Shown one piece after another: positions 1 to 64,000 of a DNA stretch of 64,000 nt. Positions within the stretch are counted from its first letter, which is position 1, and the number at the start of each line of letters is the position of its first letter. The notes beneath the pieces were generated by a model, which was given only the letters and a program-made list of their open reading frames with translations, ran no database searches and was not told the origin of the DNA. A program made the translations under genes and the position numbers. The DNA is taken from contig BMTG01000001.1 of NCBI GenBank assembly GCA_014649555.1, forward strand, positions 1,116,001 through 1,180,000. Direction: 5' to 3'. Source of the stretch: Streptomyces globisporus. Its GTDB lineage: Bacteria > Actinomycetota > Actinomycetes > Streptomycetales > Streptomycetaceae.

Positions 1-225
1 CTGGCGGCTCAGGCCCTGGTGGCGACCTGCATCGCGGCACTCGCGCTGGCCCTGCCCCTGTGGGCGGCGGCCCTCATCGTCACGGCGGTGCTGGCCGCGG
101 TGGCGGGAGCAGCCGCCCTCGCGGGGAAGAAGCAGATCGCCCGCGCCGGAACCCCCGCCCCGGAACAGACCATCGACAGCGTCAAGGCCGATCTGGCCGA
201 GGTCAAGGAGAGGGCTCACCGATGA
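1..225 (+). CDS. phage holin family protein (DUF1469-like), 3' part
   Basis: The window opens inside this gene; frame 1 stays open from base 1 to a TGA at 223-225, giving the last 74 residues. The visible part is a long Ala/Leu/Val-rich hydrophobic stretch (about residues 5-38, enough for one or two membrane helices), then a KKQIARAG-type basic turn and a charged helical tail ending VKERAHR. This matches the C-terminal half of the small actinobacterial holin-superfamily membrane proteins (DUF1469). It overlaps the next gene by ATGA and is the first visible member of a three-gene cassette with DUF3618 and DUF4235 proteins, a common trio in Streptomyces. No lytic role is implied by the family name. 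The family call is inferred from context plus topology. Confidence 0.7.
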   Translation: MAAQALVATCIAALALALPLWAAALIVTAVLAAVAGAAALAGKKQIARAGTPAPEQTIDSVKADLAEVKERAHR

Positions 226-875
226 ACGACGAGTCGCAGAACAAGATGGGTTCGCCCACCCCCGAGGAACTGCGCCAGCAGGTCGAGCGCACGCGCGACG
301 AACTCGGTCAGACCGTCGAGGCATTGGCGGGCAAGGCCGACGTCAAGGCGCAGGCCAAGGAGAAGACCGCGGCGGCGAAGAAGCAGGCCTCCGAGAAGAC
401 GGCCGAACTGAAGGAGCAGGCCGCGGAGAAGACGGCGGCCGCGAGGGAACAGGCCGCGGAGAAGGCGACGGCGGTGAAGGAACAAGCCGCGGAGAAGTCC
501 GCCGAGCTCAAGGAGCAGGCCGCCGAGAAGACCGCAGCCGCGAAGGACCAGGCGGCCGAGAAGGCCGCGGCGGTCAGGGAACAGGCCGCAGCCGCCACGG
601 CCCAGATCCGTGAGAAAGCCGCGCAGGCCGCACAGGCGGTGAAGGACAGGACTCCCGACCCCGTGCAGGAGAAGACCGCGCAGGCCGCCACGCAGGTGCG
701 CGAAAGCGCGGCCCGGGCCGGGCAGTTCGCAGTGGACCGGACCCCCGGCCCGCTGCTGGAGAAGGCGGACCGGGTCGCGAAGGCCGCCCGCGCCAACCGG
801 ACGCCGCTCCTCGCGGGCGGTGCGGTGCTGGTCGCCTTCCTGTTGATTCGCCGCGGCCGGGGGCGTAACAAGTGA
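222..875 (+). CDS. DUF3618 domain protein with 11-residue helical repeats
   Basis: 217 residues. The N-terminus (about 10-45: TPEELRQQVERTRDELGQTV) is the DUF3618 signature. It is followed by a long Ala/Lys/Glu region (about 45-145) in which a unit like EQAAEKTAAAR recurs with an 11-residue period, then two RTPDP/RTPGP-type turns and a single hydrophobic helix near the C-terminus (LLAGGAVLVAFLLI) capped by an Arg-rich tail. The layout suggests a long amphipathic or coiled-coil rod anchored to the membrane by its C-terminus. The ATG at 222 overlaps the upstream TGA and is preceded by AAGGAGAGG. The function is unknown; 11-mer repeats of this kind resemble LEA-type or lipid-surface-binding helices, which is an inference from sequence pattern only. 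Confidence 0.85.
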   Translation: MNDESQNKMGSPTPEELRQQVERTRDELGQTVEALAGKADVKAQAKEKTAAAKKQASEKTAELKEQAAEKTAAAREQAAEKATAVKEQAAEKSAELKEQAAEKTAAAKDQAAEKAAAVREQAAAATAQIREKAAQAAQAVKDRTPDPVQEKTAQAATQVRESAARAGQFAVDRTPGPLLEKADRVAKAARANRTPLLAGGAVLVAFLLIRRGRGRNK

Positions 876-1138
876 AGGCGTCCAAGCTCGCCTACAAGCC
901 GACGGGGTACGCCCTCGGCGCACTCAGCGGCGTGATCGCGAGCGCCGCGTTCAAACAGACGTGGAAGGTCATCGAAGGGGAGGGCGACGCCCCCGACGCC
1001 CTCGACGAGGACCGTCCGTGGCGGCAGATCCTCCTCGCCGCCGCCGTACAGGGTGCGATCTTCGCCGTGGTCAAGGCCACCGTGGAACGCTCGGGCGCGA
1101 AGGTGACCCGGCGCGTCACGGGCGTCTGGCCGGCCTGA
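872..1138 (+). CDS. DUF4235 membrane protein
   Basis: 88 residues beginning at a GTG that overlaps the upstream stop (GTGA). The sequence MKASKLAYKPTGYALGALSG, then a WKVIEG segment, an acidic loop (DAPDALDEDRPW) and a second hydrophobic helix (ILLAAAVQGAIFAVVKA) is the typical DUF4235 layout: two membrane segments with a short polar loop. It is the last gene of the holin-like / DUF3618 / DUF4235 operon and is followed by a strong hairpin. Role unknown; probably a structural or stress-linked envelope protein by association with its partners. Confidence 0.88.
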   Translation: MKASKLAYKPTGYALGALSGVIASAAFKQTWKVIEGEGDAPDALDEDRPWRQILLAAAVQGAIFAVVKATVERSGAKVTRRVTGVWPA

Positions 1139-1142
1139 CCCG

Positions 1143-1186
1143 GGGGCGGTGCCGGCCGGGCCCGGTAGTCCGGTCGGCACCGCCCC
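1143..1186. terminator. bidirectional hairpin terminator
   Basis: Perfect 12-bp arms (GGGGCGGTGCCG at 1143-1154 and its complement at 1175-1186) lie in the 60-bp gap between two convergent genes. No T-run follows on either strand, as is usual in Streptomyces. Confidence 0.7.
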
Positions 1187-1198
1187 GGTGTCCCCGGC

Positions 1199-1897
1199 TC
1201 AGTGCCCCGGCCCCGGCCCCGGGTGTTCGGCGTCCCGGACGAGCAGGGCGATCCGCACCCGGTTGTCCACCTCCAGCTTGCTGAACAGACTGCTGGTGTG
1301 GGCCTTGACGGTGGCGACGGTGATGCCGAGACGTTCGGCGATCTCCCGGTTGCCCAGCCCGTCCGCGATGGCCCGCGCGGTGTCGAGTTCGCGCCGGGTC
1401 AGGACGGACAGCCGCTTTCGGGCGGCATCGCGGACAGCCCCGCGAACCACCGGACCGTCGGCCGCGGTGGCCGCCGAGATGAGCCGCGCCGTGGCCTGCG
1501 GGGACAGGGCGGGTTCGCCGTTCGCGACCGTGCGTACCGCGTCGATGATCCGCTCGGGCGGGGTGTGCTTGAGGACGAAGCCGAGGGCTCCCGCGCGCAA
1601 CGCGTCGAGGACCAGCGCGTCGGAGTCGAAGGCGGTCAGGACGATGACCCGCGGCGGGCGGGCCAGCGCCAGGAGCTCCCGGGTCCAACTCACGCCGTCC
1701 CGCCCCGGCATCCGTGCGTCCATGAGCACGACGTCCGGCGTCGTCTCCCGTACGAGGGCGAGGGCCTCCTCCCCGTCGGCGGCCTCGCCCACCACGGTGA
1801 GGTCGCTCTCGCCGTCGATGACCAGACGCACCGCCATCCGGATCAGCTGTTCGTCGTCGACCACGACCACCCGCACCGGCGGCTCACCGGACTCCAC
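1199..1897 (-). CDS. LuxR/NarL-family response regulator
   Basis: 232 residues. The receiver domain occupies about residues 8-125, with the acidic pair D14/D15, the phosphoacceptor D60 (VVLMDARMPG) and the conserved T/K region (VIVLTAF, GFVLKH). The C-terminal LuxR-type helix-turn-helix (about 168-228) shows LTRRELDTARAIADGLGNRE and TVATVKAHTSSLFSKL. The GTG at 1897 is chosen because GGAGG sits nine bases upstream; it begins two bases before the kinase stop, so the pair is translationally coupled. It should be phosphorylated by the adjacent kinase and regulate transcription as a dimer. Target genes are not evident; such pairs often control neighbouring transporters or hydrolases. Confidence 0.93.
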   Translation of the reverse strand: MESGEPPVRVVVVDDEQLIRMAVRLVIDGESDLTVVGEAADGEEALALVRETTPDVVLMDARMPGRDGVSWTRELLALARPPRVIVLTAFDSDALVLDALRAGALGFVLKHTPPERIIDAVRTVANGEPALSPQATARLISAATAADGPVVRGAVRDAARKRLSVLTRRELDTARAIADGLGNREIAERLGITVATVKAHTSSLFSKLEVDNRVRIALLVRDAEHPGPGPGH

Positions 1898-1899
1898 GC

Positions 1900-3213
1900 T
1901 CAGGACCTCCGCTCGGGCTCGTCGCCGGGCCGGGCGGGTCGGGCGGGCTCGAGTCGGGTTGGCCGGGGGGGCTCGTGCTTCCCGGCCGTGCGCCCGGGCT
2001 CGTCCGTGCTGGGCCTCGGCCCGGGCTCGTCGTCCGGCCAGGGCAGCCGGGCGGTGAGGGTGAACCCGCCGTCGGGCTCCGGGTGGTGGCCGATGGTCCC
2101 GCCGACGGCCCGGACCCGCTCGGCGAGACCCGGCAGGCCGTACCCGGAGGCCGGCAGCCCTGTCCTCGTCCGGGCGGCCGGGCCGTTGCGGACGACGACG
2201 CCGAGCGCGCCGCCGGGCGCACCGTCCAAGGTGACCCGGACCGGGGCGCCGGGGGCGTGCTTGGCGGCGTTGGTCAGCGCTTCCCGGACGACGCGGTAGC
2301 AGACGTCGCCCACCGCGTCCGGGGGCTCGCCGGTCGTGTCGATGGTGAGCGTCACGCCCATGCCGGAGGCGCGTGCGTCGTCCACCAGGGCCGGGACGCG
2401 GTCGTAGGAGGGACGGGGCGGCTCCGGGCGGTCCGGCTGTTCGGCCCGGAGCACGCCGAGCACATCGCGCAGATCCTCCAGAGCCCGGTACGAACCGTCC
2501 GCGATGCCCCGTACCAGCACGGACCGCTCCTCGGCCGCCAGATCGGGGCGGTGATCCAGCGCCCCGGCCTGCAGGGCGACCAGGGAGATCCGGTGGGCGA
2601 GGCTGTCGTGCATCTCGCGGGCGATCCGGTTGCGCTCCAGCACCCGGGCCCGGTCCGCCAGGGCGGCCTGTTCGCGTTCCGCGCTGCGGGCCCGCTCCCG
2701 GAGCGAGAGGACTTCGGCGCGGCGGGCTCCCACGGCCCATCCCGTGGCGACGGCGAACCCCGCCGTCAGCAGCTGCAGGCTGAGTTGGATCCAGGGGGAA
2801 CCGGGCGGCCGCTCCACCGGGTACAGCCCCGTGGTGAACAGCGGCGCGACGACGAACGCGGCCACCACCGGCGCGATCTCGGCCGGACGCCGACGGGCCG
2901 CCAGGGAGCCGATCGCCAGCAGTGCCGCGCCGGACGCCAGGGCGGAGGCGGCGGACGCGACGGTGACGGCGAGCGCCACGGGGACGGGGAACCGCCGCCG
3001 CCAGGCCACCGCCGTCAGGCAGCCGAGAGCGACGAGCGGGTCGCCGGTGACGTACCAGGAGCACGAATCCGCCGCACATCCACGCGGCAGCATCGCGCCG
3101 GTGAGCAGCCAGAGCAGCACCCCCACCACAGCGGCCGCCCCGAGCCGCACCGCCTCCTGCCAGGGCCGCAAGCGAGGCACGGGCCTTCGACGTGGCACGG
3201 CGTCCGTCTCCAT
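1900..3213 (-). CDS. sensor histidine kinase (HisKA_3 / NarL-type)
   Basis: About 437 residues. The N-terminal half holds four to five hydrophobic segments, including a Cys-containing loop (GCAADSCSW) between the first two. The DHp region carries the phosphorylated His in REMHDSLAHRIS (His202 from the start used) and a compact ATPase domain follows (ALTNAAKHA, GYGLPGLAERV). The C-terminus is a disordered Pro/Arg/Glu tail. I place the start at ATG 3213 because GATAAT lies exactly at the -10 distance from that ATG, suggesting a leaderless mRNA; an upstream in-frame ATG at 3246 is possible but has no ribosome site. Partner of the regulator at 1199-1897. Confidence 0.92.
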   Translation of the reverse strand: METDAVPRRRPVPRLRPWQEAVRLGAAAVVGVLLWLLTGAMLPRGCAADSCSWYVTGDPLVALGCLTAVAWRRRFPVPVALAVTVASAASALASGAALLAIGSLAARRRPAEIAPVVAAFVVAPLFTTGLYPVERPPGSPWIQLSLQLLTAGFAVATGWAVGARRAEVLSLRERARSAEREQAALADRARVLERNRIAREMHDSLAHRISLVALQAGALDHRPDLAAEERSVLVRGIADGSYRALEDLRDVLGVLRAEQPDRPEPPRPSYDRVPALVDDARASGMGVTLTIDTTGEPPDAVGDVCYRVVREALTNAAKHAPGAPVRVTLDGAPGGALGVVVRNGPAARTRTGLPASGYGLPGLAERVRAVGGTIGHHPEPDGGFTLTARLPWPDDEPGPRPSTDEPGRTAGKHEPPRPTRLEPARPARPGDEPERRS

Positions 3214-3219
3214 CGGTTC

Positions 3220-3225
3220 ATTATC
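3220..3225 (-). promoter_or_regulatory. -10 element for a leaderless kinase mRNA
   Basis: GATAAT on the minus strand ends six bases before the ATG at 3213, so the predicted +1 is the A of that ATG. A weak CTGACG about 20 bp upstream could be the -35. Confidence 0.45.
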
Positions 3226-3402
3226 GCGACGCCGCCCGGCCGGCACGTCAGCCCTGGGGAGGGGGCCGCCTTCGACTCCGGTCGAAGGTCCGCGTCCGTC
3301 CCCCCGTCTCCAGTGCCGGGCACAACGGCCCGAGCGGGCGACGCGCGGCGGCCGCTCGGTCGGAAGACTGATGGCTTCTCACGGACGACGAGGAGGCTTC
3401 CT

Positions 3403-4860
3403 ATGCGCCGGAAACCCCTGGCCCTGGCTCTCGCGGCCACCGCCGTCGTCGCGACCTGGGTCGCCCCGGCCTCGGGCGCGACATCGGACGCGGCGGCCAC
3501 CGCACCGGCACCGCTGAAGTGGGGGCCCTGCCCGGGGTCGAACCCGCCCAAGCAGCTCCAGTGCGGCACGCTGAAGGTTCCGCTGGACTACCGCGATCCC
3601 GAGGGCCGCCAGATCGAGATCGCGGTCTCCCGGCTGCCGAGCCGGAAGCCCGAGCAGCGCCGAGGTGCGCTGCTCACCAACCCGGGCGGCCCCGGCGGAT
3701 CCGGCCTGGGCTACCCCTTGGGCCTCGCGGCGCAACTGCCGCAACAAGTGCTGGACACCTACGACCTCATCGGCATGGACCCGCGCGGGGTGGGCCGCAG
3801 CACCCCGGTGACCTGCGACCTGACGCCGGCGCAACTGAAGCGCGGCGCGTACCCCGCGTACGCTCACGGTCCGGCCGACGTGGCGCGCGAGGCGCGGTAC
3901 GCGCGCGGCATCGCCGAGCAGTGTGCCGCGTCGGGCACCGCGTGGATGCTGCCGCACACCACGACGGCGAACACCGCGCGGGACATGGACCGCCTCCGGG
4001 CCGCCATCGGCGAGTCCAAGATCTCCTACCTCGGCGCCTCGTACGGCACCCAGCTCGGCGCCACGTACGCGCAGCTGTTCCCCGAGCGCGGCGACCGGAT
4101 CGTGCTCGACAGCGTCCTCGGTCCGCGCGGCTACGACGTCACCGCGTTCCGGCTGCTGGCACGCGGCATGGAGGACCGCTTCCCCGACTTCGCGGCGTAC
4201 GCGTCCGCCCACCCCGAGTACGGCCTGGGCACCACCCCCGCAGAGGTGGAGTCCACGTACGCCGCCCTCGCCCGCCGCCTGGACGCCGAGCCGCAAGGCA
4301 ACATCACCGGAACCCTGTTCCGCGGGCTGACCCTGGAACTGCTCTACTCGGACACACAGCTTCCGGAGCTGGCGAAGATGTGGCAGACCCTGAAGGCGGG
4401 GAAGCCCTACCCCTTCGAGCCGACACCGGACCAGGAGAACTCCGCCGCCTCCCGCCTCCACGTCCTGTGTGCGGACTCCCGGTGGCCCCGCCACCAGCTC
4501 GCCTACCAGCTGAACGTCGCGGTCGACCGTGCGCGGTATCCCCAGCTCGGCGCCTCGACGGCGAACATCACCCCCTGCGCGTTCTGGCCGTCCGAGCACC
4601 GCGAGCCGCCGGTGCGCATCGGCGACCGGGGCCCGTCGAACATCCTGCTGGTCCAGAACGAACGCGACCCGGGAACCCCGCTGGCGGGAGCCCTGAAGCT
4701 CCGGCAGGCACTGGGCCAGCGGGCCAGGATGGTCACCGCCGACCAGGGCGGCCACGGCGTCTACCCCTTCGGCACCAACACCTGCGCCAACGAGGCGACG
4801 ACCACGTTCCTCACCACGGGCAAGCGCCCGGCCCGCGATCTGCGCTGCGCCGCGGAGTAA
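3403..4860 (+). CDS. secreted alpha/beta-hydrolase, tripeptidyl aminopeptidase type
   Basis: 485 residues with AGGAGG nine bases before the ATG. The N-terminus is a signal peptide (MRRKPLALALAATAVVATWV, Ala-rich cleavage region near 28). The fold is alpha/beta hydrolase: oxyanion motif NPGGPGGSG, the line MDPRGVGRSTPV, nucleophile elbow GASYG with Ser213, and later Asp422 (ERDPGTP) and His451 (QGGHGVY) completing the triad. The C-terminal cap (TAP-like domain) has conserved cysteines (VLCADS, TPCAFW, NTCANE). This is the Streptomyces Tap/SlpD/SlpE family, which removes tripeptides from the N-termini of extracellular proteins. It is monocistronic, with a large inverted repeat right after its stop. 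Confidence 0.9.
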   Translation: MRRKPLALALAATAVVATWVAPASGATSDAAATAPAPLKWGPCPGSNPPKQLQCGTLKVPLDYRDPEGRQIEIAVSRLPSRKPEQRRGALLTNPGGPGGSGLGYPLGLAAQLPQQVLDTYDLIGMDPRGVGRSTPVTCDLTPAQLKRGAYPAYAHGPADVAREARYARGIAEQCAASGTAWMLPHTTTANTARDMDRLRAAIGESKISYLGASYGTQLGATYAQLFPERGDRIVLDSVLGPRGYDVTAFRLLARGMEDRFPDFAAYASAHPEYGLGTTPAEVESTYAALARRLDAEPQGNITGTLFRGLTLELLYSDTQLPELAKMWQTLKAGKPYPFEPTPDQENSAASRLHVLCADSRWPRHQLAYQLNVAVDRARYPQLGASTANITPCAFWPSEHREPPVRIGDRGPSNILLVQNERDPGTPLAGALKLRQALGQRARMVTADQGGHGVYPFGTNTCANEATTTFLTTGKRPARDLRCAAE

Positions 4861-4873
4861 CCGGCGGGACGTC

Positions 4874-4942
4874 CCCGAACGTGGGAACGCCTGGACCGTC
4901 GCAGCCTCGGTCAGCCTCGCGGCAGGCGTTCCCACGTTCGGG
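4874..4942. repeat. 20-bp perfect inverted repeat, likely terminator
   Basis: Arms 4874-4893 and 4923-4942 (CCCGAACGTGGGAACGCC and complement) are perfectly complementary over 20 bp with a 29-bp loop that itself contains two copies of CAGCCTCG. It starts 13 bases after the hydrolase stop. The length is above that of a usual terminator, so a small mobile or regulatory element is an alternative. Confidence 0.65.
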
Positions 4943-5010
4943 TCATCCGGATCCGGTTCCCGGCGGATACGCTGGTCGGGCCCGCGAGACTCCTCCCCAT
5001 GGGAGCAATG

Positions 5011-5622
5011 ATGAGCATCGAACCCGAGGCCTCCGAGCCGCGGTGGGCGGTCCCGCCCGAGGGCGGCTGGACCGCCGATGACCTGGACACACTCCCGAAT
5101 CTGCCTCCGCACACGGAGCTGATCGACGGGAGCCTCGTTTTCGTGAGTCCGCAGACCCTTTTCCATTCGCGAGCGGTCAGCTTCTTCGAGTGGCAGCTGC
5201 AGTCCTTGGTGCCGCCCGAGCTGGAGGTCGTGCGCGAGTTCACCATCGACATCGACCGCTACAACCGGCCCGAGCCTGATGTGATCGTCATCGACGGCGA
5301 TGTCGTCGATGACCCGAATCAGACCCGGTTCCCCGCCGAGGCCGTCCGACTGGCCATCGAGGTGGTCTCGCCCGAGTCCCGGTCGCGCGACCGGGAGACC
5401 AAGCCCGTGAAGTACGCCCGCGCGACCATCCCCCACTACTGGCGGGTGGAGAACCACGACGGGCGCGCCGTGGTGTACGTCTTCGAGCGGGAGCCGGCCA
5501 CCGGCGCGTACACCTCGACCGGGATCTTCCACGACCGGATGAAGGTGTCGGTGCCGTTCACCGTGGACCTGGACCTCACGGCGATCACGGCCCGCCGCAG
5601 CCGGGCGGCGGACCCGGAGTAG
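5011..5622 (+). CDS. Uma2-family (DUF820) PD-(D/E)XK nuclease-fold protein
   Basis: 203 residues from ATG 5011, which has GGGAG five bases upstream; ATGs at 4999 and 5008 are in frame but poorly placed. Family marks are the entry WTADDLDTLPN and TELIDGSLVFV, the strand RPEPDVIVID carrying the nuclease-type Asp, and AIEVVSPESRSRDRETKPVKYA, which supplies the Glu-x-Val-Ser and Lys positions of a PD-(D/E)XK core. Uma2 proteins are numerous in Streptomyces, Actinobacteria and Cyanobacteria and their biological role is unproven; they are sometimes discussed as restriction- or TA-like. Here it stands alone without an obvious partner. Confidence 0.85.
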   Translation: MSIEPEASEPRWAVPPEGGWTADDLDTLPNLPPHTELIDGSLVFVSPQTLFHSRAVSFFEWQLQSLVPPELEVVREFTIDIDRYNRPEPDVIVIDGDVVDDPNQTRFPAEAVRLAIEVVSPESRSRDRETKPVKYARATIPHYWRVENHDGRAVVYVFEREPATGAYTSTGIFHDRMKVSVPFTVDLDLTAITARRSRAADPE

Positions 5623-5662
5623 GCCCCACCGCCCGGTCACTCTCACCCGCCCGGTACGTCCC

Positions 5663-7705
5663 TCACTCGTACTCGGGCGGTTCCTCGTCCCAGCCGAACT
5701 CGGGGTCGCTGTGCTGCGAGGCCGCGGCCGGAGCTTGCGTACGAGCCGGAGCCGGGGCCGCCGCACGGGGTGCGGGCGCCGGGGCCGCCGGTGTCTCCGG
5801 GGCCGCACCCGGGGACGTCTCCGCCAGAACCTCCAGCACACCCTCCCCGTACGTCGCGAGCTTCTTCTCGCCCAGGCCGCTGATGCCTCCCAGCTCCCCG
5901 ATCGTCGTCGGGTGGACGGTCGCGATCTCCCTCAGCGTCGCATCGTGGAAGATCACGTACGCCGGGACGCCCTGCTCCTTCGCCGTCGCCCCGCGCCAGG
6001 CGCGCAGCGCCTCGAAGACCGGGACGGCGGACTCGGGGAGGTCGGCCGCGGCCGCCTTGCCCTTGGCGCCCCTGCCGCCGCCGGCCGAGGACGACGAGCG
6101 GGACGTGGGCTTCTTCGGCTCCTTACGGAGCAGCACATCGCGCTCCCGGCCGAGCACCGTCGCGCTCTCGTCGGTCAGGACCAGCGTGCCGTACTCCCCC
6201 TCGACCGCGAGCAGGCCCTGGGCCAGCAGCTGGCGGACCACTCCGCGCCACTCCGCCTCGGCCAGCTCCTCGCCGATGCCGAAGACGGAGAGCTGGTCGT
6301 GGTCGAACTGGATGACCTTCGCGGTCTTGCGGCCGAGCAGGATGTCGATGATCTGGCCCGCGCCGAACTTCTGGTTCCGCTCGCGCTTCAGCCGCACCAC
6401 CGTGGAGAGCAGCTTCTGCGAGACGACCGTGCCGTCCCAGGTCTCCGGCGGGGTGAGGCAGGTGTCGCAGTTGCCGCAGGCGGCGGCCGTGGGCTCCTGG
6501 CCGAAGTAGGTGAGCAGCTGGGACCGGCGGCACTGGACCGTCTCGCACAGGGCCAGCATCGAGTCCAGGTGGGCGGCGGCCCGGCGGCGGTGGGCCTCGT
6601 CGCCGTCCCCGCCCTGGATGAGCTTGCGCTGCTGGACGACGTCCTGGAGTCCGTACGCCATCCAGGCGGTGGACGGCTCCCCGTCACGGCCCGCACGGCC
6701 GGTCTCCTGGTAATACCCCTCGACGGACTTGGGGAGGTCGACGTGGGCGACGAAGCGGACGTCCGGCTTGTCGATGCCCATGCCGAACGCGATCGTCGCG
6801 ACGACGACGAGCCCCTCCTCGCGGAGGAACCGCGCCTGGTGGGCGGCGCGCGTCCCGGCGTCCAGGCCCGCGTGGTACGGCACGGCCGCCACGCCGTTGC
6901 TGCTCAGATACTCCGCGATCTTCTCGGTGGAGTTGCGCGAGAGACAGTAGACGATGCCCGCGTCCCCGGCGTGCTCCTCCTTGAGGAAGGACAGCAGCTG
7001 CCTCTTGGGCTCGGACTTCGGGACGATGCGGTACTGGATGTTCGGCCGGTCGAAGCTCGCGACGAAGTGCTTCGCGTCCGGCATGCCGAGGCGGCGGGTG
7101 ATCTCCTCGTGCGTGGCGTTCGTCGCGGTCGCCGTCAGGGCGATGCGCGGCACGTCCGGCCAGCGCTCGCCGAGCACGGACAGCGCCAGATAGTCCGGGC
7201 GGAAGTCGTGGCCCCACTGGGCGACGCAGTGCGCCTCGTCGATCGCGAAGACGGAGACCTCGCCCCGGGCCAGCAGGGAGAGCGTGGAGTCCAGGCGCAG
7301 CCGCTCGGGCGCCAGATAGAGGATGTCCAGCTCGCCCGCGAGGAACTGCGCCTCCATCGAGCGGCGCTCGTCGAAGTCCTGCGTGGAGTTCATGAAGCCG
7401 GCCCGGACGCCGAGCGCCCGCAGGGCGTCGACCTGGTCCTGCATGAGGGCGATCAGCGGGGAGACGACGACGCCGGTGCCCCGTCGGACCAGGGACGGGA
7501 TCTGGTAGCAGAGGGACTTTCCGCCACCGGTGGGCATGAGCACGACCGCGTCGCCGCCCGCCACCACATGCTCGATGATCGCGCCCTGCTCGCCGCGGAA
7601 CGACTCGTACCCGAAGACGCGGTGCAGCGTCCGCCGCGCCTCGCTCTCGTCGCCCGTGCCGGTGCCGGTCACCGTCCCGGTGGTCTCGTCCATGCTCACG
7701 CCCAA
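5663..7705 (-). CDS. recQ: ATP-dependent DNA helicase RecQ
   Basis: About 680 residues. The helicase core begins near residue 20 ([16 protein letters not shown]), with Walker A MPTGGGKS (Lys63), motif [16 protein letters not shown], motif [10 protein letters not shown] and the motif VI helix [13 protein letters not shown]. The RecQ-Ct zinc region has CRRSQ and CGNCDTC, and the HRDC domain follows ([18 protein letters not shown]). A Pro/Ala-rich acidic tail ends WDEEPPEYE. It unwinds recombination and replication intermediates. Three start codons compete: TTG 7705 has GGGGGA seven bases upstream, GTG 7699 and ATG 7693 do not; I use the TTG. The gene follows nuoN on the same strand across a hairpin, so probably has its own promoter. 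Confidence 0.95.
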
Positions 7706-7790
7706 TGCTCTGTCCCCCGAGGGTCCGCTCGCCCGGCCCTGTCCCGTCCTGCTCTCGTCCCCGTCCACGATAGGCGGAGCCAACGACAAC

Positions 7791-7823
7791 GCCGGACGGT
7801 CTGTGGATAACCGACCGTCCGGC
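7791..7823. terminator. hairpin with DnaA-box loop between nuoN and recQ
   Basis: Perfect 11-bp arms (GCCGGACGGTC at 7791-7801, complement at 7813-7823) enclose TGTGGATAACC, which contains the DnaA-box sequence TTATCCACA on the minus strand (7802-7810). It lies 44 bases after the nuoN stop, so it can end the nuo transcript; it also lies in the recQ promoter region. Confidence 0.6.
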
Positions 7824-7866
7824 GCTGCTGTCGCTCATACTGCGGGGCTTCCCGCGCGGGCTGCCG

Positions 7867-9531
7867 CTACCGCACGAAGACCCCCGCCTGGCTCGCCAGG
7901 TCCAGGAAGTACTGCGGGGCCAGGCCCAGCACCAGGGTGACGGCGACGCCGACCGCGATCGTCGTCATGGTCAGCGGGGACGGGACGGCGACCGTGGGGC
8001 CGTCCGCCTTCGGCTCGCTGAAGAACATCAGGACGATCACGCGGATGTAGAAGAACGCCGCGACGGCCGACGAGAGCACACCGACGACGACCAGCGCCCC
8101 GGCCCCGCCCTCGGCCGCCGCCTTGAACACCGCGAACTTCCCCGAGAACCCGGAGGTCAGCGGGATCCCCGCGAAGGCCAGCAGGAACACCGCGAAGACC
8201 GCCGCGACCAGCGGCGAGCGGCGGCCGAGCCCGGCCCACTTCGACAGGTGGGTGGCCTCGCCGCCCGCGTCCCGCACCAGCGTGACCACGGCGAACGCGC
8301 CGACCGTCACGAAGGAGTAGGCGAGCAGGTAGAAGAGGACCGAGGAGATGCCCTCCGGGTTGGCCGCGATGACGCCCGCGAGGATGAAGCCCGCGTGCGC
8401 GATCGAGGAGTAGGCCAGCAGCCGCTTGATGTCGGTCTGGGTGATCGCGACGATCGCCCCGCCCAGCATCGTGACGATCGCCACCGCCCACATCACCGGC
8501 CGCAGGTCCCAGGTGAGGCCCGGCAGCGCCACGTACAGCAGGCGCAGCAGCGCGCCGAACGCGGCGACCTTCGTGGCCGCGGCCATGAAGCCGGTGACCG
8601 GGGTCGGGGCGCCCTGGTAGACGTCCGGGGTCCACATGTGGAACGGGACCGCGCCGACCTTGAAGAGCAGGCCCGTCAGGATCATCGCGCCGCCGATGAG
8701 CAGCAGCGCGTCGTTGCCCATGGTGTCGGCGAGGGCGGGGTCGATCTCCAGGACCGAGCCGTCGACGACGTTGGCGATCCCGGCGTACGAGAGGGAGCCC
8801 GCGTAGCCGTAGATGAGGGCGATCCCGAAGAGCAGGAACGCCGAGGAGAACGCGCCGAGCAGGAAGTACTTCACGGCCGCCTCCTGCGACATCAGCCGCT
8901 TGCGGCGGGCGACGGCGCACAGGAGGTAGAGCGGGAGCGAGAAGACTTCCAGCGCGATGAAGAGGGTCAGCAGGTCGTTGGCGGCCGGGAAGACCAGCAG
9001 CCCCGCCACCGAGAAGAGCAGCAGCGGGAAGACCTCGGTGGTGGTGAACCCGGCCCGCACCGCGGCCTTCTCGCCCTCGCCGCCCGGGACGGCCCCGGGC
9101 TGGGCGGCGAACGAGTCGACGCGGTTGCCGTCGCTGCTGGGGTCGAGCCGGCGTTCGGCGAAGGTGAACACCGCCACCATGGCGACCAGGAGAATGGTGC
9201 CTTGCAGGAACAGGGTGGGGCCGTCGATCGCGATGGCCCCCATGGCCGCGATCTGGGCCTTCGTGGTGCCGTATCCCCCGGCGGCGAGGCCGACGATCGC
9301 GGCGAACGAGGCGGCGACCGCCACCACGCTCAGGAAGAGCTGGGTGTGGTAGCGGGCCCGGCGCGGCACGAAGGCCTCGACCAGGATGCCCAGGACGGCG
9401 GCGACCACGATGATCAGGACCGGCATCAGCTGGGTGTACTCGATCTTCGGCGCCGTGAACGAGTCGCCCGGCGCCGCCGCTGTCACCCCGCTCGCCGTCG
9501 TCCACAGACTGTGGACAGCTGTTGCGCTCAC
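7867..9531 (-). CDS. nuoN: NADH-quinone oxidoreductase subunit N
   Basis: 554 residues, one of the three antiporter-like membrane subunits of complex I. It has about 14 hydrophobic helices; the conserved central run is MSQEAAVKYFLLGAFSSAFL, with the Lys-bearing helix LIGGAMILTGLLFKVGAVPF and MWTPDVYQGAPTPVTGFMAA. These carry the buried Lys/Glu chain for proton pumping. The GTG start at 9531 overlaps the nuoM stop (GTGA). It is the last gene of the operon. Actinobacterial NuoN proteins have an N-terminal extension like the one seen here (MSATAVHSLWTTASG). Confidence 0.97.
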   Translation of the reverse strand: MSATAVHSLWTTASGVTAAAPGDSFTAPKIEYTQLMPVLIIVVAAVLGILVEAFVPRRARYHTQLFLSVVAVAASFAAIVGLAAGGYGTTKAQIAAMGAIAIDGPTLFLQGTILLVAMVAVFTFAERRLDPSSDGNRVDSFAAQPGAVPGGEGEKAAVRAGFTTTEVFPLLLFSVAGLLVFPAANDLLTLFIALEVFSLPLYLLCAVARRKRLMSQEAAVKYFLLGAFSSAFLLFGIALIYGYAGSLSYAGIANVVDGSVLEIDPALADTMGNDALLLIGGAMILTGLLFKVGAVPFHMWTPDVYQGAPTPVTGFMAAATKVAAFGALLRLLYVALPGLTWDLRPVMWAVAIVTMLGGAIVAITQTDIKRLLAYSSIAHAGFILAGVIAANPEGISSVLFYLLAYSFVTVGAFAVVTLVRDAGGEATHLSKWAGLGRRSPLVAAVFAVFLLAFAGIPLTSGFSGKFAVFKAAAEGGAGALVVVGVLSSAVAAFFYIRVIVLMFFSEPKADGPTVAVPSPLTMTTIAVGVAVTLVLGLAPQYFLDLASQAGVFVR

Positions 9532-11099
9532 TTGGCGGCCTCCACCTCGGGCTGGGGGTCCTTCTTCTGTACGTCGGACATGGTGTGCTCCACCGCCGGG
9601 TTGACGACCTCGGTGAGCGGCTTCGGGAAGACGCCCAGGAAGATCAGCACGGCGATCAGCGGAACCGCGACCGCCAGTTCACGGGCCCGGAGGTCCGGCA
9701 TGGAGCGGACCGATTCCTGCACCGGGCCGGTCATCGTGCGCTGGTAGAGGACCAGGACGTAGAGCGCGGCGAGCACGATGCCGGAGGTGGCGATGATGCC
9801 GGCCACCGGATACGCGCTGAACGTGCCGACCAGGACCAGGAACTCACTGACGAACGGGGCGAGTCCGGGCAGCGACAGGGTGGCGAGCCCGCCGATGAGG
9901 AACGTCCCGGCCAGCACGGGGGCGACCTTCTGCACGCCGCCGTAGTCCGCGATGAGCCGCGAGCCGCGCCGGGTGATCAGGAAGCCCGCGACCAGCAGCA
10001 GCGCGGCCGTGGAGATGCCGTGGTTGACCATGTAGAGCGTGGCGCCCGACTGGCCCTGGCTGGTCATCGCGAAGATGCCCAGGACGATGAAGCCGAAGTG
10101 CGAGATCGAGGCGTAGGCGATGAGCCGCTTGATGTCGCGCTGGCCGACCGCGAGGAGCGCCCCGTACACGATGGAGATCAGCGCCAGGGTGATCACCACC
10201 GGCGTCGCCCACTTGCTGGCCTCCGGGAAGAGTCCGAGGCAGAAGCGGAGCATCGCGAAGGTGCCGACCTTGTCGACGATCGCGGTGATCAGCACGGCGA
10301 CCGGGGCGGTCGCCTCGCCCATCGCGTTGGGCAGCCAGGTGTGCAGCGGCCACAGCGGGGCCTTCACCGCGAAGGCGAAGAAGAACCCGAGGAACAGCCA
10401 CCGTTCGGTGCTGGTCGCCATCTCCAGGGAGCCGTTGGCGCGGGCCTCGGCGATCTCGGAGAGCGAGAAGCTGCCCGCGACCACGTAGAGGCCGATCACC
10501 GCGGCCAGCATGATCAGACCGCCGGCCAGGTTGTAGAGGAGGAACTTGACCGCCGCGTACGAGCGCTGGGTCGCGGCGCTCTCGTCGCTGCCCGCGTGGG
10601 CCCGGTCGCCGAAGCCGCCGATGAGGAAGTACATCGGGATGAGCATGGCTTCGAACAGGATGTAGAAGAGGAAGACGTCCGTCGCGACGAACGACAGGAT
10701 CACCATGGCCTCGACCATGAGGATCAGGGCGAAGAAGCCCTGTGTCGGACGCCAGCGCGTGGACTTGGTCTCCAGGGGGTCCGCGTCGTGCCAGGCGGCG
10801 ACGATGACGAACGGGATCAGCAGCGCGGTGAGGCCGAGGAGCGCCACCCCGATGCCGTCGACGCCCAGTTCGTACCGGACGCCGAAGTCGGCGATCCAGG
10901 CCCGGGACTCGGTGAGCTGGTAGCGGTCGCCGCCCGGCTCGAAGCGGAGGAAGACGACCGCCGCCAGGACGAGCGTGCCGAGCGAGAAGAGCAGCGCGAG
11001 CCATTTGGCCGCGGTGCGCCGTGCGGCGGGGACGGCGGCGGTGGCGATCGCGCCGATCGCCGGGAGCGCCGCCGTCGCGGTCAGGAGGGGAAAGGACAT
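9528..11099 (-). CDS. nuoM: NADH-quinone oxidoreductase subunit M
   Basis: 523 residues, polytopic antiporter-like subunit. Recognisable pieces are LGVDGIGVALLGLTALLIPF, MEAMVILSFVATDVFLFYIL with the conserved Glu, APLWPLHTWLPNAMGEAT and the Lys helix KVGTFAMLRFCLGLFP. It works with NuoL and NuoN in the membrane arm to move protons as quinone is reduced. The ATG at 11099 follows the nuoL stop by four bases and the 3' end overlaps nuoN by four, so translation is coupled. A short charged C-terminal tail (VQKKDPQPEVEAAK) replaces the usual end. Confidence 0.97.
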   Translation of the reverse strand: MSFPLLTATAALPAIGAIATAAVPAARRTAAKWLALLFSLGTLVLAAVVFLRFEPGGDRYQLTESRAWIADFGVRYELGVDGIGVALLGLTALLIPFVIVAAWHDADPLETKSTRWRPTQGFFALILMVEAMVILSFVATDVFLFYILFEAMLIPMYFLIGGFGDRAHAGSDESAATQRSYAAVKFLLYNLAGGLIMLAAVIGLYVVAGSFSLSEIAEARANGSLEMATSTERWLFLGFFFAFAVKAPLWPLHTWLPNAMGEATAPVAVLITAIVDKVGTFAMLRFCLGLFPEASKWATPVVITLALISIVYGALLAVGQRDIKRLIAYASISHFGFIVLGIFAMTSQGQSGATLYMVNHGISTAALLLVAGFLITRRGSRLIADYGGVQKVAPVLAGTFLIGGLATLSLPGLAPFVSEFLVLVGTFSAYPVAGIIATSGIVLAALYVLVLYQRTMTGPVQESVRSMPDLRARELAVAVPLIAVLIFLGVFPKPLTEVVNPAVEHTMSDVQKKDPQPEVEAAK

Positions 11100-11103
11100 G
11101 TGA

Positions 11104-12999
11104 TCAGACCGCCCTCATCAGCAGGGTCGCGGCGATGACGACCGCCGTACCGCCGAACATCGAGACCGCGTAGGTGCGGGCGTAGCCGTTCTGGAGCTTG
11201 CGCATCCGGCCGGAGAGCCCGCCGACCGAAGCGGCCGTGCCGTTGACGACGCCGTCGACCAGGGAGTGGTCCACGTAGACCAGCGAGCGGGTGAGGTGCT
11301 CGCCGCCGCGGACCAGGACCACGTGGTTGAAGTCGTCCTGGAGGAGATCGCGGCGGGCGGCCCGGGTGAGGACCGAGCCGCGCGGGGCGACGACCGGCAC
11401 GGGCTTGCGGCCGTACATCCCCCAGGCGATGCCGACGCCGATGACCAGGGCCACCACGGTGGCTCCGGTGACCGTGGCCGCGCTCAGCGGGGAGTGCCCG
11501 TGGTCGTAACCGGTGACCGGCTCCAGCCAGTTGACGAACCGGTCGCCGATCGCGAAGAACCCGCCCGCGAAGACCGAGCCGAAGGCCAGCACGATCATCG
11601 GGATGGTCATCGACTTCGGGGACTCGTGCGGGTGCGGCTCGTGGCCGTCCGCGTCCGGCTGCCAGCGCTTCTCGCCGAAGAAGGTCATCAGCATCACGCG
11701 CGTCATGTAGAACGCGGTGATCGCGGCGCCCAGCAGGGCGACCGAGCCGAGGATCCAGCCCTCGGTGCCGCCCTTGGCGAAGGCCGCCTCGATGATCTTG
11801 TCCTTGGAGAAGAAGCCGGACAGGCCGGGGAAGCCGATGATGGCGAGATAGCCGAGCCCGAAGGTGATGAAGGTGACCGGCATGTACTTCCGCAGGCCGC
11901 CGTACTTGCGCATGTCGACCTCGTCGTTCATGCCGTGCATGACGGAGCCCGCGCCGAGGAAGAGCCCGGCCTTGAAGAAGCCGTGCGTCACCAGGTGCAT
12001 GATCGCGAAGATGTAGCCGATCGGGCCGAGGCCCGCGGCGAGGATCATGTACCCGATCTGCGACATCGTGGATCCGGCGAGCGCCTTCTTGATGTCGTCC
12101 TTCGCGCAACCGACGATCGCACCGAAGATCAGCGTGACCGCGCCGACGATGACGACGACCAGCTGGGCGTCCGGGGCGGCGTTGAAGATCGCGCCGGAGC
12201 GGACGATCAGATAGACGCCGGCGGTGACCATGGTCGCGGCGTGGATGAGGGCGGAGACCGGGGTCGGGCCCTCCATCGCGTCACCGAGCCAGGACTGCAG
12301 CGGCACCTGGGCCGACTTGCCGCAGGCGGCCAGCAGCAGCATCAGGCCGATGGCCGTCAGCTTGCCCTGGCTCGTCTCGTCCGCCGACTCCAGCACCGGC
12401 CCGAAGGCGAAGGTGCCGAAGGTGGTGAACATCAGCATGATGGCGATCGACAGGCCCATGTCGCCGACCCGGTTGACCAGGAAGGCCTTCTTCGCGGCGG
12501 TGGCCGCGGTGGGCTTGTGCTGCCAGAAGCCGATGAGCAGGAACGACGCCAGACCGACGCCCTCCCACCCGACGTACAGCAGCAGGTAGTTGTCGGCGAT
12601 GACCAGGATGAGCATCGCCGCGAGGAACAGGTTGAGATAGCCGAAGAAGCGGCGCCTGCGCTCGTCGTGCTCCATGTAGCCGATGGAGTAGATGTGGATC
12701 AGCGTGCCCACACCGGTGATGAGCAGGACGAACGTCATCGACAACTGGTCGAGCTGGAAGGCGATGTCGGCCTGGAAGCCTTCCACCGGGATCCAGCTGA
12801 ACAGGTGCTGGTGCAGGGCCCGGTCCTCGGCGCCCTTCCCCAGCATGTCGGTGAAGAGGATCAGTCCGACGACGAACGAGGCGGCGGCGAGCGCGGTGCC
12901 GAGCCAGTGGCCGGTCTTGTCGAGCCGGCGGCCGCCGCAGAGCAGGACCGCCGCTCCGAGCAGGGGCGCCGCGACGAGCAGCGCAATCAGGTTCTCCAC
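11104..12999 (-). CDS. nuoL: NADH-quinone oxidoreductase subunit L
   Basis: 631 residues, the largest antiporter-like subunit, with the long lateral helix near the C-terminus expected in NuoL. Diagnostic stretches are [60 protein letters not shown] and [21 protein letters not shown] His-rich loop ([15 protein letters not shown]) sits between helices about 430-445. The GTG start at 12999 is 12 bases after the nuoK stop. It lies at the distal end of the membrane arm. Confidence 0.97.
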
Positions 13000-13011
13000 G
13001 TTTCCGACCCC

Positions 13012-13311
13012 TTACAGCTTCATCAGGCTGGCGTCGTCGACCGAGGCCGAGTGGCGGGAGCGGAACAACGACACGATGATCGCGAGCCCGACGACGACTT
13101 CCGCGGCGGCGACGACCATCGTGAAGAACGCGACGATCTGCCCGTCGAGATCGCCGTGCATCCGGGAGAACGTGACGAGCGCCAGATTGCAGGCGTTGAG
13201 CATCAGCTCGACGCACATGAACACCACGATCGCGTTCCGCCGGATCAGCACCCCGGAGGCGCCGATCGCGAACAGCAGGGCCGCGAGGTAGAGGTAGTTG
13301 ACCGGGTTCAC
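13012..13311 (-). CDS. nuoK: NADH-quinone oxidoreductase subunit K
   Basis: 99 residues, three membrane helices, the normal length. The two conserved membrane glutamates are seen in [18 protein letters not shown] and [14 protein letters not shown]. The GTG start at 13311 overlaps the nuoJ stop by four bases. NuoK sits next to NuoJ and NuoN in the membrane arm and links proton channels to the quinone site. Confidence 0.97.
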
Positions 13312-14177
13312 TTGGCGGCCTCCGAATTCTCCGCCGCGGACGCGGGTCCTGACCCGCGTGTCGTGGCGTCCGCGTCCTCACGTCCGAGCCGCTCCCCGGA
13401 GCGCTGCTCCAGGGCCTTGAGGTCGGCGAGGGACTTCTGCGAGACGTCCCGGATCTGACCGCGCTCCCGCAGCGTCTGCATGACGGTGAGGTCGGACGGC
13501 GTGCCGTCGGGGAGCAGACCGGGGATGTCCACCGCGTTGTGCCGGGCGTAGACGCCGGGGGCGGGGAGCGGCGGGAGGTGCTTGCCCTCGCGGACGCGCT
13601 GCTCGGCCAGCTCCCGCTGGGTCTTGGCCCGTTCGGTGCGCTCGCGGTGCGTGAGCACCATCGCGCCGACCGTCGCCGTGATCAGCAGGGCGCCGGTGAT
13701 CTCGAAGGCGAAGACGTACTTGGTGAAGATGAGGTTGGCGAGTCCCTCGACGTTGCCGCCGTGCCGGGCGTTGGCCGCGCCGAGCCCGTTGAACGTGGAG
13801 AGCGAGGCGTTGCCGATGCCCGCGATCAGCAGGATGCCGAAGCCGAGGGCGCATCCGGCGGCCAGCCAGCGCTGCCCCTTGAGGGTCTCCTTGAGGGAGT
13901 CCGCCGCGGTGACGCCGACGAGCATGACGACGAAGAGGAACAGCATCATGATCGCGCCGGTGTAGACGACGATCTGGACGACGCCGAGGAAATAGGCCCC
14001 GTTGGCGAGGTAGAACACCGCGAGGACGATCATCGTGCCGGCGAGGGAGAGTGCGCTGTGCACGGCCCGCTTCAGCAGGACCGTGGAGAGCGCGCCGATC
14101 ACGGCGACGGTGCCCAGGATCCAGAACTGGACGGCCTCACCCGTGGAGGTGGTGGTGGCTGCGGCCAGCGCGTTCAC
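13308..14177 (-). CDS. nuoJ: NADH-quinone oxidoreductase subunit J
   Basis: 289 residues. The first 175 hold five membrane helices with the family run [20 protein letters not shown] and [15 protein letters not shown]. The remaining about 110 residues form a charged cytoplasmic tail ([20 protein letters not shown] onward) that is much longer than in the E. coli subunit and typical of Streptomyces NuoJ. The GTG at 14177 overlaps the nuoI TGA (GTGA). Confidence 0.96.
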
Positions 14178-14872
14178 GCGCCCACCCCCTTGTCGTGCCG
14201 GGTGGCGTCGGCGGCCCGGGTGGACTCGATGGGATCCTCGTCGGGCTTGTCGCCCTCGCCCTTTGACACGGCCGTCTGCCGGACCGTACCGGGGGCGGCC
14301 TCGGTGACCACGCCCCGGTAGTAGTCCTGTTCGTCCATGCCGGGGAAGATCGCGTGCGGGCTGTCGACCATGCCCTCCTGCAGCCCCGCGAGCAGCTCGT
14401 CCTTGGTGTAGATGAGGCTCTCGCGGGTGGTGTTGGCCAGCTCGAACTCGTTCGTCATCGTCAGCGCCCGGGTGGGGCAGGCCTCGATGCACAGTCCGCA
14501 CAGGATGCAGCGCGCGTAGTTGATCTGGTAGACGCGGCCGTAGCGCTCGCCCGGGGAGTAGCGCTCCTCCTCGGTGTTGTCCGCGCCCTCCACGTAGATC
14601 GCGTCGGCGGGACACGCCCAGGCGCACAGCTCGCAGCCGACGCACTTCTCCAGGCCGTCCGGGTGGCGGTTGAGCTGGTGGCGGCCGTGGAAGCGGGGCG
14701 CCGTCACCTTCGGCGTCTCCGGATACTGCTCGGTGAGCCGCTTCTTGAACATGGCCTTGAAGGTCACGCCGAAGCCGGCCACCGGGTTCTGGAACTTCTC
14801 CCCCGGCTCGTCCGCCCGGCCCGAGGACCCAGCGGATCCCGATGAGCCCGTGAGCTCTGGTTTCTCAGACAC
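14174..14872 (-). CDS. nuoI: NADH-quinone oxidoreductase subunit I
   Basis: 232 residues from a GTG at 14872 with AGGAGG eight bases upstream; it starts inside the end of nuoH (8-bp overlap). Two ferredoxin motifs, [12 protein letters not shown] and [12 protein letters not shown], bind the 4Fe-4S clusters N6a and N6b that pass electrons to NuoB. An acidic/Ser-rich N-terminal extension ([16 protein letters not shown]) and an about 40-residue charged C-terminal tail flank the conserved core. Peripheral-arm subunit at the membrane junction. Confidence 0.97.
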
Positions 14873-16268
14873 CGCCGGCCTCCTTTCCGTCACTCGCGTT
14901 TCCGTCACTCTGAGTATCCGGTCCACCACTGACAACGAGCTCCCGCTCACGTCGTGGAGTGCGCCTGGGCACCGGCGGCAGGCTCTGTCCGGGCAGCGGA
15001 GGCACCGGGAACCCGCCCGCCATCGGGTCGAAGGCGGGCTCGGGTCCGGCCGCTTCCACCTCGGTCCGCTTCTTCCGGTCGCGGAACATGTCGACGACGA
15101 AGGAGATCAGCAGAATGGCGATCACCGCCGCGCCGACGTACAGCACGATCCGGGAGAAGTCGTAGCCCTCGTTGCGCAGCGCGCGGACGGTGGCGACGAG
15201 CATCAGCCAGACCACGGAGACCGGGATGAGGACCTTCCAGCCGAGCTTCATCAGCTGGTCGTAGCGGACCCGGGGCAGGGTGCCGCGCAGCCAGATGAAG
15301 AAGAACAGCAGCAGCTGGACCTTGAGGACGAACCAGAGCATCGGCCACCAGCCCTGGTTCGCGCCCTCCCAGAAGGTGCTGACCGGGTACGGTGCCCGCC
15401 AGCCGCCGAGGAAGAGGGTCACGGAGACCGCGGAGACGGTGACCATGTTGACGTACTCGGCGAGCATGAACATCGCGAACTTGATCGAGGAGTACTCGGT
15501 GTTGAACCCGCCGACGAGGTCGCCCTCGGACTCCGGCATGTCGAACGGCGCCCGGTTCGTCTCCCCGACCATCGTGATGATGTAGATGATGAAGGAGACC
15601 GGCAGCAGGATGACGAACCACCGGTCCGCCTGCGCCTCCACGATCGCCGAGGTCGACATCGACCCGGAGTAGAGGAACACCGAGGCGAACGCGGCGCCCA
15701 TCGCGATCTCGTAGCTGATCATCTGGGCGCAGGAGCGCAGACCGCCGAGGAGCGGGTACGTCGATCCGGAGGACCAGCCCGCCAGTACGAGGCCGTAGAT
15801 GCCGACCGAGGCGACCGCGAGGATGTAGAGCATCGCGATCGGGAGGTCGGTGAGCTGCATCGTCGTACGGTGGCCGAAGATCGACACCTGGTTGTCGGCG
15901 GGGCCGAACGGGATGACCGCGATCGCCATGAAGGCCGGGATCGCCGCGACGATCGGCGCCAGGATGTAGACGACCTTGTCGGCCCGCTTGACGATGAGGT
16001 CTTCCTTCAGCATCAGCTTGATGCCGTCGGCGAGCGACTGGAGCATGCCCCAGGGGCCGTTGCGGTTGGGGCCGACGCGCAGCTGCATCCAGGCGACGAC
16101 CTTGCGCTCCCACACGATGGAGAACAGCACGGTCACCATCAGGAACGCGAAGCAGAAGACCGCCTTGATGACGACGAGCCACCAGGGGTCGGTGCCGAAC
16201 ATCGAGAGATCCTCGGCGGCGAGGACGACGCCCTCGGGCGCCGTCGTGAGTGCGGCGAGGCCAGTCAC
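14865..16268 (-). CDS. nuoH: NADH-quinone oxidoreductase subunit H
   Basis: 467 residues with eight predicted membrane helices. Conserved pieces are [20 protein letters not shown], the quinone-site acidic loop [20 protein letters not shown] and [18 protein letters not shown]. The GTG at 16268 has GGAGG eight bases upstream and overlaps the nuoG stop. The last about 85 residues are a Pro/charged cytoplasmic tail common in actinobacterial NuoH. It forms the quinone chamber together with NuoB and NuoD. Confidence 0.97.
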
Positions 16269-18775
16269 GCTCGTACCTCCGATGGTTCGACGGGAGCGCC
16301 CGGTGCGGCGGCGGGGCCGATCCGCACCAGGCCGCCCGGGTTCACGCCGGTGTCGGCGGGGATGCCGCGTCCCACCGAGTTCAGCGGCACCCAGACCACC
16401 CGGTCCGGCATGTCGGTGACCACGAGGGGCAGTTCGACGGTGCCGGCGGGTCCGGTGACGGCGAGCAGGTCGCCGCCCTTGACGCCGGTCTCGGCGGCGG
16501 TGACCGCCGAGAGCCGGGCGACGGCCGCGTGCCGGGTTCCGGCGAGTGCGGTGTCGCCCTCCTGGAGCCGGCCGAGGTCGAGCAGCATGCGGTGGCCCGC
16601 GAGGACCGCCTCGCCGTCGCCGGGCCGGGGCAGCGGCTGTGCGCCCGCGCGGGGGTCGTCCACGTGGCCGCCCTCCCAGCCGCCGAGCCGGTCCAGCTCG
16701 CGGCGGGCGGCGGTCAGGTCCGGGAGCGCGAAGTGCACGTCCATGGCGTCGGCCAGCATGTGCAGCACCCGGGAGTCGGTCGGCGCGAGCGTCCGGGACA
16801 TCTGCTCGGGCTTCAGCGCCGCCTGGAACATCCGGACCCGGCCCTCCCAGTTGAGGAAGGTGCCGGACTTCTCCGCGACGGCGGCGACCGGGAAGACCAC
16901 GTCCGCGCGGGCGGTGACCGCGCTCGGCCGCAGCTCCAGGGAGACCAGGAAGCCGACCTCGTTCAGCGCCTGGATGGCGCGGTTGGGGTCGGGCAGGTCC
17001 TCGACGCCGACCCCGGCGACGAGCAGCGCGCCCAGTTCGCCGGTGGCCGCGGCCTCGACGATCTGGCCGGTGTCGCGGCCGTGCCGGGTGGGCAGTTCGG
17101 CCAGCCGCCACAGCTCCGCGACCTCGTCGCGGGCGCGCGGGTCGGTGGCCGGACGGCCGCCCGGCAGCAGGGTGGGGAGCGCGCCCGCCTCGATCGCGCC
17201 CCGGTCGCCCGCCCGGCGCGGAATCCACACCAGGCGTGCGCCGGTGGCGGTGGCGGTGCGGATCGCGGCGGACAGTGCGCCGGGCACGCCCGCGAGCCGC
17301 TCGCCGACGATGATCAGCGCGTGCTCACCGCGCAACGCCTCGGCGGCCGCGGCCCCTTCGGCCTCCAGGCCGACGCCGCCCGCGAGCGCGTCGAGCCACT
17401 CGGTCTCGGTGCCGGGGGCGGCGGGGAGCAGGGTGCCGCCCGCCTTCTCCAGGCCCCGGGTGGCGTGCGAGGCGAGCGCGAAGGTCTTCTGGCCGCTCTT
17501 GCGGTGGGCCTTGCGCAGCCGGAGGAAGACGCCGGGGGCCTCCTCCTCGGACTCGAACCCGACGAGGAGGACCGCGGGGGCCTTCTCCAGCGCGGTGTAC
17601 GTGACGCCCTCGCCGTCGAGGTCCCGGCCGCGTCCGGCGACGCGGGCGGCCAGGAAGTCGGCCTCCTCGGCGCTGTGGACGCGGGAGCGGAAGTCGATGT
17701 CGTTGGTGTCGAGGGCGACCCGGGCGAACTTGCTGTACGCGTAGGAGTCCTCGACGGTCAGCCGGCCGCCGGTCAGGACGCCGGTGCGGCCGCGGGCGGC
17801 GAGGAGCCCGGCCGCCGCGGCTTCCAGCGCCTCGGGCCAGCTCGCCGGTTCCAGCTCACCGTCGGCGTTGCGGACCAGCGGGGTGGTCAGGCGGTCTCGC
17901 TGCTGGGCGTAGCGGAAGCCGAACCTCCCCTTGTCGCAGATCCACTCCTCGTTGACCTCGGGCTCGTTGGCCGCGAGACGCCGCATGACCTTGCCGCGCC
18001 GGTGGTCGGTCCGGGTCGAGCAGCCCCCCGAGCACTGCTCGCACACCGAGGGCGTGGAGACCAGGTCGAACGGGCGGGAGCGGAACCGGTACGCCGCCGA
18101 GGTCAGCGCGCCGACCGGGCAGATCTGGATGGTGTTGCCGGAGAAGTACGACTCGAAGGGGTCGCCCTCGCCGGTGCCGACCTGCTGGAGCGCGCCGCGC
18201 TCGATCAGCTCGATCATCGGGTCGCCCGCCACCTGGTTGGAGAACCGGGTGCAGCGCGCGCAGAGCACGCACCGCTCGCGGTCCAGCAGCACCTGGGTGG
18301 AGATCGGGACGGGCTTCTCGAAGGTCCGCTTCTTCCCCTCGAACCGGGAGTCGGCACCGCCGTGCGACATCGCCTGGTTCTGGAGCGGGCACTCGCCGCC
18401 CTTGTCGCAGACGGGGCAGTCCAGCGGGTGGTTGATCAGCAGCAGCTCCATCACGCCCTTCTGCGCCTTCTCGGCGACAGGAGAGGTGATCTGCGACTTG
18501 ACGACCATGCCGTCGGTGCAGGTGATGGTGCACGAGGCCATCGGCTTGCGCTGGCCCTCGACCTCGACGATGCACTGGCGGCAGGCGCCCGCGGGGTCGA
18601 GGAGCGGGTGGTCGCAGAAGCGCGGGATCTCGATACCGAGGAGTTCGGCGGCCCGGATGACCAGGGTCCCCTTGGGGACGCTGATCTCGATGCCGTCGAT
18701 GGTCAGCGTGACCAGGTCCTCGGGCGGAACCGCCGCCTCGCCGCCCCCGGAGGGCGCACTCGTGGTGACTGTCAT
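16265..18775 (-). CDS. nuoG: NADH-quinone oxidoreductase subunit G
   Basis: 836 residues. The N-terminal 2Fe-2S ferredoxin part has [15 protein letters not shown], then the His-Cys3 motif [18 protein letters not shown], the ferredoxin CVLCARC, and CEQCSGGC of the 4Fe-4S N7-type site in the molybdopterin-oxidoreductase-like domain (about 240 onward). The C-terminal half is shortened and low in conservation (Ala-rich), as in other actinobacteria, and no molybdopterin is expected. The ATG at 18775 overlaps the nuoF stop (ATGA). Electron-entry subunit of the peripheral arm. Confidence 0.96.
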
Positions 18776-20151
18776 GCGTTCACCCCCCGGTGAGCGTTCT
18801 TGCCGTCGGTGTTCTTGTCGTCGGCCCAGGCCGTGGACCGGGCGGGGTCGAAGGGGCAGCCCTTGCCGGTGATGTGCTGCTCGTACTCCTCGCGGAAGTA
18901 CTTCAGCGAGGAGAAGATCGGCGAGGCCGCGCCGTCGCCGAGCGCGCAGAACGACTTGCCGTTGATGTTGTCGGCGATGTCGTTGAGCTTGTCGAGGTCG
19001 GCCATCTCGCCCTTGCCGGCCTCGATGTCGCGGAGCAACTGGACCAGCCAGTACGTCCCTTCGCGGCAGGGCGTGCACTTGCCGCAGGACTCGTGGGCGT
19101 AGAACTCGGTCCAGCGGGTGACGGCCCGCACGACGCAGGTCGTCTCGTCGAAGCACTGGAGCGCCTTGGTGCCGAGCATGGATCCGGCGGCGCCGACGCC
19201 CTCGTAGTCGAGGGGGACGTCGAGGTGCTCCTCGGTGAACATCGGGGTGGAGGAGCCGCCCGGCGTCCAGAACTTGAGGCGGTGACCGGCCCGCATGCCG
19301 CCGCTCATGTCGAGGAGCTGGCGCAACGTGATGCCGAGCGGGGCCTCGTACTGGCCGGGGCTGGTGACATGGCCGCTGAGCGAGTAGAGCGTGAAGCCCG
19401 GGGACTTCTCGCTGCCCATCGACTTGAACCAGTCCTTGCCCTTGTTCAAAATCGCGGGAACCGACGCGATGGACTCGACGTTGTTCACCACAGTGGGACA
19501 GGCGTACAGACCGGCGACCGCAGGGAAGGGGGGCCGCAGCCGGGGTTGGCCACGCCGTCCTTCGAGAGAGTCGAGCAGCGCGGTTTCCTCACCACAGATG
19601 TACGCACCCGCACCCGCGTGCACCGTGAGTTCCAGATCGAGTCCTGAACCCAGGATGTTCGTCCCCAGATAACCCGCCTCGTACGCCTCTCGTACCGCCT
19701 CGTGCAGTCGTCGCAGCACGGGGACGACCTCACCGCGCAGGTAGATGAACGCATGCGAAGAACGGATCGCGTAACAGGCGATCACGATGCCCTCGATGAG
19801 GCTGTGCGGGTTCGCGAAGAGGAGCGGGATGTCCTTGCAGGTCCCCGGCTCCGACTCGTCGGCGTTGACAACTAGATAGTGCGGTTTGCCATCGCCCTGC
19901 GGGATGAACTGCCATTTCATCCCGGTCGGGAAGCCCGCGCCACCGCGGCCGCGCAGACCGGAGTCCTTGACGTACGCGATGAGATCGTCGGGCGCCATGG
20001 CCAGCGCTTTGCGCAGCCCTTCGTAGCCCTCGTGACGGCGGTAGGTGTCCAGCGTCCAGGACTCGGGCTGGTCCCAGAAGGAGGAGAGGACGGGGGCGAG
20101 CAGCTTTTCGGGGCTCGTCCCGTTGTGGTCGATCTCGGCGGCCAAGGTCAT
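18772..20151 (-). CDS. nuoF: NADH-quinone oxidoreductase subunit F
   Basis: 459 residues. It binds NADH and [28 protein letters not shown] and [20 protein letters not shown] are the signature runs, and [13 protein letters not shown] with a later Cys (SFCALG) holds 4Fe-4S cluster N3. ATG 20151 is chosen because AGGAGG lies seven bases upstream; a GTG one codon earlier is less well spaced. It overlaps nuoE by one base. The internal part 19440-19925 uses many A/T-ending codons, including CTA, TTG and CGA, unlike the rest of the gene. Confidence 0.97.
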
Positions 20152-21019
20152 CACTCCCCCTCCTCGGCTGCGGGCCCGGCCGGGTGCTCCGGGTCGGAGG
20201 CCGAGGTCTGCTGCGGTGCGTCGTGCGAGCTGAGGTGCTCGGACGGCGAAGGGTCGTGCGGCTGCCCGTCCTGGGGACGCGTGTCCTCGGGCTGCCCGGC
20301 GCGCGGGGAGACCACGCGCGCCTTCGGGAGCGCCTCGCCCTTGGCGAGCTTCAGCCCGACGAGGGAGGCGGGGCCCGCGCCGCCGGTGGCCTCGACGGCG
20401 CCGGGGCGCTCGTCGGGGAAACCGGCCAGGATGCGGGCGGTGTCCTTGTACGAGCAGATCGGTGCGCCGCGGGTGGGCTCGACGGTCCGGCCGGCGATCA
20501 GGTCGTCGACGAGCTGCGTGGCGCTCTCCGGCGTCTGGTTGTCGAAGAACTCCCAGTTGACCATCACGACGGGCGCGAAGTCGCAGGCGGCGTTGCACTC
20601 GATGTGTTCGAGGGTGACCTTGCCGTCCTCGGTGGTCTCGTTGTTGCCGACCCCGAGGTGCTCCTTGAGCGTGTCGAAGATGGCGTCGCCGCCCATGACC
20701 GCGCACAGGGTGTTGGTGCAGACGCCGACCTGGTAGTCGCCGCTCGGCCTGCGCCGGTACATGGAGTAGAAGGTGGAGACGGCGGTGACCTCGGCAGTGG
20801 TGAGGTCGAGCGTCTCGGCGCAGAAGGCGATGCCCGTACGGGAGACGTATCCCTCCTCGGACTGCACGAGGTGCAGCAGCGGCAGCAGGGCGGAGCGGCT
20901 GCCGGGGTAGCGGGCGAGCACCTCCTTGGCGTCCGCGTCGAGCCGGGCGCGTACCTCGGCCGGGTAGGGGGTGGCGGGGAGCTGCGGCATCCCCAGACTG
21001 ACGTCTTGGCGTGAGGTGG

Positions 21020-21023
<4 letters not shown>
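20151..21023 (-). CDS. nuoE: NADH-quinone oxidoreductase subunit E
   Basis: 290 residues. The thioredoxin-like 2Fe-2S fold covers about 20-180, with the four ligands in [10 protein letters not shown] and [11 protein letters not shown]. The last about 90 residues are a low-complexity Pro/Ser/Asp/His tail absent from the E. coli subunit and probably disordered. The GTG at 21023 overlaps the nuoD stop. Works with NuoF as the NADH dehydrogenase module. Confidence 0.96.
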
Positions 21024-22341
<1,318 letters not shown>

Positions 22342-22342
<1 letters not shown>

Positions 22343-23073
22343 CAGGAGTACGACCTCCGCTGGTCCGGAGCCGGGATCTGGGCGCCCTTGTACTCGACGG
22401 CGATGCCGCCGAGCGGGTAGTCCTTGCGCTGCGGGAAGCCCTGCCAGTCGTCCGGCATCATGATCCGGGTGAGGGCGGGGTGCCCGTCGAAGATGAGCCC
22501 GAAGAAGTCGTAGGCCTCGCGCTCGTGCCAGTCGTTGGTCGGGTAGACCGCGACGAGCGACGGGATGTGCGGGTCGCTGTCCGGGGCGGACACCTCCAGC
22601 CGGATGATCCGGCCGTGGGTGAGCGAGCGCAGGTGGTAGACGGCGTGCAGCTCGCGGCCCTTGTCGCCCAGGAAGTGGACGCCGCTGACGCCCGTGCAGA
22701 GCTCGAAGCGCAGGGCGGGGTCGTCGCGCAGGGTGCGGGCGACCTGGACCAGGTGTTCGCGGGCGATGTGGAAGGTCAGCTCGTCGCGGTCGACGACGGT
22801 CTTCTCGATGGCGTTGGCGGGGAGCAGGTCCTGTTCCTCCAGGGCCCCTTCCAGCTCGTCGGCCACCTCGTCGAACCAGCCGCCGTAGGGCCGGGAGGCG
22901 GCTCCCGGCAGGGTGACGGTGCGGATGAGGCCGCCGTAGCCGGAGGTGTCGCCGCCGTTGTTCGCGCCGAACATGCCCTTGCGGACACGGATGACCTCGC
23001 CGCCGGTGTCGCGCGGCGCGGGTACGGCGTTGCCGTTTCGCTCGTCGCCGTTGGCGTTGGGGTTCTCGGTCAC
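22342..23073 (-). CDS. nuoC: NADH-quinone oxidoreductase subunit C
   Basis: 243 residues, 30-kDa subunit. The conserved C-terminal half has [20 protein letters not shown] and [20 protein letters not shown]. The N-terminal 40 residues ([16 protein letters not shown]) are a polar extension common in Streptomyces. The GTG at 23073 overlaps the nuoB stop (GTGA), which decides the start over an earlier in-frame ATG at 23232. Confidence 0.96.
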
Positions 23074-23624
23074 CGGAGCAGCCCCTTCATCTCGATCAGG
23101 GGCAGTGCCTTGAGGGCCGCTTCCTCCGCCTCGCGGGCGGCCTCCTCCGCGTTGACCCCGAGCTTGGAGCCCTGGATCTTCTGGTGGAGCTTGAGGATGG
23201 CGTCCAGCAGCATCTCGGGGCGGGGCGGACAACCCGGCAAATAGATATCGACCGGGACAATGTGATCAACACCCTGCACAATGGCGTAATTGTTGAACAT
23301 ACCGCCAGATGACGCGCAAACTCCCATGGAAATGACCCACTTGGGATTCGGCATCTGGTCGTAGACCTGCCGCAGGACGGGTGCCATCTTCTGGCTCACC
23401 CGGCCCGCGACGATCATCAGGTCCGCCTGGCGGGGTGATCCGCGGAAGACCTCCATCCCGAACCGGGCCAGGTCGTAGCGGCCCGCGCCCGTCGTCATCA
23501 TTTCGATGGCGCAGCAGGCCAGTCCGAACGTGGCCGGGAAGACGGAGGCCTTCCGCACCCAGCCCGCGGCCTGCTCGACCGTGGTCAGCACGAAGCCGCT
23601 CGGCAGTTTCTCTTCGAGTCCCAT
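23070..23624 (-). CDS. nuoB: NADH-quinone oxidoreductase subunit B
   Basis: 184 residues. Cluster N2 ligands are the tandem cysteines C37-C38 ([10 protein letters not shown]), C103 (GVCASSGG) and C132 (LPGCPPRPE), the standard set for the terminal 4Fe-4S cluster that reduces menaquinone. The segment encoding about residues 90-135 (forward 23221-23355) has many A/T-ending codons, unlike the gene ends. The gene begins 18 bases after the nuoA stop. Confidence 0.97.
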
Positions 23625-23642
23625 GGTGTGCCCCTCAGCCCC

Positions 23643-24002
23643 TCAGTCCCATTCCAGGCCGCCGCGACGCCACACATACGCGTAGGCGACGAAGACGGTG
23701 AGCACGAAGAGCAGCATCTCCACGAGCCCGAAGATCCCCAGGGCGTCGAAGGAGACCGCCCAGGGATAGAGGAAGACGATCTCGATGTCGAAGACGATGA
23801 AAAGCATCGCCGTCAGGTAGTACTTGATGGGAAAGCGGCCGCCTCCGGCCGGAGTCGGGGTGGGTTCGATACCGCACTCGTACGCTTCGAGCTTTGCCCG
23901 GTTGTAGCGCTTGGGGCCGATAAGCGTGGCCATGACCACGGAGAAGATCGCAAACCCTGCCCCGAGGGCGCCGAGCACGAGGATGGGCGCGTAGGCATTC
24001 AC
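23643..24002 (-). CDS. nuoA: NADH-quinone oxidoreductase subunit A
   Basis: 119 residues from a GTG at 24002 with AAGGAG eight bases upstream; this gives the normal family length, while upstream in-frame starts would add a non-conserved basic extension. Three membrane helices are present, and the loop YECGIEPTPTPAGGGRFPIK contains the conserved Cys. It is the first gene of the nuo operon; a Rex-type operator and -10 candidate lie 80-120 bases upstream. Confidence 0.97.
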   Translation of the reverse strand: MNAYAPILVLGALGAGFAIFSVVMATLIGPKRYNRAKLEAYECGIEPTPTPAGGGRFPIKYYLTAMLFIVFDIEIVFLYPWAVSFDALGIFGLVEMLLFVLTVFVAYAYVWRRGGLEWD

Positions 24003-24082
24003 GCTCCTCGCTCCTTCCAGTCGTCCTTGACCTTTGGACCGCATCGGGCGACCGGCTCGCCACCTCACCAAGATCGTGCACA

Positions 24083-24098
24083 TGTGAGGCAGTTCACA
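24083..24098. promoter_or_regulatory. Rex (redox) operator upstream of nuoA
   Basis: TGTGAGGCAGTTCACA matches the Rex operator plan TGTGAACNNNTTCACA; the minus-strand half TGTGAACT is perfect. It lies 17 bases downstream of the nuoA -10 candidate, where a repressor would block transcription. Rex control of nuo is established in Streptomyces coelicolor; the site here is read from sequence. Confidence 0.75.
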
Positions 24099-24114
24099 AG
24101 CCCGACTGCCCCGC

Positions 24115-24120
24115 ATCCTA
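24115..24120 (-). promoter_or_regulatory. -10 element of the nuo operon
   Basis: TAGGAT on the minus strand, a good vegetative -10, about 115 bases before the nuoA GTG. The -35 (TCGCAG at 18 bp) is poor, which would fit dependence on an activator. Confidence 0.45.
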
Positions 24121-24133
24121 TGCCCGGTCCCCT

Positions 24134-24147
24134 GTGATCTGCGACAC
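24134..24147. promoter_or_regulatory. Crp-like site upstream of the nuo -10
   Basis: GTGATCTGCGACAC fits the Streptomyces Crp consensus GTG-N6-GNCAC exactly. It overlaps the expected -35 position of the nuo promoter. Short consensus, so chance matches are possible. Confidence 0.35.
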
Positions 24148-24791
24148 GGGGTACGACAACGACTTTGTGATCTCCACCACCTGACGAAGGATCATGAAGT
24201 CGTATGAGCAGTGATCTTCGTACGCGAAGCGGCCGAGTGATCACGAGACGTGACATTCGATGGTGTTACCGCTGGTCAAAGACGTGCGGCGCTACCAATG
24301 GAAGGGCTGTACAAGCAAATTGGCGGTGGACGGCCCGAGGGTGATAAAGGCGCGGTTCGACTCCGGTGCTCACCCGGACGAGGGGCGGCCGGGACCGAAG
24401 GGGACATGTGCATGCATTCACGAACTTCCGGAAGGAGCGCCTCCCGAGCCGGAGGAGGACCGGAGGGCACCCACCCCCGGACGACCCCGCCCACGCGCAT
24501 CGCGGGCGCGAGGGTTGCCTGCCTCGACTCCCTCACGCTGTGACCTGCGCCACTCGACCCTTCGCACCAGGAAACCGGGCTTGGCCATCGGTGTGAACGG
24601 ATGGTAAGCGACGGGCAATTCGGGCGTATTGCCGAAAGGCAGTGATCACGGGCCTGATCGCGACTGCCCGTTTTGCCCGTTACGGCGTCAATAAAGGCGC
24701 TCAGAAAGCGGATTCACAGATTCCGAACGTAACTGTGTCGCAACACACGTTTCTTGATGGGACCCCTGCAGCCCTGATAGCGCTAGTACCC

Positions 24792-25625
24792 ATGTCCCAC
24801 ACCGCTCACATACCCAGCCACCGGAAGCCCCGTCAGCGCGCCTCGAAGTCGGCACTGCGGGCCGGAGTTGCCGGTGGCTTCCTCAGCACCATCGCGGTCG
24901 CGGGTGCCGCCGGTCCGGCCCAGGCCGAGCCGGTGACCCAGACGATCGAGATGCCCACGATCACGGACGGCCTCTCCACCGCTGTCGCCGCCTCCGCTCA
25001 GGCCACGCAGCAGGTCGCCCTCGACCTGGAGACGCAGGCCAGCGAGGACGCGGCCGCCGAGAAGGCCGCGAAGACGGCCAAGAAGGCCCACGCCGAGGCC
25101 GTTCGCAAGGCCGAGGCCAAGAAGAAGGCCGAAGCCGCCGCCAAGGCCGAGGCGGAGGCCGAGGAGCGCGCCGAGCGCGCCTCCCGGACCTCCGAGCGCA
25201 CGACGCTCAGCGCCTCCTCCGGCTCCTCGGACTCCGGCACCTCCGCCCCGTCCTCCTCCTCGACCGTGAGCGGTTCCGCCGCCTCCATCGTGGCGTTCGC
25301 CAAGGCCCAGGTCGGCGACGCGTACGTCTCCGGCGGCACCGGCCCGAACGCGTGGGACTGCTCGGGCCTCGTCCAGGCCGCCTACCGCACGGCGGGCATC
25401 GACCTGCCGCGCGTCTCCCAGTCCCAGTCGACCGCCGGCACCCAGGTCTCCCTGGACAACCTCCAGCCCGGCGACATCCTGTACTGGGGCGGCGCGGGCA
25501 GCGCGTACCACGTGGCGATCTACGTCGGTGGCGGCGAGTTCGTCGGTGCGCAGAACTCCGGCACCGGCACGGTGCAGCGCTCCCTGGACTACGACCGGCC
25601 GACCGGCGCGGTCCGCGTTCTCTGA
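24792..25625 (+). CDS. secreted NlpC/P60 peptidoglycan endopeptidase
   Basis: 277 residues. After a signal peptide (about 1-48, HRKPRQRASKSALRAGVAGG and a hydrophobic run ending AQAE) comes an Ala/Lys/Glu coiled coil (about 75-130), a Ser-rich linker and the NlpC/P60 domain (about 165-277). The catalytic Cys190 (WDCSGLVQ) and His240 (YHVAIYV) are present. It should cut D-Glu to diamino-acid bonds in cell-wall peptides, with the coiled coil used for localisation or autoinhibition. The ATG 24792 is chosen for the signal peptide; the frame is open further upstream. It is convergent with the MFS gene, one base apart. Confidence 0.92.
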   Translation: MSHTAHIPSHRKPRQRASKSALRAGVAGGFLSTIAVAGAAGPAQAEPVTQTIEMPTITDGLSTAVAASAQATQQVALDLETQASEDAAAEKAAKTAKKAHAEAVRKAEAKKKAEAAAKAEAEAEERAERASRTSERTTLSASSGSSDSGTSAPSSSSTVSGSAASIVAFAKAQVGDAYVSGGTGPNAWDCSGLVQAAYRTAGIDLPRVSQSQSTAGTQVSLDNLQPGDILYWGGAGSAYHVAIYVGGGEFVGAQNSGTGTVQRSLDYDRPTGAVRVL

Positions 25626-25626
25626 T

Positions 25627-26820
25627 TCACAAGCGGGTCCCTGAGAGCCGCCGCTCCCCCGCTCGGGGGCGGCGGCTCTTCGCCGTGGTCGCGGCGACGA
25701 GCAGCGCCGCCGCCATCAGCAGGGCGCTCACCCCGACCGGCGCCCGGTAGCCGAACCCCGCGCCCAGGGCCAGCCCGCCCGCCCACGGACCCAGCGTCGC
25801 CCCCAGGTTGAACGCGGTCGTCGAGGAGGCACCGGCCAGCGTCGGGGCCCCGGGGGCGAGGCCCAGGACCCGGGTGATCAGGGCGGTGCCCGTACCGAAG
25901 GCGAGCAGGCCGAGCAGCGGGATCAGGGCCAGGGCCGGCACCGGGCTGCCCGCCGTCAGCGCCAGCGCCGACCACCCGACGGTGAGAGCGGCCATGCCCG
26001 TGGCGACGAAGGCGACCGGGTGGGCGTCCGCGTACCGGCCGGCCACCGTGACCCCGGCGAACGCCCCCGCCCCGAAGAGCGCCAGGGCCACCGGCACCCA
26101 CCCGGCGCCCAGACCCGACTCCCGAGTGAGGAGCGGCTCCAGGTAGGAGAACGTGCAGAAGGTCGCCCCCTGCACCAGGGCCATCGTGAGCAGGACCGGC
26201 CGCAGTCGGGGACCGGTCAGGACCCGCAGTTCGTCCCGTACGGGCACGGGAGCGGCACCAACGTCCGTACCGCCCCGGCCGCCCGGGATACTGCGCAGGA
26301 CCGCGAGGAAGGCGGGCAGCGAGACGATCGCGACCGCCCAGAAGGCCGACCGCCATCCCCACCGCTCCCCCAGCACCGCGCCGGCCGGTACGCCCACCAC
26401 GCAGGCGACCGTCACGCCGCCGACCACCACGGCCGTGGCCCGGCCCTTCAGACGGTCGGGCACCATCGCGACGGCGGTGCTCAGCGCGACCGCCCAGAAC
26501 CCCGCGTTGGCGAGGGCCCCGACGAAACGGGTCGCGAGAAGCACCCCGTAACTGGAGGTGAGAGCACCGACGGCGTGGACGGCGACGAACACCGCGAGGA
26601 AGAGGAGCAGCGCGCGGCGGCGCGGCCAGGTGCGGCCGGCCAGCGCCATGACGGGCGCGCCGACGACCATGCCGACGGCGAACGCGGAGGTGAGGAGGCC
26701 GGCGGCGGAGAGGGAGACGCCGAGGTCGGCGGCGATGCCCGAGAGAAGCCCGGACAGCATGAACTCGGAGGTGCCCTGGGCGAAGACCGCGAGCCCGAGA
26801 ACGTAAACGGCGAATGGCAT
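25627..26820 (-). CDS. MFS efflux pump, Cmx/CmrA chloramphenicol type
   Basis: 397 residues with 12 membrane helices. The opening MPFAVYVLGLAVFAQGTSEF, then LTSAFAVGMVVGAPVMAL, the motif-A-like loop RTWPRRRALL and RFVGALANAGFWAVALSTAV are characteristic of the Cmx/CmrA (DHA1) chloramphenicol exporters found in Streptomyces and corynebacteria. Substrate is inferred from family only. Its 3' end contains a strong hairpin and its stop abuts the NlpC/P60 stop. The 335-base upstream leader has another hairpin that could take part in inducible control. Confidence 0.85.
   Translation of the reverse strand: MPFAVYVLGLAVFAQGTSEFMLSGLLSGIAADLGVSLSAAGLLTSAFAVGMVVGAPVMALAGRTWPRRRALLLFLAVFVAVHAVGALTSSYGVLLATRFVGALANAGFWAVALSTAVAMVPDRLKGRATAVVVGGVTVACVVGVPAGAVLGERWGWRSAFWAVAIVSLPAFLAVLRSIPGGRGGTDVGAAPVPVRDELRVLTGPRLRPVLLTMALVQGATFCTFSYLEPLLTRESGLGAGWVPVALALFGAGAFAGVTVAGRYADAHPVAFVATGMAALTVGWSALALTAGSPVPALALIPLLGLLAFGTGTALITRVLGLAPGAPTLAGASSTTAFNLGATLGPWAGGLALGAGFGYRAPVGVSALLMAAALLVAATTAKSRRPRAGERRLSGTRL
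25644..25679. terminator. hairpin inside the MFS 3' end, convergent terminator
   Basis: Arms AGAGCCGCCG (25644-25653) and CGGCGGCTCT (25670-25679) with an inner CCCCCG/CGGGGG stem. It lies 18 bases after the NlpC/P60 stop and overlaps the last codons of the MFS gene, so it can end both transcripts. Confidence 0.7.
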
Positions 26821-27155
26821 GGGTGAGTAGCCCCTTGGACGGAACCGTCGGGTGGACAGACAGACCGGGTGCGGGGATACGGGCCGCGCGGACGGCCGCG
26901 CCGGAGGTCCGGCGGGGCGGCGCGAAGAAGTGCCCGGCGGTGATCGGCCGGTGGCACGAATCCCGCGTACGGCGGTGCTTCAGCACGTACGCGAGAGAAA
27001 ACGGCCCGTACCCGCGGTGATCCGGCGGGCGTGGAACCGTGGCGGAGGGACCGGTGACCCGGGAGGGGTCAGTCGGTGGAGCTCAGCACGGACACGGCCA
27101 CCGGCGCACCGGTGGCCGGAGTCTGTCGGACTCGGGGCAGGCCATGGAGGAGAGC
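26821..27155 (-). other. leader region of the MFS gene
   Basis: 335 bases between the 58-residue gene and the pump, both on the minus strand. It contains a hairpin at 26965-26992 (GCGTACG...CGTACGC with an inner TGCT/AGCA stem) and a second palindrome at 27096-27117. No ribosome site is obvious just before the pump ATG. A GTG at 26986 opens a frame across the leader, but the product overlaps the pump in another frame and looks non-functional. Confidence 0.45.
27096..27117. terminator. palindromic hairpin after the 58-residue gene
   Basis: Perfect 9-bp arms GGCCACCGG / CCGGTGGCC with a four-base loop, 39 bases downstream of the stop of the minus-strand small gene. Probable terminator. Confidence 0.5.
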
Positions 27156-27332
27156 TTACCGGCGGCGGGGGCGGCGGTTGGGCCGCTCCTGCTCCCGGGC
27201 CGAGGTGGTGGGCGCGGGAAGCGCGTCGTACACGGCGTCGAAGTCCTCGTCGTCGTCCGGCGCGGTCAGGTCCACGGCGAAGCGCGGCTCCAGGAAGAGG
27301 TCCTGGTGCTGGGGCAGGGAAGCGGTGGTCAT
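27156..27332 (-). CDS. 58-residue acidic hypothetical protein
   Basis: ATG 27332 to TAA 27156 encodes MTTASLPQHQDLFLEPRFAV, then an Asp/Glu-rich stretch (DDDEDFDAVYDALPAP) and an Arg-rich end (RPNRRPRRR). Nearly every codon ends in G or C (GCT and CTT are the exceptions), which is strong evidence that the frame is translated. AAGGA lies about 13 bases upstream. There is no signal peptide, cysteine or known domain; I do not recognise it. A promoter candidate (TTGACG, 18-bp spacer, TCTTAT) lies about 70-95 bases upstream. It precedes the Cmx-type pump gene in the same direction, so it may share regulation with it. Confidence 0.6.
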   Translation of the reverse strand: MTTASLPQHQDLFLEPRFAVDLTAPDDDEDFDAVYDALPAPTTSAREQERPNRRPRRR

Positions 27333-27399
27333 GGCTGTCTGTCCTTGGGGTCGAGCAGCGCTGTAGCGGCTTGTTCCGTGCCCCGCCGGCCTGCGTTCG

Positions 27400-27429
27400 A
27401 TAAGAGGATGCGATATGAGGGTGCGTCAA
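27400..27429 (-). promoter_or_regulatory. promoter candidate of the 58-residue gene
   Basis: Minus-strand TTGACG (27424-27429) and TCTTAT (27400-27405) with an 18-bp spacer; predicted start near 27393, about 60 bases before the ATG. Confidence 0.4.
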
Positions 27430-27600
27430 AGAGAGTGCACGCACCGCGTGCCGCCACGGGTGGGCGGGGGCGGGCGTGGGCCGGCCCGGGCCACCGATGG
27501 GGCCCGGCAGGCGCGCAAATCATCGCACACGATCACCCGTGGGGCTGAGGATTAACTCCCGGCGTGATGCGGAGGGCCGGGTTCGGGTCGTCCGGTGGTG

Positions 27601-28338
27601 TCAGAGGACGACACGGAAGTGGGTGGTCAGCCGCCGGTCCTCGCCCAGGATGTGAAACGCCAGACCGGGCGGCTGGTCCCGGTCGGCCGGCCGGTCGCCC
27701 TCCCAGGGCAGGCGCAGGGTCCAGGTCACGGCGGGGCCGACGATCAGGGGGCGGCCCGCGAAGGTCGAGGCTGCGGCCGTGTGGGCGTGCCCGGTGAGGA
27801 CGGCGACGACCCGCGGGTGGGCGTCGAGCAGGGCGGCGAGCCGCTCAGGCTCCTGGAGCATCCCGGCGTCCGGCAGCGGGTGGTGGAGTTCGACGGGCGG
27901 CTGGTGGAAGGCGATCAGCGCGGGGACGCCGTCCGGGAGTGCGCCGAGCGTGGTGTCGATCCAGGCGAGCGTCTCCGCGTCGAGGCGCCCCTCGTCCCGT
28001 CCGGGAATGGTCGCGTCGCACATCAGGACGGCGGTTCCGGCGATGTGGTGGACCCGGTTGACGGGGGCGGTGTCCGGGGCCTCGCCGAGGAACGCCTTGC
28101 GGTAGGCGGGGCGGGCGTCGTGGTTGCCGGGGCACGCGAGTACGGGGAACGGCGCGTCCAGCAGGCGTACGGCCTCCTCGTACTCGGCCTCCGCCGCGTG
28201 GTCGGCGATGTCCCCGGTGACCAGCAGCGCGTCGACCGGGCGGGGCAGGGCCCGCAGGTACTCCATGACGCGGTTCGCCCGGTCCCTGGCGCGGTCGCTG
28301 CCGTCCAGATGCAGATCGCTGATCTGAGCAAGCAACAT
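27601..28338 (-). CDS. calcineurin-type metallophosphoesterase (CpdA-like)
   Basis: About 245 residues. All binuclear-metal motifs are present: ISDLHL, VTGDIADH, CPGNHDAR, FHQPPV and TGHAHT. The length and motif spacing fit the CpdA / 3',5'-cyclic-nucleotide phosphodiesterase-like group, though substrate is not certain. ATG 28338 has GGGGGA nine bases upstream; a GTG at 28347 is in frame but overlaps that ribosome site. Divergent from the CGNR gene. Confidence 0.88.
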   Translation of the reverse strand: MLLAQISDLHLDGSDRARDRANRVMEYLRALPRPVDALLVTGDIADHAAEAEYEEAVRLLDAPFPVLACPGNHDARPAYRKAFLGEAPDTAPVNRVHHIAGTAVLMCDATIPGRDEGRLDAETLAWIDTTLGALPDGVPALIAFHQPPVELHHPLPDAGMLQEPERLAALLDAHPRVVAVLTGHAHTAAASTFAGRPLIVGPAVTWTLRLPWEGDRPADRDQPPGLAFHILGEDRRLTTHFRVVL

Positions 28339-28434
28339 GAGCGGCACTCCCCCGACTAACGCTTATTCGCCTTCTTTCATTAGGACCCTAAGCTGGAGAG
28401 CGCAGACGTTCAAGAGACCCGGAAGGAGAGGGCG

Positions 28435-29067
28435 ATGACCGAGCGTCCTGTGATGGAACTGGCGAGCACCATCCGCCACGACGGGGACGGCGGGGTCCTC
28501 GACGACCTGGACACGGTCCGGGGAGCGCACCGCTGGCTTCAGCAGCGGCCCGGCATCCTGGCCGCCGCCCCCGGAGACCTGGTCGTGGACGAGGAGTTGA
28601 GAGAGGCGGTCGTCGACGTACGGCGCGCCGTCCGGGCCCTGTTCGCGCGGGTGGTCAGCCCGGCACCGCCGAGCCCGGCCGACGCCCACCGCCTGCTGCC
28701 CGTCGACGAGGCCATGCGACTGCTCAACGCGGCGGCGGCCCGGGAGCCGGTGGCTCCCCAGCTGCACTGGCCCGCCGAAGGGCCGCCCACGACAGGCTTG
28801 TTGTCGGCCGAGGGCGACCCGGGCGTACGGCTGGTCGCGGCGCTGGCACGCGACGCCGTGGACTTCCTGAGCGGGCCGCAGCGCGAGCACCTGCGCGCCT
28901 GCCGCGCGCCGCGCTGCGTCCGGTATTTCGTGAAGAGCCACGGCAGGCAGGAGTGGTGCAAGCCGTCCTGCGGCAACCGGGCGCGGGTGGCCCGCCACTA
29001 CGAGCGGGCGCGCGCGACGGGCTCTCCCCGCATCAGGCCTTCGGGGCCACCTTCGACAGGCCGTTGA
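28435..29067 (+). CDS. ABATE / CGNR zinc-finger regulator
   Basis: 210 residues with AAGGAG upstream of the ATG. The N-terminal part is the ABATE-type helical domain (about 15-155); the C-terminal treble-clef finger reads CRAPRCVRYFVKSHGRQEWC then SCGNRARVARHY, with the signature CGNR. Such proteins are thought to be stress-linked transcription regulators, but direct evidence is thin. Its 3' end overlaps the convergent flavoprotein gene by 35 bp. Confidence 0.88.
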   Translation: MTERPVMELASTIRHDGDGGVLDDLDTVRGAHRWLQQRPGILAAAPGDLVVDEELREAVVDVRRAVRALFARVVSPAPPSPADAHRLLPVDEAMRLLNAAAAREPVAPQLHWPAEGPPTTGLLSAEGDPGVRLVAALARDAVDFLSGPQREHLRACRAPRCVRYFVKSHGRQEWCKPSCGNRARVARHYERARATGSPRIRPSGPPSTGR

Positions 29068-30316
29068 TGATGCGGTCCATCGCGTCGCCGCCCTGCGGGT
29101 CGGTCAGGTTGGCGAGCATCTTGAGCGTGAACTTCATCAGCAGCGGGTGGGTCAGGCCGCGCTGGGTGGCGACCTTCATGACCTTCGGGTTGCCGATCAG
29201 CTTCACGAAGGCGCGGCCCATCGTGTAGTAGCCGCCGTAGGTCTCCTTGAGGACCTTCGGGTAGTTGTTCAGGGCCAGTTCGCGCTGGGCGGGGGTGGCG
29301 CGGGCGTGGGCCTGGACGATGACGTCGGCCGCGATCTGGCCGGACTCCATGGCGTACGCGATGCCCTCGCCGTTGAACGGGTTGACCATGCCGCCCGCGT
29401 CGCCGACGAGGAGGAGGCCCTTGGTGTAGTGCGGCTGGCGGTTGAAGGCCATCGGGAGGGCCGCGCCCCGGATGGGCATCGTCATGTTCTCGGGGGTGTA
29501 GCCCCAGTCCTCCGGCATCGAGGCGCACCAGGCCTTGAGGACCTCGCGCCAGTCCAGCTCCTTGAAGGCGGAGGAGGAGTTGAGGATGCCGAGGCCGACG
29601 TTGGAGGTGCCGTCGCCCATGCCGAAGATCCAGCCGTAGCCGGGCAGCAGCCGGTCCTCGGCGCCGCGCCGGTCCCACAGCTCCAGCCAGGACTCCAGGT
29701 AGTCGTCGTCGTGGCGGGGCGAGGTGAAGTACGTGCGGACGGCGACGCCCATCGGGCGGTCGTCGCGGCGGTGCAGGCCCATCGCGAGGGAGAGGCGGGT
29801 GGAGTTGCCGTCGGCGGCGACCACGAGCGGGGCATGGAAGGTGACCGGGGTCTTCTCCTCGCCGATCTTCGCCTCGACGCCGGTGATGCGGCCCGTGCGC
29901 TCGTCGCGGATGGGCGCGCCCACGTTGCAGCGCTCGTAGAGGCGGGCGCCCGCCTTCTGCGCCTGGCGGGCCAGCTGCTCGTCGAAGTCGTCGCGTTTAC
30001 GGACCAGCCCGTAGTCCGGGTAGGAGGCCAGCTCCGGCCAGTCGAGCTGGAGGCGGACGCCGCCGCCGATGATGCGCAGGCCCTTGTTGCGCAGCCAGCC
30101 CGCCTCCTCGGAGATGTCGATCCCCATCGAGACGAGCTGTTTCGTGGCACGGGGCGTGAGCCCGTCGCCGCAGACCTTCTCGCGGGGGAAGGCGGTCTTT
30201 TCCAGCAGCAGGACGTCGAGTCCGGCCTTGGCGAGGTAGTACGCGGTCGTGGAGCCGGCAGGGCCCGCTCCGACGACGATGACATCCGCGCTGTGCTCGG
30301 AGAGGGGCTCGGTCAC
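29033..30316 (-). CDS. geranylgeranyl-reductase-family FAD oxidoreductase
   Basis: 427 residues. The FAD-binding Rossmann motif VIVVGAGPAGSTTAYYLAKA is at the N-terminus, with VCGDGLTPRA, VAADGNSTRLS and LLLVGDAGGMVNPFNGEGI as further family marks. The group reduces isoprenoid chains (geranylgeranyl reductases, menaquinone reductase MenJ). Given menG nearby and the mqn genes further along, hydrogenation of a menaquinone isoprene unit is the best guess, not proven. GTG 30316 has GGGAG at eight to nine bases; an upstream ATG at 30361 is unsupported. Confidence 0.85.
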   Translation of the reverse strand: MTEPLSEHSADVIVVGAGPAGSTTAYYLAKAGLDVLLLEKTAFPREKVCGDGLTPRATKQLVSMGIDISEEAGWLRNKGLRIIGGGVRLQLDWPELASYPDYGLVRKRDDFDEQLARQAQKAGARLYERCNVGAPIRDERTGRITGVEAKIGEEKTPVTFHAPLVVAADGNSTRLSLAMGLHRRDDRPMGVAVRTYFTSPRHDDDYLESWLELWDRRGAEDRLLPGYGWIFGMGDGTSNVGLGILNSSSAFKELDWREVLKAWCASMPEDWGYTPENMTMPIRGAALPMAFNRQPHYTKGLLLVGDAGGMVNPFNGEGIAYAMESGQIAADVIVQAHARATPAQRELALNNYPKVLKETYGGYYTMGRAFVKLIGNPKVMKVATQRGLTHPLLMKFTLKMLANLTDPQGGDAMDRIINGLSKVAPKA

Positions 30317-30413
30317 GGTCGGATCTCCCGAAGACTCGAATTCGCGTGCCGCGCGGCACATGTCCCGTGCAGTCTATGGGGGCCTGCGAACCAACCCTCC
30401 GAAGGGCTCCCTC

Positions 30414-30941
30414 ATGTCGATCGCGCCTGCCACGCCCCACGCTTCGGCCCCCGCCGTACGCCTCCGTGTTCCGACCGACGAGGACGCCCTGAGCTGGTAC
30501 CGGGTCTTCGACGACCCCGAGGTGATGGAGTTCTTCGGCGGCCGCCGGGCCGACTTGTCCGTGTACGAGGAGCTCACCGCGCGCCAGCGCCGCCACGACG
30601 CCGAGCTCGGCTACTGCCTGTGGACGCTCACGGACGAGGCGGACACCGTCCTCGGCTTCACCGGGGCGCAGCCGTGGCCGCACACGCATTACGGCCCGGT
30701 CGGCGCGATCGAGATCGGCTGGCGGCTGGGGCGTACGGCGTGGGGGCGCGGGTACGCCACCGCGGCCGCCCGCGCCACGCTGGAGCGGGTGCGGGCGGCC
30801 GGGGTGGGCGAGGTGGTCGCGATGATCCACTCCCGTAACGCCCGTTCGATGGCGGTCGCGGAGCGGCTCGGCATGCGGCGGGCCGAGTCGTACGACACCC
30901 CGCGCGGCCAGGAGGCCGTCTGCTTCCGGCTGGAGCTGTAA
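30414..30941 (+). CDS. GNAT-family N-acetyltransferase
   Basis: 175 residues of the RimJ/RimL type: RLRVPTDEDALSWYRVFDDP at the start, IGWRLGRTAWGRGYATAAAR as the acetyl-CoA-binding motif A, and SRNARSMAVAERLGMRR near the end. It would transfer acetyl to an amine on a small molecule or protein N-terminus; substrate unknown. Divergent from the reductase gene and convergent with menG, so probably monocistronic. Confidence 0.88.
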   Translation: MSIAPATPHASAPAVRLRVPTDEDALSWYRVFDDPEVMEFFGGRRADLSVYEELTARQRRHDAELGYCLWTLTDEADTVLGFTGAQPWPHTHYGPVGAIEIGWRLGRTAWGRGYATAAARATLERVRAAGVGEVVAMIHSRNARSMAVAERLGMRRAESYDTPRGQEAVCFRLEL

Positions 30942-30956
30942 GCCCCGGAGCGTGGA

Positions 30957-31649
30957 TCAGGCGCGGGTGGCCCGGTGCAGGGCCACCACGCCGCCGGTCA
31001 GGTTGCGCCACGCGACCTTCGACCAGCCCGCCTTCTGGAGCAGTGCGGCGAGGGCGGGCTGGTCGGGCCAGTCGCGGATGGACTCGGCGAGGTAGACGTA
31101 CGCGTCCGGGTTGGACGACACCGCGCGGGCGGCCGGCGGGATCGCCCGCATCAGGTACTCCGTGTAGACCGTGCGGAACGGGGTCCAGGTCGGCTGGGAG
31201 AACTCGCAGATCACGACCCGGCCGCCGGGCTTCGTCACCCGGTACAGCTCGCGCAGCGCGACCTCGGTGTCCTGGATGTTGCGCAGCCCGAAGGAGATCG
31301 TGACGGTGTCGAACGTCTCGTCCTTGAACGGCAGCTTCATCCCGTCGCCCGCCGTGAACGGCATCCACGGGTGGCGTTCCTTGCCGACCTTGAGCATGCC
31401 GAGCGAGAAGTCACAGGGCACGACGTAGGCGCCCGCCTTCACGAAGGGCTGCGAGGAGGTCGCGGTGCCCGCCGCCAGGTCGAGGATCTTCTGCGCGGGG
31501 CGGGCGTCGACCGCCGCCGCGACCGCCTTGCGCCACAGCCGGGCCTGGCCGAGCGAGATCACGTCGTTGGTCAGGTCGTAGTTGGCCGCCACACCGTCGA
31601 ACATCGAGGCGACTTCGTGCGGCTGCTTTTCCAGGGAGGCTCGGGTCAC
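30957..31649 (-). CDS. menG: demethylmenaquinone methyltransferase
   Basis: 230 residues. UbiE/MenG signatures are [29 protein letters not shown] (SAM motif I), [18 protein letters not shown] and [16 protein letters not shown]. It makes menaquinone from demethylmenaquinone in the last step of the pathway, downstream of the futalosine enzymes encoded further along (mqnA, mqnC). The GTG at 31649 gives the conserved start ([16 protein letters not shown]). Confidence 0.95.
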
Positions 31650-31679
31650 CCTTCCATTCAAGCAGCCGCACCCCCGGGA

Positions 31680-32603
31680 TCAGTGAGGGCGGTCGCCCGC
31701 GATGGCCACGCGCTCCGCGACCCGGCGGTGCGGGGCGTAGTCGTTGACCGCGTAGTGCTGGGTGGCCCGGTTGTCCCAGAACGCGACGTCGCCCGCCCGC
31801 CAGGAGAACCGCACCTGGAACTCCGGGGCGTGGGCCTGCTGGAACAGCAGGCGCAGCAGCCGGTCGCTCTCCTCCTGCGCGAAACCGACGATCCGGGTGG
31901 TGAACGAGGCGTTGACGAAGATCGTGCGGCGGCCGGTGACCGGGTGGCGGCGCACCACCGGGTGCTCGACCGGCGGGAACTCCTCCTGGTGGGCCGCCAG
32001 CCGCTCCGGCGGGTAGAAGCGGGCGAATCCGGGGATGAAGTCGTGCACCGCCCGCGCCCCCTCGATGCGCTCCTTCACCTCCTCGGGCAGGTTGTCGTAC
32101 GCGGCCGCCATGTCCGCCCACAGCGTGTCCCCGCCGACCGGGGGCACCTCGCGCAGTTGGAGGACCGCGCCGAGGGCGGGGCGCTCGCGGAAGGTGACGT
32201 CCGTGTGCCAGACGTTCTCGAAGGAGGGGACGGCCGAGCGGTCGAACCGGGCCACCTCCGGGTCGTCGCCGGCGGCGACCAGCGGGTTGGTCTCCAGATC
32301 GCCCCAGAGCCCGGCGAACGCCCGCTGCTGCTGGGAGGTGAGGTGCTGGTCGCGGAAGAACAGCACCTTCCACTCCAGCAGCGCCCGGTCCAGTTCGGCG
32401 CGCACGGCCGCGTCCAGCGGGCGGGACAGGTCGACGCCGTGGATCTCCGCGCCGATCACCCGGCCGAGCGGGACCAGGCGGAAGCGCTCGTACGGGCGGT
32501 CGGCCCAGCCCTCAGGGACCCGGCGCAGCTCGCGTGGGCCCTCGTACAGGCCGTCGGCGGGGATGCGGTGGTCGCGCAGGACCGGGGTCGTCGCGGTGGT
32601 CAT
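31680..32603 (-). CDS. TauD/TfdA Fe(II)/2-oxoglutarate dioxygenase
   Basis: 307 residues, full length. The metal triad is seen in NVWHTDVTF (His-x-Asp) and the distal TQHYAVNDYAPHRR; the 2-oxoglutarate Arg lies in the last block. TauD-type enzymes release sulfite from taurine or alkyl sulfonates, so this is most likely a sulfonate-scavenging enzyme, and the sulfur link is supported by the Cys-type leader peptide 294 bases upstream. ATG 32603 has GAGGAGAAGG at 4-8 bases. No sulfonate transporter is next to it. Confidence 0.88.
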   Translation of the reverse strand: MTTATTPVLRDHRIPADGLYEGPRELRRVPEGWADRPYERFRLVPLGRVIGAEIHGVDLSRPLDAAVRAELDRALLEWKVLFFRDQHLTSQQQRAFAGLWGDLETNPLVAAGDDPEVARFDRSAVPSFENVWHTDVTFRERPALGAVLQLREVPPVGGDTLWADMAAAYDNLPEEVKERIEGARAVHDFIPGFARFYPPERLAAHQEEFPPVEHPVVRRHPVTGRRTIFVNASFTTRIVGFAQEESDRLLRLLFQQAHAPEFQVRFSWRAGDVAFWDNRATQHYAVNDYAPHRRVAERVAIAGDRPH

Positions 32604-32897
32604 GATCCTTCTCCTCTCGTTGTACGGAAGTGTCGGCTTGTACGGGGGTGTCAGCCGGCCGCTTCGCGTACCGCTGTCCCGGAAGGGTCTCCGGGGTCAT
32701 GGAGCGTCGCCGGACCTGCGGGAGGCGGCAGGCCGGAGGACTCACGAGGGGGCGGCGCTGGGGACGCGCGGGGATGCGGGAACGCGGGATGCGAGGAACG
32801 ACGGGACCCGGAGAGGGATCAGGCGACGCGGAGGACGCGGATACCGGGGACGCGCGCAGGCATCACGTGGGCATCGCGAAGGATGCCGCGGCCGGCA
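32604..32897 (-). other. leader between Cys peptide and tauD-type gene
   Basis: 294 bases with no gene. The half nearest the leader peptide is G-rich with repeated GGGACGCG/GGGATGCG units (as read on plus). Just before tauD two copies of CCGACAC..CCGTACAA occur in tandem (about 32620-32655). It would hold the attenuator if the peptide controls the enzyme, but I cannot fold it reliably by eye. Confidence 0.4.
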
Positions 32898-32969
32898 TCA
32901 ACAGGATGCGCTGGAGACGCGGCAGAGATCGATGTGGAGGCACTCCACCAGAAAACGATCGACTGTCAC
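32898..32969 (-). CDS. cysteine-type leader peptide upstream of tauD
   Basis: A 23-residue reading frame, GTG 32969 to TGA 32898, ends ECLHIDLCRVSSASC. The block LHIDLCRV followed by a terminal Cys is the conserved ending of the actinobacterial leader peptides found before sulfur-assimilation genes, where stalling at Cys codons adjusts expression to cysteine supply. A -10 (TAGAAC, 32977-32982) sits so close that the mRNA would start at or one base before the GTG, i.e. leaderless. The next gene on this strand is the TauD-type dioxygenase. Function is inferred from family resemblance and position. Confidence 0.8.
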   Translation of the reverse strand: MTVDRFLVECLHIDLCRVSSASC

Positions 32970-33132
32970 GGGCGCTGTTCTAGCACAGCGCTTCGCGCCC
33001 GCACCAGGATCCGCCAGGGAGTGAGACACCTCCGGACCGGTACGTGGACGGGACCGGTGACCTGTGGTCGGGCCCGTGGATCCGTCGGCGGACCGGCGCA
33101 CACACCGTCTCGAACTGATCTTCACTCCTCTT

Positions 33133-33160
33133 CAACCTTTTCGGCACACGGGTGCTCTGT
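33133..33160 (+). promoter_or_regulatory. ECF-type promoter before the sigma operon
   Basis: CAACC (33133-33137), a 17-bp spacer beginning TTTTCGG, then CTCTGT (33155-33160). The CAACC...C(T/G)TCT plan is typical of promoters read by SigE-family ECF factors, so autoregulation is likely. Confidence 0.5.
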
Positions 33161-33198
33161 AACGGGTGGGAGTCGAGGAGAGCGAGAGAGGAGGGCGG

Positions 33199-33732
33199 AT
33201 GCCGGCAGGGGCTCAGCCCGCCATGGCGGACGGCGAGCGTGCCGCGTTCGAGGTGTACGCCAGGACCGGGCAGCGCCGCCTCTACCGGACGGCCTACCTG
33301 CTGTGCGGAGACACCGAGGGTGCGCAGGACCTGACGCAGACGACGCTCGCCAAGCTGTTCCAGCACTGGCGCAGGGCGAGCCGGGCGGACAACCTCGACG
33401 CCTACGCCAAGACCGTGCTGGTGCGCACCTTCGTGGCCGAACGCCGCCGCTCCGTACGGGATCTGCTCGCCCACAACCGCAACGCGCCCCACCCGCAGCC
33501 CAATCCGGCGCCGGGCGCCGACCTGCGGGTCACCCTGCTCGCCCTCCTCGCCGAACTCCCGCCCCGGGCACGGGCGATGGTCGTCCTGCGCTACTGGGAC
33601 GACCTGAGCGTGGAGACCGTGGCGTCGCTGCTGCGGTGCAGCGAGTCCACGGTGAAGAGCCAGTGCTCGCGTTCGCTCGTCCGCCTGCGCGCCCGGATGG
33701 GCGACGTCCAGCTCTACTCCACCGGAAGCTGA
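33199..33732 (+). CDS. SigE-family ECF RNA polymerase sigma factor
   Basis: 177 residues. Region 2 (about 15-80: RRLYRTAYLLCGDTEGAQDL, QTTLAKLFQHW) and region 4 (about 110-170: LLAELPPRARAMVVLRYWDD, LSVETVASLLRCSESTVKSQ) are intact. ATG 33199 follows GAGGAGGG; an earlier GTG (33166) is in frame but lacks such a site. It heads a three-gene operon with two membrane-anchored proteins, one a predicted zinc protease. There is no classical zinc-finger anti-sigma factor. Confidence 0.92.
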   Translation: MPAGAQPAMADGERAAFEVYARTGQRRLYRTAYLLCGDTEGAQDLTQTTLAKLFQHWRRASRADNLDAYAKTVLVRTFVAERRRSVRDLLAHNRNAPHPQPNPAPGADLRVTLLALLAELPPRARAMVVLRYWDDLSVETVASLLRCSESTVKSQCSRSLVRLRARMGDVQLYSTGS

Positions 33733-33741
33733 GGGCCGGTC

Positions 33742-34686
33742 ATGACCCCTGAACCGTACGAGCACCTGCCGCGCCGCACGCCTGACGAAGAGCCGGTCCG
33801 GGACGAGGAGCTGTTCCGGGAGGCCCTGCACCGGACGGTCGGCGCCCTGTCCCTCCAGCCCGATCTGGTGTCCGACGCCGTCCGGGAGGGCCACCGGCGG
33901 CGGGCCAGGAGCCGGGGGTACACGGTCGCGGGCGCGTTCGTCGCGGTGACGGCGCTGACCCTGGGCCTCTCCGTGCTCGGCCCCCGGCTGCTGTCCGGCC
34001 CGGGCCCGGAACCCGTGTCGCCCGCCGGACCGTCCCTCTCCCTGCCCGCCTCCCCACCCACCCCGTCCCCCCGACGTACGGAGCAACCCCCCGACATGCC
34101 GAGCCCCACCGCCACCCCCGTGCCGACGGAGTCCGCGGCCGTGCCGCCCCCACCCCCCGGGCCGCCCGCGCCCTCCCTGTCGGTCCCGCCCGGGCTCGGC
34201 CCCGAGGAGACCCAGCGCCTGGAGAAGTTCCGGCAGCAGGCGGCCCGGGCCCTGGACGCGCTGCTGCCCGCGTCGGTCGGGGACATCCGGCCGGCCGGCG
34301 ACGACCCGGGGAGCTATGCGGGGCGGCGCGGCGGTGTCGTGCACGCCGTCCGGCTGTCGGTGCTCCCGGATCCGGGGAGCCCCGAGCCCGCCTGCCGCGA
34401 CATCCCGGAGAAGGGGCTGACCTGCGTGTCCCTCACCCTGGACGACGGCACCCCCGCCCGGGCCTACCGGCAGGCCGTCGCGGACCGGGCGGTCACCGAG
34501 GTCTCCCTCCAGTACCGGTCCGGCCGCAGCACGGTGGCACTGTCGGTGTCGCCCGCGCGGTCCGGGGCGGGCGGCACGCCCGTCACCGCCGGGGATCTCG
34601 TCCGGGTCGCCGAGAGCCCGCGGTTCCGGGAGCTGATCGCGTACGCCGACGAGAACCCGGTGGCGTGGGGCGGGGCCGCCTCGTGA
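33742..34686 (+). CDS. single-pass membrane protein, sigma-linked
   Basis: 314 residues. A cytosolic N-terminus (about 1-58, acidic then RRRARSRG), one membrane helix (about 60-80), a long Pro/Ser/Thr linker (about 90-155) and an external domain (about 155-314) with two nearby cysteines (EPACRDIPEKGLTC). This layout suits an anti-sigma or sensor protein: the cytosolic part could bind the sigma factor made from the gene nine bases upstream. No known anti-sigma motif is visible, so the role is inferred from context. Confidence 0.75.
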   Translation: MTPEPYEHLPRRTPDEEPVRDEELFREALHRTVGALSLQPDLVSDAVREGHRRRARSRGYTVAGAFVAVTALTLGLSVLGPRLLSGPGPEPVSPAGPSLSLPASPPTPSPRRTEQPPDMPSPTATPVPTESAAVPPPPPGPPAPSLSVPPGLGPEETQRLEKFRQQAARALDALLPASVGDIRPAGDDPGSYAGRRGGVVHAVRLSVLPDPGSPEPACRDIPEKGLTCVSLTLDDGTPARAYRQAVADRAVTEVSLQYRSGRSTVALSVSPARSGAGGTPVTAGDLVRVAESPRFRELIAYADENPVAWGGAAS

Positions 34687-35741
34687 CGCGCCGCCGCACG
34701 ACCGGCACGCTGCCGCCCGCGTACGGGGAACCGGCTCGCGACGAGGACACGTTCCGGCTGCGGGTGCCGGCACCCCGGGCTCCGGGCGCCACCGGGAACG
34801 GATCGCCACCCGCTGCCCGTTCGGGCCCCGGTACTCGCTCCGGGCCCGCTTCCGGCTCCCGGTCCCGGTCGGCCTCCGCTCCCCGGTCCCGGTCGGCGGC
34901 GCGGTCGCGGGTGCGGCGGCGGCAGCGGAACCGGCGGCGGGTTCTCTCGCTGGCCGTGCTGGTGCTCGCAGTGGTGGCGGGCGCGGCGCTCCTCGTCGGA
35001 CGCCCCTGGCTGCACGGGGACGGCCCGGCCGACGCGGCCCCGGCCCCGGCGGGCGGACCGGACAACGCCTCCGAGCCGCTGGAGGACGCCCCCGAGCCCA
35101 CTCCCCCGCCGACCCCGGCCCCGAGCGCCTCGGCCGGTACGGACGCGTCCCAGGAGGGTGACGCCCTCGGCCCCGAGGACATCCCCGCCTCCGGGCCCGG
35201 CACCTTCACCGTGGCCCGTGCGGGCGTCACGTCGAAGGGCAGGGGCAGCGCCTACCGGGTCGAGGTGGAGAACGGCATCGGCGTCGACCCCGACCGGGCC
35301 GCCGCCGACATCGCCGCCGTCCTCGCCGACCCGCGCGGCTGGAGCCACGGCGGCGAGCGCTCGTTCCGCCAGGTCGCCGACGGGTCGGCCGGGCTGGTGA
35401 TCCGGATCGCCACCCCGGCGACCACGGACCGGGAGTGCGGCGCGTACGGCCTGAACACGCGCGGCGAGGTCAACTGCCGGGGCGGCGAGAAGGTGATGGT
35501 CAACCTGAAGCGCTGGCAGCTCGGTTCACCGCAGTTCGACGGGCCCGTCTCCGAGTACCGGGCGCTGATCGTCAACCACGAGGTCGGCCACTGGCTGGGG
35601 CGCGGCCATGAGACCTGCCCGGGCAAGGGGCGTCCCGCGCCCGCGATGATGCAGCAGATCGACGGACTGAAGGGCTGCGTCGCCAACGCCTGGCCGTACG
35701 ACGCGAAGGGACGCTATCTGGGCGGCCCGAAGGTGCCGTGA
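34683..35741 (+). CDS. DUF3152 membrane-anchored putative zinc protease
   Basis: 352 residues, GTG start overlapping the upstream stop (GTGA). A basic, Ser/Arg-rich cytosolic segment (about 45-87) precedes one membrane helix (88-106) and a Pro linker; the external DUF3152 domain (about 155-352) contains HEVGHWLGRGHE, i.e. His299, Glu300, His303 and His309, the HExxHxxGxxH zinc-protease signature. Cysteines at ECGAYG, VNCRGG, ETCPGK and KGCVAN could form disulfides. Coupled translation with a sigma factor and a membrane partner suggests signalling across the membrane. Confidence 0.85.
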   Translation: MTRRRTTGTLPPAYGEPARDEDTFRLRVPAPRAPGATGNGSPPAARSGPGTRSGPASGSRSRSASAPRSRSAARSRVRRRQRNRRRVLSLAVLVLAVVAGAALLVGRPWLHGDGPADAAPAPAGGPDNASEPLEDAPEPTPPPTPAPSASAGTDASQEGDALGPEDIPASGPGTFTVARAGVTSKGRGSAYRVEVENGIGVDPDRAAADIAAVLADPRGWSHGGERSFRQVADGSAGLVIRIATPATTDRECGAYGLNTRGEVNCRGGEKVMVNLKRWQLGSPQFDGPVSEYRALIVNHEVGHWLGRGHETCPGKGRPAPAMMQQIDGLKGCVANAWPYDAKGRYLGGPKVP

Positions 35742-35761
35742 CGCCCGCCGGTGCACCGGCC

Positions 35762-36421
35762 TCAGCGGGCGCGGTGCACGAGCCGCCCCGCGAGCACGGT
35801 CGCCACGCAGGGCCGGGGCCCGTCCCCGTACAGCGCCGCCTCGTCGGGCACGTCGAAGACCGCGAGGTCGGCCCGGCCGCCCACGGTGAGCGGGCCGTGC
35901 GCGGTACGGGCCAGATCGCCGCCCGCCGCGAAGGGGTCCAGGTCCGGCATGCCTTCCCCTACCGGAACAGGTGACGGCGCGATCCGGACGACCAGGCCCG
36001 ACCGGGCGACGGCCGTGCGCAACGCCTGGTCGTCCGCGCCGAACGGGCCCGCCATGTGCGTGGTGCCGTGGCGCAGCATCCGCTGGAGCCCGCGCCGTAC
36101 GCTGCCGACCCGCCGGGTCGTGTCCATCGTCGCCGCGAGCCGCTCGAACTCCTCGCCCCACAGCGGGAGTTCGCCCAGCTCGTCGGCCTCGCGGGGATCC
36201 GGGTGGTAGCAGCGGGTGAGCAGCTCACGAGCCCGGTCCTGGCGCAGTCCCGGGGTGAGGAGACCGGGCCAGCGGCGGATGCGGGCGGCCGGGTGCGCGG
36301 CGGCGACCTCTTCGTACGGGCCGAAGGCGGCGATCCGGTCGCCGTCCACCGCGACCGCCCCGTCCACGACGGCCGCCGCGCCCACCGGGAGGACCAGGGG
36401 CGCGGCATGAATCGTCAGCAC
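35762..36421 (-). CDS. shortened amidohydrolase-like protein next to mqnC
   Basis: 219 residues. The N-terminus (PLVLPVGAAAVVDGAVAVDG) and C-terminus (GGRADLAVFDVPDEAALYGD, VATVLAGRLVHR) are the two halves of the amidohydrolase composite beta domain, but the usual metal motif after LLTPGL is missing (it reads LLTPGLRQDRARELL, no His-x-His) and the barrel is reduced to about 110 residues. It is therefore unlikely to hydrolyse anything in the usual way. The GTG at 36421 is seven bases after the mqnC stop, indicating an operon. It may be a structural or regulatory partner, or a decaying gene. Confidence 0.7.
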   Translation of the reverse strand: MLTIHAAPLVLPVGAAAVVDGAVAVDGDRIAAFGPYEEVAAAHPAARIRRWPGLLTPGLRQDRARELLTRCYHPDPREADELGELPLWGEEFERLAATMDTTRRVGSVRRGLQRMLRHGTTHMAGPFGADDQALRTAVARSGLVVRIAPSPVPVGEGMPDLDPFAAGGDLARTAHGPLTVGGRADLAVFDVPDEAALYGDGPRPCVATVLAGRLVHRAR

Positions 36422-36428
36422 GGATACG

Positions 36429-37628
36429 TCAGTTGGCGTTGAGGAGCTTCAGCTCCGGGTGGGCCGTGCCGCCCTCGATCGCGGTGGACGAGATGTGCGA
36501 GACGACGCGCTCGTCGACCGGGTCGTTGGCCGGGTCGTCGTGCACGACGAGGTGCTCGTACGTCGTGGCGCGCTGGGCGGGGACCCGGTCCGCCTTGCGG
36601 ATCAGGTCGATGATCTCCAGCCGGTTGGAGCGGTGCTTGGCGCCGGCCGAGGAGACGACGTTCTCCTCCAGCATGATCGAGCCGAGGTCGTCCGCGCCGT
36701 AGTGCAGCGACAGCTGGCCGACCTCCTTGCCGGTGGTGAGCCAGGAGCCCTGGATGTGGGCCACGTTGTCGAGGAAGAGCCGGGCGATGGAGATCATCCG
36801 CAGGTACTCGAAGAGCGTGGCCTGCGTGCGGCCCTTCAGCTTGTTGTTCTCCGGCTGGTAGGTGTACGGGATGAAGGCGCGGAAGCCGCCCGTACGGTCC
36901 TGGACGTCCCGGATCATCCTCAGGTGCTCGATGCGCTCGGCGTTGGTCTCGCCGGTGCCCATCAGCATGGTGGAGGTCGACTCGACGCCGAGGCCGTGCG
37001 CGATCTCCATGATCTCCAGCCAGCGCTCGCCGGACTCCTTGAGCGGGGCGATGGCGGTGCGCGGCCGCGCGGGCAGCAGCTCGGCGCCCGCACCGGCGAA
37101 GGAGTCGAGCCCGGCGGCGTGGATGCGGCTGATGGCCTCCTCGGCGGAGACCTTCGAGATCCGGGCCATGTGCTCGATCTCGGAGGCGCCGAGCGAGTGG
37201 ATGACCAGCTGCGGGTAGGCCTTCTTGATCGCGGAGAAGTGCTCCTCGTAATACTCCACGCCGAAGTCCGGGTGGTGGCCGCCCTGGAACATGATCTGGG
37301 TACCGCCCAGCTCCACGGTCTCCGCGCAGCGGCGCAGGATGTCGTCGAGGTCGCGGGTCCAGCCCTTGTCGGTGGCCGTGGGCGGGGCGTAGAAGGCGCA
37401 GAACTTGCAGGCCGTCACGCACACGTTGGTGTAGTTGATGTTGCGCTCGATGATGTACGTCGCGATGTGCTCCGTACCGGCGTAGCGGCGGCGGCGTGCG
37501 GCGTCGGCGGCGGCGCCCAGTGCGTGCAGCGGCGCGGACCGGTAGAGGTCGAGCGCCTCCTCCGGGGTGATCCGACCGCCTTCGGCGGCTCGGTCGAGGA
37601 CGGGCTGAAGGTCGGCCTTCTCGGTCAC
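36429..37628 (-). CDS. mqnC: cyclic dehypoxanthine futalosine synthase
   Basis: 399 residues. A radical-SAM enzyme: the cluster motif is C70-VTA-C74-KF-C77 (TNVCVTACKFCAF), followed by GGTQIMFQGGHHPDFGVEYY and STSTMLMGTGETNAERIEHL, both diagnostic of MqnC. It cyclises dehypoxanthine futalosine in the futalosine route to menaquinone, the route used by streptomycetes. GTG 37628 has AAAGGTGA about seven bases upstream. With mqnA (40016) and menG in the same window, several menaquinone steps lie together. Confidence 0.95.
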   Translation of the reverse strand: MTEKADLQPVLDRAAEGGRITPEEALDLYRSAPLHALGAAADAARRRRYAGTEHIATYIIERNINYTNVCVTACKFCAFYAPPTATDKGWTRDLDDILRRCAETVELGGTQIMFQGGHHPDFGVEYYEEHFSAIKKAYPQLVIHSLGASEIEHMARISKVSAEEAISRIHAAGLDSFAGAGAELLPARPRTAIAPLKESGERWLEIMEIAHGLGVESTSTMLMGTGETNAERIEHLRMIRDVQDRTGGFRAFIPYTYQPENNKLKGRTQATLFEYLRMISIARLFLDNVAHIQGSWLTTGKEVGQLSLHYGADDLGSIMLEENVVSSAGAKHRSNRLEIIDLIRKADRVPAQRATTYEHLVVHDDPANDPVDERVVSHISSTAIEGGTAHPELKLLNAN

Positions 37629-37699
37629 CGGGCTGTCACCTTTCGGCGGTTTTTTGAGGATCCACGGACCGATCCAGCGTACGCCAGCCCCTTGCGCGA

Positions 37700-39730
37700 T
37701 CAGTCGCCGGACCGGGTGAGCTTCCCGTACGGGAGCCCCGCGGCACGTTCCTTCGATCGGTAGTCCAGGGTGCCGTCATCGGCGAGCCGGAAGACGAGGT
37801 CGGCCTCGGTGCCGGTGCACAGGCCGGGGGTGCTGGGACGGTCCGGGTCGGTGGCCTCGCGGATGTTCAGCTCCTTCGCGGTGCCGGAGGTGAGGGTGCC
37901 GACGCTGTTGCAGGTGACGGTGATGCCGAGCTGGGAAATGGTCGTGCTCATCCGGACGACCCGCTCCCCGCGCTTGCCCTCGGTGAAGACGGCGGTGAGC
38001 GTGCCGTGGGGCTGGCCGGTCGTCCTCTCGGTGACCGGGCCCTTCCAGGTGCCGACGAACGCCTTCGGCAGGGCGGCCGCCGGGGCCTCGCCCGCGTCGC
38101 CGGATTCGGTGGGCGTCGGCTTCTCCCCGGCCGGCGGGGAGGCGGTCCTCGACGGGCTCGCGGCGGCGTCGCTGCCCCGGTCCCGGTCGGCGTCACCGCC
38201 CGGGAAGAGGCCGTCGAGCAGACCCGTGCCGATCGTGACGGCCGCGAGCGCGCCCGCCACGGCGAGGGCGACGGTGCAGCTGACCCGGCGGCCGCGGCGC
38301 TCGCCGGGGGTCTGCCGGTTCTCCGCGCTGACGGTGAGGGAGAGGCGGGGGTCGCCGCCGCGCTGCCCCGGCAGGCCGCTCGCGCCGTGCGTGCCGTCGC
38401 CGCCCTGCCGGTAGGTCCCGGCATGCGCCGGGGGCGGGGGTCCGGTGGGGGCGGACGTGGCACGCGGAGTCATCGGGGGCGGAGGAGGGGGCGGCGTCCC
38501 GTAGTCGTCCTGCGGATGCGGCGTCCCGTACGCGTCGTCCTGCGGATGCGGCGCCCGGAACGGCACGTCGTCCTGAGCCGTTTCACCCGGCGCTCGACGC
38601 GGCGCTTCCGCTGCCGCTTCTCCCGGCGCCCGGCGCGACGCTTCCGCTTCTCCCGGCGCTTCCTGCGGACGCGGTGTCCCGTACGGCGTTTCCCGCGGGT
38701 CCGGGGCGGGCGGGCCGGATGCGCCCGGCCGGCCCTGTGCGGCCTCCCCAGGCCAGGGGCGGGGCCCGGCCCCGGCCCCCGCTCCCAGTGACGCGCTGCT
38801 GAACGGCACGGGCCCCGACTGCACGGGGGCGTCCTGCGGTTCCAGGTCCAGCAGCGCCACCGCCGACCGGCTCACCTCGCGCACCAGCCGGCCCGGCAGC
38901 CAGCCGCCCGCCACCATCGCCGCCGCCCCGCCGGGAGCGAGCGCCCGGGCGAGGTCGGCCGGGGCCGGGCGCTCCGCCGGGTCCTTGGCGAGGCAGCCCG
39001 CGACCACCTCGCGCAGCTCGCCCTCCAGGTCGCCCAGTTCGGGTTCCTCGTGGACCACCTTGTAGAGGAGGACGGCGGAGGAGTCGCCGGGGAAGGGGGC
39101 GGCGCCGGTCGCCGCGTACGCGAGGACCGCGCCCAGCGAGAAGACGTCGGCCGCGCCGGAGACGTCCCGGCCCCGGATCTGCTCGGGCGCCATGTAGCCG
39201 GGCGAGCCGACGGAGACCCCGGAGGAGGTGAGCGAGACGGCCGCGCCGAGGGCCCGGGCGATACCGAAGTCGATGAGGCGGGGGCCGTCCAGGGCGAGCA
39301 GCACGTTGGAGGGCTTCACGTCGCGGTGGACGATGCCCTGCCCGTGGACGACGGCGAGCGCCTCGGCGAGGCCCGCGCCCAGGGTGCGTACCGCGTGTTC
39401 GGGCAGCGGGCCGTGCTCGGTGATCGCCTGGGAGAGCGGGGGGCCTGCGACGTAACCGGTGGCGACCCACGGCACCGGGGCGTCCGGGTCGGCGTCCAGG
39501 ACCGGGGCCGTCCACTGGGCGCCGATGCGCCGGGCGGAGTCCACCTCGCGCCGGAACCGGGCGCGGAACTGCTCGTCGAGGGCGAAGTGAGGGTGGACCA
39601 CCTTGACCGCGACCGTGCGTCCGCCCGCGCTGCGGCCGAGATAGACCCGGCCCATGCCGCCCGCGCCGAGCCTGCCGAGCAGCCGGTAGGCACCGATGGT
39701 GTGCGGTTCGCCCGCTTCCAGCGGCTGCAT
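37700..39730 (-). CDS. membrane-bound Ser/Thr protein kinase (Pkn type)
   Basis: 676 residues. Kinase domain about 14-270: [20 protein letters not shown] with Lys43, IVHRDVKPSNVLL, LIDFGIARAL and SPGYMAPEQIRG. A long Pro/Gly/Ala linker (about 300-480) has internal repeats of DDxYGTPHPQ and RRAPGE type, then a membrane helix near 490 (CTVALAVAGALAAVTIGTGL) and an external domain of about 130 residues with a likely disulfide (VTCNSV, GLCTGT). The external part may sense a cell-surface signal. It stands between mqnC and mqnA on the same strand but 285 bases from mqnA. Confidence 0.92.
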   Translation of the reverse strand: MQPLEAGEPHTIGAYRLLGRLGAGGMGRVYLGRSAGGRTVAVKVVHPHFALDEQFRARFRREVDSARRIGAQWTAPVLDADPDAPVPWVATGYVAGPPLSQAITEHGPLPEHAVRTLGAGLAEALAVVHGQGIVHRDVKPSNVLLALDGPRLIDFGIARALGAAVSLTSSGVSVGSPGYMAPEQIRGRDVSGAADVFSLGAVLAYAATGAAPFPGDSSAVLLYKVVHEEPELGDLEGELREVVAGCLAKDPAERPAPADLARALAPGGAAAMVAGGWLPGRLVREVSRSAVALLDLEPQDAPVQSGPVPFSSASLGAGAGAGPRPWPGEAAQGRPGASGPPAPDPRETPYGTPRPQEAPGEAEASRRAPGEAAAEAPRRAPGETAQDDVPFRAPHPQDDAYGTPHPQDDYGTPPPPPPPMTPRATSAPTGPPPPAHAGTYRQGGDGTHGASGLPGQRGGDPRLSLTVSAENRQTPGERRGRRVSCTVALAVAGALAAVTIGTGLLDGLFPGGDADRDRGSDAAASPSRTASPPAGEKPTPTESGDAGEAPAAALPKAFVGTWKGPVTERTTGQPHGTLTAVFTEGKRGERVVRMSTTISQLGITVTCNSVGTLTSGTAKELNIREATDPDRPSTPGLCTGTEADLVFRLADDGTLDYRSKERAAGLPYGKLTRSGD

Positions 39731-39996
39731 ATGGACTCCCCCTGTGAACCCTGCGGACGGTGAAACCGTGGACGGTAATCCCTGTGGTCGGTCCGGACCC
39801 GGACCGAAGCCTAGGGGGCGCCACCGGCGCGGTCACCGGGAAACAGCCGGACCATTCCCCCTTCTCCGGTCAGGAGGGGATCTTTTCGCCCCGGGGAAAG
39901 GCGCGAATGTGTTGTTCCGCAACCCACCATTCACTGCCCGGTACGCCTATCCGGCAGACCTGTTCCGGGAAGGGGATAAGGGAATTCCTTCCTTTC

Positions 39997-40014
39997 CCCG
40001 GCGGTGCCGCCGGG
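39997..40014 (-). terminator. hairpin after mqnA
   Basis: CCCGGCGG/CCGCCGGG arms with a two-base centre, directly after the mqnA stop on the minus strand. The 266 bases from here to the kinase start hold no gene. Confidence 0.5.
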
Positions 40015-40015
40015 T

Positions 40016-40903
<888 letters not shown>

Positions 40904-41043
40904 CTAGACCCGCATCCGGCCACGAGCACCACCGGGGCCCGCGCAGCCCCCTTTTTCACGGACCTCTCGCCGTCGCCCGGCGGGTCGATCAAACCTTCGA
41001 GTGACGTGATCTTTCCCTCTACCGCTCCCCGGAGACTGCGTGC

Positions 41044-41126
41044 TAGGCTCGCCCGCAAGTTGCAGTTTGGTTTCCCTTGCAGTACAGAGCCTGCGGAGCA
41101 TGTAACCCGCAGGCTTTTGTAGTTTT
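41044..41126 (+). promoter_or_regulatory. promoter and hairpin leader of the cold shock gene
   Basis: TAGGCT (41044-41049) is a plausible -10. In the transcribed leader, GCCTGCGG (41089-41096) pairs with CCGCAGGC (41107-41114), followed at once by TTTTGTAGTTTT: a classic terminator shape located 55-92 bases before the start codon. It could act as an attenuator or temperature-sensitive structure. The leader is unusually A/T-rich for this genome. Confidence 0.55.
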
Positions 41127-41180
41127 CAGACTTGTTTGCAGGTTCTGGAGCAGGGCAACCCTTTGGCCCAAGGAGGGCTT

Positions 41181-41384
41181 ATGGCTACCGGAACCGTCAA
41201 GTGGTTCAACGCTGAAAAGGGCTTCGGCTTCATCGCCCAGGACGGCGGCGGCCCGGATGTCTTCGTTCACTACTCCGCGATCAACGCGTCCGGGTTCCGC
41301 TCCCTCGAGGAGAACCAGGTCGTGAACTTCGACGTCACTCAGGGACCCAAGGGTCCGCAGGCTGAGAACGTCACCCCGGCCTAG
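41181..41384 (+). CDS. cold shock protein (CspA family)
   Basis: 67 residues, standard length, AAGGAGG seven bases before the ATG. RNP1 (KGFGFIAQ) and RNP2 (VFVHYSAI) RNA-binding motifs are intact, with the entry [15 protein letters not shown]. An RNA chaperone that melts secondary structure, needed in cold and in growth transitions. The long structured leader suggests post-transcriptional control. Confidence 0.97.
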
Positions 41385-41426
41385 TTGCCCGGGTCGGCCG
41401 ATCGCGGCCGCACATAGCAGTACCCA

Positions 41427-41468
41427 AGGAGCCCCGCTCCCCCGCTTCGGCGGAGGAACGGGGCTCCT
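41427..41468 (+). terminator. terminator of the cold shock gene
   Basis: AGGAGCCCCG (41427-41436) pairs with CGGGGCTCCT (41459-41468) around an inner GC stem; 43 bases after the stop. Confidence 0.75.
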
Positions 41469-41507
41469 GCCTGTATACGGCCCGCAAACCGGTACCGCTT
41501 GACCTTG

Positions 41508-41524
41508 ACCCCGTGTGAAGGGGT
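41508..41524. promoter_or_regulatory. MerR-type operator
   Basis: ACCCC-GTGTGAA-GGGGT dyad lies just downstream of a TTGACC -35 and 15 bases before the MerR gene, the usual arrangement for MerR autoregulation with a stretched spacer. Confidence 0.5.
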
Positions 41525-41538
41525 GCAGTGGAGCCATC

Positions 41539-42363
41539 ATGTTCACCATCGGAGACTTCGCCAGGCACGGACGGGTGTCGCCCCGGATGCTGCGTCACTA
41601 CGACGCCATCGGGCTGCTGCGCCCGGACCGCACCGACCCCGCCACCGGCTACCGCCTCTACGGCGCGGCCCAGCTCGCACGGCTCAACCGGATCATCGCG
41701 CTCAAGGACCTCGGCTTCACGCTCCAGCAGGTGGGGGCGGTCCTGGACGAACAGGTGGGCCCGGAGGAGCTGCGCGGCATGCTGCGGCTGCGCCGGGCGG
41801 AGCTGGCGGAGGCGGCGGCAGCGGCTACGGCGCGGCTGGCCCGGGTCGAGGCGAGGCTCCGGTCGATCGAGAGCGAGGGGCACATGCCTGCCGACGACGT
41901 CGTGATCAAGACCGTTCCGGCGGTCCGGGTGGCCGAGCTGACCGGGACGGCCGCGAGCTACCAGCCCGAGGACATCGGGCCGGTGATCGGCCCGCTGTAC
42001 GAGCGGCTCTTCCCGCTCCTGGAGGGCGCAGGCGTCCGGCCCTCCGGTCCCGGGATCGCCCGGTACGAGGACGAGCCCGGGGGCGGCGGAATCGTCGTGC
42101 ACGCCGGGGTGACCGTATCCGGCCCGGTGGGCGCGGTCGGGGACACGGGGGTGCGGGTGGTGGAGCTGCCGGCGTTCGAGGCGGCGGCGATCGTGCACCG
42201 GGGCGCGATGGACGACGTACTGCCGGCGGCCCACACCCTGGCCCGCTGGCTGGAGGCCAACGGCTACCGCTCCACGGGGTACGCCCGTGAGGTCAACCTG
42301 GAGTGCCCGCCGGACCGCGAGCAGTGGGTGACGGAGCTTCAGGAGCCGGTGGCGAAGGCCTGA
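41539..42363 (+). CDS. MerR-family regulator with GyrI-like effector domain
   Basis: 274 residues. The winged helix (MFTIGDFARHGRVSPRMLRH, GLLRPDRTDPATGYRLYGAA) covers about 1-70, a dimer coiled coil (about 80-115) follows, and a GyrI/BmrR-like ligand domain (about 122-274) ends with LARWLEANGYRSTGYAREVN. Such BmrR-type regulators bind hydrophobic cations or drugs and switch on efflux genes; no pump gene is adjacent, so it may act on a distant target. Confidence 0.9.
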   Translation: MFTIGDFARHGRVSPRMLRHYDAIGLLRPDRTDPATGYRLYGAAQLARLNRIIALKDLGFTLQQVGAVLDEQVGPEELRGMLRLRRAELAEAAAAATARLARVEARLRSIESEGHMPADDVVIKTVPAVRVAELTGTAASYQPEDIGPVIGPLYERLFPLLEGAGVRPSGPGIARYEDEPGGGGIVVHAGVTVSGPVGAVGDTGVRVVELPAFEAAAIVHRGAMDDVLPAAHTLARWLEANGYRSTGYAREVNLECPPDREQWVTELQEPVAKA

Positions 42364-42420
42364 CGCGGCCCGCCCGTACGGGGAGGAGGTCACGGTCCCC
42401 TCCCCGTACCCACCACAGGC

Positions 42421-43641
42421 TCAGGGGCCCGCCCAGAGCCCGTCCTCCGTGAGCCCCAGCAGCTCGATGGCGTTGCCGCGCACGATCCGGTCGACGACGT
42501 CCGGGGCGAGGTGGCCCATCTGCTCCTCGCCGACCTCGCGGGAGCGGGGCCAGGTGGAGTCGGAGTGCGGGTAGTCCGTCTCGTAGAGGACGTTGCCGAG
42601 GCCGATCGCGTCGAGGTTCTTCAGCCCGAAGGCGTCGTCGAAGAAGCAGCCGTAGACGTGCTCGGCGAAGAGTTCGGACGGCGGGCGGTGGACCTTGTCG
42701 GCGACGCCGCCCCAGGCGCGGTTCTCCTCCCAGACCACGTCGGCGCGTTCCAGGATGTACGGGATCCAGCCGATCTGCCCCTCCGCGTACATGATCTTGA
42801 GGTTGGGGAAGCGTTCGAACTTGCCGCTCATCAGCCAGTCGACCATCGAGAAGCAGCAGTTGGCGAAGGTGATGGTGGAGCCGACGGCGGGCGGGGCGTC
42901 GGCGGACGTGGACGGCATGCGCGACGAGGAGCCGATGTGCATGGCGATGACGGTGCCCGTCTCGTCGCAGGCCGCGAGGAGCGGATCCCAGTCGTCCGCA
43001 TGTATGGACGGAAGCCCGAGATGGGGAGGTATCTCGGAGAACGCGACGGCGCGCACGCCCCGCGCGGCATTGCGCCGCACCTCGGCGGCGGCGAGTTCCG
43101 CGTCCCACAGCGGGATGAGGGTGAGGGGGATGAGGCGACCGCGCGCCTCGGGGCCGCACCACTCCTCCACCATCCAGTCGTTGTAGGCGCGCACCCCGAG
43201 GAGTCCCAGCTCGCGGTCCTTCGCCTCGGTGAACGTCTGCCCGCAGAAGCGCGGGAAGGTCGGGAAGCAGAGCGCGGACTGGACGTGGTTGACGTCCATG
43301 TCGGCGAGCCGGTCCGGGACCGAGAAGGAGCCGGGGCGCATCTGCTCGTAGGTGATGATCTCCAGCTTGATCTCGTCCCTGTCGTAGCCGACGGCGGTGT
43401 CCAGGCGGGTGAGCGGGCGGTGCAGGTCCTCGTACACCCACCAGTCGCCCACCGGCCCGTCGTCGCCCTTGGCGCCCATCACGGGTGCGAACTTTCCGCC
43501 CAGGAAGGTCATTTCCTTCAGGGGCGCGCGGACGATGCGCGGCCCGGAGTCCGCGTACCTGGACGGGAGCCGGTCCCGCCAGACATGAGCGGGCTCCACC
43601 GTGTGGTCGTCCACCGAGATGATCTTCGGGAAGGTCTCCAT
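42421..43641 (-). CDS. amidohydrolase family 2 (metal-dependent hydrolase)
   Basis: 406 residues. The TIM-barrel hydrolase shows SVDDHTVEPAHVWRDRLPSR at the N-terminus (in place of the usual DxHxH it has DDHTVEP), AMHIGSSSRMPSTSADAPPA, YAEGQIGWIPYILERAD and a late Asp in NVLYETDYPHSDSTWP. This subgroup often lies with acyl-CoA catabolic genes. An operator dyad at 43663-43677, shared with the FadD3, acyl-CoA dehydrogenase and thiolase genes in this window, places it in the same regulon. ATG 43641 is used; the longer frame to 43953 lacks conservation. Exact reaction unknown. Confidence 0.85.
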   Translation of the reverse strand: METFPKIISVDDHTVEPAHVWRDRLPSRYADSGPRIVRAPLKEMTFLGGKFAPVMGAKGDDGPVGDWWVYEDLHRPLTRLDTAVGYDRDEIKLEIITYEQMRPGSFSVPDRLADMDVNHVQSALCFPTFPRFCGQTFTEAKDRELGLLGVRAYNDWMVEEWCGPEARGRLIPLTLIPLWDAELAAAEVRRNAARGVRAVAFSEIPPHLGLPSIHADDWDPLLAACDETGTVIAMHIGSSSRMPSTSADAPPAVGSTITFANCCFSMVDWLMSGKFERFPNLKIMYAEGQIGWIPYILERADVVWEENRAWGGVADKVHRPPSELFAEHVYGCFFDDAFGLKNLDAIGLGNVLYETDYPHSDSTWPRSREVGEEQMGHLAPDVVDRIVRGNAIELLGLTEDGLWAGP

Positions 43642-43662
43642 GCGTTCCACGGTAGCGCTGAT

Positions 43663-43677
43663 CTGACGACCCGTCAG
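43663..43677. promoter_or_regulatory. operator A: shared catabolic dyad
   Basis: CTGACGACCCGTCAG, a perfect 6-3-6 palindrome 22 bases before the amidohydrolase ATG. Same motif as at 49920, 60286 and 60390. Confidence 0.65.
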
Positions 43678-43931
43678 CAATCGTGCGCGCATCCGCGACG
43701 GGCAGGGCACGGGGCATGGTTCCCGAATCGTTGTCGAGGGCTTGTGCAGAGCGTCACCCACTGCTGACGAGCCCGCCCGAGACAAGGCAGACTGTTGAGC
43801 GCGATACCAGCGGTACCGCGCCATCCGGATGCACACCGCACTTCGGCGCAGGGCGGACATTCGGGCGCGGGCACCACCGGCAGGATCCGCAGACGAGCGG
43901 GACCGGCAGGCGAGCAGGACAGGGGGCATCA

Positions 43932-46895
43932 ATGGACCGTGACAGCGGGCCACGCGTGCGCGTACCGGAGCAGCGTGCTCCGGAGAAACCGGGTACGGCG
44001 GACGCCCTCAGGTTCACCGTGCTCGGCCCCGTACGGGCCTGGCGGGGCTCGGAACTGCTCTCCTCCGGCTCGCCCCAGCAGCGCGCCCTGCTGACCGCGC
44101 TGCTGCTGCGTGAGGGCCGGACGGCCACCGCGGGCGAGCTGATCGACGCGTTCTGGGGCGAGGACCCGCCCTCGCAGGCACTGGCCACGATCCGGACGTA
44201 CGCCTCCCGGCTGCGCAAGATCCTGGGCCAGGACACGCTGGTGAGCGAGTCGGGCGGGTACGCGATCCGGATCGACCGGGGCGCACTGGATCTCACCCTG
44301 GCCCAGGACCTGGCGGCCGAGGCGGAGAAGGCGCGAGCGGCCGGGGACCGGTGCCAGGCGCGCACCCTGATCAACAAGGTGCTGGGCCTGTGGGACGGCG
44401 AGGCGCTGGCGTCCGTTCCCGGCCCGTACGCGGACAACCAGCGGACCCGGCTGGAGGAGTGGCGGCTCCAGCTCACCGAGACGCGGCTCGACCTGGACCT
44501 GGAGGTCGGCTGCCACGCGGAGGCGGTGTCCGAGCTGACCGCGCTCACCGCGGCGCACCCGCTGCGGGAGCGGCTGCGCGAGCTGCTGATGGTGGCGCTG
44601 TACCGCAGCGGCCGGCAGGCCGAGGCGCTCGCGGTGTACGCGGACACGCGGCGGCTCCTCGCGGAGGAGCTGGGGGTGGACCCGCGCCCCGAACTGGCCC
44701 AGCTCCAGCAGCGGATCCTGCGCGCCGACGAGGAGCTGGCCCGCCCGGCGGACGAACCTGCGCCCGCGCCCGCGCCGTTGAAGCCGGCGCAGCTCCCCGC
44801 CACCGTGCCCGACTTCACCGGCCGGTCCGCGTTCGTGGCGGAGCTGGGCAGCCGGCTGGCCACGGCGGAGGGATCGGTGATGGCCGTCTCGGCCGTGGCC
44901 GGGATCGGCGGCGTGGGCAAGACGACCCTGGCCGTGCACGTCGCCCACCAGGCCCGCCGGCACTTCCCGGACGGGCAGTTGTACGTCGACCTCCAGGGTG
45001 CCGGGGCGCGGGCGGCGGAGCCGGAGACGGTCCTCGGCTCGTTCCTGCGCGCTCTCGGTACGGCGGACTCGGCGATCCCGGACACGATGGACGAGCGGGC
45101 GGCGCTGTACCGCTCGACGCTGGACGGCCGCCGCATCCTGATCCTCCTGGACAACGCCCATGACGCGGCTCAGATCCGCCCGTTGCTGCCCGGTACGCCG
45201 GGGTGCGCGGCGCTGGTGACGAGCCGGGTGCGGATGGTGGACCTGGCCGGGGCGCATCTGGTGGATCTGGACGTGATGTCGCCGGAGGAGGCGCTCCAGC
45301 TCTTCACCCGGATCGTGGGCGCGGAGCGGGTGGGCGCGGAGCGGAAGGCGGCCCTGGACGTGGTGGCCGCGTGCGGCTTCCTGCCCCTGGCCATCCGCAT
45401 CGCCGCCTCCCGCCTGGCGGCGCGCCGCACCTGGACGGTGTCGGTGCTAGCCGCGAAGCTCGCGGACGAGCGGCGCCGCCTGGACGAGCTCCAGGCGGGG
45501 GACCTCGCGGTGAAGGCCACGTTCGAACTCGGCTACGGCCAACTGGAACCGGCCCAGGCCCGGGCCTTCCGCCTCCTGGGCCTCGCGGACGGCCCGGACA
45601 TCTCCCTGGCCGCGGCGGCCGCCCTGCTGAACCTGGACCCGCACGCGGCGGAGGACCTCCTGGAGGCCCTGGTCGACACGAGTCTGGTGGAGTCCGCGGC
45701 CCCGGGCCGCTACCGCTACCACGACCTGGTCCGCCTCTACGCGCGTGCGTGCGCGGAGCGGGACGAGCGGGCGGTGGAGCGGGAGTCGGCGTTGTCGCGG
45801 CTGCTGGACTTCTATCTGGCGACGGCTGCGGGGGTGTATGCGCTGGAGCGGCCGGGGGACCGGCTGGTGGACCACCTGGCGCGCGTCGACCAGCCCGGGC
45901 TGGTGTTCCAGCAGCGGGGCCCGGCGCTGGACTGGATTCACGCTGGGGCGGAGTGCGTCCTGGCCTGCGCCCACCAGTGCACCGACTCGGCTTCCTTGCG
46001 GCGGGCGGCCGACCTCCTGCTGGCGGCAAAGGATCTGCCCGAATCCGGGGCCAACTCCCGGCGGTACGAGCTGGCCGCTCAGGCCGTGCTCGCCGCCGCG
46101 GTCCGTACCGGCGATGTCCATACCGAGGGCAGGGCTCGCACCGCCCTCACGAACGTCTTTCACTTCGCGGGCCGGTTCGACGAAGCCGAGGAGGAGGCAG
46201 AGAAGGCCATGGCCCTCTCCGAGGCCAACGAGGATCCGATTCCAGGCGGGTACGCGGCCAACACCCGCGGCTTCATCGCGGTCTACCAAGGCCGCTACGC
46301 GGAGGCGGAGAAGTACCTGCAGGTGGCTATCGCAAGCTTCAGGAGCGACGGCAATTGGCCGAGCGAAGCGAGCGCCCTCTGCAACCTGTCGCGGGCACAG
46401 CTGGCCATGGGCCGGACGGGCGGCGCAGTGACCCTTGCCCGGCAAGGGGTCGACATATACGACCGCCAGGGGCTGAGTCTGCGTCTGGCGAACGGGCGCT
46501 ACGCCCTGGGCATCGCCCTCACCCAGGCGGGAGAGCTGGATGAGGCGCTCACCCAACTCTCCGAAGCCCTGGACATCTTCCATGAGAGCCGTCAGCCGCT
46601 CTGGGAAGGGATGACGCACTTCCGACTGGCTGAACTGCACCTTCTCGCCGGCCGTTCGGCTCAGGCTGCCGCGCATGCCGAGCAGGCCATCGCGCTCCGG
46701 GGCATCGGCGGGGAGTGGCGCCGCGCAACCGTGCTGACCGTCCTGGGCAAGGCCCTCAAGCTTCTGGGCCAAGTGGACCGGGGGCATGCGTGCTGGGTCG
46801 AAGCCCTGACGATCTTCGAGAACCACGGCTCGCAGGAAGCGGCGGAGGTTCGCAGCCTCCTGTCCCCTCAGCGCATGGACCAAGGGTGCCCCTGA
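43932..46895 (+). CDS. afsR: AfsR-type SARP global regulator (SARP-NB-ARC-TPR)
   Basis: 987 residues, close to the 993 of S. coelicolor AfsR. Domains in order: OmpR-type winged helix (about 28-100, RFTVLGPVRAWRGSELLSSG), bacterial transcription-activator helices (about 115-265), Pro/Ala linker, NB-ARC ATPase (about 290-560) with P-loop GIGGVGKTT (Lys330) and RILILLDNA, and a TPR array (about 740-987). AfsR is phosphorylated by Ser/Thr kinases such as AfsK and then activates afsS. The next gene is an AfsS-like peptide with a direct-repeat box in its promoter, and an AfsK-type kinase lies at 53995, supporting orthology rather than a random SARP. Confidence 0.88.
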   Translation: MDRDSGPRVRVPEQRAPEKPGTADALRFTVLGPVRAWRGSELLSSGSPQQRALLTALLLREGRTATAGELIDAFWGEDPPSQALATIRTYASRLRKILGQDTLVSESGGYAIRIDRGALDLTLAQDLAAEAEKARAAGDRCQARTLINKVLGLWDGEALASVPGPYADNQRTRLEEWRLQLTETRLDLDLEVGCHAEAVSELTALTAAHPLRERLRELLMVALYRSGRQAEALAVYADTRRLLAEELGVDPRPELAQLQQRILRADEELARPADEPAPAPAPLKPAQLPATVPDFTGRSAFVAELGSRLATAEGSVMAVSAVAGIGGVGKTTLAVHVAHQARRHFPDGQLYVDLQGAGARAAEPETVLGSFLRALGTADSAIPDTMDERAALYRSTLDGRRILILLDNAHDAAQIRPLLPGTPGCAALVTSRVRMVDLAGAHLVDLDVMSPEEALQLFTRIVGAERVGAERKAALDVVAACGFLPLAIRIAASRLAARRTWTVSVLAAKLADERRRLDELQAGDLAVKATFELGYGQLEPAQARAFRLLGLADGPDISLAAAAALLNLDPHAAEDLLEALVDTSLVESAAPGRYRYHDLVRLYARACAERDERAVERESALSRLLDFYLATAAGVYALERPGDRLVDHLARVDQPGLVFQQRGPALDWIHAGAECVLACAHQCTDSASLRRAADLLLAAKDLPESGANSRRYELAAQAVLAAAVRTGDVHTEGRARTALTNVFHFAGRFDEAEEEAEKAMALSEANEDPIPGGYAANTRGFIAVYQGRYAEAEKYLQVAIASFRSDGNWPSEASALCNLSRAQLAMGRTGGAVTLARQGVDIYDRQGLSLRLANGRYALGIALTQAGELDEALTQLSEALDIFHESRQPLWEGMTHFRLAELHLLAGRSAQAAAHAEQAIALRGIGGEWRRATVLTVLGKALKLLGQVDRGHACWVEALTIFENHGSQEAAEVRSLLSPQRMDQGCP

Positions 46896-46901
46896 CAGGG
46901 C

Positions 46902-46923
46902 GTTCATCGTTCGTTTATCCCCC
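46902..46923 (+). promoter_or_regulatory. AfsR/PhoP-type direct-repeat box
   Basis: Two abutting 11-base units, GTTCATCGTTC (46902-46912) and GTTTATCCCCC (46913-46923), end exactly 17 bp before a TAGGAA -10 (46941-46946), so the box takes the place of the -35. SARP activators bind this way, and PhoP boxes share the GTTCA unit; both proteins bind the afsS promoter in S. coelicolor. Confidence 0.65.
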
Positions 46924-46940
46924 CACTGCACTCTCATCAG

Positions 46941-46946
46941 TAGGAA
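46941..46946 (+). promoter_or_regulatory. -10 element of the AfsS-like gene
   Basis: TAGGAA, 17 bp after the direct-repeat box. A second -10 candidate TAGATT lies at 46993-46998. Confidence 0.5.
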
Positions 46947-47007
46947 TCCGTCGCGTCGGGGGGCAGACGGAATCTCCCGGCGGCCGCGGCGTTAGATTGG
47001 CGGCCCC

Positions 47008-47047
47008 AGCCCGTCCGGCGACCTCCGGGGGAGTCGCCGGACGGGCT
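47008..47047 (+). terminator. 15-bp hairpin in the AfsS-like leader
   Basis: AGCCCGTCCGGCGAC (47008-47022) and its complement (47033-47047) with a 10-base loop, followed by TT. It lies between the afsR stop and the next ATG, and downstream of the -10 above, so it either ends afsR read-through or attenuates the peptide gene. The same arm sequence recurs at 53939-53976. Confidence 0.65.
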
Positions 47048-47084
47048 TTCCGGCCTTGTCCGCTGATCCACGTTGGAGCCAACC

Positions 47085-47246
47085 ATGAGCGACATCAACA
47101 AGCCCACGATCAAGCCGAAGCCTCTGGACGACCACATGTCCGGCGGAGACAAGGGCGTCGTCAGGCCTCAGGACGACCACATGTCCGGTGCCGACAAGAA
47201 CATCGCGAAGCCCCAGGACGACCACATGTCTGGGGAGCAGCCCTAG
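47085..47246 (+). CDS. afsS: AfsS-like small repeat peptide
   Basis: 53 residues with GGAG ten bases upstream of the ATG. The body is three 15-residue units, P(L/Q)DDHMSG followed by a Lys-containing spacer; the DNA GACGACCACATGTC recurs at 47127, 47172 and 47217, exactly 45 bases apart. S. coelicolor AfsS (63 residues) likewise has three repeats, built on DNHMP. The length, triple repeat, xDHM core and position after an afsR-type gene make this the AfsS counterpart, although the conserved Asn and Pro are replaced by Asp and Ser. AfsS is a small activator of secondary metabolism acting downstream of AfsR; mechanism not known in detail. Confidence 0.75.
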   Translation: MSDINKPTIKPKPLDDHMSGGDKGVVRPQDDHMSGADKNIAKPQDDHMSGEQP

Positions 47247-47319
47247 CCCTGGGGTGACATGAAACTGCCGCGGCGACGCCGAGGGGGAGCCGCCGCGGTC
47301 GCGGTACGGGGGAATGTGT

Positions 47320-47355
47320 GAGGGGCCCGAGACGGGGGAAACGCTCGGGCCCCTC
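47320..47355 (+). terminator. terminator of the AfsS-like gene
   Basis: Perfect 12-bp arms GAGGGGCCCGAG (47320-47331) and complement (47344-47355) with a 12-base loop, 73 bases after the stop. Confidence 0.75.
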
Positions 47356-47381
47356 CCGCGTGTCCGGGCGACACCCGCCTT

Positions 47382-47400
47382 ATAGCATAGAAAATGCCAT
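47382..47400. promoter_or_regulatory. TA-operon operator dyad and leaderless promoter
   Basis: ATAGCAT-AGAAA-ATGCCAT, an imperfect palindrome ending ten bases before the antitoxin ATG. CATAGT (47398-47403) is placed so that +1 would be the A of the ATG. Antitoxin binding here would give the usual autoregulation. The A/T content is far above the surroundings. Confidence 0.5.
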
Positions 47401-47409
47401 AGTGGGCCC

Positions 47410-47688
47410 ATGGCTGAAGCCCCCGACTTCCCCCCCGGAGACGGCCCCAGCAGTGGCATCTCCGTCTCCCTCACCGCCGGCACCCTGCACGCGATTCGTG
47501 AACGGGTCGGCAAGCGCGGCGTCTCCGCCTACCTCGAAATGGCAGCACAACGACAGATTGAGCGGGACGGCCTGAATGAGCTCCTCGCCGACTTCGAGGC
47601 GACCAACGGGCCCCCCGACCCCGGCGCCGTGGCCGACAAGCGCGCCAAGCTGACGAGCAACCCGTCCGAAGCCGGAGCAGCCGGGTGA
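47410..47688 (+). CDS. ribbon-helix-helix-type antitoxin
   Basis: 92 residues. ISVSLTAGTLHAIRERVGKR followed by GVSAYLEMAAQRQIERDGLN resembles a CopG/RHH DNA-binding unit, and the acidic C-terminal half would bind the toxin. It overlaps the PIN-domain gene by GTGA. There is no ribosome site, in line with a leaderless start. Confidence 0.8.
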   Translation: MAEAPDFPPGDGPSSGISVSLTAGTLHAIRERVGKRGVSAYLEMAAQRQIERDGLNELLADFEATNGPPDPGAVADKRAKLTSNPSEAGAAG

Positions 47689-48083
47689 GCGGTGCGCTGG
47701 TCCTCGACAGCGAAGGGCTCGCGCAGGCGGTCCGGCGGAACCGAGAGGTTCAGGAATGGCTGGAGGCAGCCCGCGACGCCGATATCCCGGTCATCACCTC
47801 GGCAGTGGTCCTGGTCGAGGTCATTCACCCACGGATCGATACCGCCGCACTCTCCTGGACGCTGTCACGCCTACGCGTCGAACCGGTCAGTCAGACCCTC
47901 GCGCACACCGCCGCGTCACTGCTTCGAAACGCCGGGCTGCACGGCCACGAGTACGCAATCGACGCATTGCTCTGCGCAACCGCTCTGGCACACCCTGGCC
48001 GGGTGACCATCCTGACGTCCGACGTGGAGGACATCGGACTCCTCACGGCCGACCACCCTCGCGTGACAGCAGAAAAGATCTGA
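47685..48083 (+). CDS. PIN-domain ribonuclease toxin (VapC type)
   Basis: 132 residues. The acidic metal set is present: Asp8 (LVLDSEGL), Glu45 (VLVEVIHP), Asp93 (AIDALL) and Asp113 (LTSDVED). VapC-type toxins cut tRNA or rRNA when the antitoxin is lost. Paired with the antitoxin just upstream. It lies at the start of the segment that separates the afsS-like gene from the afsK-type gene. Confidence 0.88.
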   Translation: MSGALVLDSEGLAQAVRRNREVQEWLEAARDADIPVITSAVVLVEVIHPRIDTAALSWTLSRLRVEPVSQTLAHTAASLLRNAGLHGHEYAIDALLCATALAHPGRVTILTSDVEDIGLLTADHPRVTAEKI

Positions 48084-48110
48084 GGCCCCTGACCCTCCCG
48101 GCCGGGCCAC

Positions 48111-48296
48111 TCACTCCCGGCCCGGACCTCCGACAGGTGCCACCAGCTCCCCCGGCCGGTCCTGCTCGCGTCGGCGCTCGACGACCCGAGTGGCGTACGC
48201 GCTCAACCCTCCGGGGCCGACCTCGGCCAGGGTCTCCTCCGCCGGCTTCTCCGGCAGGGTGACGGTGTACTTCTTGGTCGGCATACGCACAACCAT
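48111..48296 (-). CDS. orphan small antitoxin-like protein
   Basis: About 61 residues (ATG 48296, or 48284). MPTKKYTVTLPEKPAEETLA then GGLSAYATRVVERRREQDRP resembles the DNA-binding core of the antitoxin at 47410 (shared G-x-SAY and RRxxQD/ERD pattern), but no toxin gene adjoins it. It sits 25 bases after the acyl-CoA ligase on the same strand and is convergent with the PIN gene. Either a solitary regulator or the remnant of a second TA pair. Confidence 0.55.
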   Translation of the reverse strand: MVVRMPTKKYTVTLPEKPAEETLAEVGPGGLSAYATRVVERRREQDRPGELVAPVGGPGRE

Positions 48297-48321
48297 GCCG
48301 CCGGAAACTCGCCGGCCCCAC

Positions 48322-49890
48322 TCATTTCCTCCCATCCGGTGATCCCCGCAGCTCCCCCTTCACCACCTTGCCGCTCGCATTGCGCGGGAGTTCCGGGACG
48401 AACTCCACCGTCCTCGGGACCTTGAAGTTCGCCATCTCGCGGCGGGACCAGGCGATCAGGTCGTCCGCGGTGAGCGTCGCGCCCCGGCGGCGGACCGCGT
48501 ACGCCTTGCCGACCTCGCCGAGGCGCGGGTCCGGGACGCCGATGACCGCGACGTCGGCCACGTCCGGGTGGAGGCCGAGGAGCTGTTCTATCTCGGCCGG
48601 GTACGCGTTGAAGCCGCCCACGATGAACATGTCCTTGATCCGGTCCGTGATCCTGAGGTTGCCCGCCGCGTCCAGGACGCCCACGTCGCCGGTGCGGAGC
48701 CAGCCGTCCTCGGTCATCGTGGCGGCCGTCGTGTCCGGGTCCTCGAAGTAGCCGCTCATCACGGTGAAGCCGCGGACCTGGACCTCGCCCGGTGCGCCCG
48801 GGTCCGCCAGGACGCGGATCTCGGTGCCGGGGATCGCGCGGCCCGAGGTCGTCGCCACGGTCTCCGGGGCGTCGCCCCGGCGGCACATCGTGACGATGCC
48901 GCTCGCCTCGGAGAGGCCGTACGCCGTGAGGACCGTCGCGATGTGCAGTTCGTTGCGCAGGCGTTCCACCAGTTGGAGGGGGACCACCGCCGCGCCTGTC
49001 ACCACCAGGCGCAGCGCCGACAGGTCGTGTGCCTCGCGTACCGGGTGGTCCAGCAGGGACTGGTGGAGGGTCGGCGGGCCGGGCAGGACCGAGATGCGTT
49101 CCGCCGCGATGTTCGCCAGCACCGTGTCCACGTTGAACACCGGCTGCGGCACCATCGTCGCCCCCCGCATCAGGCAGGCGATGATCCCCGCCTTGTAGCC
49201 GAAGGTGTGGAAGAAGGGATTGACGATGAGGTAGCGGTCGCCTTCGCGCAGGCCCGCCAGGTCGCTCCAGATCTCGTACGCGCGCAGCGTCTGCGCGTGC
49301 GTGATCACCGCCCCCTTGGGGGCGCCCGTCGTGCCCGAGGTGTAGATGATGTCGGAGGGGGACGACGGGGCGATCGCGGCCGCTCGGTCCCGTACGACTG
49401 AGGGCTCCACCCCCTCCCCCGCCGCCAGGAAGTCCGGCCAGCCCGTGTAGTCCTCGGGAGCCGTGTCCGCCAGCACGACCACCCGCTCCAGGTCCGGCAG
49501 TTTCACCTCCGCCCGGCGCAGCGACGCCACGTACGACGTGCCCAGGAACGTACCCGTGACGAACAGCAGCCTCGCCCGGCTGCGTCGCAGGATGTACGCC
49601 GCCTCCGTGCCCTTGAAGCGGGTGTTGAGAGGGACCAGCACCGCGCCCGCACTCACCGCCCCGAGCGCCGCGACGATCCATTCCGTCGTGTTCGGGGCCC
49701 AGATCGCCACCCGGTCCCCCGGCTCCACCCCGGCGGCCATGCACGCGGCCGCCGCACGCTCCACCCGGTCGCCGAGTTCGGCGTACGAGAGCCGGGTGCG
49801 GCCGTCGGCCACCGCCTCGGCCGGGCCGTACCGCTCGGCCGCCGCCCGTACCAGCCCCGGGATGCTGCCCCACTCCTCGTCGCCCCGCAT
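48322..49890 (-). CDS. FadD3-family acyl-CoA ligase
   Basis: 522 residues, ANL superfamily. P-loop-like IIYTSGTTGAPKGAVITHAQ, AYGLSEASG, the GWLRTGDVGVLD motif and the C-terminal Lys in PRNASGKVVKG are intact. The family makes CoA thioesters; FadD3 of mycobacteria acts on a steroid-ring-derived propionate, but the Streptomyces substrate is unknown. Divergent from the lipid-transfer/DUF35/hydratase genes with operator B in between. GTG 49893 is an alternative start. Confidence 0.9.
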   Translation of the reverse strand: MRGDEEWGSIPGLVRAAAERYGPAEAVADGRTRLSYAELGDRVERAAAACMAAGVEPGDRVAIWAPNTTEWIVAALGAVSAGAVLVPLNTRFKGTEAAYILRRSRARLLFVTGTFLGTSYVASLRRAEVKLPDLERVVVLADTAPEDYTGWPDFLAAGEGVEPSVVRDRAAAIAPSSPSDIIYTSGTTGAPKGAVITHAQTLRAYEIWSDLAGLREGDRYLIVNPFFHTFGYKAGIIACLMRGATMVPQPVFNVDTVLANIAAERISVLPGPPTLHQSLLDHPVREAHDLSALRLVVTGAAVVPLQLVERLRNELHIATVLTAYGLSEASGIVTMCRRGDAPETVATTSGRAIPGTEIRVLADPGAPGEVQVRGFTVMSGYFEDPDTTAATMTEDGWLRTGDVGVLDAAGNLRITDRIKDMFIVGGFNAYPAEIEQLLGLHPDVADVAVIGVPDPRLGEVGKAYAVRRRGATLTADDLIAWSRREMANFKVPRTVEFVPELPRNASGKVVKGELRGSPDGRK

Positions 49891-49919
49891 CACGCGCCCG
49901 CCTTCCGCCGCCGCACTAG

Positions 49920-49934
49920 CTGACTATCCGTCAG
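49920..49934. promoter_or_regulatory. operator B: shared catabolic dyad
   Basis: CTGACTATCCGTCAG, followed by ATTAG; sits between the divergent acyl-CoA ligase and lipid-transfer genes, able to control both. Right half CCGTCAGATTAG is the best-conserved half of the set. Confidence 0.65.
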
Positions 49935-49989
49935 ATTAGCGGTAGCCTCTGCCGCTGTCAGCAGGCGCGACAGTGCGGGAGGTCAGCGG

Positions 49990-51138
49990 ATGGCGACGCT
50001 CAAGGACGCGACGGCGATAGCCGGGATAGGACAGACGGCGTTCGCGAAACGCCTCCCGGAGTCCGAGAAGACCCTCGCCTGCCGGGCGATCCTCGCCGCC
50101 CTCGACGATGCGGGCATCGCTCCCTCGGAGGTCGACGGCTTCGCCTCGTACACCATGGAGGAGACCGACGAGGTCGAGGTCGCCAAGGCGATCGGGGCCG
50201 GGGACGTCACCTTCTTCAGCAAGGTCGGGTACGGAGGCGGGGGTTCCTGCGCCACCCTCGGCCATCTCGCCGCCGCCATCGCCACCGGGCAGGCGAGCGT
50301 CGGGGTCGCCTGGCGGTCGCGGAAGCGCGGGTCGGGCCCCCGGCCGTGGAAGAACACCGCCGTGCAGCTCCCGACCCCCGCCCAGTGGACCCGGCCCTAC
50401 GGGCTGCTGCGGCCCGCCGACGAGATCGGCATGCTCGCCCGGCGCTACATGCACGAGTACGGGGCCACCCGCGACCACCTCTTCAACGTCGCCCTCGCCT
50501 GCCGCAACCGGGCCAACCAGAACCCGGACGCGATCATGTACGACCGGCCGCTGACCCGCGAGATGTACATGACCTCCCGCTGGATCAGCGAACCTCTCTG
50601 CCTCTTCGACAACTGCCTGGAGACGGACGGGGCGTTGGCCTGCGTCATCGTCTCCGCCGAGCGCGCCCGCGACTGCCGGCAGAAGCCCGTCTATCTTCAC
50701 TCCGTCGCCCAGGGGCTGCCAGCCCAGCACCACGGGATGGTCAACTACTGGAACGACGACCCGCTCACCGGACCCGCCTGGGCAGCAGCTCGACAGCTCT
50801 GGAAGCAGGCCGACTTCGGGCCGGACGACGTGCATGTGGCCCAGATCTACGACGCGTTCACCCCGCTCGTCCCGCTCTCCCTGGAGGGTTACGGCTTCTG
50901 CGCGCGCGGCGAGGGCGGCGCGTTCACCGAGGGCGGGGCGCTGGAGAGCGGCGGACGGCTGCCGGTCAACACCGGCGGGGGCGGCCTGAGCGAGGCGTAC
51001 GTCCACGGCTTCAACCTCATCACCGAGGGCGTCAAGCAATTGCGCGGCACGTCCACCGCCCAGGTGCCGGACGCCGCCACCTGCCTGGTCACCGCCGGTG
51101 AGGGCGTGCCGACATCCGCTGTCCTGCTGAGGAGTTGA
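49990..51138 (+). CDS. lipid-transfer / thiolase-superfamily protein
   Basis: 382 residues. ATAIAGIGQTAFAKRLPESE, VGYGGGGSCATLGHLAAAIA and AQIYDAFTPLVPLSLEGYGF followed by GGGLSEAYVHGFNLI are typical of the SCP-x/Ltp group. Members paired with a DUF35 protein include steroid side-chain retro-aldolases (Ltp2 with ChsH2), so the DUF35 gene nine bases downstream is probably its partner. GGGAGGTCAGCG precedes the ATG. Substrate unknown. Confidence 0.88.
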   Translation: MATLKDATAIAGIGQTAFAKRLPESEKTLACRAILAALDDAGIAPSEVDGFASYTMEETDEVEVAKAIGAGDVTFFSKVGYGGGGSCATLGHLAAAIATGQASVGVAWRSRKRGSGPRPWKNTAVQLPTPAQWTRPYGLLRPADEIGMLARRYMHEYGATRDHLFNVALACRNRANQNPDAIMYDRPLTREMYMTSRWISEPLCLFDNCLETDGALACVIVSAERARDCRQKPVYLHSVAQGLPAQHHGMVNYWNDDPLTGPAWAAARQLWKQADFGPDDVHVAQIYDAFTPLVPLSLEGYGFCARGEGGAFTEGGALESGGRLPVNTGGGGLSEAYVHGFNLITEGVKQLRGTSTAQVPDAATCLVTAGEGVPTSAVLLRS

Positions 51139-51147
51139 GGCGATCCC

Positions 51148-51609
51148 ATGAGCATGTCCGATGCCGATTCCCTGCTGCTGCCCGTCGTCGACGAGGACGG
51201 CGCGCCCTTCTGGGAGTACACCGCCCGGGGCGAACTCCGCGTCCAGGCCTGCGCATCCCCCGCCTGCGGCGAACTCCGCTTCCCCCCACGCCCCTGCTGT
51301 CCGCACTGCGGGTCCTTCACGAGTGAATGGCGGCTGATGAGCGGGCGCGGGCGGCTCTGGTCGTACGTGATCCCGCATCCGCCGCTCCTTCCCGCGTACG
51401 CCGAACAGGCCCCGTACAACGCGGTGTTGGTCGAGCTGGCCGACGCCCCGCAGATCCGTCTTGCCGGGAACGTCGTCGCCTCCCCCGACGCGCCGCTGAA
51501 CTCGGTCGACCCGGCGCGGCTTCGGATCGGGGCTCCGGTGCGGGCCGCGTTCTGCCCGGCGGGGCCGAGCGGCTCGGTCACGCTCGTCCGCTGGCTCCTG
51601 GAGCGGTGA
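51148..51609 (+). CDS. DUF35 OB-fold zinc-ribbon protein
   Basis: 153 residues. The rubredoxin-like ribbon has CASPACGELRFPPRPCCPHC, and the OB-fold follows (GRGRLWSYVIPH, APYNAVLVEL). DUF35 proteins form heterocomplexes with thiolase-superfamily partners and may hand on acyl-CoA. It is translated between the lipid-transfer gene and the hydratase gene in one operon. Confidence 0.9.
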   Translation: MSMSDADSLLLPVVDEDGAPFWEYTARGELRVQACASPACGELRFPPRPCCPHCGSFTSEWRLMSGRGRLWSYVIPHPPLLPAYAEQAPYNAVLVELADAPQIRLAGNVVASPDAPLNSVDPARLRIGAPVRAAFCPAGPSGSVTLVRWLLER

Positions 51610-51612
51610 GCG

Positions 51613-52389
51613 GTGGCCCTGCGCATCGAGCGGGAGGCCGCGGCCGGCGTCGTGCTCGTCACCCTCGACCGGCCGGCGAAGCTCAACGCGATCGATCTGG
51701 AGACCGCCGCGGAACTCGCTTCACTGTGGCAGGAGTTGCGGTACGACGAGAGCATCCGGGCCGCCGTCCTCACCGGGGCCGGAACCCGGGCCTTCTGCAC
51801 GGGGATCGACCGGGGGATCGAGGTCCCGCAGCCCTCCTCCCCGTATGCCGTCGACGACCCGCTCCTGCGCATCGGGCCCAAGGCGAATGACCTGTGGAAG
51901 CCGGTGATCGCGGCGGTGGAGGGGATGGCCTGCGGCGGGGCCTTCTACCTGCTGGGAGAGGCGGAGTTCGTCGTCGCGTCCCGGGAGGCGACGTTCTTCG
52001 ACCCGCACACCACGTATGGGATGGTCTCGGCGTACGAGGCGATCGCGATGGCCCAGCGGATGCCGTACGGGGAGGTCGCCCGGATGTCCCTGATGGGCAC
52101 CGCGGAGCGGGTGAGCGCCGAGCGGGCGTACGCGGTCGGCCTGGTCAGCGAGGTGACGGAGCCGGGCGGCACGGTGGCGGCGGCGCTGCGGTCGGCGGCC
52201 GTGATCGCCGACTACCCGACGGACGCGGTGCAGGGAACGGTCCGGGCGGTGTGGTCCGCGAAGGAGGCGGCCAGGACCCAGGCCATGGCCCAGGCCCCGG
52301 CGCTGATCGCCCTGGGCAACCTGCCCCCGGACCGGCAGGCGGAGCTGTTCGGGGCGCGGGGCGGGGGCGGGGAGCCTCGGGTGCGGTGA
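51613..52389 (+). CDS. enoyl-CoA hydratase/isomerase family protein
   Basis: 258 residues, crotonase fold. VVLVTLDRPAKLNAIDLETA, the oxyanion-hole stretch AAVEGMACGGAFYLLGEAEF and a later FDPHTTYGMV are visible. One usual catalytic Glu position appears kept near GEAEFVV, but assignment by eye is uncertain. Third gene of the lipid-transfer operon; GTG start three bases after the previous stop. Confidence 0.9.
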   Translation: MALRIEREAAAGVVLVTLDRPAKLNAIDLETAAELASLWQELRYDESIRAAVLTGAGTRAFCTGIDRGIEVPQPSSPYAVDDPLLRIGPKANDLWKPVIAAVEGMACGGAFYLLGEAEFVVASREATFFDPHTTYGMVSAYEAIAMAQRMPYGEVARMSLMGTAERVSAERAYAVGLVSEVTEPGGTVAAALRSAAVIADYPTDAVQGTVRAVWSAKEAARTQAMAQAPALIALGNLPPDRQAELFGARGGGGEPRVR

Positions 52390-52405
52390 GAGGGTGACCG
52401 TGCGG

Positions 52406-52939
52406 TCAGACCACCTTGGCGGTCACTTCGCAGCGATCGACCCGGGACACCTTGCCGGGGCTGTCCATCCGCACGGTGAGCGTGGTGAAATCGCCGCTGT
52501 CGAGGGTCGTGGTGGCCTCGGCCGTGTCCACGGTGTTGCCGCGGGCGTCGACGAACCGCACGTCGATCTCGTAGTCCTGCGTGTACCGGTCGTTCGCCTG
52601 GACCTCGATCAGCGACGAGGTGACCGCCTTGCGCTTGCCCTTGCGCGGTGCGGCGCAGCGGATGACCCGGATGTCGAGGGCTTCGTCGGACGCGGTGGGC
52701 GTCGGGGTCGGGGAGGCGCCGGACGAGCCGGAGGACGAGGAGCTGTCGCCGTAGTCGTCGTCGTCATAGTCCGTGTCGCGGTAGCCGTTGTTGCTCTTCT
52801 TCGAGCTGGAGCAGCCACCGCCGTCCGAGCTGCTGCTCTTGCCGCTCCTGCCCTTGCCGCCGCTGCTGGAGGTCGAGAATCCGGTGAGTGCGAGCACCAC
52901 CACGACCAGGACCGCCGCGAGTTTCATCTGTCGCCGCAT
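52406..52939 (-). CDS. secreted Ser/Asp-rich protein of unknown function
   Basis: About 177 residues. A hydrophobic signal (MKLAAVLVVVVLALTGFSTS), a long Ser/Gly/Asp/Lys low-complexity stretch (about 25-80, including YRDTDYDDDDYGD), then a compact beta-rich domain (about 90-177) with two cysteines (VIRCAAP, VDRCEVT). The second half looks like an extracellular immunoglobulin-like or FxLYD-type fold. Not recognised beyond this. Convergent with the hydratase operon. Confidence 0.75.
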   Translation of the reverse strand: MRRQMKLAAVLVVVVLALTGFSTSSSGGKGRSGKSSSSDGGGCSSSKKSNNGYRDTDYDDDDYGDSSSSSGSSGASPTPTPTASDEALDIRVIRCAAPRKGKRKAVTSSLIEVQANDRYTQDYEIDVRFVDARGNTVDTAEATTTLDSGDFTTLTVRMDSPGKVSRVDRCEVTAKVV

Positions 52940-53139
52940 CATGGATGCAGCCCCCCTTGGGTTTCGTTGCCGTAGGTCGAGCCGATGGCGTGCTGTGTGA
53001 CCCTCAGCATGCCGTGCCGGACTCCCTGTTCAGGTCATGACCCTGTCACGGTCCGGTCATGGTCTGCGTGGCGGGGGTGATCGTCCCGGCGTAGCGTCGG
53101 TCACGGGGGCCGTTCGCGTACGCCCCTGGAGGCCAGACG

Positions 53140-53826
53140 ATGATCCGCAATATCCTCGGCTCCGTCGTTGCCCTCGCCGGGGCCGCCTCCGCCGTGCTGA
53201 GCCCGTTCCGCGACTGGTACGGCGGGCGGGCCGGGCACGACTACCGGGTGCGGGACCTCTTCGAGGGGATCACCCCTGCGGAGTCGGGGGTACTGGTCTC
53301 GATCCTGCTGCCGTTCCTGGCTGCGGCACTGCTGGTGGTTCTGGGCGTGATGCTCAGGTCCCGGCTCGTGGTCGCCCTCGCGGGCCTGGTGGTGCTCGGC
53401 TTCACGATCCTGTGGATGGTCCGCCAGGGGCAGGCCGCGGGGTCACTGGTGGTGGGCGGGGACGGGGCGGGGTTGCAGGTGGGGGTGGTGAACGCGCTGG
53501 CGGGCGGGGTGCTGATGCTGATCGGAGCGTTGCTGATGAGCGGGGGGCGGAGCCGGCGGGAGCGGAGGGCGGTGCGGGAGCGGGAGCCCGTGGAGCCGTT
53601 CGCCGTGCCGGCGGCGGATCAGGTGGACACGTGGCCGCCGACGCAGGAGCCGGGGATGTCCGTGCAGACGTCGCCGTGGCCGGAGCCGGAGGTGGAGCCG
53701 TACACGGGGCCCGATCCGCGTGATGCCCGTACGCGGTCGTATCCGCAGGCCGCCCCGCATCCGGAGGACGACCCCCGGGACCCGGTGCATCCGCCGCACC
53801 GGCCCCCGCCGCCTCCGCAGGGGTGA
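53140..53826 (+). CDS. integral membrane protein with Pro-rich tail
   Basis: 228 residues. Four hydrophobic helices fall within residues 1-135 (first MIRNILGSVVALAGAASAVL; last VNALAGGVLMLIGALLM), with a conserved-looking FRDWYGGRAGHDYRVRDLF loop after the first. The C-terminal 90 residues are cytosolic, Pro/Glu/Asp-rich and end PPPPPQG. No known family recognised; widespread-looking Streptomyces membrane protein. It precedes the repeat block before the afsK-type gene. Confidence 0.8.
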   Translation: MIRNILGSVVALAGAASAVLSPFRDWYGGRAGHDYRVRDLFEGITPAESGVLVSILLPFLAAALLVVLGVMLRSRLVVALAGLVVLGFTILWMVRQGQAAGSLVVGGDGAGLQVGVVNALAGGVLMLIGALLMSGGRSRRERRAVREREPVEPFAVPAADQVDTWPPTQEPGMSVQTSPWPEPEVEPYTGPDPRDARTRSYPQAAPHPEDDPRDPVHPPHRPPPPPQG

Positions 53827-53840
53827 CGCCCGCCCCCGTC

Positions 53841-53976
53841 AAGGGTTCCGTCCTCAATCGCCGGGCGGGGCTGGAATCACGCAGCCTCGCCGCCCTCCCG
53901 AGGAAGGGTTCCGTCCTCAAACGCCGGACGGGCTGGGTGATCGCCGGACGGGCTCGATCCAGCCCGTCCGGCGATC
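53841..53976. repeat. intergenic repeat block with 16-bp hairpin
   Basis: Two direct copies of AAGGGTTCCGTCCTCAA plus a CGCCGG(A/G)CGGG segment (53841-53874, 53904-53936) are followed by a perfect hairpin, arms 53939-53954 and 53961-53976 (GATCGCCGGACGGGCT and complement). This GCCGGACGGGCT element is common between genes in Streptomyces; it also ends the afsK-type transcript. Confidence 0.7.
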
Positions 53977-53994
53977 GAGGACAAAGAAGGTGGC

Positions 53995-56409
<2,415 letters not shown>

Positions 56410-56565
56410 GTGCCTGCCACCTCCCCGTACGGACCTCGGTGACGAAGTCCGCGAATTACCGCCCGGTCGAATCCCGCCCTGCGCGCACCCCGATTCTTCC
56501 TGGCTCGGGCCCCGGTTGCGAACCCGGGGGCGGATCGGGGTGTCCCATGTCACTTCATCCCGTAT

Positions 56566-56615
56566 CCGTCCACACCGGGTTCACCCCGACTCCGTCCACA
56601 CCGGTTCGCCCCGAC
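56566..56615. repeat. tandem 26/24-bp repeat upstream of the afsK-type gene
   Basis: CCGTCCACACCGG(G)TTC(A/G)CCCCGAC occurs twice in direct tandem, just after the VOC stop. The contained GTCCACAC is near a DnaA box but not a match. Role unknown. Confidence 0.5.
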
Positions 56616-56618
56616 CGG

Positions 56619-57428
56619 TCAGGGAAGCAGTTCGCCGGGCTGCAGTACGGCGAAGGCGGCCCCCTGGTCGTCGTGGAGCACGGCCATCCTGCCGTAGGGG
56701 ATGTCGAAGGGCGGCTGGGCGACCCGGCCGCCGAGCTGGACGGCGAGTTCGGCGGCGGCGTCGCAGTCGGCGACGGCGAAGTAGATGAGGAAGTAGCTCG
56801 GCATCTCGGCCGGGAACGCGTCCGTGATGACGCTGCGGCCGCCGACGGCGGTGTCGGGGCCCGGTTCGACGCCCTCGGGGGACCACATGCGGAAGTCGAC
56901 CAGCGCTTCGGCATCGTCGGAGACGTCGTGGCCGGCCTCGTCCAGGTCGGTGCCGTGGAAGCCGAAGACCTTCTCGTAAAAGGGGTCCACCCGGTCCGGC
57001 TGCCGGGTGTAGACCTCGGTCCAGCAGAAGGAGCCGGGGTCGTTCTGCTTCTCGAAGCCCGCGCGCTCCTCCGGCTGCCAGAGCCCGAAGACCGCGCCCC
57101 CGGGGTCGGCCGCCTCCGCCACGATCCCGGCGGCCCCCGCCCGTACGGGGTCGGTGATGATCTGGCCGCCGTGCTCGCGGATCGAGGCGACGGTGGCCCG
57201 GATGTCGTCGGTGGAGAAGTAGACGCCCCAGGCCGTGGGCATCCGGCCGTCCTTCTTGGCGGCGAGGGCGGCGACCAGGCGGCCGTCGCTGAGCGCGTCC
57301 GCGAAGGGCATGCCGTCGCCTGCCCGGAAGGTCCAGCCGAAGAGCCCGCCGTAGAAGCGCTTGCCCGCTTCGAGGTCGGAGAGCTGCACGTCCGCCCAGC
57401 ACGGCGCGGAATGCGCGAATGCGGCCAT
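56619..57428 (-). CDS. two-domain VOC (glyoxalase-like) protein
   Basis: 269 residues made of two glyoxalase/bleomycin-resistance folds: domain 1 about 5-130 (SAPCWADVQLSDLEAGKRFY, GVYFSTDDIRATVASIREHG) and domain 2 about 140-269 (SFCWTEVYTRQPDRVDPFYE, IYFAVADCDAAAELAVQLGG). AAGGA lies before the ATG. Such duplicated VOC proteins bind or modify small molecules; substrate unknown. Same strand and directly upstream of the afsK-type kinase. Confidence 0.85.
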   Translation of the reverse strand: MAAFAHSAPCWADVQLSDLEAGKRFYGGLFGWTFRAGDGMPFADALSDGRLVAALAAKKDGRMPTAWGVYFSTDDIRATVASIREHGGQIITDPVRAGAAGIVAEAADPGGAVFGLWQPEERAGFEKQNDPGSFCWTEVYTRQPDRVDPFYEKVFGFHGTDLDEAGHDVSDDAEALVDFRMWSPEGVEPGPDTAVGGRSVITDAFPAEMPSYFLIYFAVADCDAAAELAVQLGGRVAQPPFDIPYGRMAVLHDDQGAAFAVLQPGELLP

Positions 57429-57800
57429 GGGACCGGGTCCTTCCGTAGCAGTGACGCCCACCAGGGACGTCGGCATCGTGACGCCCGTCACAGTCAACGT
57501 AACGTCGCCCCCGGCCCCGCGCGCCCCGACGCACGGCGAACGCCTGGCGGATGCACCTATAGAGAACATTTGCCCGGTTGGTGAAGGGGTCGCCCAGCAT
57601 GTGGACGAAAGTTGTCCACCGAAGTTATCCACAGGCTGTTGATAACATTTACCGTACGTAACATCCCCAGCTCCGCGGCCCTCGCGGGCGGCGGCCGAAA
57701 ACCGCCGCTCCCCTCCCCCGCGCACCCCGCCGATCCTGCGCCGTTCCCCATTTGCAGTCGGCCGAATCGCGCTCCCATCACCCCTCGGTAAGCTGACGGC
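57429..57800. other. divergent intergenic region with DnaA-box cluster
   Basis: 372 bases between the VOC (minus) and TetR (plus) genes. Around 57540-57660 it is A/T-rich for this genome and holds three DnaA boxes, then TTGATAACATTTACC and a TTAC/GTAA dyad (about 57650-57662) that could be the TetR operator. The stretch 57665-57770 is Pro-codon-like C-rich sequence without a gene. Confidence 0.6.
57600..57633. promoter_or_regulatory. cluster of three DnaA boxes
   Basis: TGTGGACGA (57600-57608, minus-oriented TCGTCCACA), TTGTCCACC (57612-57620) and TTATCCACA (57625-57633), spaced 12-13 bp. The Streptomyces consensus is TTGTCCACA with tolerated changes at the first three places. Confidence 0.55.
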
Positions 57801-58448
57801 ATGACAGGACAAGTACGCACCGTCGACGGCCGCGTGGCCGGTCGACGCGGTCAGGCGACGCGGCAGAAGCTGCTCGACTGCCTCAGCGAGATGCTCAGCT
57901 CCTCGCCGTACCGGGACGTCAAAGTCATCGACGTCGCCCGGAAGGCCGGGACTTCACCCGCGACTTTCTACCAGTACTTCCCCGACGTGGAGGGCGCCGT
58001 CCTCGAAATCGCCGAGGAAGTCGCCAAGGAGGGTGCCGGACTGACCGAACTGGTCGCCGGACGCTCCTGGGTCGGCAAGGCCGGCTGGACCACCTCGGAG
58101 CAACTCGTCGAGGGATTCCTCGACTTCTGGCGGCACAACGACGCGATCCTGCGCGTGATCGACCTCGGCGCGGCCGAGGGGGACAAACGGTTCTACAAGA
58201 TCCGGATGAAGATCCTGAACTCGGTCACCAACTCCCTCACGGATTCGGTGAAGGAGCTCCAGAGCAAGGGCAAGGTCGACAAGGACGTCAGCCCGGCGGC
58301 GATGGCGGGCTCCCTGGTGGCGATGCTGGCCGCGGTCGCCTCGCACCAGAAGGGCTTCACCACCTGGGGCGTGAAGCAGGCCGAACTGCGCCCGAACCTG
58401 GCGCTGTTGGTCCACCTCGGCATCACCGGCAAGAAGCCGACGAAGTAG
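57801..58448 (+). CDS. TetR-family transcriptional regulator
   Basis: 215 residues. The HTH is at about 17-65 (RRGQATRQKLLDCLSEMLSS, IDVARKAGTSPATFYQYFPD); the ligand-binding helices follow (GFLDFWRHNDAILRVIDLGA) and the protein ends in a Lys-rich tail. It is the only TetR protein in the window and is convergent with the acyl-CoA dehydrogenase operon, so it is a candidate for binding the four shared dyads, though none lies before its own gene. Confidence 0.92.
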   Translation: MTGQVRTVDGRVAGRRGQATRQKLLDCLSEMLSSSPYRDVKVIDVARKAGTSPATFYQYFPDVEGAVLEIAEEVAKEGAGLTELVAGRSWVGKAGWTTSEQLVEGFLDFWRHNDAILRVIDLGAAEGDKRFYKIRMKILNSVTNSLTDSVKELQSKGKVDKDVSPAAMAGSLVAMLAAVASHQKGFTTWGVKQAELRPNLALLVHLGITGKKPTK

Positions 58449-58474
58449 GCCCACCCCCGCCACGTCCTGTCTCA

Positions 58475-58522
58475 CCGACGGCGGACCACCCCCACGCACC
58501 CCTGCGGGTGGTCCGCCGTCGG
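58475..58522. terminator. 17-bp bidirectional terminator
   Basis: CCGACGGCGGACCACCC (58475-58491) and its exact complement (58506-58522) with a 14-base loop, between the convergent TetR and reductase genes. Confidence 0.8.
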
Positions 58523-58558
58523 CGTCCCCGGACGATGCCCGCGGTCGCCGCTCTCCGG

Positions 58559-59044
58559 CTACCGCCGCTCCAGCCGGAACAGCCGGATCTGCCGCTCCAC
58601 CCGTCGCTGGTACGCCGCGTACGGCGGCCAGAACGCGAGCGCGGCCTCCCACACCCGGGCCCGCTCCTCGCCCTCCAGCAGGGTCGCGCGGACGGGAATG
58701 TCCCGGCCGCGCCAGTTGACGACGGCCTCGCCCCCGCGGGCCAGCAGGTTCGCGGTCCAGGCCGGGTGACCCGGACGGCCGAAGTTGCTGCCGACCAGGA
58801 TCCAGGAGCCCTCCACCTCCCCCTCGGGCATACAGGCCAGCGGGGTGGTCCTCGGCCGGCCCGTGCGCGCCCCCGGCACCGTGAGGACGAGCCCCGGCAG
58901 CATCCGGGCGCTGAGCAGCACCCTCCCCCGGGTGAGCCGGTGCACGGCCCGGTCCAGCACGGGAACCACATACGGGGCGAACAGCGCGAAGGCCCGGGTC
59001 GAGGAGACCCGCTGGACCAGCCGCGCACCCCGGGCGCCGGTCAC
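58559..59044 (-). CDS. deazaflavin (F420)-dependent nitroreductase-family protein
   Basis: 161 residues of the DUF385/Ddn type: MLPGLVLTVPGARTGRPRTT, SWILVGSNFGRPGHPAWTAN and GRDIPVRATLLEGEERARVW. These small split-barrel proteins bind F420 and reduce quinones, nitro groups or other small acceptors. The GTG 59044 overlaps the acyl-CoA dehydrogenase stop, so the two are coupled and probably share operator C. Confidence 0.88.
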   Translation of the reverse strand: MTGARGARLVQRVSSTRAFALFAPYVVPVLDRAVHRLTRGRVLLSARMLPGLVLTVPGARTGRPRTTPLACMPEGEVEGSWILVGSNFGRPGHPAWTANLLARGGEAVVNWRGRDIPVRATLLEGEERARVWEAALAFWPPYAAYQRRVERQIRLFRLERR

Positions 59045-60246
59045 CGGACGCCCGCGCCGTGCAGGACCCCGGAAGCGGCGGTGGCGGGCCCGAAGAGTCC
59101 GGCCCGGTGCGCCGCGTGGTCGCGCAGCCGGTGGACCGGGCCGAAGAGCAGCTCGTCGCCCGCCGCCCGTTTGAGGTAGCGGTGCGCCTCGTGCTCCCAG
59201 GTGAAGCCGATGCCGCCGTGCAGCTGGACGGCCTCACCGGTGGTGACCCTGGCCGCCTCCAGGGCCTGGGCGAGCGCGAGCGGCCCGGCCTCCGGGTCCC
59301 GGGCTGCGTGGTACGCGGCGGAGCGGGCCGCCTCGACCCGTACGTACAGGTCGGCGAGGCGGTGCTTGACGGCCTGGAACGAGCCGACGGCCCTGCCGAA
59401 CTGTTCGCGCGTCTTCACGTACTCCACGGTGCGCTCCAGAGCGCTCGCCGCCGTCCCGACCGCCTCGGCGGCGAGGATCGCGGCGGCCGTGCGCCCGGCG
59501 TCGGCGAGGGCGGCGGCCGCGTCGGCGGTGTCGTCCGGGCCGAGCAGCTCGGCGGGGGTGTCGCGCAGTTCGACGCGGGCCAGGGGACGGGTCTCGTCGA
59601 GGGCGGTGAGCCGGGTGCGGACGAGCCGGGGCGCAGCGCCGGGGACCAGGAACAGCTGTGTACGGCTGCGCGGATAACCCCCGGCGTGGGCGGCGACCAG
59701 GAGCAGCCCGGCACTGTGCCCGTCCAGGACCCGGTCGGCCTCCCCGTAGAGCCGCCGCTCGCCCGCCTCCCCGTGAGCCTGGATGCCGCCGGCCCGGCCG
59801 CCGCCCGCCCAGGTCCCGTCGAGGTTGTCGCCGGTGAGGCCGAGGGCGGTGGCGAGCGAACCGCCGGGGAGGGCGAGCGCGGCGGTCAGGGTCCCGTCGG
59901 CGATCCGGGGCAGGAGGGCGGCCCGCTGGTCCGGGGTGCCGAGGGCGGCGATCAGGGGTGCGGCGAGGGCGGCGGTGGCGAGGAGCGGTGAGGGCAGCAG
60001 CGCCCGCCCGGTCTCCTCGCAGGCGAGGGCCAGCTCGGTGGCCGTGCAGCCGGCCCCGCCGTACTCCTCCCCGAGCGCGAGGCCCGGCAGCCCGAGATCC
60101 CCGGCGAGCCGACGCCACAGGGCCGGGTCGTAGCCCTCGGCGGTGCCGACAGCGGCGGGGATCGCATCGGGTCCGGTGTGCCGGGCGAGCAGGTCGCGCA
60201 GGGTGCGGCGGATCTCGTGCTGTTCCGCGGTGAGGGCGGTGTCCAT
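59041..60246 (-). CDS. acyl-CoA dehydrogenase
   Basis: 401 residues. The N-terminal helical part, the beta part and the C-terminal FAD helix bundle are recognisable: GLPGLALGEEYGGAGCTATE, TREQFGRAVGSFQAVKHRLA, QLHGGIGFTWEHEAHRYLKR. The usual catalytic Glu position is not clearly kept, so it may be a FadE-type subunit that works with a partner, as in steroid-type heterotetrameric dehydrogenases. ATG 60246 has GGAAGGAG eight bases upstream. A -10 TAATAT overlaps operator C. Confidence 0.88.
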   Translation of the reverse strand: MDTALTAEQHEIRRTLRDLLARHTGPDAIPAAVGTAEGYDPALWRRLAGDLGLPGLALGEEYGGAGCTATELALACEETGRALLPSPLLATAALAAPLIAALGTPDQRAALLPRIADGTLTAALALPGGSLATALGLTGDNLDGTWAGGGRAGGIQAHGEAGERRLYGEADRVLDGHSAGLLLVAAHAGGYPRSRTQLFLVPGAAPRLVRTRLTALDETRPLARVELRDTPAELLGPDDTADAAAALADAGRTAAAILAAEAVGTAASALERTVEYVKTREQFGRAVGSFQAVKHRLADLYVRVEAARSAAYHAARDPEAGPLALAQALEAARVTTGEAVQLHGGIGFTWEHEAHRYLKRAAGDELLFGPVHRLRDHAAHRAGLFGPATAASGVLHGAGVR

Positions 60247-60285
60247 CTGCGGGCTCCTTCCGCCCAGGGGCCGGCGACCCCTGAT

Positions 60286-60300
60286 CTGACGAGCCGTCAT
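60286..60300. promoter_or_regulatory. operator C: shared catabolic dyad
   Basis: CTGACGAGCCGTCAT with ATTAG following; 40 bases before the acyl-CoA dehydrogenase ATG and overlapping its -10 candidate (60299-60304, minus), a repressor position. Confidence 0.65.
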
Positions 60301-60389
60301 ATTAGGTGCGAGGAACGGTAATTCCCAGAGTCGCGCAGACGCGCGAGGCGAGGAAGGCTTCACGCACACCTGGTTGCGGCACCCCTTAT

Positions 60390-60404
60390 CTGATGTACCG
60401 TCAT
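60390..60404. promoter_or_regulatory. operator D: shared catabolic dyad
   Basis: CTGATGTACCGTCAT followed by ATTC, ending four bases before the thiolase ATG; binding would block transcription or the start site itself. Confidence 0.6.
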
Positions 60405-60408
60405 ATTC

Positions 60409-61581
60409 ATGTCTGCCTCCCGCCCCCGCAGGGTCGCCGTCGTCGGCGTGGCGCTCGCGGACTGCGGCCGCGTCGACGACGCCACGCCGTACGCCCTGCA
60501 CGCCCAGGCCGCCCGCCGCGCCCTCGCCGACTCCGGCCTCGACCGCTCGGTCGTCGACGGCTTCGCCTCGGCGGGGCTCGGGACCCTGGCCCCGGTGGAG
60601 GTCGCCGAGTATCTGGGGCTGCGGCCCACCTGGGTCGACTCGACGGCGGTGGGCGGCGCCACCTGGGAGGTGATGGCCGCCCACGCGGCGGACGCCATCG
60701 CCGCGGGCCGGGCCCGGGCCGTGCTCCTCGTCTACGGGTCGACGGCCCGGGCCGACATCAGGGCGGGCCGCCGCACGTCGAACCTGTCGTTCGGAGCGCG
60801 GGGACCGGCGCAGTTCGAGGTGTCGTACGGGCACAGCCTGATCGCCAAGTACGCGATGGCCGCCCGCCGTCACATGCACGCGTACGGCACGACGCTGGAG
60901 CAGCTCGCCGAGGTGGCGGTGACGGCGCGGGCGAACGCGGCGGCGAACCCGGAGGCGATGTTCCGGGAGCCGATCACGGTCGAGGACGTCCTCTCCGGCC
61001 CCATGATCGCGGACCCGTTCACCAAGCTGCACTGCTGCATCCGCAGCGACGGAGGCTGCGCGGTGCTCCTGGCAGCCGAGGAGTACGTCCCCGACACCGC
61101 GAAGGCGCCGGTGTGGATCCTCGGCACCGGGGAGCACACCTCGCACGCCACGATGTCCGAGTGGGAGGACTTCACGGTCTCCCCCGCCGCCGTCTCCGGC
61201 CGCCTGGCCTTTGAACGGGCCGGGGTGCGGCCGGCCGACATCGACCTGGCCGAGATCTACGACGCGTTCACGTACATGACGCTGGTGACGCTGGAGGACC
61301 TGGGTTTCTGCGCGAAGGGCGAGGGCGGCGCCTTCGTCGAGAAGGGCCGCACCGGTCTGCGCGGCGAGCTCCCGGTGAACACGGACGGCGGCGGCCTGTC
61401 CGCCTGCCACCCCGGGATGCGCGGACTGTTCCTGCTGGTGGAGGCGGTACGGCAGTTGCGCGGCGAGGCGGGGCTCCGGCAGGTGAGCCGGGCCGGGGGC
61501 GGGCTGCCGGAGCTGGCGGTGGCGTCGGGGACGGGCGGCTGGTTCTGCTCGTCGGGGACGTTGGTGCTGGGGCGGGGGTGA
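60409..61581 (+). CDS. second lipid-transfer / thiolase-superfamily protein
   Basis: 390 residues, paralogue of the gene at 49990: VAVVGVALADCGRVDDATPY, GARGPAQFEVSYGHSLIAKY, AEIYDAFTYMTLVTLEDLGF and GGGLSACHPGMRGLFLLVEA. Divergent from the acyl-CoA dehydrogenase gene with operators C and D in the 162-bp gap. No DUF35 gene lies next to this copy. No ribosome site is visible directly before the ATG. Probably acts in the same catabolic pathway. Confidence 0.87.
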   Translation: MSASRPRRVAVVGVALADCGRVDDATPYALHAQAARRALADSGLDRSVVDGFASAGLGTLAPVEVAEYLGLRPTWVDSTAVGGATWEVMAAHAADAIAAGRARAVLLVYGSTARADIRAGRRTSNLSFGARGPAQFEVSYGHSLIAKYAMAARRHMHAYGTTLEQLAEVAVTARANAAANPEAMFREPITVEDVLSGPMIADPFTKLHCCIRSDGGCAVLLAAEEYVPDTAKAPVWILGTGEHTSHATMSEWEDFTVSPAAVSGRLAFERAGVRPADIDLAEIYDAFTYMTLVTLEDLGFCAKGEGGAFVEKGRTGLRGELPVNTDGGGLSACHPGMRGLFLLVEAVRQLRGEAGLRQVSRAGGGLPELAVASGTGGWFCSSGTLVLGRG

Positions 61582-61593
61582 GGTGCCCCGGCC

Positions 61594-61998
61594 TCAGAGC
61601 CCCACGACGGTGACCGCGCTCTCCAGGCCCTTGAAGTCGTCGGCGTTGCGGGTGAAGAGCGGCAGACCCCGGACCGACGCGATGGACGCGATCATCAGGT
61701 CCATGCGGCGCGGCCGGGGATCGCGCCGGGCCGCGAGGACGAGGGCGACAAGGGTCCCGTACCGCGCGGCGGCGTCCCCGTCGAAGGGCAGCGGCTCGAA
61801 GTCCGCGACGGCCGCGCCCAGCTTCTCCATCCGGGCCGCCCGGACCAGTGGGTCCTTCGCCATGGCCACACCGTGCTGGAGTTCGGCCAGGGAGATCGCC
61901 GTGAGGGCGGGCAGCATGGGCAGCCGCTCCGGCTCCAGCAGGTCGAGGTCGATGTACGTACAGGTGTCGAGCACACCCGTGCGGTGCCGCTCAGCCAC
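61594..61998 (-). CDS. PIN-domain toxin, second TA pair
   Basis: 134 residues. VapC acidic set: Asp11 (GVLDTCTYI), Glu39 (ISLAELQHG), Asp100 (RRMDLMIAS) and Asp120 (TRNADDF). The GTG start lies eight bases inside the end of the antitoxin gene. Predicted RNase toxin; different subgroup from the one at 47685. Confidence 0.9.
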   Translation of the reverse strand: MAERHRTGVLDTCTYIDLDLLEPERLPMLPALTAISLAELQHGVAMAKDPLVRAARMEKLGAAVADFEPLPFDGDAAARYGTLVALVLAARRDPRPRRMDLMIASIASVRGLPLFTRNADDFKGLESAVTVVGL

Positions 61999-62269
61999 CG
62001 TTGCGCTCCCACACGTCGTCGTCGCCGACCCGGTCCTCCGCGCCGAAGAACTCGTCCGCCTCGCGGCGCAGCAGGTCGCCGTCGACCCGGGGCAGCCGCC
62101 GGTGCCGGGCCACGAGCTCCTCGGCGCTGAGCTGCCTCTTGCGACTCAGCGGACGCAGCTCGGCGACCTCTATGCCGTTCCGGGTGATATGGAAGGTCTC
62201 CCCGCCCTCCACCGCGTCCATGACCTCGGCGGAGTTGTTCCGGAACTCCCGCTGCGTAATGGTCTTCAT
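61991..62269 (-). CDS. Phd/YefM-type antitoxin
   Basis: 92 residues. MKTITQREFRNNSAEVMDAV and GGETFHITRNGIEVAELRPL are the Phd/YefM DNA-binding fold; the C-terminal acidic half (RREADEFFGAEDRVGDDDVW) should wrap the toxin. TACCGT (62276-62281) is at the right distance for a leaderless start, and ACCGTGGG occurs twice upstream as a possible operator. Confidence 0.9.
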   Translation of the reverse strand: MKTITQREFRNNSAEVMDAVEGGETFHITRNGIEVAELRPLSRKRQLSAEELVARHRRLPRVDGDLLRREADEFFGAEDRVGDDDVWERNGG

Positions 62270-62321
62270 CACCCCACGGTAGCGCGCCGTGTCCCACGGT
62301 GCTACGTCGGAGGACCGCCCC

Positions 62322-63026
62322 ATGCGGTCCAATGACCCCATGACCGACGACACCGCCCAGCGCTCCTTCCGCGACCTTCTCCACGCCCAGCGCGTCTGGG
62401 ACACGGAGCTGCCCGCCTTCGATCCGGAGACGGCCCCGCCCGCGCCCCTCGCCCTCTTCCACGCCTGGTTCGCCGAGGCCGTGGCGGCGGGGCAGCCCGA
62501 GCCGCACGCGATGGCACTGGCCACGGCCGACGCCGAGGGGCTCCCCGACGTCCGCACGCTGCTCCTGCACGACGCGGACGAGCGGGGCTTCCACTTCGCC
62601 TCCCACGCCACCAGCGCCAAGGGCCACCAGCTAGCCGCCCGCCCGCACGCCGCGCTCGGCTTCTACTGGCCCGCGCAAGGCCGGCAGGTACGGGTCCGGG
62701 GCCCGGTCGTCCGCTGCACCCCGGCCGAGAGCCACGCCGACCTGCACGCCCGGTCCACCGGGGCGCTCGCCGCCGCGCTGACCGGGACGCAGAGCGAGGT
62801 CGTCGGCTCGGTGGCGGAGCTGCACCGGACGGCGGACGCGGCCCGGGACCGGGCGATGGCGGAGCCGGACGCGGAGGCCCCGACCTGGACCCGGTACGTG
62901 GTCGAGCCGACCGAGGTCGAGTTCTTCCAGGGCGATGCCCGGCGCCGCCACATCCGGCTGCGCTACTGCCGCGCCGAGGGCGGCGGCACGGACGGCGACT
63001 GGACGCGGGAGTTGCTCTGGCCCTGA
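62322..63026 (+). CDS. pyridoxamine 5'-phosphate oxidase family protein
   Basis: 234 residues. FMN split-barrel with the PdxH-like run AMALATADAEGLPDVRTLLL, GFHFASHATSAKGHQLAARP, AALGFYWPAQGRQVRVRGPV and the C-terminal IRLRYCRAEGG in place of the usual RLHDR-type ending. It may oxidise PNP/PMP or another substrate with FMN. ATG 62322 has GGAGG eight bases upstream; ATG 62340 is a shorter alternative. Confidence 0.85.
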   Translation: MRSNDPMTDDTAQRSFRDLLHAQRVWDTELPAFDPETAPPAPLALFHAWFAEAVAAGQPEPHAMALATADAEGLPDVRTLLLHDADERGFHFASHATSAKGHQLAARPHAALGFYWPAQGRQVRVRGPVVRCTPAESHADLHARSTGALAAALTGTQSEVVGSVAELHRTADAARDRAMAEPDAEAPTWTRYVVEPTEVEFFQGDARRRHIRLRYCRAEGGGTDGDWTRELLWP

Positions 63027-63105
63027 CCGGTGCAGACAGCACGTTTATCCGGTTCTCACTGTTAAGGGGCACTATGGGAGACAGCTGAGCTGTTGGGAGG
63101 CATCG

Positions 63106-64000
63106 ATGCCACGGGCCCGTTCGCGCTACGCCCCCGACCGGGGTCTGACCGGTCGCATGGTCACCACCATGTTCCTGATCGGTCTGCTCTACGTCGTCTT
63201 CGTGGGCGTGCTCCTCGCGGCCCTGCGGGGCTCCTGGCCGATCATCCTGATCATCACGGGCGGCATGTTCATCGCCCAGTTCTGGTTCAGCGACCGCATC
63301 GCCGCGTACGGCATGGGCGCCCGCGAGGTCACCCCCGAGCAGGCCCCCGAACTGCACGGCACCATCGACCGGATCTGCGCGCTGGCGGACATGCCGAAGC
63401 CGAAGGTGGCGATCGCCGAGAGCGACGTACCCAATGCGTTCGCCACCGGCCGCAGTGAGAAGACGGCCCTGGTCTGCGCGACGACGGGGCTGCTACGCCG
63501 GCTGGAGCCGGAAGAGCTGGAAGGGGTCCTCGCCCACGAGATGTCGCATGTCGCGCACCGGGACGTCGCCGTCATGACGATCGCCTCGTTCCTCGGCGTT
63601 CTGGCGGGCATCATCACCCGCATCGCGCTCTGGGGCGGCTTCGCGCGCAGCCGCCCCGGCAACGACCCGGCGGGCATCCTGCTGCTTCTGATCCCACTGA
63701 TCAGCGCCGTCGTGTACGCGATCAGCTTCCTGCTCACCCGGCTGCTCTCCCGCTACCGCGAACTCTCCGCCGACCGGGCCGCCGCCCTGCTCACCGGGCG
63801 CCCCTCCGCGCTCGCCTCCGCCCTGACGAAGGTCAGCGGGCAGATGGCCCGCATCCCGACCGAGGACCTGCGCAAGGCGGAGCCGTACAACGCGTTCTAC
63901 TTCATGCCGGCCTTCTCGGCGAAGGAGTCCCTGGGCCGGCTGTTCTCCTCGCACCCGACGCTGGAACAGCGCCTGGACCAGCTGTCCCGCATCTCCACCG
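63106..64000 (+). CDS. htpX: HtpX-type membrane zinc metalloprotease, 5' part
   Basis: The first 298 codons; the window ends before the stop. M48 family: two N-terminal membrane helices (about 18-62), the zinc motif HEMSH (His144, Glu145, His148) after EPEELEGVLA, a further membrane pair (about 155-205) and the third zinc ligand region SRYRELSADRAAALLTG. HtpX degrades damaged membrane proteins in envelope stress. GGGAGG precedes the ATG. Confidence 0.95.
   Translation, partial: MPRARSRYAPDRGLTGRMVTTMFLIGLLYVVFVGVLLAALRGSWPIILIITGGMFIAQFWFSDRIAAYGMGAREVTPEQAPELHGTIDRICALADMPKPKVAIAESDVPNAFATGRSEKTALVCATTGLLRRLEPEELEGVLAHEMSHVAHRDVAVMTIASFLGVLAGIITRIALWGGFARSRPGNDPAGILLLLIPLISAVVYAISFLLTRLLSRYRELSADRAAALLTGRPSALASALTKVSGQMARIPTEDLRKAEPYNAFYFMPAFSAKESLGRLFSSHPTLEQRLDQLSRIST

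What the first reader, a model, noticed from the sequence alone, without database searches (positions are those of the whole stretch)
43663..60404. One palindromic operator at four catabolic promoters
CTGACG-N3-CGTCAG-type sites occur at 43663 (amidohydrolase), 49920 (FadD3 ligase / lipid-transfer operon), 60286 (acyl-CoA dehydrogenase, over its -10) and 60390 (thiolase start). Three of the four continue with ATTAG or ATTC on the right. Shared spacing, promoter position and gene function point to one repressor regulon for an unknown acyl/steroid-like substrate, split over 17 kb by unrelated genes. The motif does not match the KstR, KstR2 or FadR sites I know. The TetR at 57801 is the nearest candidate regulator.
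Basis: partly seen in the sequence, partly recalled or inferred. Interest (0 to 1): 0.8.

Follow-up and report, generated by a model that had tools for sequence, protein, structure and literature searches.

The report
TetR operator of hidden catabolic regulon
A short mirror-image DNA sign sits in front of many degradation genes in this soil bacterium and its relatives, and a neighbouring repressor protein very probably reads it, pointing to a shared but still unidentified ring-shaped, terpene- or steroid-like food source.

Summary
Genome-wide, WNCTGACNNNNNGTCAGNW gives 22 sites against 0 for the reversed control, 7 of them in one 45-kb stretch running past the window's end. In relatives a site is kept upstream of the lipid-transfer thiolase (29/29), FadD3-like ligase (27/28), acyl-CoA dehydrogenase (28/28) and thiolase (25/25); five neighbouring control genes have 0 of 140. 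The TetR at 57801, the genome's only PF19352 protein, is the likely reader: it co-occurs with the motif across the class, and in other families a site lies just upstream of its gene. A distant site precedes an operon like the steroid side-chain igr operon, in 16/16 orthologues but 1/14 paralogues. I infer a repressor of cyclic isoprenoid (steroid- or terpenoid-like) acyl-CoA catabolism. Binding, ligand, direction of control and substrate are untested. In one other family the same palindrome looks like a terminator and was excluded. A new regulon of a known kind.

The parts
43663..43677 (.). operator CTGACGACCCGTCAG upstream of the PF04909 'amidohydrolase' (start 43641, - strand)
   Evidence: exact match; not footprinted in relatives
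42421..43641 (-). PF04909 protein; nearest solved relatives DitZ (8uyr, 1.6e-57) and PtmU3 (6omp, 6.6e-37); possibly a dinuclear-metal oxygenase rather than a hydrolase (inference)
   Evidence: PtmU3 as an oxygenase: passages of PMC10811679
48322..49890 (-). FadD3-family acyl-CoA ligase
   Evidence: NF005801, 835.5 bits, cut-off 657
49920..49934 (.). operator CTGACTATCCGTCAG between ligase and lipid-transfer thiolase
   Evidence: site with at most 1 mismatch upstream of LTP in 29/29 and of FadD3 in 27/28 orthologues
49990..51138 (+). lipid-transfer protein / thiolase-like protein (relative of Ltp2, 6ok1_A, 3e-101)
51148..51609 (+). DUF35 / ChsH2-type OB protein
51613..52389 (+). enoyl-CoA hydratase family protein
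57793..57807 (.). half-site CTGACGGCATGACAG over the ATG of the TetR gene (left arm intact); possible autoregulatory site
   Evidence: 2 mismatches in 32 of 32 genus and 3 of 4 f3 orthologues, 3 mismatches in 1; partly coding, so inconclusive
57801..58448 (+). TetR-family regulator (TetR_C_38, PF19352), the only one found in the genome; proposed repressor of the regulon
58559..59044 (-). F420H2-dependent quinone reductase-like protein, downstream of the dehydrogenase
59041..60246 (-). acyl-CoA dehydrogenase (best solved relative Tcur3481, 6wy8; IpdE2 model matched below its cut-off)
60286..60300 (.). operator CTGACGAGCCGTCAT upstream of the acyl-CoA dehydrogenase
   Evidence: 28 of 28 rows (27 stretches) have a site with 1 mismatch upstream of the dehydrogenase
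60390..60404 (.). operator CTGATGTACCGTCAT 5 bp before the thiolase start
   Evidence: 25 of 25 orthologues have a site with 1 mismatch upstream of the thiolase
60409..61581 (+). thiolase-like protein

Best explanation
The palindrome [A/T]T-CTGACG-N3-CGTCAG-A[A/T] is the operator of the TetR-family protein encoded at 57801 (TetR_C_38, PF19352). As a dimer it binds sites at or just upstream of the start codons of acyl-CoA ligases, acyl-CoA dehydrogenases, Ltp/DUF35 thiolase-like pairs, hydratases, short-chain and luciferase-like oxidoreductases and PF04909 oxygenase-like proteins, and represses them. A CoA thioester made early in the pathway (by analogy with KstR2, whose ligand is HIP-CoA) releases it. 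The pathway most likely degrades side chains or rings of a cyclic isoprenoid acid (steroid- or terpenoid-like). Shown here by comparison: the sites, their conservation, the target genes, the association with this TetR. Inferred: direct binding, repression rather than activation, the ligand, the substrate.
For: Density 22 vs 0 control, 7 of 22 in 45 kb. 9 of 9 sites matching CTGACGNNCCGTCAK exactly lie outside predicted genes in sequence about 87% coding; 8 of 9 lie upstream of a gene, 1 between convergent genes. Footprints LTP 29/29, FadD3 27/28, ACAD 28/28, thiolase 25/25, gene 65117 12/12, with variable centres; five control genes 0 of 140; 179 scrambled palindromes average 0-0.06 per gene set, maximum 6. 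igr-type operon 16/16 orthologues (own genome included) vs 1/14 paralogues. TetR: one PF19352 match in the genome; all 51 PF19352 genomes among 61 hold the exact motif, 3 of 10 without it do; class sample outside this genus and f15: 17 strong carriers median 6 matches, 243 others median 0, p 2.5e-10; within f18 p 4e-4, within f16 p 0.018. A site lies upstream of the TetR gene in f16 (5/5), f14 (1/1), f18 (4/4). In f3 genome G041 the TetR lies about 4.4 kb from the FadD3/LTP divergon and its exact site.
Against: No binding or expression data. In this genus the TetR's own promoter has only a half-site over its ATG. Two strong carriers (G069; G077, with an in-frame stop) and genus member G304 have no exact motif, and 89 of 243 other genomes have at least one match, up to 6. 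The association is confounded by kinship. The ipdAB operon in this genome has no site. 6 of the 22 genome-wide sites have no evident catabolic target. The monooxygenase at 65773 keeps a site in only 5 of 17 rows. Five f15 genomes with 79-173 matches were set aside as a different element.
Confidence: 0.78

Rival explanations
1. The regulon is real, but the reader of the operator is another regulator (another TetR, or a second protein that shares the site).
For: Another TetR (TetR_C_33) and an AraC-type regulator lie within the extended cluster; the site at the 57801 TetR's own start is only a half-site in this genus. Other TetR families were not profiled across genomes.
Against: PF19352 is single copy and tracks the motif across families and within f16 and f18; sites lie upstream of this TetR gene in three other families; its HTH stretch GTS.ATFYQYF is nearly invariant over these families, as is the motif.
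Confidence: 0.13
2. The palindrome is a hairpin terminator or other RNA element, as it appears to be in family f15.
For: Its 6-bp arms and 3-base loop could fold; in f15 genome G063, 11 of 25 sampled sites lie between convergent genes, several overlapping both stop codons.
Against: In this genome 5 of 9 exact sites lie between divergent genes and 1 between convergent ones; footprints are upstream of starts.
Confidence: 0.03
3. Regulon and TetR are right, but the substrate is not a cyclic isoprenoid: for example an aromatic compound, a branched fatty acid or a polyketide.
For: The target families (ligase, dehydrogenase, thiolase, luciferase-like, SDR) are shared by many pathways; 55 of 57 Streptomyces genomes in one survey lacked a steroid pathway (passage of PMC4810484).
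Against: igr-type operon with an Ltp2 relative at 5e-168 and a ChsH2-type protein; ipdAB homologues next to the TetR in Frankiales; DitZ and PtmU3 as nearest solved relatives of the PF04909 protein.
Confidence: 0.35

Closest known systems
KstR (Rv3574) regulon of mycobacteria
   Same: TetR protein, short palindrome near promoters, often between divergent genes, also at its own promoter, a few dozen lipid-catabolic targets (passages of PMC1995591)
   Different: Its motif TnnAACnnGTTnnA is unrelated to CTGACGN3CGTCAG
KstR2 (Rv3557c) regulon, HIP catabolism (ipdABC, ipdF, echA20, fadD3)
   Same: A FadD3-family ligase is a target here; in f16 (Frankiales) the PF19352 TetR gene sits beside echA20-ipdA-ipdB-ipdC homologues with CTGACG sites
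   Different: In the window's genome the ipdAB region has its own TetR (TetR_C_24) and no CTGACG site; KstR2's CAAGnnCTTG motif is recalled, and is absent from the window, L024, L025 and L126
EthR of Mycobacterium tuberculosis
   Same: closest solved fold to the predicted TetR model (TM about 0.78, 17-18% identity); a flavin-monooxygenase gene also adjoins a site here (65773)
   Different: too distant in sequence for orthology; operators were not compared
igr operon / ChsE-ChsH-Ltp2 steroid side-chain degradation
   Same: ACAD, MaoC-DUF35 (ChsH2 type), ACAD, a MaoC-like gene, Ltp2 relative in one operon at C5:394.8 kb (igr gene order recalled)
   Different: under the CTGACG operator; substrate in this genus unknown

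Membership tests
TetR-family repressor regulon | TetR_N DNA-binding domain and TetR-type C-terminal domain | tested here: met
   (PF00440 4.7e-6; PF19352 9.8e-73); predicted model all-helical, best fold matches are TetR proteins
TetR-family repressor regulon | palindromic operator at promoters of the regulated genes | tested here: met
TetR-family repressor regulon | autoregulation through a site at its own gene (common, not universal) | tested here: inconclusive
   sites upstream in f16 5/5, f14 1/1, f18 4/4; only a half-site over the ATG in this genus; none convincing in f15, f21 and two f3 genomes
TetR-family repressor regulon | direct binding, repression and ligand release | not testable with these tools
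   needs protein and mutants
KstR regulon | TnnAACnnGTTnnA operator | tested here: not met
   the sites are CTGACGN3CGTCAG; KstR motif from passages of PMC1995591
KstR2 regulon | CAAGnnCTTG-type operator (recalled) | tested here: not met
   none in window, L024, L025; none either in the ipdAB region L126, so the recalled motif may not serve this genus
KstR2 regulon | controls the ipdAB operon | tested here: not met
   no site with at most 1 mismatch in the ipdAB region L126 of this genome; such sites do occur in f16 loci
igr-type operon (C5:394.8 kb) | ACAD, ChsH2 (MaoC+DUF35), ACAD, MaoC, Ltp2 | tested here: met
   the second dehydrogenase and the MaoC-like gene were judged from their sequence only
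amidohydrolase-related dinuclear oxygenase (ARO) | dinuclear metal site and monooxygenase activity | tested here: inconclusive
   SVDDH, HIG and DYPH stretches in both PF04909 proteins, AEGQIGW found only in the first; nearest relatives DitZ, PtmU3; no structure or assay

The most novel reading that the evidence does not exclude
A regulon present throughout Streptomyces and reaching other actinobacterial families, in organisms that mostly lack steroid ring degradation, runs a dedicated pathway for a still unknown cyclic isoprenoid acid (perhaps of plant, soil or own terpenoid/hopanoid origin), using igr-type side-chain removal and PF04909 dinuclear oxygenases; in Frankiales the same repressor has taken over the ipdAB (KstR2-type) operon.
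Probability: 0.35. Interest if true: 0.72.

Novelty: new member of a known kind. Interest (0 to 1): 0.55.

Why it matters
The genus (inferred to be Streptomyces) is intensively studied, yet a regulator found in 37 of 37 genus genomes, with its exact operator motif in the same 37 (in the class sample 30 of 31, G304 lacking it), did not turn up in the papers listed by my seven searches on regulator, motif or regulon. It offers a handle on an unassigned catabolic programme: repressor, operator and target list are defined, so ligand and substrate can be screened with a simple reporter. It would also explain why igr-like and FadD3-like genes are kept in bacteria that mostly lack cholesterol pathways.

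Tried and rejected
Chance: rejected by the genome control, scrambled palindromes and footprints. Window statistics alone were not convincing at two mismatches.

f15 genomes (79-173 exact matches) first looked like a giant version of the regulon. My first gene model misplaced genes there; re-trained calls put 11 of 25 sampled sites between convergent genes and 9 inside genes. Their TetR matches PF19352 more weakly (1e-10 to 8e-23). All five were dropped from the statistics. The f15, f21 and two f3 TetR genes have no convincing upstream site.

KstR-like control of the window sites: motif does not match. Control of ipdAB in this genome: no site. Exact-motif counts were copied by hand; one non-carrier (G070) was entered as 2 instead of 1, which works against the claim. 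PF19352 matches weaker than about 1e-20 were counted there as non-carriers. In one search one acyl-CoA dehydrogenase stretch (L132) and one monooxygenase stretch (L095) appear twice; orthologues below 45% identity, outside the stretch or with under 150 bases upstream were not counted. The 65117 gene has no Pfam match; I called it DoxX-like by eye. A tblastn of the TetR against plasmids gave only relatives under 60% identity and was not used.

Literature: ten searches, seven on regulator, motif or regulon and three on DitZ, PtmU3 and dinuclear oxygenases. None of the listed papers describes this regulator or motif by title or abstract start; one search matched 658 papers, 15 listed; one search matched 79, 12 listed; one search matched 38, 20 listed. 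The library holds only open-licence papers. I saw passages of PMC10811679, PMC10401708, PMC1995591, PMC5380842 and PMC4810484; the rest as listings. DitZ was seen only as a PDB molecule name; the meaning of 'dit', the igr gene order and KstR2's motif are recalled.

Alignment A1 held one meaningless row (L118:9000-9100); it was left out of A2, which was used for the profile and the model.
Full report
What was checked. The four sites are present at the stated coordinates with 0, 1, 1 and 2 mismatches to CTGACG-N3-CGTCAG. The window alone is weak evidence: at up to two mismatches 10 matches were found where shuffles give 7.8. The window lies in an 8.25-Mb genome at C1:1116001-1180000. From that size, the window's 71.7% GC and gene content I infer Streptomyces; no call names it. 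Families and genera of other genomes bear only codes (f3, f15, f16, f18).

Genome density. CTGACGNNCCGTCAK gives 6 forward and 4 reverse exact matches in the own genome and 0+0 read backwards; with one mismatch 71+58 against 9+7. A symmetric pattern with A/T flanks gives 22 sites against 0; 7 of the 22 fall within 45 kb, C1:1159661-1204217 (binomial p 2e-11; the pattern was shaped partly on these sites). All 9 sites matching CTGACGNNCCGTCAK exactly lie outside predicted genes, in sequence about 87% coding; 5 lie between divergent genes, 3 between co-directional ones, 1 between convergent ones. Of the 13 next listed one-mismatch loci 4 lie inside genes, so weaker matches include chance ones. 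Gene calls are from my own codon-usage script.

Extent of the regulon. Beyond the window the cluster continues (window coordinates extended): 65591 (a small gene at 65117 without Pfam match plus DUF35 / flavin monooxygenase), 70652 with a weaker palindrome at 70676 (NDP-forming acyl-CoA synthetase-like gene and hydratase), 73910 (flavin reductase, matching HsaB below its cut-off), 82687 (SDR / cyclase-family protein), 88111 and 88201 (second PF04909 protein followed by acyl-CoA dehydrogenases / acyl-CoA ligase). Of the 22 genome-wide sites, 7 are in the cluster and 9 more lie next to genes for oxidoreductases or acyl-CoA metabolism (Pfam, otherwise judged from sequence): luciferase-like and SDR genes, a DUF35-thiolase pair, an aldehyde dehydrogenase, a reductase, a ligase / hydratase-DUF35-thiolase set, and at C5:394594 an operon of acyl-CoA dehydrogenase, MaoC-DUF35 (ChsH2 type), a second dehydrogenase, a MaoC-like gene and an Ltp2 relative. 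The other 6 (C1:1077468, C10:68547, C13:165112, C15:37209, C19:30447, C23:57573) have no evident catabolic target. The C5 operon has the gene order of the steroid side-chain igr operon (order recalled); its Ltp matches Ltp2 6ok1_A at 5e-168 and its DUF35 part ChsH2 6ok1_B at 1.6e-41.

Conservation. In 36 stretches around the TetR (32 of this genus; 4 of f3, one of them 10 kb, the others about 20 kb) the best site within 200 bp upstream has at most one mismatch for LTP 29/29, FadD3 27/28, acyl-CoA dehydrogenase 28/28 rows (27 stretches), thiolase 25/25 and the 65117 gene 12/12. LTP/FadD3 and dehydrogenase/thiolase face each other, so their windows overlap and are not independent; many relatives nevertheless have two different sites in such a gap. 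Control genes in the same stretches (DUF35, hydratase, F420 reductase, PNP-oxidase-like, kinase) have 0 of 29, 30, 27, 22 and 32. With 179 scrambled palindromes the mean is 0-0.06 and the maximum 6 per gene set. The monooxygenase at 65773 keeps a site in 5 of 17 rows, the DUF35 gene at 64686 in 2 of 16. At the distant igr-type operon 16 of 16 orthologues (own genome included; 78-100% identity) have a site with one mismatch within 800 bp before the match, and 1 of 14 paralogues (about 56%) does. The central bases vary while the arms stay. In this genus the LTP site begins CTGACT in 24 of 25, and the igr site has the same off-consensus arm in 16 of 16: a conserved variant. The 43663 site was not footprinted.

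Regulator. The TetR at 57801 is the only PF19352 match in the genome. Among 61 genomes, all 51 with PF19352 have the exact motif; of the 10 without, 3 do. In a class sample of 296 genomes, outside this genus (31) and f15 (5), 17 strong carriers have a median of 6 matches and 243 others a median of 0 (89 of 243 have at least one, maximum 6; p 2.5e-10); within f18 p 4e-4 (9 vs 20); within f16 5 carriers have 7-14 and 3 non-carriers 0, 0, 1 (p 0.018). Exceptions: carriers G069 and G077 (in-frame stop) and genus member G304 have none. Upstream of the TetR gene itself a site with at most two mismatches is found in f16 5/5, f14 1/1 and f18 4/4, within 420 bases before a conserved codon. One f16 contig (G110) is, by length and identity, a Frankiaceae MAG, and related Frankiales MAGs and a Parafrankia record also have a site there. 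In this genus only a half-site overlaps the ATG: two mismatches in 32 of 32, and in f3 in 3 of 4, which coding could partly explain. In f3 genome G041 the FadD3/LTP divergon with an exact site lies about 4.4 kb from the TetR. The GTS.ATFYQYF stretch of the HTH is nearly invariant over these families. The predicted structure (mean pLDDT 91) is most like EthR (TM about 0.78, 17-18% identity).

Function. The ligase passes the FadD3-family model (835 vs 657 bits). LTP, dehydrogenase and PF04909 proteins have as nearest solved relatives Ltp2 (6ok1), Tcur3481 (6wy8) and DitZ/PtmU3 (8uyr, 6omp). PtmU3 is described as an amidohydrolase-related dinuclear oxygenase (passages of PMC10811679), so the two PF04909 proteins here (56% identical) may be oxygenases; this is inference. 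In f16 the TetR gene stands beside echA20-, ipdA-, ipdB- and ipdC-like genes (IpdA: 6co6, 5.8e-99) with sites (gene roles from passages of PMC5380842), whereas in this genome the ipdAB region has its own TetR and no site. One survey found 55 of 57 Streptomyces genomes without a steroid pathway (passage of PMC4810484). Together this points to a steroid-like but probably not sterol substrate.

The f15 trap. Five f15 genomes have 79-173 exact matches; in G063 135 symmetric sites against 0 control. Of 25 sites in 20 stretches that I chose, 11 lie between convergent genes, 4 between + genes, 1 between - genes and 9 inside genes; several overlap the TGA stops. There it looks like a terminator-like element, so f15 was excluded.

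Verdict. A real, conserved TetR-type regulon of this genus and beyond, best read as repression of cyclic isoprenoid acyl-CoA catabolism. Regulator identity is well supported by comparison; binding, ligand, direction of control and substrate are inferred.

Noticed in passing
G063 (f15), e.g. L137:3045, L142:2964, L148:2756, L152:2571: 135 exact CTGACGNNNCGTCAG palindromes (0 in control), several exactly between converging genes with both TGA stops inside the palindrome: a family-specific, terminator-like element.
   Followed up: partly
L126 (G000:C4:188000-207900): An ipdAB-type (HIP catabolism) gene set with its own TetR (TetR_C_24, perhaps KstR2-like) and no CTGACG site.
   Followed up: partly
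window 61594-62269, - strand: Two small adjacent genes that read like a PIN-domain toxin and a Phd-type antitoxin beside the thiolase gene; judged from sequence only.
   Followed up: no
window 57780-57801: The TetR gene looks leaderless: a TAAGCT -10-like box 6 bases before the ATG, present in 30 of 30 TetR loci printed.
   Followed up: partly
L041:7597 and window 49920: Sites at the igr-type operon and at LTP share a conserved off-consensus arm (CTGACT), suggesting tuned operator strength.
   Followed up: partly
L024:10652 and L024:10676: Two palindromes 24 bp apart before an NDP-forming acyl-CoA synthetase-like gene; the second has CTGACA...TGTCAG arms.
   Followed up: no
plasmid records (e.g. 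NZ_CP109456.1:31714-32289): Relatives of the TetR (under 60% identity) on plasmids, 28 of 39 records Streptomyces; whether they share the operator was not looked at.
   Followed up: no
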